Below are positions 1-29,524 of a stretch of 29,524 nt of DNA, one piece after another (position 1 is the stretch's first letter; the number at the start of each line of letters is the position of its first letter). The notes below the pieces were generated by a model. It did no database searches. It had not been told where the DNA came from and saw only the letters and a list, made by a program, of their open reading frames with translations. The position numbers and the translations under genes were made by a program. The stretch comes from Baffinella frigidus (Eukaryota; Cryptophyceae; Cryptomonadales; Baffinellaceae), in NCBI GenBank assembly GCA_026770585.1, contig MU646464.1, forward strand, positions 50,036-79,559, given 5' to 3'.

Positions 1-1
1 T

Positions 2-61
<60 letters not shown>

Positions 62-70
62 GGTTTGGGG
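1..70. repeat. TTGAGGG heptamer array
   Basis: About nine tandem copies of TTGAGGG, a one-base variant of the TTTAGGG telomere heptamer, ending where the TPR exon at 77-113 begins. The array is homogeneous, whereas the following kilobase is a mixture of variants, so it looks like a recent local expansion rather than a true chromosome end. Confidence 0.95.
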
Positions 71-76
71 GGTTAC

Positions 77-113
77 CAAGGAGGATCCCCGATATGGCGC
101 GCCGGAATAGCAC
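77..113 (-). CDS. TPR gene, exon with VLFRRA motif
   Basis: On the minus strand the acceptor GAAACAG precedes GTGCTATTC and the donor GTAACC follows base 77. The 37 nt encode VLFRRAISGILL plus one base. 'LFRRA' is the usual start of the next TPR helix after '..ALxLDPxxxKA'. The preceding exon (1036-1131) ends in phase 0 after DPDDET, so the join gives the classic spacing. The downstream exon lies outside the window or is unrecognised. Confidence 0.65.
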
Positions 114-3100
114 CTGTTTCGGGTAGGGGGTTGGGGGTGTAGGGTGTAGGGTTAAGGGTTGAGGGTTTGGGGTTTGGGGTTTGTGTTTGGGGGAGTTTGG
201 GGTACGGGGTGAAGGGGTTGGGGTTTGGAGTGAAGGGTTTGGGGTTTAGGGTTTAGGGTTTAAGGTTTGGGGGTTGGGGGTTGGGATTTGGGGTTTGGGG
301 TTTGGGGTTTGCGGTTTCGGGTCTAGGGTTGAGGGTATATATAATTGGGGTGTGGGGTTTGGTTTTGGGGGAGTTTGGGCTACGGGGTGAAGGGTTTGGG
401 GTTTAGGGTGAAGGGTTTAGGGGTTAGGGTGAAGGGTTTAGGGGTTAGGGTGAAGGGTTTAGGGGTTAGGGGTTAGGGTTTGGGGGTTAGGGTTTAGGGT
501 TTAGGGTTTAGGGTTGAAGGTTTGGGGTTTGGGGTTTGGGGTTTGCGGTTTCGGGTCTAAGGTTTAGGGTATATATAATTGGGGTTTGGGGTTTGGGGTT
601 TGGGGATGGGGGTTGGGAGTTTGGGTTTGGGGCTTGGGGTTTGGGATTTGAGGTTTTGGGTTTGGCTTTTGGGGCTTGAGGTTTGGGGGTAGGGGTCTAG
701 AGTTTAGGGTCTAGGGTGTAGGGTATAGTATGTGGGGTTTGGGGTGTAGGGTTTGGGGTTTAGGGTTTAGGTCTTGGGGGTCGGGGTTTAGGGCTTAGGG
801 TTTAGGGTTTGGAGTTTAGGGTTTAGAGCTCAGGCTTCGGGTTTGGGTTTGAAGTTTTGGGTTTAGGATTTAGGGTTTAGGGGTTTGGGTTTTGGGTTTT
901 GGGTTTTGAGTTTCGGGTTTTTGGTATAGGGTTTGGGGTGTGGGGTGTAGTGTGTAGGGTGTGTGGTGTATGGTGTATGGTGTAGGGTGTAGGGTGTAGG
1001 GTGCAGGGTGCAGGGTGTAGGGTGCAGGGTTGGACCGTTTCGTCATCGGGGTCGAGGGCCAGAGCGTCAGTGCACACTTGCAACGCTTCCGCGTGGTTCC
1101 CCATCTTGCCCAGCACTATCGATTGCTTCGTCTGCAGGGTGCAGGGTGGGGGATCAGGGTTCAGGACACACCCTGCATCTGGACACCTTGCTCAGCGTTC
1201 ATCTGTTCCACACACCGTTATTAGGGTTGAGAGTGTAGGGTTTAGGGTTTAGGGATTAGGGATTAGGGTTGAGGGTTTGGGGTCTGGGGTTTAGGGTTTG
1301 AGGGTTAGGGAGTTGGGTAAGGGTTTGGGGTTTAAGATCCACGGCCGCCATGTATCCCCGCCCACGGATCGTGCGTATCTGGTGAAGGTTTAGGGTTCAG
1401 GGTTCAGGGTTTAGGGTTTAGGGTTTAGGGTTTGGGGTTGAGGGTGTGGGGTTTGGGGTTCAGGGTTCAGGGCTCAGGGTCCAGGGTTTGAGCAACCCTA
1501 AATCCTAGGGTTGAGGGTTGGGGGTTGAGGGTTTAGGGTTTAGAGTGTAGGGAGTAGGGAGTAGGGTGTAGGGTGTAGGGTGTGGGGTTCAGGGTTCAGG
1601 GTTTAGGGTTCAGGTTTTAGTGTTTAGTTACGCCTTGCTCAAAGCCTGCGCGCGGTTTGTCTCTCAAAGGTCACTTAATTTACCCCCCCCTCTAGCTGAC
1701 CAGCTGCTGACCGGTACCGGTTTAGCCGCTACCAAGGCGTTTTTTCCTAGCGGGGTCGTTCGCTCACCGCCGCCCCCCTCTTCCGAAGAGAACGATATAG
1801 ATCGTTCGGGTCTGGCTTAACCCTAAACCCTAAACCCTAAACCCTAAACCCTAAAGCGGCGGCTGTGCATCAGGGGGGCGTCGAATTCCGGCGACGTTTG
1901 GTACAAATGAAGGGGCTCATTTGTACCATACCCTAAACACATGATACGGGAAGGCTCTTCGCACCACATGCAACAGCATCCGCAGCAGCAGCCGCACCCC
2001 CAGCAAGCACGTTTAGGGTGCAGGGGGCTAAACCCTAAACCCTCAAGCGGCGGCTGTGCATCAGGGCGTCGAAATCCGGCGACTTCAGGTACAAATGGAG
2101 GGGCCAGCGACGCCTGGTTCAAATTCATCTCGAACGATAACTGAATCCGTTCCCTAATTAGCGTGTTAATTTAAGTAGGAGGCCTAATTAAATTTACTAT
2201 GCCCTAACTTACTTCTCCTATTCAACCTCCTGTTAAAAAGGAACTGATTCAGTTATCTTCCGAGATGGAAACGGAGGGATGTGCACCAGGAACGTTAGCT
2301 TGTGCGCTCGCGTCGCTGTCTGCTGCTCCTCCGGGAGGGCCGGTCAATTTGGGACGTGGGCTGGTCCTACGGTCATCCTAATAGATGATTGGATATGACG
2401 GATATCGTAACTAAGTCTTGGTTGATATCCACCCAAGAATCCCTTCGTAGCCAGCTGTGCGGCCGTAGCTCAGGGGGCGGCCAAACCGTCTTATTCGGGG
2501 CACGTGGCTTGTACCACACAGCGGGTTACGAAGGGATTTCCGGGCGCTGAGAGACCCGGTTTCCGTTACCTTGTCCGTAGGAACCCCCCTATGTCCCTAC
2601 GGCTTGCCTACTGTAGGGTCCTAGGTTTTATCGCTTAGGGGCTATTCAAAATCCCTTCGCAGTCCGCTGTGTGGCCAGGTGAGCCGAAATCCAGCTCAGT
2701 CCAGCCACCGGTTCACTGAACCGGGCAGCACAGTTTCGTACCCCGCACAAAACTGTGTTTTGATGGTCGCGTGATTGTGCTGAAACACAATGCACTGCGA
2801 CATATCTAGCTGGAGCACATCGAAGCTCAAGCCAGTCGGATTCCGAGCGGGCGCAATTACGGATCCTAGCTCTGTCTCAGTCTATTCGGGCTCTCCAATT
2901 TGGTGAGCCCGGGCTCGTTTTCGCGCCAAAGTTGACGGTTTTGCACCGCAAACCCAGAACGTCAACTTGAGAATAGTCGGTCAACATGAGCGAGGCAGAA
3001 CCTCAACCTGAGAATAGTCGGTCGACCCGAGTGAGGCAGAGGCAGGCCGTGCACCAGCCCAAATACAGCCGACATACTCAGCGACATATCTAGGGGGTGT

Positions 3101-3252
3101 ACCAGGCACTGCAGCCTGAGCGCGCGCGTCGCTTTGTGCTGCTCCTCTGGGAGGGGCGGCTTGAGCATATCCGTGAGGCGGATCGCCTTGGAGTAGGCCT
3201 CCGCGGCCGCGGCGTAGGAGAGGTTCTGGAACGCGGCGCTGCCTTTCTCCGC
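77..3252 (-). CDS. TPR-domain co-chaperone-like protein, partial, split gene
   Basis: Span of a minus-strand gene with three exons whose phases agree: 3103-3252 (50 codons), 1036-1131 (32 codons) and 77-113 (12 codons plus one base). The first carries EKGSAAF, then AAAEAYSKAIRL; the second GNHAEALQVCTDALALDP; the third VLFRRA. In this order these are the landmarks of the clustered TPR domain of FKBP51/52, TTC4 and SGT-type co-chaperones (KxGN.xF, Y..A...Y.kAI, L..y..A...C..AL.LDP, kaLyRRa), which normally bind C-terminal peptides of Hsp90 or Hsp70. Introns are filled with G-rich heptamers and contain a shadow of the first exon at 2281-2341. The gene is incomplete at its 3' side, cut by the window edge, and the true 5' end is uncertain. 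The TPR assignment is firm; the exact family is inferred. Confidence 0.75.
117..1030. repeat. Degenerate telomere-like heptamer field (TTTAGGG, TTTGGGG, TGTAGGG)
   Basis: Almost every base belongs to a heptamer of the form GGG+TTTA, TTTG, TTGA, TTAG, TGTA or TGCA on the plus strand. It forms the intron between TPR exons 77-113 and 1036-1131. Two copies of a longer block (around 290-340 and 530-580) share the non-heptamer text GGGTATATATAATTGGG, so blocks were duplicated as well as heptamers. I see no exon inside. Confidence 0.9.
1036..1131 (-). CDS. TPR gene, exon with CTDALALDP motif
   Basis: Minus-strand acceptor CCCTGCAG at 1132-1139 and donor GTCCAA after base 1036 bound 32 codons in phase 0, including GKMGNHAEALQVCTDALALD, a textbook TPR helix pair. 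Beyond 1036 the frame runs only into heptamer translation (CTLHPTP), which marks the intron. The donor is weak (GTCCAA), so the exact 3' boundary is less certain than the acceptor. Confidence 0.75.
1210..1618. repeat. Heptamer field, TPR intron
   Basis: G-rich heptamers (TTTAGGG, TTGAGGG, TTCAGGG, TGTAGGG) interrupted only by the possible exon fragment at 1335-1378. A short C-rich patch (CAACCCTAAATCC) near 1493-1506 is in inverse orientation. Confidence 0.85.
1335..1378 (-). pseudogene. Possible TPR exon fragment inside heptamers
   Basis: A non-repetitive island. On the minus strand it begins after a CAG and can be read as IRTIRGRGYMAAVDLKP, resembling a TPR helix B (Y..A..DLK..). It lies in the wrong order relative to the exon at 77-113 and its phase does not match that exon's end, so it is more likely a displaced exon fragment than a used exon. 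Weak evidence. Confidence 0.25.
1619..1818. other. Unique spacer, nothing recognised
   Basis: About 200 bp of mixed sequence between heptamer blocks, within the region between TPR exons 1036-1131 and 3103-3252. No convincing exon, hairpin or promoter was seen. Confidence 0.4.
1819..1855. repeat. CCCTAAA x5 (inverted orientation telomere-type array)
   Basis: Five perfect CCCTAAA units, i.e. TTTAGGG on the minus strand, opposite in orientation to the arrays on its left. The switch lies across the 200-bp spacer at 1619-1818. Confidence 0.9.
1855..2107. repeat. Two-copy module starting GCGGCGGCTGTGCATCAGG
   Basis: The segments 1855-1920 and 2043-2107 are near-identical (GCGGCGGCTGTGCATCAGG, then GTCGAA.TCCGGCGAC and GGTACAAATG.AGGGGC), spaced 188 bp. 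Each copy starts directly after a CCCTAAA or CCCTCAA run. Between them is a CAGCAG-rich stretch (1970-2005). They may be shadows of an exon outside the window; no coding frame was recognised. Confidence 0.7.
2135..2257. mobile_element. MITE-like inverted-repeat element, TIR GATAACTGAATC
   Basis: Terminal inverted repeats GATAACTGAATC and GATTCAGTTATC bound an AT-rich 123-bp segment without coding capacity. It is a non-autonomous DNA transposon by structure; the superfamily is not evident. Confidence 0.6.
2281..2341 (-). pseudogene. Shadow (3' fragment) of TPR exon 3103-3252
   Basis: On the minus strand these 61 nt align without gaps to the last third of exon 3103-3252: ALPEEQQTATRAHKLTFLVH against PLPEEQHKATRALRLQCLVH, in the same frame, including the GTGCAC/GTACAC donor region. 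It lies downstream of the intact exon in the direction of transcription and keeps the exon's 3' end, as the polarity rule predicts. Confidence 0.7.
2342..2864. repeat. Spacer with inverted and direct copies of an AATCCCTTCG motif
   Basis: AATCCCTTCGTAGCCAGCTG (2438) and AATCCCTTCGCAGTCCGCTG (2650) are direct copies; CAGCGGGTTACGAAGGGATT (about 2519-2538) is an inverted copy, and another inverted copy lies at 17757-17776. Near 2600 the text CCTACTGTAGGGTCCTAGG matches the interior of the family B and C hairpins. No gene seen. Confidence 0.6.
2865..2985 (+). repeat. Dispersed repeat family A, copy 1
   Basis: Begins CTAGCTCTGTCTCAGTC, contains a central palindrome around CCAATTTGG / GGTGAGCCCGGGCTC, then CAAAGTTGAC and GTCAACTTGAGAATAGTC. 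Other copies: 6429-6548 (-), 6669-6784 (+), 14837-14975 (+), 23328-23447 (-). A second tail copy (CCTGAGAATAGTCGGTC) follows at 3006-3022. Confidence 0.8.
3103..3252 (-). CDS. TPR gene, exon with EKGSAAF motif
   Basis: Acceptor CACCAG precedes GCGGAGAAAGGC on the minus strand and the donor GTACAC follows TGCCTG. The 150 nt are 50 codons in phase 0. The protein segment contains AEKGSAAFQN, AAAEAYSKAIRLTD, then a charged linker PPLPEEQHKATRALRLQC, matching the first TPR and the linker helix of FKBP-type TPR domains. This is the best conserved exon of the gene. Confidence 0.75.
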
Positions 3253-3402
3253 CTGGTGTCCGTGTACTGCTGTCACGTCCCGAAAGTAGTACCGGGCTGT
3301 AACAAGGCGGTACAAAAAGGTACAAGCCGGTACAAAAAGTTACTACCGTCACGTCCAAATAAGCCGTCCATCTAACATATATAGGCCACACACACAAGAA
3401 TT

Positions 3403-3420
3403 CGCCAAGACGTCTTGGCG
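3403..3420. repeat. Perfect 18-bp palindrome CGCCAAGACGTCTTGGCG
   Basis: It straddles the presumed 3' boundary of the candidate exon at 3412-3487. It may be incidental or a small hairpin near the splice donor. Confidence 0.7.
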
Positions 3421-3487
3421 AGGTCCAGCGTCTTCTCGGTGCGCGTCACCAGGGTTCGGTGCGTGTCGTCCTCCGAGGCCAGCGCGC
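3412..3487 (-). CDS. Candidate upstream exon of the TPR gene
   Basis: After acceptor CTACGCAG on the minus strand an open segment reads ALASEDDTHRTLVTRTEKTL then DLAK, an acidic/charged helix of the kind that precedes the first TPR. The donor is ambiguous (GT at AAGACGTCTT, or a GC donor at CTCGCCAAG), and only the latter can join the next exon in frame. TTTAGGG units at 3492-3515 abut its acceptor. Confidence 0.45.
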
Positions 3488-3594
3488 CTGCGTAGGGTTT
3501 AGGGTTTAGGGTTTGCACGAGGACCGCGGTTTTGAGAGACCGACCTCGGGAGTTGCGGTACCCCCTGCGCCTCGATTATGACCACCCGCCACCA

Positions 3595-3710
3595 GAAGTG
3601 AACCAAATCGCGACGTGGAGACCTGCGGGCAATGTCACCACGGGATAAACCCTGAGGGTTTATCACCCAGGGGGAATCGACGTTTGCGATCGCTCGATTT
3701 GGTTCACTTC
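3595..3710. mobile_element. Inverted-repeat element, TIR GAAGTGAACCAAATCG
   Basis: A 16-bp perfect terminal inverted repeat (3595-3610 and 3695-3710) encloses an inner palindrome near 3642-3668 (GATAAACCCTGAGGGTTTATC). No coding capacity. Structurally a small MITE or foldback, just beyond the 3' side of the ankyrin reading frame. Confidence 0.7.
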
Positions 3711-4729
3711 CCGTGGCTGGTGGGTGGGTGGCAACGCCTTCTGGCCGAGCGGGCGCGGAGAGGATATGCTGGTGAGCGAGCGAGAGGGCTGGATAGAGAT
3801 AGAGCGAGCGAGAGAGAGTAGGAGATCGAGAGCGAGAGAGAGCGAGAGAGAGAGAGAAAGAGAGAGGGAAAGAGCGAGAGAAAGAAGCGAGAGAAAGAGC
3901 AAGAGAGAGAGTGCGCGCGCGAGAGAGAGAGGGGGTGGGACAGAGAGAGAAAAAAAGCGAGAGCGAGAGAAGGAGCAAGGAGAGAGAGAAAAAGAGAAAG
4001 AGGCAGGGGTTTCAGGTCCAACGTTTTGGGGTTCGGGTTTCGGGGGGTCGGGGTCGCGCCTCCGGCGGCGCACGCGACGGCAGGAGGCGAGAGCTCTCGA
4101 TGCGCTGGAGGCGAGAGCGAGAGCTGCGAGAGGCGAGAGGCGAGAGCCGGAGGCGAGACGCCCGGGGGGGAGGAGGCGGGCGGGGAGGAGGAAGCGGAGG
4201 CGGAGGCGGAGGCGGCGGGGTCCCAGGCGCCCGCCTGCCTGTCGATCTGCCTGGGAGGGAGGTCGCCGCCTTTCGGTTGCAGTGCAACCCCCGCCGGCGC
4301 TGACGCAGATTGTGCCGCCGCCGCATCCCGCAGCACCCTTGCCACCCCCTCGTGGCCATAGATCGCAGCGACCTCCAAAGCTGTAAATCCTTTGTCGTCC
4401 GTCGCCGCCACATCCGCCCCCGCCCCCAGCAGCATCCCGGCCACCTCCGCGTGACCTTTCATCGCAGCGAAGTAAAGAGCTGCCTGTCCAGTGATGGCCG
4501 TCGCCGCCACGTCCGCCCCCGCAGCCAGCAGAATCTCGACCACCCCCCCGTGACCATCCACCGCAGCGAGATGGAGAGCTGTGAATCCACTGGCCTTCGA
4601 CTCCACATCCGCACCCCCATCGATCAGCCGCTGTACCTCCTCGGCCTCGCCCCCCCCGGCCACTCTGCATAGAGACTCATTCATGCGCTCCCTCTCAGCA
4701 TCTGCCTGCCCCCCCGCAACCCGCAGCAT
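3704..4729 (-). CDS. Ankyrin-repeat protein
   Basis: From the ATG at 4729 the frame encodes about four ankyrin repeats (residues 15-138) with the canonical pattern: GFTALHLAAVDGHGGVVEIL, LAAGADVAAT, GQAALYFAAMKGHAEVAGML, GAGADVAATDDKGFTALEVA. They are followed by a Ser/Ala/Pro-rich segment and then by a (GA)n-encoded Ser/Leu/Arg tail up to the stop at 3704. Ankyrin repeats are protein-binding solenoids, so the partner and role cannot be read. The ankyrin part (about 4310-4690) is certain; the low-complexity C-terminus (3704-4010) is doubtful as protein, and the gene may end or splice earlier. An overlapping open frame at 4681-5064 could be an upstream exon or frameshifted N-terminus. Confidence 0.7.
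   Translation of the reverse strand: MLRVAGGQADAERERMNESLCRVAGGGEAEEVQRLIDGGADVESKASGFTALHLAAVDGHGGVVEILLAAGADVAATAITGQAALYFAAMKGHAEVAGMLLGAGADVAATDDKGFTALEVAAIYGHEGVARVLRDAAAAQSASAPAGVALQPKGGDLPPRQIDRQAGAWDPAASASASASSSPPASSPPGVSPPALASRLSQLSLSPPAHRELSPPAVACAAGGATPTPRNPNPKTLDLKPLPLSLFLSLLAPSLALAFFLSLSHPLSLSRAHSLSCSFSRFFLSLFPSLFLSLSRSLSLSISYSLSLALSLSSPLARSPAYPLRARSARRRCHPPTSHGK
3771..4015. repeat. (GA)n / GAGAGC-type simple repeat
   Basis: Purine-rich GAGA tract on the plus strand, degenerate, inside the 3' part of the ankyrin frame where it encodes LSLSLS/SRSR on the minus strand. The same type of repeat recurs at 14697-14790 and 26151-26190. Confidence 0.9.
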
Positions 4730-5064
4730 CCGTTGATGGAAGGAGGACAGTGGTGCTCAGCAGCGAACCAAGCTCCGAGCTCCTCCTGAACCGGTTGGCT
4801 GCGAACGATGGCGCGCGGCGGCTGCTCGAGGGTGCGGATGTCTGCACGATGGGTGAGGATATCAGATGTTGAGGGTATCGGAAAGTCCCACAAACTCCCC
4901 CCATCCTGCAAGGTGCCGCCCGGGAGGGGCGCGTCCACCACGGGAACCCACTCGCAGCACCCGCCTGACGCATGCGACCTCCGTAGAACCTCCAGTCGCA
5001 CATCTGGGCATGCATTCTCACAAGGGTCGCAATGCCACATTCTCACAAGTTCGCACCCTCTCAC
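4681..5064 (-). CDS. Possible upstream exon or frameshifted N-terminus of the ankyrin gene
   Basis: A 127-codon open frame overlapping the start of the ankyrin frame in another phase. It has varied, protein-like composition, with Cys/His-rich (WHCDPCENACPD) and ordinary segments (PPRAIVRSQPVQEELGAWFA). No family recognised. It may be a 5' exon spliced to the ankyrin frame, a frameshift, or chance in GC-rich DNA. Confidence 0.3.
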   Translation of the reverse strand: MRGCELVRMWHCDPCENACPDVRLEVLRRSHASGGCCEWVPVVDAPLPGGTLQDGGSLWDFPIPSTSDILTHRADIRTLEQPPRAIVRSQPVQEELGAWFAAEHHCPPSINGCCGLRGGRQMLRGSA

Positions 5065-5393
5065 AAGCCCCTTGGCAAAATCAAAGGACGCCCCGGGCCC
5101 AGCGCGCGCGGGGGAGGAACAAGGGTGTGCAACCCGAAAACAGCCAACTGAAATACACCCACGGCCCCCCAGAGCGTAGGAGGCACCTCTAGGTGCCTCT
5201 AGAGAGGCAAGTCAGCGCTGGTGTTGCCAATGCCCCAATGCGCCTCTCTCCTCGCCTGAGTCCATGCACCACCAAAACGGAGGGAGCTGGACAACACTCC
5301 TGCTGGTACAGCCCAGGGTGGTTCGAAGCTGCGCGCACGCCGGGCGCCTGCCTGCACAGCCGCTCGCGTTTCCTGCTGGTACCACCATCCTTG
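5065..5393. other. Intergenic spacer, no gene seen
   Basis: Contains a short hairpin near 5185-5200 (GGCACCTCTAGGTGCC). Possible divergent promoter space between the ankyrin gene (-) and the PAQR gene (+). No reading frame with recognisable features. Confidence 0.4.
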
Positions 5394-5744
5394 GTTGGAG
5401 CAACACCTCACTGAACGCACCTGCACACAAACGTGGGGAGGAAGGGAGGGGAGGAAGCAGACAGGGGGGCGCGGGGGGACCTGGTGGTTTTCGTCTGCAC
5501 CAGCCCCTTCTCTTGCCCCTTCCCTTCTCAGCCACAGTCAGCGATCCTCCCCGCCCCGTCCGTACCTCCGAAGGGACCCAAATCCACCTTTTTTATTTGG
5601 GTGTTTCACGGGTCATTTGGTTCGATTTTGCACCGCACAGCCGGTAAATTGCTTCGCACATATCCTCCTTTGGGCACTGTTCAGCAAGGCCAGATTTTTC
5701 CTGTCCTGAGTCCAGGAAAAACAAATTCTGCTGCAACCGGATCG
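5394..5744 (+). promoter_or_regulatory. Element H copy 1, upstream of the PAQR start codon
   Basis: Shares with 16133-16334 (minus strand) the ordered blocks CAACACCTCAC, ACACAAACGTGGGGAGG, GGAAGCAGACAGGGGGGCGC, TGGTGGTTTTCGTCTGCA, a pyrimidine tract ending TTCTCAGCCAC, and AGGAAAAACAAATTCTGCTG. Copy 1 carries about 130 bp extra in the middle. It ends 36 nt before the ATG of the PAQR gene, in sense orientation; copy 2 is likewise upstream of the SUI1 ATG. This suggests a promoter/5'-UTR cassette or a 5'-UTR intron (pyrimidine-AG); function is inferred. Confidence 0.6.
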
Positions 5745-5779
5745 ATCCTCAATCTATCGAGGAAGATATCCGATCGAGG

Positions 5780-5926
5780 ATGAAGATAACAGTGAAGCTG
5801 AATGGCGAGACCGCCAAGGTCGGACCGCCAGAGTGGGGGTCGGGACCTGACTACTTTTCCTTCTGGTCGCACTTCCTGGGGGCCCTGTTCGCTGTTTTTG
5901 CTACGATTCAGCTGCTTTCGATCCAG
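5780..5926 (+). CDS. PAQR gene exon 1 (TM1)
   Basis: Starts at ATG in GAGGATGAAG, 49 codons, ends at ATCCAG before the strong donor GTCAGC. Includes the hallmark WSHFLGA followed by a hydrophobic helix. An ATG further upstream is possible but no other in-frame family-like sequence was seen. Confidence 0.85.
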
Positions 5927-8900
5927 GTCAGCAAGACCCTCTCTTCCGGATCCAAGGATCGATTTTTCCGACGGAGTTTGTTGCCCCTAGCAGCCCCGTG
6001 GCCGCCCACCAGCGGGCATTGCGAAGCCTGCCTGCCTGCCCCGTGTGCCCCGCACAACGAAGAGGGATCCTTGCAAGCCGAGGCAAATTCGCTTCACGAG
6101 CCTAGCACACCACACGGGGACCCGGACCCTGCGGAAAGGACCGTTCTGATCGCCCTTCGACGCGGCAGGGCGCAAGCGTGGAGAAGCAGGTGGCGTGTCT
6201 GATCTACGGGGCGTGTGCTGTGATGATGCTCTCCTGCTCGGCTTTGCATCACGCCGTGCAGAAGCCCGTCTCGCTGCCAATCCAGCTCTTGCTCAGGCGA
6301 GTCACGCCGCTCCAGTTCCCGCACCCCCCCCCTCCAGCACGAAGCAGTCAGGGTGCGGCGTCAGCGTGAGCGCCTTGGGCCCTCGCGTCTCTCCCTGCAC
6401 TGAGCTTTCTAGCTCTGCCTCACGCGGGTTGACCGACTATTCTCAACTTGACATGCAGGGTTTTGCGGAACACATTCGTCAACTTTGGAGCGGGAAAGAG
6501 CCTGGGCTCACTAAATTGGTGAGCCCAACTAGCCTGAGCCAGAGCTAGGTGCGTGCTGCGGTGTCCTTGATCTCCCGCGGCTCTCAACTCCGACGTAGTG
6601 CTGCGAATTATTTGCACGAGAAATGACGTGTTTTGCGGCTTTCCACGCCGTTACGTGCATTGCAGATCTCTAGCGCTCTCCGTCTGTTTGGTCTCGCCAC
6701 TTTCATGAGACCAGGCTCGTCCCCCCTCCAAAGTTGACTGATTTGTACCACACACCCAGCATGTCAACTTGAGCATAGTCAGCCAAGCGGACTGATTAAT
6801 GCCTTTTTTCCAACCAAAATTAGTACATAATTTGAGCATGCTATTAATAGTAAAGCATCTCCGCTGCCGAGTGAGGACGGGACACAATTTTCAAGGGTTG
6901 AAAAAACTTTCACTGAATCCTGAAGGAAATGGACTTGTAAAATAAAAAAGCTGAGCCCGGATTTCCGGTCTCCGCTTTTATTCTTGTGCTTAGTTGGCTC
7001 GACAGCGGTGCAGTAAATTTCGTTGGTATGAAAGGCATTGATTAATACAATCTCTGAGATAATGGTGCAAGCAGGCGTCCACGTGTCGATATACGTATTC
7101 AAAATTACCACACCAATGCTGTACTATTACTAGTTTGATCCGATCGTGTAGTAAGTTTCGTTGGCAGACACGCATCGATTAACACTGTTGCTGATATTAT
7201 CGCCGGCGTTCAATAAATACCTTCTCTGAGATCAATCAATCTTTGAGACAATGTTGCGCGAACAGGCGGTATGAACGAGGAAGATATGCAGAAACTACGC
7301 AAGCTTATGTGGGATGTCTAGTTACTACGACCAAATGGATGGTGAGTTCACACGTCCCGACGGTCCGTCACCAGTAGCATGTCACGCTCGTAGCTAGCGT
7401 AGGCCCGCTCGACACGGTGGGACCACGTATCGATCTACGTGTTCATTGCTGGGTCGTGCACCCCGATCGTGGTCGGGGCAAACCTCGGAGCATTCACAAG
7501 CCAACGAAAATTACTACACAAATGCGTTACTATCACTAGTACAATCCAACTGTGTGGTAAATTTCGTTGGCAGAACGGCATTAATCAATTGATTAATTAA
7601 TCATTTCTCTGAGATAATGGTGCGCGAACAGGCGGTGGGACCACGTCTCGATCTACGTGTTCATTGCTGGGTCATACACGCCGATCATGGTCGGGTCGAA
7701 CCTCGGACTTTACACTAGCCGCACCATCCTCACCGCCGTGTGGGTCCTCGCCGTGGTAAATCTAACCCCAAACCCCTAACCCCTAGCCCCTAACCCCTAA
7801 ACCCTAAACCCCAAATCCTAAACCCTACATCCTCGCCGCGGTGTGGGTTCTTGCTGTGGTAAGCCTGCTTCTCACCCCTAACCCCTAACCCCTAACCCCT
7901 AACCCCTAACCCCTAACCCCTAACCCCTAACCCCTAACACCTAGCCCATAGCGCTACCTCAGTCAATCCGGGCTCCTCATTAGATACATTTCGATGCTCT
8001 TTGTAGAGCGTTTGTACGAAGTCCTGTTCGTAATCTAGTTGATTTTATCTCAGAAAACGAGTTCTAAAACTCGTTTTCTGAGATAAGATTAGGAGCCCAG
8101 AGAAACTGAGGCAGAGCTAGAACCGGATATGTATGCGTTGGGTCAAACCTCGGACTTTACACTAGCCGAGCCATCTTCACTGCCGTGTGGGGTTTCACAC
8201 CCTAAGCCATACCCCGTCTAAACCCTCAACCGCACCCTTCAACCTTACACCATAAATCATCACTCCTAAACCCTAAACCCTAAACCCTTCAACCTTCAAC
8301 CTTCAACCATAAACCGGTGTGGGTTCGTGCTGTGGTAAGCCTGCTTCTCTGCCCTAACCCCTAACCCCTAACCCCTTACCCCTAACCCCTAACCCCTCAA
8401 CCCTAGACCCTAGACCCTAGACCCTAGACCCTAGACCCTAAAACCTAAAACCTAAACCCTAAACCCTAACCCCTAAACCCTAATCCTAAACCCTAACCCC
8501 TAGACCCTAAACCCTCACCCCTCACCCCTCACCCCTAACCCCTAACCCCTTCATCCTAAACCCTAACCGCTAAACCCTAACCCCTAACCCCTAACCCCTA
8601 ACCCTTAAGCCCAAACCCCCAACCCCTAACCCCTAACCCCTAAACCCCAAACCCTAAACCCCAAACCCTGAACCCTGCTTCCTCCCCATCGTGTGGGGCC
8701 TCGCCGTGGTAAGCATTCGGCTCAACTTTAGTACAGGGATACCTCGAATGTGAAAACACGCTCCCCCCATCCACTTGGCAGCCACCGTTGCCGCCCCCCC
8801 CCGGATTTCCGGGGGAGATTTCCTGACTTTTGGCGTGTTTCCTGGGTGAGAATCAACTTTGGAGCGATTCCCGAAGGCCTCGGTGCCTGCTAAGTGGATA

Positions 8901-11900
8901 TGTGTCTGAGAAAACCTCGGAGTGTGGACCAGCCGGACCGTCCTAGCGTTCGTGTGGGGTCTCGCCGTGGTGAGTTAATAGTGACGTACGGGTCTAATTT
9001 CAGACCATGTTACTGTGAAAGTCTGTATTTAAACCCTAAACCCACCCCCCCTAATCCGCTATCCCCTAAACCCTAAACCCTAAACCCTAAACCCTACACC
9101 CTACACCCTAAACCCTAAACCCTAAACCCTCAACCCTAAACCCTAACCCCCAGACCCTAAACCCTAAACCCAAACCCCTAAACTCCTGAACCCCTAAACC
9201 CCTCGCCCCGGCTCTGACGACTGTTTTCAACCCCTACACCCTAACCCTCGGCAGATCGGGGGGTGCCAGAAGTTGTTTTTCAACTTCTCCACAATGTGCT
9301 ACGTGACCATCTCGACATACATCTGTCAAGGCTGGGCCTGCATCAAAATATCGGTTAACAACATGTCTTTGTACCACGCAATTATTAACTCGTACCACGA
9401 AAATACGTGGACGGATCTCCTAAACAGCCAAACCCCACTCGCCGGCAGATCGGGGTGTGCCAGAAGTTGTTTTTCAACTTCTCGACAATGCGCTACGTGA
9501 CCATCTCGACATACATCTGTCAAGGCTGGGCCTGCATCAAAATATCGGTTAACAACATGTCTTTGTACCACGCAATTATTAACTCGTACCGCGAAAATAC
9601 GTGGACGGATCTCCTAAACAGCCAAACCCCACTCGCCGGCAGATCGGGGTGTGCCAGAAGTTGTTTTTCAACTTCTCCACAATGCGCTACGTGACCATCT
9701 CGACATACATCTGTCAAGGCTGGGCCTGCATTTTCGCCCTCCCTCAGTTGGTAACACCTACCCACCCCCCCCCCCACGCCCCCAAGTTATGTATACGAAT
9801 CGGAAGTTTAGGAGGATCTGGAATTGGAGGGATTGGGCCGTTTCCTGGTTAAGGGTTTAGGTTTAGGGTTTTATCTCGACATACATCTGGCAATGCTGGG
9901 CCTGAATTTTCGCCCTCCCTCAGTTGGTGATCCCTGACCCCCCCCCTCACCCCCCTCTAAGCCCTGAACCCTAAAACATGAACCCTAAACCCTGTACACT
10001 AGACACTCAACACTCAACACTCAACACTCAACACTCAACACTCAACACTCAACACTCAACCCTAGACACTAAACCTGAAACCCTAAACCCGAAACCCGAA
10101 ACCCGAAACCCGAAACCCGAAACCCGAACCCCTAAACTCTGAACCCTAAACCCTGAACCCTGAACCCTAAACAATAAACCCTAAACCCCAAACCCTAAAC
10201 CCCAAGCCCTAAACCCTAAACCTCAAACACTAAACAACCAGCCATAAACTACAATTCCTCAACCCTCAACCCTGACCCTCCTTCTCCTTCCCTTTCTCTC
10301 GGCAGCGTGCAACGTTCGGAGACGATTTGCACCTGCTAGCAGCCGGGGGGCTCTTCTACGCCCTACACCCTAACCCCTAACCCCTTACCCCTCACCCCTC
10401 GCCCCTAGCCCCTAACCCCTATCCCCGAACCCCTTAACCCTAAACCTTCTTCTTCCTAAAACCCTAAACCCCAAACCCTAAACCCTAAACCCTAAACCCT
10501 AAACCCTAAACCCCAAACCTTCTCCCCACACCCCTAGACCCCAAACCCTAAAAAAACCAAACCCCCAACAGCGTGCAACGTTCGGAGACGATTTGCAGCT
10601 GCTAGTAGCCGGGGGGCTCTTCTACAGCGTGGGCGCCTTCGTGTACGCGAGCAAGCGACCCAACCTCTGGCCCAACACGGTGCGTCCTAGGTTAGGGTTT
10701 GGTGTGTAGGGTTCGGTGTTGAGGGTTGAGGGTGAGGGTTGAGGGTTAAGGTTTTGGAGTTTAGGGTTGAGGATTTAGGGTGTAGGGTGCAGGTGGTTTT
10801 CAGAGCAAGCGACCCAACCTCTGGCCCAACACGGTCCGTCTTGGCGTGGGGTGTGGGGTGTAGGGACGCACCGTATTCGGACGCGCCGTACTCGGCCAGA
10901 GACGTGAGCTCTCGTAGGGCGTAGGGTGTAGGGTGTAGGGTGTAGGGTGTAGGGTGCAGGGTGCAGGGTGCAGGGTGTAGGGTGTAGGGTGCAGGGTGTT
11001 GGGTGCAGGGTGTTGGGTGTAGGGTGCGCGCACAGCGCTGGTGCATTTTCCCCCACGGAGGCTAGGCTCTCTAGTGTAGTGGCGAGGGGGCTCTTCTACA
11101 GCGTGGGAGCCTTTGTGTACGCGAGCAAGCGCTCCAACCTCTGGCCAAACCTAACCTAAGACGCACCGTGTTTTAGGTTAGGGTTTACCCTAACCTAAGA
11201 CGCACCGTGTTACACCACGGTGCGTCTTAGGTTAGGGTTTTTTTACACAACACGGTGCGTCTTAGGTTAGGGTTTGGTGTGAAGGGTTCGATGTTGAGGG
11301 TTGGGGGTTGAGGGTTGAGGTTTTGGAGTTTAGGGTTGAGGATTTAGGGTGTAGGGTGCAGGTGGTTTCCAGAGCAAGCGGCCCAACCTCTGGCCGAACA
11401 CGGTGATGTTAGGGTGTAGGGCGTAGGGTGTAGGGTGTAGGGTGTAGGGTGTAGGGTGTAGGTGCAGGGTGTAGGGTGTAGGGTGTAGGGTGCAGGGTGT
11501 TGGGTGTAGGGTGCAGGGTGTTGGGTGTAGGGTGCAGGGTGTAGGTGGTTTCCAGAGCAAGCGACCTATGGGAGAACACGGTCCGTCCCTCGCTCTCTAC
11601 AACCTCTCTTGATCCCGACACGGCCGCCATTTCCCCCCACAGAGGCTAGGTTCTCTTGCGGTTGGACCTTGGAACCATTATCCGTGTGGTCTTGAAACAC
11701 GCTACTCTTGACGGGTTTGGGGGCTTGACCGTCAAGCTGGGCTGTACCCTGAAACAAGCCAGAGCGCGCACTGCCCCAGAGCTCGCGTGAGATAGGCCCG
11801 CTTTGGGAAGATAGGCCCGCCTCGGGACAGCCAGGCCCGCCTCGGGATAGATCGGCGCGCCTCGGGATATATCCCTTAAGTGGCCAGTAGGCTCATACGC

Positions 11901-12435
11901 CCTACCGTATGGCCATAGGACCTGCCTAGGACCTCCTGGCGGTCAAATTTTGACCGCATACGGGATAGGCGCGCCTCGGGATAGACAGGCCCGCCGCATG
12001 CAGGATTAGACCGACTGTATTCGGGGTGGGCCCTATTAGTGTTGTATGAGCCCTATCCCTCAAGTGGCGAGTAGGATCATACGCCCTACCGTAGGGCCCT
12101 AGAACCTGCCTCGGACCTCTTGGCCGTCAAATTTGACGGCCTCGCCACTTAAGGGATATATCGACTGTATCCGGGGTGAGCCCTCTTAGTATTGCATGCT
12201 AAACTCGGTCCTCACACGCCCATTTTTTCGCAGATCGAATTTTACTTCAAAAATGTTTTAGAGCTAAAGATAAGGTGCTCGTTCACCGTTTTCTTGATGC
12301 GCCGCGTTGACTCGGCTGCCCCTTTTTTCGCAGATCGGATTCCACGGGCTGTGGCACATCTTCGTGCTGCTGGGGGCGTTCTGCCACTACCGCTTCGTCC
12401 TCCTCCACATTATGGGGAACGCCGTTGTAGTTTAG
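5780..12435 (+). CDS. PAQR / hemolysin III-family seven-transmembrane protein, six exons
   Basis: Exons 5780-5926, 6169-6296, 7632-7755, 9643-9750, 10572-10679 and 12334-12435 join in frame to 238 codons plus TAG, the usual length of the HlyIII/PAQR family. Family marks appear in order: FWSHFLGAL (TM1), LIYG..AVMMLSCSALHH with the SxxxH motif (TM2), RWDHVSIYVFIAGSYTP (TM3), W.LAV (TM4), YVTISTYICQGWACIF (TM5), AGGLFYSVGAFVYASKRPNL (TM6) and GFHGLWHIFVLLGA with HxxxH (TM7). The conserved Ser/His residues are the metal site of PAQRs, some of which hydrolyse ceramide. Algal members are probably integral membrane proteins of lipid signalling; they are not secreted toxins despite the family name. 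Intron 2 is GC-AG. Introns are filled with heptamers and truncated exon copies. Element H lies just upstream. Confidence 0.9.
6169..6296 (+). CDS. PAQR gene exon 2 (TM2, SALHH motif)
   Basis: Follows acceptor GGCAG; begins in phase 0 with GASVEKQVACLIYG and contains CSALHH, the SxxxH family motif. It ends with the first two bases (AG) of a split Arg codon at CTCAG|GCGAGT, a GC donor. Exon 3 begins with the single base needed to complete the codon, which supports this unusual donor. Confidence 0.8.
6429..6548 (-). repeat. Dispersed repeat family A, copy 2
   Basis: Reverse-orientation copy in PAQR intron 2: GACTATTCTCAACTTGAC, TCAACTTTGGAGCGGG, CTCACTAAATTGGTGAGCC, ending AGCCAGAGCTAG. Confidence 0.8.
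6669..6784 (+). repeat. Dispersed repeat family A, copy 3
   Basis: Forward, diverged copy 120 bp after copy 2, so the two make an inverted pair: TCTAGCGCTCTCCGTCTG, GGTCTCGCCACTTTCATGAG, CAAAGTTGACTG, GTCAACTTGAGCATAGTC. Confidence 0.75.
6785..7065. other. AT-rich part of PAQR intron 2
   Basis: No exon recognised. Its end (GTAAATTTCGTTGG, CTCTGAGATAATGGTGC) recurs before the other exon 3 copies and is part of the duplicated module. Confidence 0.5.
7075..7489 (+). pseudogene. 5' shadows of PAQR exon 3 (three fragments)
   Basis: Fragments at 7075-7100, 7266-7275 and 7415-7489 resemble the start of exon 3; the first two are preceded by its GATAATGGTGC(GCGAA)CAG-type acceptor context. The longest is open for 25 codons (RWDHVSIYVFIAGSCTPIVV) but breaks off into a family G element instead of continuing to TM4. 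All lie upstream of the intact exon and carry its 5' part. Confidence 0.8.
7099..7166. mobile_element. Family G inverted-repeat element, copy 1
   Basis: AAAATTACCACACCAAT near the left end pairs with CGTGTAGTAAGTTTCGTTGG at the right. Related elements at 7501-7570, in the interior of 19187-19353 and at 25270-25620 share the CGAAAATTACTACACAATTG motif. Confidence 0.55.
7501..7570. mobile_element. Family G inverted-repeat element, copy 2
   Basis: Arms CCAACGAAAATTACTACACA and TGTGTGGTAAATTTCGTTGG, 70 bp. It truncates the exon 3 fragment 7415-7489. Its right end ...TTGGCAG plus the following 60 bp precede the intact exon 3, so the element is part of the tandemly duplicated module. Confidence 0.7.
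7632..7755 (+). CDS. PAQR gene exon 3 (TM3-TM4)
   Basis: Acceptor GCGAACAG then one base completing the split Arg codon, followed by 41 codons and donor GTAAAT. Contains RWDHVSIYVFIAGSYTP (the family's LDH..IY..IAG.YTP signature) and TSRTILTAVWVLAV. It is the only copy in the window that is intact from acceptor to donor; eight or so fragments surround it. Confidence 0.85.
7763..8675. repeat. C-rich heptamer field, PAQR intron 3
   Basis: CCCTAAA, CCCCTAA and CCCTAGA units in several arrays (7763-7827, 7876-7948, 8195-8310, 8351-8672), separated by the exon 3 donor fragments and by a hairpin. Orientation is the reverse of the arrays at the window start. Confidence 0.9.
8045..8085. repeat. Perfect hairpin TTATCTCAGAAAACGAGTT
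   Basis: 19-bp arms around a CTAA loop, inside a larger imperfect inverted repeat (about 7962-8121) whose ends CTCAGTCAATCCGGGCTC and GAGCCCAGAGAAACTGAGG resemble family A. Confidence 0.75.
8720..8912. other. Intron spacer with partial family E tail
   Basis: Contains CTGACTTTTGGCGTGTTTCC at 8822-8841, identical to the tails of family E elements at 26256-26352 and 27951-28056. Otherwise unrecognised. Confidence 0.5.
9030..9245. repeat. CCCTAAA field, PAQR intron 3
   Basis: Mostly perfect CCCTAAA and CCCTACA units, ending immediately before the first exon 4 shadow. Confidence 0.9.
9255..9537 (+). pseudogene. 5' shadows of PAQR exon 4 (two copies, 194-bp unit)
   Basis: Copies 9255-9343 and 9449-9537 each follow a GGCAG acceptor and match the first 89-90 nt of exon 4 with a handful of changes. 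They then run into a shared 105-bp spacer containing ATATCGGTTAACAACATGTC instead of the exon's end. Starts are 194 bp apart, and the intact exon starts another 194 bp on: a tandem array of two units followed by the real exon. Confidence 0.9.
9643..9750 (+). CDS. PAQR gene exon 4 (TM5)
   Basis: Acceptor CCGGCAG, 36 codons in phase 0, donor GTAACA. Encodes KLFFNFSTMRYVTISTYICQ then GWACIFALPQL, matching TM5 of HlyIII proteins with its 'GW' motif. It is the last of three copies sharing the acceptor and the only one with the donor in frame. Confidence 0.85.
9872..9926 (+). pseudogene. 3' shadow of PAQR exon 4
   Basis: Matches the second half of exon 4 (ATCTCGACATACATCTGGCA...CCCTCAGTTG) followed by a GTGATC donor. 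An in-frame TGA in GGGCCTGAATT makes it non-functional. It lies downstream of the intact exon and keeps the 3' end. Confidence 0.85.
9955..10260. repeat. Heptamer field with CACTCAA and ACCCGAA sub-arrays
   Basis: CACTCAA x7 around 10008-10060 and ACCCGAA x6 around 10085-10133, then mixed CCCTAAA. These are homogeneous runs of distinct heptamer variants, each implying its own local expansion. Confidence 0.9.
10306..10359 (+). pseudogene. 5' shadow of PAQR exon 5 with strong acceptor
   Basis: First 54 nt of exon 5 (RATFGDDLHLLAAGGLFY), open and in phase, preceded by a long pyrimidine tract CTTCCCTTTCTCTCGGCAG. It then breaks into CCCTACACCCTAA heptamers. The acceptor is better than that of the intact exon at 10572. 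Confidence 0.85.
10360..10560. repeat. C-rich heptamer field, PAQR intron 4
   Basis: CCCCTAA and CCCTAAA units between the exon 5 shadow and the intact exon 5. Confidence 0.9.
10572..10679 (+). CDS. PAQR gene exon 5 (TM6)
   Basis: Acceptor CCCCCAACAG, 36 codons in phase 0, donor GTGCGT. Encodes RATFGDDLQLLVAGGLFYSV then GAFVYASKRPNLWPNT, matching TM6 of the family (GG.lYs.Ga..Ya...). The acceptor lacks a pyrimidine tract because heptamer DNA replaced it. Confidence 0.85.
10681..11560. repeat. G-rich heptamer fields, PAQR intron 5
   Basis: Runs of TGTAGGG and TGCAGGG (10915-11028, 11408-11545) and TTGAGGG/TTTAGGG types. The orientation switches from C-rich (introns 3 and 4) to G-rich across exon 5. 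Blocks GAGGATTTAGGGTGTAGGG plus an exon 5 fragment repeat at 10769 and 11338. Confidence 0.9.
10804..11580 (+). pseudogene. 3' shadows of PAQR exon 5 (four fragments)
   Basis: Fragments at 10804-10832, 11086-11150, 11373-11402 and 11554-11580 match the end of exon 5 (AGCAAGCGACCCAACCTCTG, GGCCCAACACG) and mostly retain the donor-side GTCCGTC or GTGATG. The longest begins GGGGGCTCTTCTACAGCGTG. All are downstream of the intact exon. Confidence 0.85.
11150..11272. repeat. Inverted cluster of exon 5 donor fragments
   Basis: AACACGGTGCGTCTTAGGTT, which is the exon 5 end plus donor and first intron bases, occurs twice forward (about 11216-11240, 11249-11272) and its complement twice (about 11150-11175, 11188-11212). 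This forms a palindromic cluster. Confidence 0.8.
11643..11780. other. Unique part of PAQR intron 5
   Basis: Non-repetitive stretch. The text around 11628-11655 (CCCCCCACAGAGGCTAGG) repeats 11049-11072. No exon recognised. Confidence 0.4.
11785..12010. repeat. GGCCCGCCTCGGGA(TAGA) tandem motifs
   Basis: Four adjacent and two further copies of GATAGGCCCGCCTCGGGA-like text, surrounding family C copy 1. Isolated copies recur at 12587, 12735 and 13187 next to family B elements, so the motif is part of the MITE landing region. Confidence 0.7.
11870..11967. mobile_element. Family C palindromic MITE, copy 1
   Basis: Left end TATCCCTTAAGTGGCCAGTA is intact. The centre GTCAAATTTTGAC is palindromic; the right arm is replaced by GCATACGGGATA. 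Confidence 0.75.
12054..12158. mobile_element. Family C palindromic MITE, copy 2
   Basis: TATCCCTCAAGTGGCGAG ... CTCGCCACTTAAGGGATA. It is flanked by two copies of CGACTGTATYCGGGGTGRGC (12012-12052 and 12162-12199), so the flank was duplicated with or before insertion. Confidence 0.85.
12234..12248 (+). pseudogene. Short 5' shadow of PAQR exon 6
   Basis: CCATTTTTTCGCAG followed by ATCGAATTTTAC resembles CCTTTTTTCGCAG ATCGGATTCCAC at the intact exon 100 bp downstream. Only the acceptor and a few bases are shared. Confidence 0.5.
12334..12435 (+). CDS. PAQR gene exon 6 (TM7, HxxxH, stop)
   Basis: Strong acceptor CCTTTTTTCGCAG, 33 codons in phase 0 and TAG. Encodes GFHGLWHIFVLLGAFCHYRF, the C-terminal HxxxH metal motif and last helix of the family, ending ...GNAVVV. 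Confidence 0.9.
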   Translation: MGFHGLWHIFVLLGAFCHYRFVLLHIMGNAVVV

Positions 12436-12509
12436 GGCCGTTGGGTTTTGAGTAGTCCCAACATGGTCGGACAGCTTGCCCTTCCGTAGAGAGAATTGGG
12501 AGGATGGTA

Positions 12510-12580
12510 GTGCTTTTGGGGCATTTTGCCACTACCGCTGCGTCCTTCTTCACATTATGGGGAATAACGTTGTAGGGTAG
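12510..12580 (+). pseudogene. 3' shadow of PAQR exon 6
   Basis: GTGCTTTTGGGGCATTTTGC and CACATTATGGGGAATAACGT align with the second half of exon 6, with a 1-nt deletion that shifts the frame. It lies downstream of the intact exon and keeps its 3' end, including the stop region. Confidence 0.85.
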
Positions 12581-12602
12581 GACGGGCCCGCCTTAGGGGG
12601 AC

Positions 12603-12724
12603 TACAGGGGTACCTCGCTCATAAGAAACCGCCACCCCCCTAGGACCACCACAGGGCCCTAGGCATGATCCTACTGTAGGGTCCTAGGGGGGGGGCAGTT
12701 TCTTATGAGCGAGGTAGCCCTGTA
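12603..12724. mobile_element. Family B palindromic MITE, copy 1 (pogo/Tigger-like ends)
   Basis: TACAGGGGTACCTCGCTCAT at the left and its complement at the right; almost the entire 120 bp folds on itself. Ends resemble pogo/Tigger TIRs (CAG..GAACCTCG.TAtAACGAA) and a TA target. No coding capacity. Confidence 0.85.
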
Positions 12725-12778
12725 GCGTGGGAGTGAGATAGGCCCGCCTCGGGAGCTATTGGAGCTCTTGGACGGGGA

Positions 12779-12898
12779 ACAGGGGAACCTCGCTCATAAG
12801 AAATCGCCGCCCCCTAGGACCCTACAGTAGGCCTATGCCCAGGGCTCTATGGTGGTCCTAAAGGGGTGGGCGTTTCTTGAGAGCGAGGTACCTCTGTA
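12779..12898. mobile_element. Family B MITE, copy 2
   Basis: Diverged copy: left end ACAGGGGAACCTCGCTCATA, right end GAGCGAGGTACCTCTGTA. Confidence 0.8.
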
Positions 12899-12913
12899 GA
12901 GTGATATATTGAG

Positions 12914-12954
12914 GTAGGGGGCTGGGCATTTCATATGAGCGAGGTACCCCTGTA
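12914..12954. mobile_element. Family B MITE, copy 3 (right half only)
   Basis: Only the right arm ATGAGCGAGGTACCCCTGTA remains. The flank AGAGTGATATATTGAGGTA occurs on both sides, showing that the half element arose by tandem duplication of an element end plus flank. Confidence 0.75.
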
Positions 12955-13025
12955 GAGTGATATATTGAGGTATTTCGGGAAGAGACCGGATGTGGTCAAA
13001 GGGGGGCGTGGTTGTGGCTCTTCAG

Positions 13026-13146
13026 TACAGGGGTACCTCGCTCATAAGAAAGCGCCCCCCTCCTAGGACCACCATAGGACCCTAGGCATGGTCCTACCAT
13101 AGGATCCTAGGGGGCGGCGGTTTCTCATGAGCGAGGTACCCCTGTA
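13026..13146. mobile_element. Family B MITE, copy 4
   Basis: Full-length palindrome with intact TACAGGGGTACC and GGTACCCCTGTA ends. Confidence 0.85.
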
Positions 13147-13210
13147 AAGGAAACGGAATTCATTCGCCTGCATCCGCCTTCTAGGACGGGCCCGCCTCGG
13201 GACAGGAAGC

Positions 13211-13334
13211 TACAGGGGTACCTCGCTCACAAGAAACCGCCAACCCCCTAGGACCACCGTAGGGCCCTAGGCATAGGCCTACTGTAGGGTCCTAGGGGAG
13301 GGGGGCGGTTTCCTATGAGCGAGTTACCCCTGTA
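13211..13334. mobile_element. Family B MITE, copy 5
   Basis: Full-length palindrome; right end slightly changed (GAGTTACCCCTGTA). Preceded by a GGCCCGCCTCGGGACAG motif. Confidence 0.85.
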
Positions 13335-13387
13335 GGGGCTTCTAGCCGCGCTTCGACCCTCTGTACATGTAGGGGAATAGCATCGGA

Positions 13388-13509
13388 TACAGGGGTACCT
13401 CGCTCATAAGAAACCGCCCCCCCCTAGGACCCTACAGTAGGACCATGCCTAGGGTCCTAGGGTGGTCCTAGGGGTGGGGGCGGTTTCTTATGCGCGAGGT
13501 ACCCCTGTA
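13388..13509. mobile_element. Family B MITE, copy 6
   Basis: Full-length palindrome with an interior CCTACAGTAGGACCATGCC opposite to that of copy 4, i.e. inserted in the other orientation. Confidence 0.85.
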
Positions 13510-14064
13510 GGGTGAACGCACCGTGCACATGACCCCTGTCTACATGTAGGTCCTGCTCAGCCACAGCCTCGGTGGGGGTGCATACATGGTGGCAGTGTTG
13601 GTATTAATACGGGACACTCCCTATGTTCATGGCTACGCCGGAGGGCTAAACGTCTTACCCATGCAACCGCGCACTGGCAGGGTGCGTCCATCTAAAGTCA
13701 AAACCAATTCTCTCCACGCTTCCTCTCCGAAAATGCACAATTCGCAGTACAACTAATAAAAGGCCTCGGGGCGGCAGTTGTTTTTTAGCCCTCCCGCGTA
13801 CTCGAGTACTTCTGCAGTTCTACAGGGGAGAACTAGCATGTGGACCGGAGGTCGCGTGCTGGCTTGCAGATTTACTGAGGAGAACAGAAGTCCCCGGATC
13901 GGACCGGAGATATTCCCCGAGATCCCGCTCGGGCGGGACCGAAAGTGGACACTTGACTAAAGTAGACGTGACTTGTGTAAAGTCGCTCCGGCTATCTCTA
14001 TGTGGGGTAATATCCCCAGACACCCCCTCACGAGCCGTGCTCGGTGAGTGGATTATCCTAGAAA
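13510..14064. other. Intergenic spacer, no gene recognised
   Basis: Unique sequence between MITEs. The text GCCTCGGTGGGGGTGCATAC at 13567-13586 is nearly the reverse complement of 14640-14660. No open frame with family features. Confidence 0.4.
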
Positions 14065-14189
14065 CCCCCGAGTACTTCGCTAATAGGAAACCGCCCCCCC
14101 CCCCCCTAGGACCACCGTAGGACCCTAGGAAGAGGCCTACTGCAGGGTCCTAGGGGGGCGCGGTTTCTTATGAGCGAGGTACCCCTGTA
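14065..14189. mobile_element. Family B MITE, copy 7 (left end diverged)
   Basis: Left arm CCCCCGAGTACTTCGCTAAT is degenerate; right arm TTATGAGCGAGGTACCCCTG is intact, followed by a duplicated TACCCCTGTA. Confidence 0.75.
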
Positions 14190-14425
14190 CCCCTGTAGGG
14201 ACGGGGGGAGCAGCTTTTGTATTTTAGAATACAAACAACGGCCGCGGAAATCTCAGTTCCAGTTATTGAAAACGATTTGGTGCTTGAGACAAGAGATATT
14301 TCGCCAAGAAGGACTACGGAGCCTGAGGCTTGGTAGTCCTTCTCAGGAAAGTGACCTTTGTTACTAGATGTACCAACACGGCCGCCTGTATCCCTTACAG
14401 GCAGCAGAGACAAAGATTTATCTAC
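14190..14425. other. Intergenic spacer, no gene recognised
   Basis: Contains a short inverted repeat AAGAAGGACTACGGAGCCTG / CTTGGTAGTCCTTCTC (around 14308-14345). No coding evidence. Confidence 0.4.
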
Positions 14426-14547
14426 TACAGGGATACCTCGCTCATAAGAAACTGCCCACCCCCCTAGGAACCCCATATGGCCCTAGGCATAGCCCTACTG
14501 TAGGGCCCTAGGGGGGGGCGGTTTCTTATGAGCGAGGTACCCCTGTA
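14426..14547. mobile_element. Family B MITE, copy 8
   Basis: Full-length palindrome. Its right end CCCCTGTA is fused directly to family C copy 3. Confidence 0.85.
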
Positions 14548-14643
14548 AGTGGCCAGCCGGTCAAATTTGACCGGCAAGAGGTCCTAGGCAGGTCCTAGGA
14601 CCCTACGGTAGGGTGTATGAGCCTACTGGCCACTTAAGGGATA
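14546..14643. mobile_element. Family C MITE, copy 3 (left end truncated by family B)
   Basis: Starts at AAGTGGCCAGCCGG, lacking TATCCCTT, directly joined to family B copy 8. Right end CTGGCCACTTAAGGGATA is intact. One element inserted into or recombined with the end of the other. Confidence 0.85.
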
Positions 14644-14693
14644 CACCCCCACCGAGGCTCTGTCTGCGCAGGAACTGGAGAGACTTCTCAGCC

Positions 14694-14790
14694 CCGAGAG
14701 AGAGCGAGAGCGAGAGCGAGCGAGAGAGAGAGAGCGCGAGAGAGAGAGCGAGAGAGAGCGAGAGAGAGCGAGAGAGAGAGTGAGAAAGCC
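14694..14790. repeat. (GA)n / GAGAGC simple repeat
   Basis: Purine tract AGAGAGCGAGAGCG etc. The preceding text CTGTCTGCGCAGGAACTGGA could be an acceptor and exon start on the plus strand, but no protein was recognised. Confidence 0.9.
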
Positions 14791-14836
14791 ACTTTACTGA
14801 AAACGAACAGTCTCCGCCCCGAGGTGGGCCCGGGCT

Positions 14837-14975
14837 ATCTAGCGCCCTCTCAATCTATTTGGTCTCACCACTATGGCGAGACCAGGCTCGTGTCACGGAT
14901 TTTCACCACGCCCAGCACATCAACTTAAGCACGTCAACTTAAGCACGGCAACTTAAACACGGCAACTTAAGCACG
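14837..14975 (+). repeat. Dispersed repeat family A, copy 4
   Basis: TCTAGCGCCCTCTCAATCTA, GGTCTCACCACTATGGCGAG, then ATCAACTTAAGCACG; the tail motif is amplified (AACTTAAGCACG x4). It lies just beyond the 3' end of the SUI1 gene. Confidence 0.75.
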
Positions 14976-15013
14976 GCAGCCAAGTACAAGAAGAAGAAGA
15001 ATAGAGAAGTGCA

Positions 15014-15994
15014 TCACCGGGAGGGTTGCGCCGCCTTCTTATCAAGACGCGCTATACCCTTCTCGGGTTTCGCACTCTTGGCCGCCGGGAGCGCCGCAGC
15101 GATGCTCGAGTGCGACACCCCCTTGACGCACCGCAGCTTGAGCAGCAGGGCCTCGACGACGCTCGCGTGGTCCCCCTGCACCTCCACATCGCCGTCCCGC
15201 ACCACTCCGCCGGCCCCGACCTTCTCCTTGAGCTTGGTGAGCAGCGCGTCGACGTCCCCGCTCACGTTGTGGATCACCGTGACTGTCTTGCCGCGCGCCC
15301 TGCTCTCCACCGTCACGGGGAACCCCCCCTTCTTGGACCCCATCACCATGAACGGCGCGCGGTTCTGGGCAATCCCCGCTGATGCCCAGCGGCGTTGGCC
15401 GCCCTCCTCCCCGTAGACTTCTATGAATGAGGCGAGGGGGTACGCCTGCCCGTCGGAGGGGTCGAGGCGCAGCTCCTCCGCGGCGGCCGCCTCGCGCGGC
15501 CACGGCGCGGACAGGAGCTCCTTGAGGCCCGCGATGTCGGCTCCTCCTCCAGAAGCAGCCTCCCCGCTGGATGTGGGGGCACCTCCCTCCTCTCGCAGTT
15601 GCAGACCCAGCACTTCGCTCGCATGTACCTCGTGCAGCTGAGCCATCGCCTGCTCCGCGGCCGCATCCGCCAAATCGACGTTTGCCTTGTTCTTGCCCGC
15701 ATTCTTGCGCGCAGCGCGTGCAGCGCCTTCGAGTTCCCGCTTTTCTTTCTTGTGACGCGCCTCCAGATCCTCAAGGTCGTGCTCGGGCGGAGGTTTGGGC
15801 GCTGGTGTTGGCGCGGATGGCACTGGCGCTGCGGGCGCCGGCTGCAGTGGTGGTGCGGCCGCGGCAGATTCTGGCAGCGCCGCAGCCATGCCGTCCAGCG
15901 ACGGGAAGACCATAAAGTCGGCCAGCGACGGCTGCGAGACGGCGCCCTCGCCCTCGTCCGCGTCCGCGTGCTGTTTCCCCTTCTTCTTTCCCAT
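15014..15994 (-). CDS. SUI1/eIF1-domain protein, intact single exon
   Basis: 326 codons from ATG at 15994 (context ACGATGGGAAAG) to TGA at 15014. The C-terminal SUI1 fold covers about residues 224-293: SKKGGFPVTVESRARGKTVT, then VIHNVSGDVDALLTKLKEKV and the GG...DG.VEVQGDH core of eIF1-type proteins. Before it is a DPSDGQAYPLASFIEVYGEE motif (about 178-198) followed by RRW, seen in algal proteins next to such domains. The N-terminus is Ala/Pro-rich with a charged coiled-coil-like segment (about 73-100). SUI1 domains bind the 40S subunit in start-codon selection; this long form is probably an eIF1-like factor rather than canonical eIF1 (about 110 aa). No intron, strong codon bias, and element H copy 2 lies upstream. 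Confidence 0.88.
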   Translation of the reverse strand: MGKKKGKQHADADEGEGAVSQPSLADFMVFPSLDGMAAALPESAAAAPPLQPAPAAPVPSAPTPAPKPPPEHDLEDLEARHKKEKRELEGAARAARKNAGKNKANVDLADAAAEQAMAQLHEVHASEVLGLQLREEGGAPTSSGEAASGGGADIAGLKELLSAPWPREAAAAEELRLDPSDGQAYPLASFIEVYGEEGGQRRWASAGIAQNRAPFMVMGSKKGGFPVTVESRARGKTVTVIHNVSGDVDALLTKLKEKVGAGGVVRDGDVEVQGDHASVVEALLLKLRCVKGVSHSSIAAALPAAKSAKPEKGIARLDKKAAQPSR

Positions 15995-16090
15995 CGTCGA
16001 AGCTCTCCTTCACACACACAGACGCCTACGAAAGCGTCCGTCGAAGCTCTCCTTCACACACACACTCTCCTTCACACTCCAACTAGACAC
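15995..16090 (-). promoter_or_regulatory. SUI1 5' leader with duplicated CT/GA-rich units
   Basis: On the minus strand GAAGGAGAGCTTCGACG occurs twice (once just before the ATG), with GTGTGTGTGAAGGAGAG units. A short tandem-duplicated leader between element H copy 2 and the start codon. Confidence 0.5.
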
Positions 16091-16132
16091 GCTACCCCCT
16101 GGGGAACCCTGAAGTTGGAGACCAGCCGGGGA

Positions 16133-16334
16133 AGATGGTCGCAGCAGAATTTGTTTTTCCTGGACAGGAAAAATCCGGAAAAATCCGGGCTAGAGGGATC
16201 CTGACGGTGGCTGAGAAAGAAGGGGCAAGACAAGGGGCTGTTGCAGACGAAAACCACCAGCCCCCCCCGCGCCCCCCTGTCTGCTTCCTCCCCTCTCTTC
16301 CTCCCCAAGTTTGCGTGCAGGTGAGGTGTTGCCC
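16133..16334 (-). promoter_or_regulatory. Element H copy 2, upstream of the SUI1 gene
   Basis: Reverse-strand copy of 5394-5744: CAACACCTCAC, GCAAACTTGGGGAGGAAG, GGAAGCAGACAGGGGGGCGC, TGGTGGTTTTCGTCTGCA, TTCTTTCTCAGCCACCGTCA, AGGAAAAACAAATTCTGCTG. It ends about 140 nt before the SUI1 ATG in sense orientation. It is shorter than copy 1 by a central segment. Confidence 0.6.
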
Positions 16335-16520
16335 TGACCAATCGGATCGCGTTGAGCTCTCCAGTGCAGAGGCTCGTGAAGAGGAGACAGAGGGTGGCTC
16401 TCTAGGGGTGTTTGCGTTCAACCGAAATAGGGCTGTGTCGCGAGTTGAGGGATGCGATTGTTCGTAGGAGAAAAGCGCACGCAGCGCACCAAACCCAACG
16501 GCTCGTGTAGTATCGTGCGG

Positions 16521-16634
16521 AACAACGCCCCAGTTGTTTGTCACGTCCCAGACTCGAATCGAACCATCCTGACTCCCGCTCGACAGCCGCGTCCCGTCCG
16601 CCGACAACGAGTCCACGGGGTTAAACGTCGACGT
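16521..16634 (-). pseudogene. WD40 repeat half, minus strand (inverted part of the WD40 gene)
   Basis: Reads FNPVDSLSADGTRLSSGSQD then GSIRVWDVTNNW on the minus strand, a textbook WD40 blade (DG..L.SGS.DG.IRVWD). The frame continues into non-WD sequence towards 16400. It begins at the same palindrome where the plus-strand WD40 frame begins, so the two halves point away from each other. Confidence 0.7.
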
Positions 16635-16640
16635 TTGCTC
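16618..16640. other. Palindromic breakpoint AAACGTCGACGTTT
   Basis: 14-bp perfect palindrome from which both WD40 halves diverge. On each strand it is read as ACG TCG ACG TTT, i.e. the same TSTF at the start of the blade. Confidence 0.7.
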
Positions 16641-17020
16641 CAGACGGAAGCACCATCGCAGCCACCAATTCCAAGCGTGAGGTGGTTTTGGTCAACGCTG
16701 AGACGGGAGAATTGGTGTCCAGCATGGTCGGCCACACGAAGGAAATTGATTCGGTCTGCTTCTCGGACGACGTCGGGAGCAAGCTCGCCACGGGCAGCGT
16801 CGACGGCACCTGCAAGGTGTGGGAGCTGTCGACCGGGGCGCTCCTGAGCACCATCGAGGCAGGCACAGAGGTCTTCTCCGTGACGTGGGGGCGCGACTGG
16901 GTGCGGGACACGCAGAGGGGCGAGGCGTTTGCGATGGGGCACCACCCGCGGCTCGGGGGGGGGTTGCATGTGCTGGGACTTGACGAAGAGTTGCTGCGGA
17001 TGATCCTGGGCAAGAAGTGA
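16622..17020 (+). pseudogene. WD40 repeat protein, 3' part (broken gene)
   Basis: After an in-frame TAA at 16622 the frame reads STFAPDGSTIAATNSKREVV, VLVNAETGELV, GHTKEIDSVCFSDDVGSKLA, TGSVDGTCKVWELSTG and ends at TGA 17018-17020 with ...EELLRMILGKK. That is two WD blades and a natural-looking C-terminus. No good ATG precedes the first blade. The missing preceding blade is found on the opposite strand at 16521-16634, so this is either an inverted, broken gene or an assembly inversion. Confidence 0.7.
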
Positions 17021-17096
17021 GGGACGGGGGCTACTCTCAGTTGTAAATGAGGGACCTTCTGCCCCTGACGTCTAGGCTCGCTCGCATACCCCTTAA
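17021..17096. other. Short spacer after WD40
   Basis: No feature beyond possible 3' UTR. Confidence 0.3.
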
Positions 17097-17190
17097 GTGA
17101 CCAGTAGGCTCATACGCCCTACCGTAGGGCCCTAGGACCTGCCTAGGGCTTCCACGGGCGATTATTCGCCCGTTGGTCACTTAAGGGATA
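17097..17190. mobile_element. Family C MITE, copy 4
   Basis: TACCCCTTAAGTGACCAGTA ... TGGTCACTTAAGGGATA with centre GGGCGATTATTCGCCC. The GACC/GGTC change on the two arms is compensatory. Confidence 0.85.
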
Positions 17191-17463
17191 TAGTGGCTCG
17201 ACCGGATCCGCTCCGCCGCGCAGGACATTGCGGTGGTACTTCTCGTTTTAACACATCTGTACATGGGTGTCTCGGAAACGGGAATCCCCACGCGGAATAC
17301 AGTTACAGAGAGAGATTGATAATTTATTGCCAAACAACCAGCGTCAGCGCCGCACATGCTACGCATTGTGCCACTTACTGTACCCCGTGTCGGCCGCTCA
17401 TACGAGCATTTTCCGGATGGATTCTAACTCCACCTCCTACGATACAGTTACACATGTAGGCGG
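17191..17463. other. Spacer, no gene recognised
   Basis: Unique AT/GC-mixed sequence with no family-like frames. Confidence 0.4.
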
Positions 17464-17585
17464 TACAGGGGTGCCTCGCTCATAAGAAACGCCCCCCCCC
17501 CCTAGGACCACCATAGGGCCCTAGGCATGGTCCTACTGTAGGGTCCTAGGGGGGGGCTGTTTCTTATGAGCGAGGTACCCCTGTA
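17464..17585. mobile_element. Family B MITE, copy 9
   Basis: Full-length palindrome with TACAGGGGTGCCTCGCTCAT and GAGCGAGGTACCCCTGTA ends. Confidence 0.85.
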
Positions 17586-17632
17586 TCGCGCACCGCCCGT
17601 CGGGAGTCGCTTTAGAAGAGAACAAGTACATG

Positions 17633-17741
17633 TACAGGGGTACCTCGCTCATAAGAAACCAACTCCCCCTAGGACCCTACAGTGGGGCCCTATGGTGGTC
17701 CTAGGGGGGTGGTTGTTTCTTATGAGCGAGGTACCCCTGTA
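17633..17741. mobile_element. Family B MITE, copy 10 (internally shortened)
   Basis: Both ends are intact; about 13 bp shorter in the interior than the other copies. Confidence 0.85.
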
Positions 17742-18310
17742 GAAGCCAAGCCACTCACAGCGGGCTACGAAGGGATTTTCGGCCCACATCGGTCCATCTT
17801 TCCGTGAGAAACGGCAAAAAATCGCCCGACTCCCAGCCCGTGGCCACTTTCCCAAATGGTCAACTTTACTCCCGAGCCTCGGTTAATCACCCAACACAGC
17901 ACCCCTTCGCCCGCGCACTCCCCAGGTTATGAGCCACGCAACCGAAACCCTCGCGCCGTCTCACACGCCCGAAACCCCCGAAATCGCCGCCTCCAGCTAT
18001 TGGAGCTATTGGAGCTATTGGCGCCATCACTCCCCTCCCCAACCCCCACGAAACACAACCCCACGCCCCCTCACACATGCGCCCCCTCTCTCACACACAC
18101 ACCCTCAGGAGGGTCTGCCTGGGTCCTAACACTCCCCTGGTAGACCGCCCTCCATCCCTATCACGCCTCTTACCGCTGGCCTATTCGGCTGGCCCAAACC
18201 TTGCCAGTGCAGGCCAGGCGTCCTGTCCTAGGATAGGAGCCACACACCGAAGGCGCCCTACGCCACCTTGTGGCAGACACCTCCTCTCCCCCCCCCAGTG
18301 CACCTAGGGC
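17742..18310. other. Spacer, no gene recognised
   Basis: Contains the GCGGGCTACGAAGGGATTTT motif shared with 2519-2541, a TATTGGAGCTATTGGAGC triplet repeat near 17998-18020, and Pro/Thr-coding CCC-rich text. No convincing gene. Confidence 0.4.
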
Positions 18311-18413
18311 CATCCCTCAAGTGGCGAGGCGGTATTGACCGCGAAGAGGGTCCTAGGCAGGTCCTAGGGTCCCTACGGTAGGGCGTATGGGCCTACTGGC
18401 CACTTGAGGGATA
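18311..18413. mobile_element. Family C MITE, copy 5
   Basis: CATCCCTCAAGTGGCGAGGC ... TACTGGCCACTTGAGGGATA. Arms carry matching TCAAG/CTTGA changes. Confidence 0.85.
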
Positions 18414-18542
18414 GCCCCCCGTGCCACCTTTTTGCACCCCTCGGAACACTAGAGGAGGGTGCACCCCCCTTTCACAACTCGAAACAGCAGAGGAGTGACT
18501 TAACGTCTCAAGTCAATCAGTGTCCGTTGGACGGCCCCTCCT
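18414..18542. other. Spacer, nothing recognised
   Basis: Short unique sequence before the next heptamer array. Confidence 0.3.
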
Positions 18543-18664
18543 GTTTAGGGTGTGGGGTTTAGGGTTTAGGGTTCAGGGTTCAGGGTTTAGGGTTTAGGGT
18601 TTAGGGTTTAGGGTTTAGGGTTTGGGGTTTAGGGGGCAAAGGGTTTAGTTTGAGGTTTAGGGTT
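18543..18664. repeat. TTTAGGG array
   Basis: Nearly perfect TTTAGGG units on the plus strand, interrupted by a few variants. Family B copy 11 abuts the end. Confidence 0.9.
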
Positions 18665-18726
18665 TACAGGGGTACCTCGCTCATAAGAAACCGCCCCCCC
18701 CCTACGACCACCATAGGGCCCCAGGT
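18665..18726. mobile_element. Family B MITE, copy 11 (left half only)
   Basis: TACAGGGGTACCTCGCTCAT to GGGCCCCAGGTAG; the right half is missing. Confidence 0.8.
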
Positions 18727-18809
18727 AGCGGGTGAAACGGGAGGGGAATTGGCTTCGGGTTTCGGGTTTCGGGTTTCGGGTTTCGGGTTTAGGGGGGGGG
18801 TAAGCGAAC

Positions 18810-18918
18810 CGGGTTAAGTTCCTTCATTAGGTCCTCGCCCACAGCCAGCACCCCTGTCTTTGCTAGTTGTCGGACCGACGCCTCGTAGCCCTCCTCACTC
18901 CCGTCCGCCAAATCGAAC
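18810..18918 (-). CDS. Exon X, unrecognised protein
   Basis: Minus-strand acceptor CAACCCAG, 109 nt, donor GTTCGC. In the open frame it reads FDLADGSEEGYEASVRQLAK then TGVLAVGEDLMKELNP, with normal amino-acid composition. I do not recognise the family. Support for being an exon: splice-like borders, heptamers on one side, and two truncated copies upstream that keep the acceptor side. Neighbouring exons of the same gene are not identified; exon Y on the same strand 1.2 kb upstream could belong to it. Confidence 0.5.
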
Positions 18919-18997
18919 CTGGGTTGGGGTTTAGCGTTTACTAGGTACAACGTTGGGACGGGTTTGTACCAGGACCGTTAACTTTTTTTGCATGGAA

Positions 18998-19518
18998 GAG
19001 TGTCTTTGCTAGTTGGCGGAAGTCTCGTAGCCCTCCTCACTCCCGTCCGCCAAATCGAACCTGGGAGAGGGGAACGGCAGGTTTAATACGTTGACAAACA
19101 CGACCGCTGCACGCCACGTGGAAAGGTAGGTACGAGATGGGGACACCCCGTCGGCTCACACGGGATGTGTACCTACCGGGAATCTCATCCCGCCAGGTAT
19201 TTGATTTAAATGCTTTGGAGTTCCCCGAATCAACGAAATTTACTACATAATTGGCCAAATCAGTCTTGTCCAGGCCTGGACGTGACCAATTGTGTGGTAA
19301 ATTTCATGTATTCGGGGAACTCCAAAGCATTTAAATCAAATACCTGGCGGGATTAAATCCTTGGTAAATGGCAAAGGTTGACGGGTTAGTACCAGAACCG
19401 TCCCAACCTCAACAGTTTTTATATGGAAGATACATGAGGTTTGAAACCAGTTTTGGAAGAGTGTCTTTGCTAGTTGTCCGGATCGATGTCTCGTAGCCCT
19501 CCTCACTCGCGTCCGCGG
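18998..19518 (-). pseudogene. 5' shadows of exon X (two fragments)
   Basis: 18998-19062 and 19459-19518 match the first half of exon X (GGCTACGAG, CTAGCAAAGACA). The first includes the acceptor CAG; in both, CTAGCAAAGACACTCTTCC diverges from exon X after AAGACA. Both lie upstream of exon X on the minus strand. Confidence 0.7.
19187..19353. mobile_element. Foldback element with perfect 44-bp arms
   Basis: Arms 19187-19230 and 19310-19353 (ATCCCGCCAGGTATTTGATT ... ) are exact reverse complements. The interior holds a family G motif pair (AAATTTACTACATAATTGG / CCAATTGTGTGGTAAATTT). It lies between the two exon X shadows. Confidence 0.85.
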
Positions 19519-19655
19519 TTTAGGGGGCTGGGTTTAGGGGTTTCAAACCTGGTTCAATTCAAAACTGGTTTCGAACCTGGGTTAGGGGTTAGGGCTAGGG
19601 GTTAGGGTTTAGGGTTTAGGGGTTAGGGTTTAGGGTTTAGGGTTTAGGGTTTGGC
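19515..19655. repeat. TTTAGGG / GGGTTAG field
   Basis: G-rich heptamers, intervening text CAAACCTGGTTCAATTC / GAAACCAGTTTTG repeats nearby at 19438-19455. Confidence 0.85.
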
Positions 19656-19669
19656 ACAGAGAGCAGGGG

Positions 19670-20092
19670 GAGGACAGCACATACGCATCTGCCACGTAAG
19701 ATGTAGGGTTCATGGTTTTAGGGTTCAAGAGCTCCTTGCACAGACAAATTTGCGAAGCAGGATCCAGGGTTTAGGGTCAGGGGTTTGGGGGTTACTTGCA
19801 CAGACAAATTTGCCACGTAGGGTCTTGCCCCGAGGTCAAGTCTTAGGGGGTTACTTGCACAGACGCATGTTCCACGCAGAGTCTAGGATCTAGGGTTCAG
19901 GGTTCAGTGGTTTGTTACTTGCACAGACGCATTCTCCACAGAGGGTCTGGGGTTTAGACTTCAGGGAGAGTAACAGAGAAGCAGAAGACGAAGAAGAAGA
20001 AGACGAAGAAGAAGTTGGAGGGTTCGGGGATTTGAAGCGTTCAGGGGGTTACTTGCACAGACGCATTTGCCACGTGGGATCAAGGGTTCAAT
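19670..20092 (-). pseudogene. 3' shadows of exon Y (six fragments)
   Basis: Fragments near 19670-19712, 19727-19775, 19793-19848, 19851-19892, 19914-19952 and 20048-20092 contain GGTTACTTGCACAGACGCAT (or close variants). On the minus strand that is the end of exon Y plus its GTAACC donor, each followed by heptamers. All lie downstream of exon Y in the direction of transcription. The longest (19793) extends to the CTTGCCCCGAGGTCAAGTCTT part. Confidence 0.85.
19960..20040. repeat. GAAGAAGAAGACGAAG trinucleotide-like tract
   Basis: Short GAA/GAC repeat between exon Y shadows. Confidence 0.7.
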
Positions 20093-20118
20093 CTAGGGCT
20101 CAGGGTTCAGGGGGTTAC

Positions 20119-20193
20119 TTGCACAGACGCATTTGCCACGTAGGGTCTTGCCCCGGGGTCAGGTCTTTGAAGATCTTTGGCTCCCACCCGGTC
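20119..20193 (-). CDS. Exon Y, unrecognised protein
   Basis: Minus-strand acceptor GTATCAG, 75 nt, donor GTAACC. Reads (R)TGWEPKIFKDLTPGQDPTW then QMRLC in the open frame. No family recognised. Coding status is supported by composition, splice borders and the six downstream truncated copies that share the donor. Confidence 0.5.
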
Positions 20194-20199
20194 CTGATA

Positions 20200-20330
20200 C
20201 GCGGGTTTGGGTTTAGGGTTTGGGGGTTGGGGTTTAGAGGTTTTGGGTTTTGGGTGTTGGGTTTGGGGTTTACGGTTCCGGATTCCGGGTTCCGGTTTTC
20301 GGTTTTCGGGGTTTCCGGTGTAGGGTTTAG
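20200..20330. repeat. TTTGGGG / TTTCCGG-type heptamer field
   Basis: G-rich variants on the plus strand upstream of exon Y. Confidence 0.85.
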
Positions 20331-20415
20331 CCACGCTGAGACTTGGGAGTACAGGGTGACAAGGAGATGGACGAGGGGATAGGCAACGACGACGTAGCGA
20401 CCACTACGTAGCGGC

Positions 20416-20441
20416 CGTAGTAGTAGTAGTAGTAGTAGTAG
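20416..20441. repeat. (TAG)n microsatellite
   Basis: About eight to nine GTA/TAG triplets. Confidence 0.95.
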
Positions 20442-20571
20442 AGTTGGTAGGTTAATTACAATAATAAAACATAGAACAAACCTGCAGTGTCGACACCCTG
20501 CAGGCCTTTCCAGCAAGACCCGGGGTGGTGCACCCTATCGCGGGACACAGCCGGCCAGACACCCCAAACTC
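20442..20571. other. Spacer, no gene recognised
   Basis: Contains CCTGCAGTGTCGACACCCTGCAGG, an imperfect palindrome near 20480-20504. Confidence 0.4.
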
Positions 20572-20732
20572 ATAGGCTAACGACCTGAAAATGGGGTAGT
20601 TAGGCATACGGCATTGCCTAGGACCTCCTACCGTAGGCCAAGGGATCCTAGGACCAAAAAGTCTCGGCCTACGGTAGGAGGTCCTAGGCAATACCGTAGG
20701 CCGAACTACCCCATTTTCAGGCCGTTATCCTA
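20572..20732. mobile_element. Palindromic element D, copy 1
   Basis: ATAGGCTAACGACCTGAAAA ... TTTTCAGGCCGTTATCCTAT; the whole 160 bp folds back, with interior CCTAGGACCTCCTACCGTAGG. It has unrelated ends but an interior like families B and C. Confidence 0.8.
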
Positions 20733-20995
20733 TTAAAACCATCAACGCGCAACGCTAAGCCGCCAGACACCGGAGAACCCCGATTTCATCTCGGACCATA
20801 CCAGAATCTGTCCTGACGAACAGGCGTAAGATAGCATCATTTGATGCCTAAAATAGCATACACCCCCTTACCTTCCGCGTGGGGAGCCTAAGATAGCGGG
20901 ACAGATTCTGTCTTGGTCCGAAATTAGATTCCTGACCGGCCACCACTGCAGGCCTTTGGGCTGGTTTTGGCCTACCCCCGAATAGTACCAGGGTG
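20733..20995. repeat. Spacer with diverged AGATAGC / CAGATTCTGTC repeats
   Basis: CCAGAATCTGTCC (20811) and GACAGATTCTGTCTTG (20901) recur with AAGATAGC text, and again near 21250. No gene seen. Confidence 0.5.
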
Positions 20996-20997
20996 TC

Positions 20998-21201
20998 CCG
21001 AAAAGCGGCGACCCCCTCGTACAAAACGCGAAGTCCGATTGAATCTCGGAACACAACTTAATCAGTTGCGCTTTGATGCTATCCCACGCCTGAGTTTTAC
21101 CGAAAAGCGGCGACCCCCTCCTTCAAAACGCGAAGTCCGGCTGAATCTCGGAACACAACTCAATCAGTTGCGCGTTGATGCTATCCCACGCCTGAGTTTT
21201 A
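20998..21201. repeat. 102-bp tandem repeat, two copies
   Basis: CCGAAAAGCGGCGACCCCCT starts at 20998 and again at 21100; both units end CACGCCTGAGTTTTA. About 95% identical. Confidence 0.95.
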
Positions 21202-21525
21202 TGCCTGCACTAGCATATCCACCCTTATCTTAAGCGTTGGAAGCCTGAAGACACACACCAGATTCTGTTTTGTTCAGAAATGAGAGTGAAATACCACCGG
21301 TCCCACGCTGCGTGACAAGCAGCCGCTGCTTTTCACAACATGTGAGCCTCGGCCATACAGGTAGCGAGCCTCGGCCATGGGCCAGGTCGCGAGCCTCTAG
21401 TTGACCGAGGCTCACAGAACAGCTGTTCTGGACGTGTGTCTTTGGTGTGGGGCAGAACAGCTATCCTGGACATGTTTGTGATTGGCCCAACGCGCCCCAG
21501 GGTTCAACGCAGGTTGAGCTCGAGG
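21202..21525. other. Spacer with GAGCCTCGGCCAT repeats
   Basis: GAGCCTCGGCCAT occurs twice, plus a related GAGCCTCTAG and an inverted GACCGAGGCTCAC (21345-21416), then two ACAGCT.T.CTGGAC copies. No gene recognised. Confidence 0.45.
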
Positions 21526-21981
21526 TTTAGGGTGTAGGGTGTAGGGTGTAGGGTGTAGGGTGTAGGGTGTAGGGTGTAGGGTGTGGGGTGTGGGATGTGG
21601 GGTGTAGGGTTTAGGGTGGTTGCAGGGTGTAGGGTTTAGGGTGTAAGGTGTGGGGTGTGGGGTGTGGGGTGTAGGGTGTAGAGTGTAGGGCGCAGGGTGC
21701 AGGGTGCAGGGTGCAGGGTGCAGGGTGTAGGGGTGTAGGGTGCCGGGTGAAGGGTGAAGGGTGCAGGGTGTAGGGTGTAGGGTGCAGGGTGTAGGGTGCA
21801 GGGTGTAGGGTGCCGGGTGTAGGGTGAAGGGTGCAGGGTGTAGGGTGTAGGGTGCAGGGTGTAGGGTGCAGGGTGTAGGGTGCCGGGTGTAGGGTGAAGG
21901 GTGTAGGGTGTAGGGTGTAGGGTGCAGGGTGTAGGGTGCAGGGTGTAGGGTGCAGGGTGTAGGGTGTAGGGTGTAGGGTGT
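21526..21981. repeat. TGTAGGG/TGCAGGG satellite with 70-bp higher-order unit
   Basis: About 65 heptamers. The variant TGCCGGG recurs at about 21742, 21812 and 21882, giving a 70-bp (ten-heptamer) higher-order repeat in the right half; the left part is plain TGTAGGG. Long Cys/Thr/Leu/His/Pro open frames on the minus strand are translations of this repeat, not genes. Confidence 0.95.
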
Positions 21982-22039
21982 ACCCAAATGCATCCCGCTC
22001 CTTCTTCCCCGCGCGTTGCGCGTCCTCGAGCTTGCTCTG

Positions 22040-22160
22040 CAAAAGTCATTCGCATCGCATAAGTCATTCAGATCCGCCCCAAAGTTGATCGGCATAAGTC
22101 ATTCAGACTCGCCCAAAGTTGATTATGGCCCCTAAAGTTGATGGTGGTGCATAAAGTTGA
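22040..22160. repeat. CATAAGTCATTCAGA / CCAAAGTTGAT tandem motifs
   Basis: Two to four diverged copies of a roughly 35-bp unit (GCATAAGTCATTCAGA.CCGCCC.AAAGTTGAT). Confidence 0.75.
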
Positions 22161-22356
22161 TTCTGGCGGGTTTTGCGCCGGTCGGATACTGCCACACCAG
22201 ATTCTTGGAAGGGGTTGCCAAAAGTCAATTCCCCTGCAAGGAATAAGGGAACTGTTTACTTTTGGGATAGTTCGGCGTCAAATAGGACGCTTGGAAAGAG
22301 CCGAACCCCCTCCAACAATCTGGCGTTTATGCTCCGTGGCTCTTTTTGTCTTGCAG

Positions 22357-22469
22357 GGGATCGTCGTGGCACCACACTGCGATTCTACCTCATTTCCGAA
22401 AAGGATAACAACCATTCTGCCACTTACAACAATGTCTTCCAGAACATTACCAACAACGTAGCGTGGTGA
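22357..22469 (+). CDS. Candidate terminal exon, unrecognised
   Basis: After TTTTTGTCTTGCAG (pyrimidine tract plus acceptor) an open frame reads DRRGTTLRFYLISEKDNNHS then ATYNNVFQNITNNVAW and stops at TGA. The composition is protein-like. No family assigned. The preceding 100 bp (GGGATAGTTCGGCGTCAAAT) is duplicated at 24808-24868 without the exon. Could be chance. Confidence 0.3.
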
Positions 22470-22490
22470 CTGGCGGCGTGTTTTCAGTTG

Positions 22491-22629
22491 AAATCTTGGG
22501 TATATTTTTGGGACTAGGCACTAGGACGAGACCGTTCCGGTGAGGCACACGGGTAAGGGTGGAACAGCTCCTCTGACCACACGAACAGTCTCGTCCTAGT
22601 GCCTAGTCCCAAAAATATACCCAAGATTT
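22491..22629. mobile_element. Foldback element with perfect 42-bp arms
   Basis: Arms 22491-22532 and 22588-22629 (AAATCTTGGGTATATTTTTG ...) are exact reverse complements around a 55-bp loop whose text GAGGCACACGGGTAAGGGTGG partly recurs at 22710-22740. Confidence 0.85.
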
Positions 22630-22866
22630 TGAGGCACACGATTTCCCCTAGGTTCCTCTTAAGCCTGTTAATAAATTCTTTTCTCAGAGTAAGGGTGGGA
22701 CAGCTCCTCGGAGGCACGCGGTTAAGGGTGGACGCCCTTGCCTTTTCGTGTAGCACTTTTGTAGCACCCTGCTGTGTTGCATGCCGCAGCACCCACCGGA
22801 CTCCCGGAATCAGGTTGATGCCGGAATTTAATAGTTGATGCCGGAATTAGGGCGCCGCCCCTTACC

Positions 22867-23043
22867 TTCTCTTCTGTCGCCATGTCAACGCTATGCGTCC
22901 GCTAGCCCTTGGTCACATTACTGCGGGATATCCCGCAGTAGCGTGATTAAACGCGGCTATTTGCATGAAAATTACTACACACCCCACCACTTGCGAAAGA
23001 CCCCCGGTTTGAAAATAGCGCCTTTTCTGGCCTCGGGTGGTAC
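22867..23043. mobile_element. Family F element, copy 1
   Basis: CTTCTGTCGCCATGTCAACG leads to a hairpin TTACTGCGGGATATCCCGCA, then ACGCGGCTATTTGCATGAAA and ends TTTTCTGGCCTCGGGTGGTA. Other copies: 23497-23672, a 5' fragment at 23675-23726, and 24365-24510. Confidence 0.8.
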
Positions 23044-23327
23044 AGTGGACCTACCCTAACACATCCCCTTCGGGGCCGGACTGATTGAGTATGTGTGGAG
23101 GGTAGGTATGCGTTATGGTGTCCACCCTTCAGGCATACTTCCTTGCAGGGGGGAATCGGGAGCCGGCCGAAGGAGTATGTGTGGAGGGTGAGTATGTGTT
23201 ACGGTAGCCTGGGTTAGGGTAGGTGGACTGTACCTTAGGTTCTATCGCCATGTCAGCCACACCTTCTTGACCGACTATCCCTCTGATAGGGGCGCCTCGC
23301 ACCGTACCAGCTCTGACTTCCTCGGGC
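23044..23327. repeat. Spacer with duplicated GAGTATGTGTGGAGGGT text
   Basis: TGAGTATGTGTGGAGGGTAG and AGGAGTATGTGTGGAGGGTG are direct copies about 80 bp apart. No gene. Confidence 0.5.
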
Positions 23328-23447
23328 TGGCCGACTATCCTCAAGTTGACACGCTGGGTCCGCGGTACACACCCGTCAACTTTGGAGCGGGGAAGATCCC
23401 AGGCGCACCAAATGCGCGAGCCCGAATAGACTGAGACAGAGCTAGAC
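23328..23447 (-). repeat. Dispersed repeat family A, copy 5
   Basis: GGCCGACTATCCTCAAGTTG, GTCAACTTTGGAGCGGG, CGAGCCCGAATAGACTGAGA, CAGAGCTAG. Confidence 0.8.
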
Positions 23448-23496
23448 ACCCTAACCCCGGGGATGGCCGCAGAGTGTTGGGAGGAGCTGGACCTTA

Positions 23497-23672
23497 CGTT
23501 CTGTCGCCACATCCACGTTCTGTGTCCGCAGGCACTTGGACACGTTACTGCGGGATATCCCGCAGAAACGTGGCCAAACGCGGCTATTTGCATGAAAATT
23601 GATACACACCCCACCACTTGTGAAGGACCCCGGGTTTGAAAATAGCGCCTTTTCTGGCCTTGCGTGGTACCT
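23497..23672. mobile_element. Family F element, copy 2
   Basis: As copy 1, with hairpin GTTACTGCGGGATATCCCGC and end TTTTCTGGCCTTGCGTGGTA. It is directly followed by the start of another copy (23675-23726). Confidence 0.8.
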
Positions 23673-23699
23673 TATGTTCTGTCGCCATGTCAACGTTCT

Positions 23700-23950
23700 G
23701 TGTCCGCAGGCCCTTGGTCACGTTCCCCCACACCCTCCGCGACTCGAAATACTGCTGGTTCGCCTGCGCAGGGGGGATGTGATACTAATTGTCAGCACTA
23801 TAATAGTATTAGTCAGCAATATAATAGTTTTAGTCAGCACTGTAATAGTATTAGTCAGCACTATATTAGTATTAGTCAGCACTATAATATGGTCACGTAC
23901 TGCCACACCCTTCGCGACTCGAAATACTGCTGGTTCGCCTGCTCGGGGTG
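23700..23950. repeat. Direct repeats flanking a 21-bp minisatellite
   Basis: CGCGACTCGAAATACTGCTG / GTTCGCCTGC occurs at about 23738 and 23914. Between them is the GTCAGCACTATAATAGTATTA minisatellite (23791-23889, four units plus a partial). Confidence 0.9.
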
Positions 23951-24091
23951 TACGGCTTAGGGTTGAGGAACGGCGTGCGCCCACATCAGCAGACGTTGAC
24001 CGCACGCCCAGACACGCGAAAGTTGACACGGCTCGCGGAAAGTTAACGCGCGCAGGCAGCGTCACGCCGGGTTCCGGCTTAAGTTTATTAC

Positions 24092-24160
24092 AAATCTGGG
24101 ATTCGTACTAAATCTGGGATTCGTACTAAATCTGGGATTCGTACTAAATCTGGGATTTAT
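24092..24160. repeat. 18-bp minisatellite AAATCTGGGATTCGTACT
   Basis: Four head-to-tail units, the last incomplete. Confidence 0.95.
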
Positions 24161-24364
24161 ACGGGACTGTAAACCCCGAACCCTAAGCCTGAACCCTAAA
24201 CGATGATTCTTGGAACAGGCTGAATCTGTGGAGCACACGTTTGCAGTATCGTGCCCTCCACTTGAGGTTTTAAATGCTCCCAACATGGCCCAACCACTTG
24301 AGGCTGAAAGAGGGAGTATTTTAAATGTGGGATTGTTAAATTTAGTACCAGTCACGGGCAGGCT

Positions 24365-24510
24365 TGGTCACGTGACTGGGGGAATTCCCCCAGTAACGTG
24401 ATCAAACGCGATATTTGTGTGAAAATTACTACACAGCGGTCCACGTGTAAAGGACTGGTAAAGTTAAAACTTTTAAAATAGTCGCATTTCTAGCCTCGAG
24501 TGGAACGACA
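24365..24510. mobile_element. Family F element, copy 3
   Basis: Hairpin core ACTGGGGGAATTCCCCCAGT replaces the GCGGGATATCCCGC core of the other copies, with both arms changed together; flanks GATCAAACGCG and GTGTGAAAATTACTACACA are shared. Confidence 0.8.
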
Positions 24511-24630
24511 CGCCTTCCCGTAGAACAGATCTGCAGAACAAAAACGCTTTTCTGCTTTCGGATCGCGTTTATACAGCCACCCCCGCACCCACGGCGAGGA
24601 CACGCCACCGGACGCCGGGCCATCTGAAAA
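24511..24630. other. Spacer, no gene recognised
   Basis: Unique sequence with short open frames on both strands, none recognised. Confidence 0.4.
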
Positions 24631-24779
24631 GCTAACGCCAGCGAGGTACTTAGAGCCTACGGATTGCCTACGGTAGGAGCCCTCCTCCTACGACTTTTCA
24701 ACACCTTTTTGTTTTAAACGTCGTAGGAGGGGGGGGGGGGTTCCTACCGTAGGCTAAGGGGTCCGCTGGCGTTGGCTTG
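24631..24779. mobile_element. Palindromic element D-like, copy 2
   Basis: GCTAACGCCAGCG ... CGCTGGCGTTGGC ends, interior GCCTACGGTAGGA paired with TCCTACCGTAGGC and CTCCTCCTACGAC with GTCGTAGGAGG. Related in design, not in ends, to 20572-20732. Confidence 0.75.
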
Positions 24780-25111
24780 TGGCATTAGGGGGCCGGTGCC
24801 GTGTCCTCGGGATAGTTCGTCGTCAAATAGGACACTCGGAAAGATCCGTCCTGAATGTCTTTTATGGCGAAAAATCGAAATTTCGGAAAGTTGGTACAAA
24901 TTCCGTGTGAACTGACTTGTTTTCCTAGGTCAGCCCTACTCTCTTGCGTGGTAAATGTCTTTTATGGCGAGCCCAGTTGTACACCAGCCAGGGTGCCGTG
25001 GGCTGGCTGGACAAGGACACGCCCAGGTCGCAGAAACCCGGGTCTTGCCTGTCTTATTTTACCGCTAAACTCGGACAAGAAAAAGTAGATTAACGCGAAG
25101 AAAAAAATCAC
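24780..25111. other. Region 3' of the known OSBP exons; possible further exon not identified
   Basis: ATGTCTTTTATGGCGA occurs twice (24857, 24955). A fragment near 25024-25045 (AACCCGGGTCTTGCCTGTCT) copies the middle of OSBP exon c. The segment 24966-25023 is protein-like in more than one frame, but I could not tie it to the OSBP family. Confidence 0.4.
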
Positions 25112-25226
25112 CTCAGCGTCGACGGTCGGGGGCTGGAAGGAGGACGCCTTCTCGGCCTCAACGTCGAAGAACACCCGGGTCTTGCCTGTCTTTTTCTCCG
25201 TGATGTTGATGCACTTGTCCCACCGC
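25112..25226 (-). CDS. ORP gene exon c
   Basis: Acceptor CTCGCAG, one base completing the Gly codon, 38 codons, donor GTGATT. Encodes RWDKCINITEKKTGKTRVFF then DVEAEKASSFQPPTVDAE; the LDG-RWD junction with exon b is the conserved 'l.G.WD' of ORPs. Confidence 0.8.
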
Positions 25227-28200
25227 CTGCGAGAGTGCGGTTTGGGGTTTGGAGAGTGCGGTTTGGGGTTTAGATTGGAGTCTGGCAGCGAACATAACTA
25301 CACACTTGGGTCGTAATAGTATTTGTAAAGCCTTTGCGCAGCAATTTTCGGTTTTAGAATTTGCCCATCTTGCCACGCCAGGCCACACGTCAGAATTTCA
25401 GAAAACCATCCATCTTAAAGATTTCCTGAGGGGTTTGGTTTGGGGTTTAGAGTCTGGCAACGAACATTACTCTACACAATTGGGTCAGTTGTGAATCTGG
25501 CTACGAAAATTACTTCACAATTGGGCCATTTTCGAATCTGGCAACGAAAATTACTAAACAATCGGGTCGTACTGGTATTAGTAAGCATTTGGGGAGCAAT
25601 TTTCGGTTATAGAATCTGCCCGTCTTTTTCTCCGTGATGGTGATGCGCTTGTCCCACCGCCTGCGGGTTTGGTGTTTGGTGTTTGGGGTTTGGGGTTTGG
25701 GGTTTGGGGTTTGGGGTTTGGGGTTTGGGGTGTGTGGTTTGGTGTTTGGGCTTTGGGCTTTGGTGTTTGGTGTTTGGTGTTTGGTGTTTGGTGTTTGATG
25801 TTTGGGGTGTGTGGTTTGGTGTTTGGTGTTTCATCTTTGGTGTTTGGTGTTTGGAGCTTGGGGTTTGGGCTTAGGGTTTAGGGTGTAGGGTTTAGGGTTC
25901 AGGGTTCAGGGTTCAGGGTGTCGGGTTCAGGGTTGAATCGTGCAGTTTTTATGGTGCCGGATTTACGGTTTGGGTTTTGGGCTTCGGGGTTTGGGGTTTA
26001 GGGGTGTAGGGTGTACCCGTCGAGCTTGTACATGGTCTCTCCGGTCGCCGTCTTCTGAATCTTGCCCTCCACTGAGCAGCCCTAAACCCCAACCCCTAAC
26101 CCTCTACCAGGCTAACCTCTACCAGGGGACGACCTCAACCCTGCACTCCATACGAGAGAGAGCGAGCGAGCGAGAGAGAGAGAGGGGGCCTCCTTGCAAG
26201 GGGGGGCTGGGTGCGTCACCCCCCATAGGCGACCTCAACCTTGAACTCCAAAAATTTATGGGGAAATGATCACGTTTCCGTACGGATGTCCGTACGGAAA
26301 CGTGATCAAATGCTGACTTTTGGCGTGTTTCCTGGGCAATAATCCAATAAATAACTGGTCGTGCACGACCACCATGCAACGGTACCCTAGCTCGGTGACG
26401 GATGCAGGGCTTGGGGTTTGGTGTTTGGTGTTTGGTGTTTGGTGTTGGTGTTTGGTGTTTGGTGTTTGGTGTTTGGTGTTTGGTGTTTGGTGTTTGTTTG
26501 GGGTTTGGGGTATGGGGTTTGGGGTTTAGGGTTTGGTGTTTAGGGTGAAGGCGGTACCGCCTAGCGGGGTTTGGGGTTTAGGGGTGTAGGTTGTACCCGT
26601 CGAGCTTGTACACGGTCTCCCCGGTCGCCGTCTTCTGAATCTTGCCCTCCACTGAGTTGTTCGTCCCCTGATTGTTGAGGATTAGGGTTTAGGGTTTGGA
26701 GCTCAGAGCTCAGGGCTCAGGACGTGGTGCGTAGGGCTAAAGGTTTATCTTGCCCTCCACTGAGTTGTTGGTGCACTGATTGAGGGTTAGGGTGTAGGGC
26801 TCAGGGCTCACGGCGTAGGGCTTGAGGTTTATCCTGGTTGTTGAGGGTTAGGGTTTAGGGTTTGGGGTTTAGGGTTTGGGGCTCAGGGATCAGGGCGTAG
26901 GGATTAAGGTTTATCTTGGCCTCCACTCAGTTGTTCGTCCCCCGGAAGAGGGTTAGGGTTTAGGGCTCGGGACTCAAGGTTTAGGGCTGATGCTGGTTTC
27001 TCAAGGTTGAGGGCTGATGCCGTCTTCTGAATCTTGCCCTCCACTGAGTTGTTCGTCCCCTGGCTGTTGAGGGTTCGAGTTTAGGGCTCAGATGGTTGAG
27101 AGCAGGTGGTTAAGGATTTTAAGGTTTAGGGCTCCACTTGGTAGTTCGTTCTCTGGTGGTTCAGGGTTCAGGGTTCAGGGTTGAGGGTTGAGGGTTGAGG
27201 GTTGAGGGCGCAGGGTTTAGAGCTTAGGGTTCATTGCATGGTATGTAGTTGAGGGTTAGGGTTTAGGTCTTGGTTTAGCGCCTAGGGTTTATTGATTGGT
27301 TGAGGGTTGAGGGTTGAGGGTTGAGGATTGAGGGTTGAGGGTTGAGGGTTGAGGTTTGAGAGTTGAGGGTGTAGGGTTTAGGGTGTAGGATTTTGGGTCT
27401 ATTGCAGCAGCGTCCACGCAGGTCCCTAGGGCAGAGTTCTCTCCTAACCACACACCCCAAACCCCAAACCCCAAACACCAGGCAACGGCTCCAACTCCCC
27501 AGGAAAATGGAGTTTAAAAAAATGCTGAGGCGGGTCCGCCACAAGGCTCTTATCCCTTAAGTGCCCAGCCGGAGGTCCTCGGCAGGTCCTAGGGCCCTAC
27601 CGTAGGGCGACGACCGCCACGAGGTCCTCGGCAGGTCCTAGGGCCCTACCGTAGGGCGTATGCGCCTACTGGGCACTCAAGGGATACTGATGGATCACTC
27701 AACTCAAGGATCGAGAGTAGTAAAGAAGGACGCATGTATGCTGTTGGTCCATCAGCCTTGGGCACGAGCGAGACGGGCAGTGCAACATGCAATGGTGTAA
27801 AACTGCGCTCGCCATAAATGACATTCAGAGCAGAAACCCCAGCACAAAGAGGCGACTGAAATACATTTTTTTGGCGAGCACACTTTTAGCCTGACAGAGC
27901 TAGGCTACCACACGAGGCTATCCATGCGAACAGAGTAAAAGGACATTTTTAAAATTTGTGGGGAAATGATCACGTTTCCGTACGGATATCCGTACGGAAA
28001 CGTGATCAAATGCTGACTTTTGGCGTGTTTCCTGGGCAATAATCCAATAATTAACTTATGAATCTGTTCGCATGGATAGCCTCGTGTGGGTAGGCATCGA
28101 CGCCCCCAAAATCAACATGCCTCAGCTCAAAAAAAAAGTGCGCACCCACCATCTACGCACGGCGAGCTACCACGCCAGAGGGCTCGAGGGAAACCGACGC

Positions 28201-28726
28201 CTTATCCACGCCAGATCTGGCGTCGTTGGACTTGACTTTTCAGGGGGTTTCCCCCGAAAGATGTCAAAAATGGATGATTCGAGCCCTCTGGCGTGGTACG
28301 AACGACCCGCTACACACAAGCACAGAGGAGCCGCTACAACGCATGGCGTTGAGCGGGTTGTGGCCAAGCCCAGTTTCACTCCGGCAGAGTTAGGAGCTCC
28401 CCCCAGGGTGGGCGGACACCAGCCTCAAATAAATCCCTATTTTAAAATACCCGCGTTCTCGCAAAAGGGAGACGCTGTTTTTTTTCGAACGGCTTAGCTT
28501 GAAATAGCCCTTGTTCTTGACGGACAACTAGAGCGAGAGTCCTTATCGTATTCTTGAAGGACAGCTTGCGCGAGAGTCCTTATCGTATTGCACACGGTCA
28601 ACGGGAGACGCTGGTACAAACGTGCTCACCTTGAAATAGCCCTTGTTCTTGAAGGACAGCTTGAGCGAGTAGCCGCTCACGGGGCACTCAATCGCCACGT
28701 CCCCCGCAATCTCCATCCGCATCACC
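25112..28726 (-). CDS. Oxysterol-binding-protein-related (ORP) gene, partial, three exons
   Basis: Minus-strand exons 28630-28726, 26597-26667 and 25112-25226 join in one frame (the last junction splits a Gly codon). They read MRMEIAGDVAIECPVSGYSL, KLSFKNKGYFK, VEGKIQKTATGETVYKLDG and RWDKCINITEKKTGKTRVFF. This is the order of the ORD domain core in OSBP/ORP proteins (G.v.i.c..tGY...l.Fk.k..., v.G.I......~.l.G.WD). ORPs exchange sterols or PI4P/PS between membranes at contact sites. The N-terminal part (including the EQVSHHPP signature) and the C-terminus are not seen; the window or unrecognised exons may hold them. Introns of about 1.4 and 1.9 kb are mostly heptamers and exon shadows. Confidence 0.8.
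25235..25275. repeat. GAGAGTGCGGTTTGGGGTTT duplicated
   Basis: Two direct copies right next to the acceptor of ORP exon c. Confidence 0.85.
25276..25618. repeat. Family G-like tandem elements
   Basis: TCTGGCAACGAAAATTACTA and variants repeat four times, with GGAGCAATTTTCGGTT.TAGAAT at about 25339 and 25593. The block 25276-25365 is thus duplicated at 25530-25618, next to the exon c shadow. Confidence 0.75.
25619..25660 (-). pseudogene. 5' shadow of ORP exon c
   Basis: 42 nt matching the start of exon c (GCGGTGGGACAAGCGCATCA, CCATCACGGAGAAAAAGACG) with its CGCAG acceptor. It lies upstream of the intact exon on the minus strand. Confidence 0.85.
25665..25935. repeat. TTTGGGG / TTTGGTG array
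   Basis: Runs of GGTTTGG and TGTTTGG heptamers, then TTTAGGG/TTCAGGG. Gly/Phe/Val/Trp-rich open frames here are repeat translations. Confidence 0.95.
26017..26076 (-). pseudogene. 3' shadow of ORP exon b
   Basis: Matches all but the first about 11 nt of exon b, in the same frame (VEGKIQKTATGETMYKLDG) with the GTACAC donor. It lies downstream of the intact exon. A CTCAG lies right before its TGGAGGG, so it could be a usable alternative exon, but its length would change the frame. Confidence 0.8.
26151..26190. repeat. (GA)n tract
   Basis: GAGAGAGAGCGAGCGAGCGA type repeat. Confidence 0.9.
26255..26352. mobile_element. Family E element, copy 1
   Basis: A 42-nt palindrome TGATCACGTTTCCGTACGGA... 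(26268-26309, one mismatch at the centre) followed by the fixed tail GCTGACTTTTGGCGTGTTTC and AATAATCCAATAA. Copy 2 is at 27951-28056; tail alone at 8822. Confidence 0.85.
26405..26560. repeat. TTTGGTG array
   Basis: About fifteen TGTTTGG units with one frameshifting TGTTGG, ending in TTTGGGG/TTTAGGG. Confidence 0.95.
26597..26667 (-). CDS. ORP gene exon b
   Basis: Acceptor CAATCAG, 71 nt, donor GTACAA. Encodes GTNNSVEGKIQKTATGETVY then KLD plus two bases of Gly. Phase-compatible with both neighbours (exon a ends in phase 0; exon c supplies the missing base). Confidence 0.8.
26680..27395. repeat. Heptamer fields, ORP intron
   Basis: GGGTTAG, GGGCTCA, TTGAGGG and TTTAGGG units around the exon b shadows; a clean TTGAGGG array at 27297-27370. 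Confidence 0.9.
26747..27156 (-). pseudogene. 5' shadows of ORP exon b (four fragments)
   Basis: 26747-26781, 26912-26943, 27018-27063 and a diverged 27131-27156 contain CTTGCCCTCCACTGAGTTGT and GTTCGTCCCCTG, i.e. the start of exon b with its acceptor side on the minus strand. All lie upstream of the intact exon, separated by G-rich heptamers. Confidence 0.85.
27396..27550. other. Intron spacer
   Basis: No exon recognised. A short CCCCAAA triplet (27444-27470) is heptamer-like in inverse orientation. Confidence 0.4.
27551..27686. mobile_element. Family C MITE, copy 6 (internally duplicated)
   Basis: TATCCCTTAAGTGCCCAG ... CTGGGCACTCAAGGGATA. The interior GAGGTCCTCGGCAGGTCCTA / GGGCCCTACCGTAGGGCG occurs twice, making this copy longer (136 bp). 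Confidence 0.85.
27687..27950. other. Intron spacer, nothing recognised
   Basis: Unique sequence without family-like frames or clear repeats. Confidence 0.4.
27951..28056. mobile_element. Family E element, copy 2
   Basis: Perfect 42-nt palindrome at 27968-28009 (core CCGTACGGATATCCGTACGG) plus the fixed tail GCTGACTTTTGGCGTGTTTC. Nearly identical to 26255-26352, so recently duplicated. Confidence 0.9.
28168..28298. mobile_element. Inverted-repeat element J
   Basis: 20-bp perfect TIRs TACCACGCCAGAGGGCTCGA / reverse complement bound 131 bp, with inner palindromes (ACGCCAGATCTGGCGT; a GGGGG..CCCCC hairpin). It sits inside a plus-strand open frame (28072-28497) that I regard as spurious. Confidence 0.8.
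28499..28574 (-). pseudogene. 3' shadows of ORP exon a (two fragments)
   Basis: TTGAAATAGCCCTTGTTCTT GACGGACAACTAGAGCGAG (28499-28537) and a shorter copy (28551-28574) match the end of exon a. The downstream intron text GGGAGACGCTG beside the intact donor is also copied at 28468. They lie downstream of the intact exon on the minus strand. Confidence 0.85.
28630..28726 (-). CDS. ORP gene exon a
   Basis: Acceptor CTGAGCAG, one base, then 32 codons and donor GTGAGC. Encodes VMRMEIAGDVAIECPVSGYS then LKLSFKNKGYFK, the ORP beta-strand pair 'G.v.i.cp.tGY...l.Fk.kg'. The single base at the start implies an upstream exon ending in two bases. Confidence 0.8.
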
Positions 28727-28734
28727 CTGCTCAG

Positions 28735-29083
28735 GGTTGAGGGTTGAGGGTTGAGGGTCGAGGGTTGAGGGTCGAGGGTTCAGGTTTAGAGTTGAGGGTT
28801 CAGGATTTGTCACGGGGCACTCAAATCGCCACATCCCCCGCAATCGCCATGCGCCTTACGCTGCTCGGGGTTTTGGGTTTAGGGTTGAGGGTTTAGGTTT
28901 AGTGTGTAGGGTTGAGGGGTTAGGGGTTAGGATTGGTCATGGGGCACTCAATCGCCACGTCCCCCGCAATCTCCATCCGCATCACCCTGCTCAGGGTTGA
29001 GGGTTGAGGGTTGAGGGTCGAGTGTTGAGGGTCGAGTGTCGAGTGTTGAGGGTTGAGGGTCGAGGGTCGAGGGTTGAGGATTT
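28735..29083. repeat. TTGAGGG / GTCGAGGG array
   Basis: Homogeneous TTGAGGG with GTCGAGGG variants, interrupted by the two exon a shadows; the blocks 28721-28775 and 28981-29030 are duplicates including the exon acceptor. Confidence 0.9.
28811..28986 (-). pseudogene. 5' shadows of ORP exon a (two fragments)
   Basis: 28811-28860 (diverged) and 28937-28986 (almost identical) match the first half of exon a with the GAGCAG acceptor. Both lie upstream of the intact exon on the minus strand. Confidence 0.9.
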
Positions 29084-29443
29084 AGCGTGGCGCGCATGGA
29101 GACACCCTGGGGAATGTAAACTACGCGGGAGAGCTACATGTCATTTTACGCCCTGCGTCCATCTATTATTTTCCCTTGAAATCGGCAAAAGTTACCGAAA
29201 ATGCCCACAAATAATTGACTTTGACGGAAAAGTAACCGCAGGATATGGGGGAAAATGGCTCCAAGAAACCACCTAGCCCTCCCCCGTAGAAGGGATTAGC
29301 CAACCCGCGCGAGGAAACCCTTACCATGACGGGGTTCACGGTTTACGGTTCAGCACCCCGACCTCGGTTTGGGGTGTCGGGTTTAGCCGTCACGCGCGGC
29401 ACAGGGTCTATGGTTCAACACCGCCGGTGTTGGTTTATTGATT
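29084..29443. other. Spacer, no exon recognised
   Basis: Includes CACGGTTTACGGTTCAGCAC-type text and small inverted repeats (CACCGCCGGTG). The missing upstream ORP exon was not found here. Confidence 0.4.
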
Positions 29444-29524
29444 GGGTCAGGGTTCAGGGTTCAGGGTTCAGGGTTCAGGGTTCAGGGTTCAGGGTTCAGG
29501 GTTCAGGGTTCAGGGTTCAGGGTT
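29444..29524. repeat. TTCAGGG heptamer array
   Basis: About eleven perfect TTCAGGG units to the window edge; a different homogeneous variant from the TTGAGGG array at the window start. Confidence 0.95.

Follow-up and report, generated by a model that had tools for sequence, protein, structure and literature searches.

Truncated copies of exons lie in a regular order around the intact exons of the window, the 29.5-kb stretch of Baffinella frigidus DNA analysed here (part of contig C162 in a 382-Mb genome of 1364 contigs): copies that precede an exon carry its beginning, and copies that follow it carry its end. Very probably, these fragments are the scars of local tandem duplications that crossed an exon–intron boundary and that were repeated and re-amplified over time.

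The 14 exons that served as queries in the window were fixed from the sequence, by reading frame and AG–GT borders; the exceptions at the borders are E2, whose donor is GC, E1, which starts at the ATG, and E7, which ends at the stop codon. On the + strand between 5780 and 12435, the spliced exons encode a PAQR/HlyIII protein (PF03006, 2.3e-34). A PF03006 profile search of the genome gave two other places among the matches listed, with the window's own short exons absent from them. The − strand holds an oxysterol-binding protein gene with the ORP exons Oa, Ob and Oc (PF01237, 2.5e-10) and a TPR gene (PF00515, 2.6e-8, with a TPR_1 match when T2 and T3 are joined). Since the Pfam search of exons X and Y returned no match, the five transcription units proposed in an earlier note on this DNA are backed only in part, namely for the PAQR, TPR and oxysterol-binding genes.

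A search of the window with these exons and their 12-nt flanks, on both strands and at E ≤ 0.05, found 33 partial copies at ten of the 14 exons (E4, E5, E6, E7, T2, X, Y, Oa, Ob and Oc); E1, E2, T1 and T3 gave no fragment in the window. All 33 lie on the strand of their exon, none antisense, and no whole-exon copy of any of the 14 exons was found on either strand. The fragments are 24–101 nt long, and some 60 to 1,200 bp separate them from the intact exon. Most are 70–96% identical to it and have differing flanks, and a few reach 97–99% (E5 twice, E6, Oc). The earlier note had put the number of truncated copies at about 35, and our 33 fall at the same ten exons that it listed, if its PAQR exons 3–6 are our E4–E7. 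Sorting the copies by side and by the end they keep, after alignment of the intact exons to the window in both orientations, upheld the polarity it had described, with the acceptor side and 5′ part upstream and the 3′ part downstream: the 13 upstream fragments comprise 12 that keep the 5′ end and one internal piece from the 5′ half, and the 20 downstream fragments comprise 16 that keep the 3′ end and four internal pieces.

The PAQR gene illustrates the arrangement on the + strand, where the intact exons are placed by PF03006 together with the window search. Exon E4 (7632–7755) is preceded by a 5′ fragment at 7415–7502 (positions 2–89 of 124, 86% identical, AG lost) and followed by three 3′ fragments with GT (7828–7862, 8680–8712 and 8913–8971) and an internal one at 8137–8191 (positions 59–113, 89% identical). 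Upstream of E5 (9643–9750, also recovered in a genome-wide search) lie two 5′ fragments with AG, at 9249–9343 and 9437–9537, which the repeat geometry assigns to 194-bp units; a 3′ fragment with GT lies downstream at 9873–9935. E6 (10572–10679) has a 5′ fragment with AG at 10303–10359 and, on its other side, 3′ fragments with GT at 10803–10840 and 11372–11405 and a piece covering positions 32–105 of 108 at 11077–11150. The last exon, E7 (12334–12435), is followed by a 3′ fragment at 12510–12581 (82% identical).

The same order is seen in mirror image on the − strand. Downstream of the TPR exon T2 (3103–3252), a 3′ fragment that begins at exon position 94 and keeps its GT lies at 2281–2343 (81% identical). 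Exon X (18810–18918) has two upstream fragments, a 5′ one with AG at 19001–19065 and one from the 5′ half (positions 11–64) at 19462–19516. Exon Y (20119–20193) is followed by six 3′ fragments, of which four keep GT (19787–19844, 19845–19901, 19914–19948 and 20041–20081) and two are weak and have lost it (19664–19698 and 19735–19787). Among the ORP exons, which the window search and Pfam both place, Oa (25112–25226) has a 5′ fragment with AG upstream at 25617–25665 and an internal fragment downstream at 25027–25058. Ob (26597–26667) has a downstream 3′ fragment with GT (26005–26076) and four upstream 5′ fragments, three with AG (26747–26782, 27019–27071 and, weakly at E = 0.047, 27132–27164) and one without (26913–26942). 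Oc (28630–28726) is preceded by two 5′ fragments with AG (28810–28872 and 28937–28998) and followed by a 3′ fragment that has lost GT (28488–28537) and a piece covering positions 58–81 of 97 (28551–28574).

When fragments are scored by their midpoints, the rule has one exception among the 33, the Oa fragment at 25027–25058 (exon positions 32–64 of 115); it overlaps 25024–25045, the single fragment that the earlier note had already flagged as ambiguous. A separate exon-only search added a second, weak discordant fragment at Ob (positions 7–39 of 71, E = 0.016). The fragments are not independent of one another, as a breakpoint and its flank are common to the copies starting at 9249 and 9437, at 28810 and 28937, and at 10803 and 11372; by a hand count, the window contains about 23 distinct breakpoints.

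But does the order extend beyond this one stretch? We examined 25 exons on other contigs, chosen by Pfam match regardless of copies, each with roughly 0.5–5 kb of flank: ten TCP1 matches (PF00118) and 15 of 17 HSP70 matches (PF00012), two full-length HSP70 matches on C709 being left out. One border was not found by rule in five of 20 exons, and the last five exons were taken at their Pfam limits, one of them trimmed by hand. A 10-kb stretch, L011, was inspected for repeats and open frames; it contributed no exon set and stands outside all exon counts. Eight of the 25 exons carry 18 fragments, ten upstream that are all 5′ and eight downstream that are all 3′, so that the polarity holds beyond the window in 18 of 18 cases; the other 17 exons have no fragment within reach of the flank examined. 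No whole copy was found at any of the 25, and no antisense copy at E ≤ 1e-3 with both strands searched. Including the window's own contig, the pattern is present on eight contigs.

The main outside counts come from queries with 12-nt flanks at E ≤ 0.05 on the exon strand (15 fragments), and the remaining three fragments come from the later exon set. A stricter, exon-only search of the first 20 outside exons at E ≤ 1e-3 gave 13 fragments at four exons: seven upstream 5′, one upstream internal and five downstream 3′. The fragments at C94:454045 and on C6 were counted because the flanked search at E ≤ 0.05 found them, and do not appear in the exon-only search at E ≤ 1e-3. Rows obtained with 30-nt flanks were dropped where the match lay mainly in telomere-like flanking repeats at 59–76% identity (two at C94:461415, one at C94:460403, two at C62:294875, one at C62:291210 and six at C62:290679). 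Four of these would be discordant (both at C94:461415, that at C94:460403 and one at C62:294875), and none of the four recurs with an exon-only query. The best outside case is the exon C226:186252: its four upstream fragments break off at exon positions 37, 45, 45 and 58, and all three downstream ones begin at position 45.

For a pooled test, all 39 exons were searched exon-only within 2.5 kb, with midpoint scoring and a null of shuffled exons (mean of five). At E ≤ 1e-3, 45 fragments were concordant, one was discordant and none was antisense, against 0.2 matches for the shuffled exons and 46 for the real ones; all 46 are in direct orientation. At E ≤ 0.05 the counts were 48 concordant and two discordant (shuffled, 1.4), and at E ≤ 0.5 they were 53 concordant, three discordant, the additional one at C467, and three antisense (shuffled, 9.6). 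Overall, 18 of the 39 exons have fragments.

Non-coding 100-bp segments, kept if at most 15% of their length was telomere-like, served as the control. Of 764 such segments in the window, 368 have local copies, and these show no polarity: same-strand copies upstream comprise 110 5′, 138 3′, 105 whole and 93 internal pieces, and those downstream 107, 151, 59 and 87, respectively. Whole copies make up 164 of the 850 on the same strand, and a further 402 copies are antisense. The 993 segments outside the window are likewise without polarity, with 297 5′ versus 283 3′ pieces upstream and 257 versus 286 downstream; here, 173 of 1734 copies are whole and 261 are antisense. Fisher tests of the exons against these controls gave 9e-8 in the window and 5e-4 outside for polarity, 0.003 and a non-significant 0.63 for the lack of whole copies, and 2e-5 and a non-significant 0.40 for the lack of antisense copies, and all of these values overstate the evidence because the control segments overlap one another, those in the window were scored as if on the + strand, and the telomere-like filter was applied to them.

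How could such an order arise? A duplicated unit that ran from the upstream intron into the exon would leave a left copy with the acceptor and the 5′ part of the exon, and its right copy would run on into the complete exon. A unit that began within the exon and reached into the following intron would leave the complete exon first and a right copy with the 3′ part and the donor. Both versions would keep one uninterrupted exon and lengthen the intron, and re-duplication of existing units would add further fragments on the same side. The duplicate of a whole exon would place two exons in the mRNA and would seemingly be purged by selection. Under tandem duplication with continued function, exons should show polarity because the working exon is the ancestral uninterrupted copy, and control segments should show none because a randomly placed segment has equal chances of spanning a new junction and an old edge. 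We infer the duplication events, the purging of whole-exon duplicates and the growth of the introns as their outcome.

A simulation of tandem duplication with assumed unit lengths of 60–600 bp separates the contributions of duplication and selection. With whole-exon duplicates purged, 403 of 407 end-bearing partial copies were concordant and 28 of 454 copies were near-whole; without purging, 357 of 403 were still concordant, and 324 of 741 (44%) were whole. The suggestion in the earlier note that tandem duplications with one breakpoint in the exon and the other in the adjoining intron lie behind the pattern is supported: it accounts for the polarity, for the shared orientation of the copies and for their short distance from the exon, and exons chosen regardless of copies follow the same rule. 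Its second element, selection for one intact exon, fares less evenly. As a source of the polarity, the purging of whole-exon duplicates is largely dispensable, since the unpurged simulation keeps most of it and the order comes mainly from the ancestral uninterrupted exon. Set against the 44% expected without purging, the lack of whole copies, which reaches significance for the window exons but not for the outside exons, hints at the removal of whole-exon duplicates by selection.

Head-to-tail units are clear in two places. The units at E5 stand head to tail with a period of 194 and 98% identity, no dispersed insert was seen between these copies, and a genome-wide search with E5, in which the best candidates were scored, gave four places among the matches listed, all within 0.7 kb. 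At C226, the downstream array has a period of 183 and 1.8 copies. By eye, the C226 introns also contain sequences that resemble dispersed repeats of the window. Because units are re-amplified, duplication events must be fewer than copies. Many fragments, for example at E7, X, Oa, T2 and C1133, are separated from the intact unit by gaps of 73 to 965 bp; near-zero gaps at E4, E6 and C94 were set aside, as they run through telomere-like flanks, and the homology extension, which telomere-like repeats largely overran at T3 and C62, was used for gaps and distances only. Such spacing requires that later insertions, or a different route, be considered as well.

A rival reading is break and paste: after a single break within an exon, repair copies the intact exon region from the sister or homologue into the gap, and the upstream 5′ and downstream 3′ fragments are left as the two halves of the one broken exon. 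In its favor, the upstream ends (37, 45, 45 and 58) and downstream starts (45) at C226:186252 lie close together, as do those at E4 (89 and 94) and Oc (50 and 58). However, at E5 the end at 89 and the start at 55 imply an overlap of 34 nt, the fragments at E7, T2, X and Y are one-sided, and over the eight two-sided exons the distance between ends and starts does not fall significantly below the random expectation (P = 0.09, with breakpoints entered by hand). We consider this reading unlikely, and it is just as unlikely that exons were repeatedly broken and restored from an intact sister copy, with introns built largely from their own former exon borders. If it were true, the fragments would form a record, with dates, of how breaks within genes were repaired.

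Telomere-like repeats make up 12–17% of the window, depending on which of two definitions is used, and lie at many of the junctions. This could suggest that exon breaks were healed with TTTAGGG-like repeats by a telomerase-type repair, with duplicated ends flanking the inserted array, as in some mammalian interstitial telomeric repeats, whose insertion with flanking duplication has been described (PMC2246262, as far as the parts considered here go). Of the 33 broken ends, 15 are indeed followed by 40 nt of which at least a tenth scores as telomere-like. Yet these repeats are no more frequent at the junctions than elsewhere in the gene spans: their mean cover is 0.22 versus 0.19 at random non-coding points of the gene spans (P = 0.28), the upstream junctions of E5 score zero, and those at C226 show none by eye, which leaves this explanation very improbable. 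As the junctions are not enriched in telomere-like repeats and the breakpoints are not significantly close, ordinary small tandem duplications are favored.

Non-coding DNA often carries duplicates of whole segments (164 of the 850 same-strand control copies in the window), and fragments might in principle be whole-exon duplicates that later decayed from either end. Such decay predicts 5′ and 3′ pieces on both sides of the exon, whereas 45 concordant fragments stand against one discordant, and whole copies are absent where the unpurged simulation gives 44%; we give this reading hardly any credence. That the copies are an artefact of misjoined repeats or haplotypes in the assembly, as the few at 97–99% identity (E5 twice, E6 and Oc) might suggest, is scarcely believable when most are only 70–96% identical, their flanks differ and they occur on eight contigs, the window's included.

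Tandem duplication across the boundary would also carry splice sites into the intron. Among the end-bearing fragments examined (those on C1204 and C190 not included), 36 of 43 keep the AG or GT: of the 20 upstream 5′ fragments, 17 have the AG where it is expected, and of the 23 downstream 3′ fragments, 19 have the GT, with one fragment of this group stemming from a last exon, for which a donor is not required. By our own estimate, this retention is near the level expected from drift alone at about 90% identity, so nothing suggests that leftover sites have been weeded out. Read from the sequence, the leftover AG and GT dinucleotides are candidates that may act as decoy splice sites.

Finally, we would like to place these fragments in the context of known duplications within genes. 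Tandem duplication across an exon–intron boundary is a known type of mutation that has been described singly, as a route of intron gain; here it is seen at 18 of 39 exons. The closest likeness is a potato gene in which a duplication across the intron 1/exon 2 boundary created a new intron (PMC4974935). There, too, the duplication crosses the boundary and the upstream copy consists of the acceptor side and a piece of exon, but the part of that account considered here concerns one event and a new intron made through a cryptic donor. In our case, many exons are affected, the fragments are often repeated and two-sided, and the evident outcome is a longer intron. In Drosophila, tandem duplication of coding sequence with a proto-splice site (PMC2891723) shares the regional duplication of coding sequence, after which one copy becomes intronic; it deals with new intron positions, and ordered leftover pieces are not described in the parts of that paper used here. 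A partial intragenic duplication in dmrt1 of sole (PMC7605655) likewise takes in part of an exon, but, according to the sections drawn on here, as one event of more than 10 kb with two other exons inside, attributed to a SINE. Direct repeats described close to intron borders (PMC11782384) resemble our fragments in lying at or near splice borders; as excerpted here, that study has repeats of 4–30 bp read as footprints of insertion, as opposed to our 24–101 nt with ordered polarity. In a limited search of the open-access literature, we came across no description of introns that commonly contain exon fragments in such an order.

The source of intron DNA and the cause of intron growth are usually hard to read, and the exons in this genome act as labelled probes, for a fragment reveals the side that was duplicated, the point of the break and, through its divergence, roughly its age. 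If the pattern holds genome-wide, a single genome could yield counts of how fast small tandem duplications arise, how whole-exon duplicates are purged and what leftover splice sites cost. For splicing work, the fragments would be natural decoys, as one transcript holds both the real acceptors and donors and their leftover counterparts. The introns appear to keep a readable record of their own growth, with the beginnings of exons before the exon and the ends after it.

Long arrays of seven-base telomere-like units, running in either orientation, occupy 1-1640, 7764-10280, 10690-11540, 21520-21980 and 25660-27400 of the window, with a unit variant that differs between arrays (TTTAGGG, TGTAGGG, TGCAGGG, TTTGGGG). 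These arrays were tested for enrichment at broken exon ends, the cut ends of truncated exon copies in introns. The telomere-like repeat appears to form the terminus of some introns; one example, preceding exon 1036-1131, apparently ends in ...CACCCTGCAG.

Another family of repeats in the window has TACAGGGGTACCTCGCTCATAAGAAACCG as its palindromic ends and looks like a small inverted-repeat transposon. Similarity among its copies is about 65-95%, with matches in both orientations; the copies fall in ten intervals: 12603-12725, 12777-12899, 13025-13147, 13210-13334, 13387-13510, 14072-14190, 14425-14547, 17463-17586, 17632-17742 and 18664-18725. A second dispersed repeat, abundant in CCTAGGACC / CCGTAGGGC palindromes and present in both orientations, lies at 11870-11957, 12054-12140, 14558-14649, 17086-17153, 18335-18413 and 27612-27686. 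Within the oxysterol-binding protein (ORP) gene region, two 106-bp copies (26251-26356 and 27951-28056; 97% identity) each include an internal palindrome. On the minus strand, 15014-16009 is an open frame with a SUI1 domain (PF01253, 2.2e-11), apparently free of introns.

On C226, another contig of this genome, the intron following an HSP70 exon starts with CACAGCGGGCTACGAAGGGAT (about 3540-3570 of L036, a stretch of that contig). By eye, this sequence recurs around position 17755 of the window and, in inverted form, around 2650; the end of a dispersed element may lie directly at the donor of the HSP70 intron.
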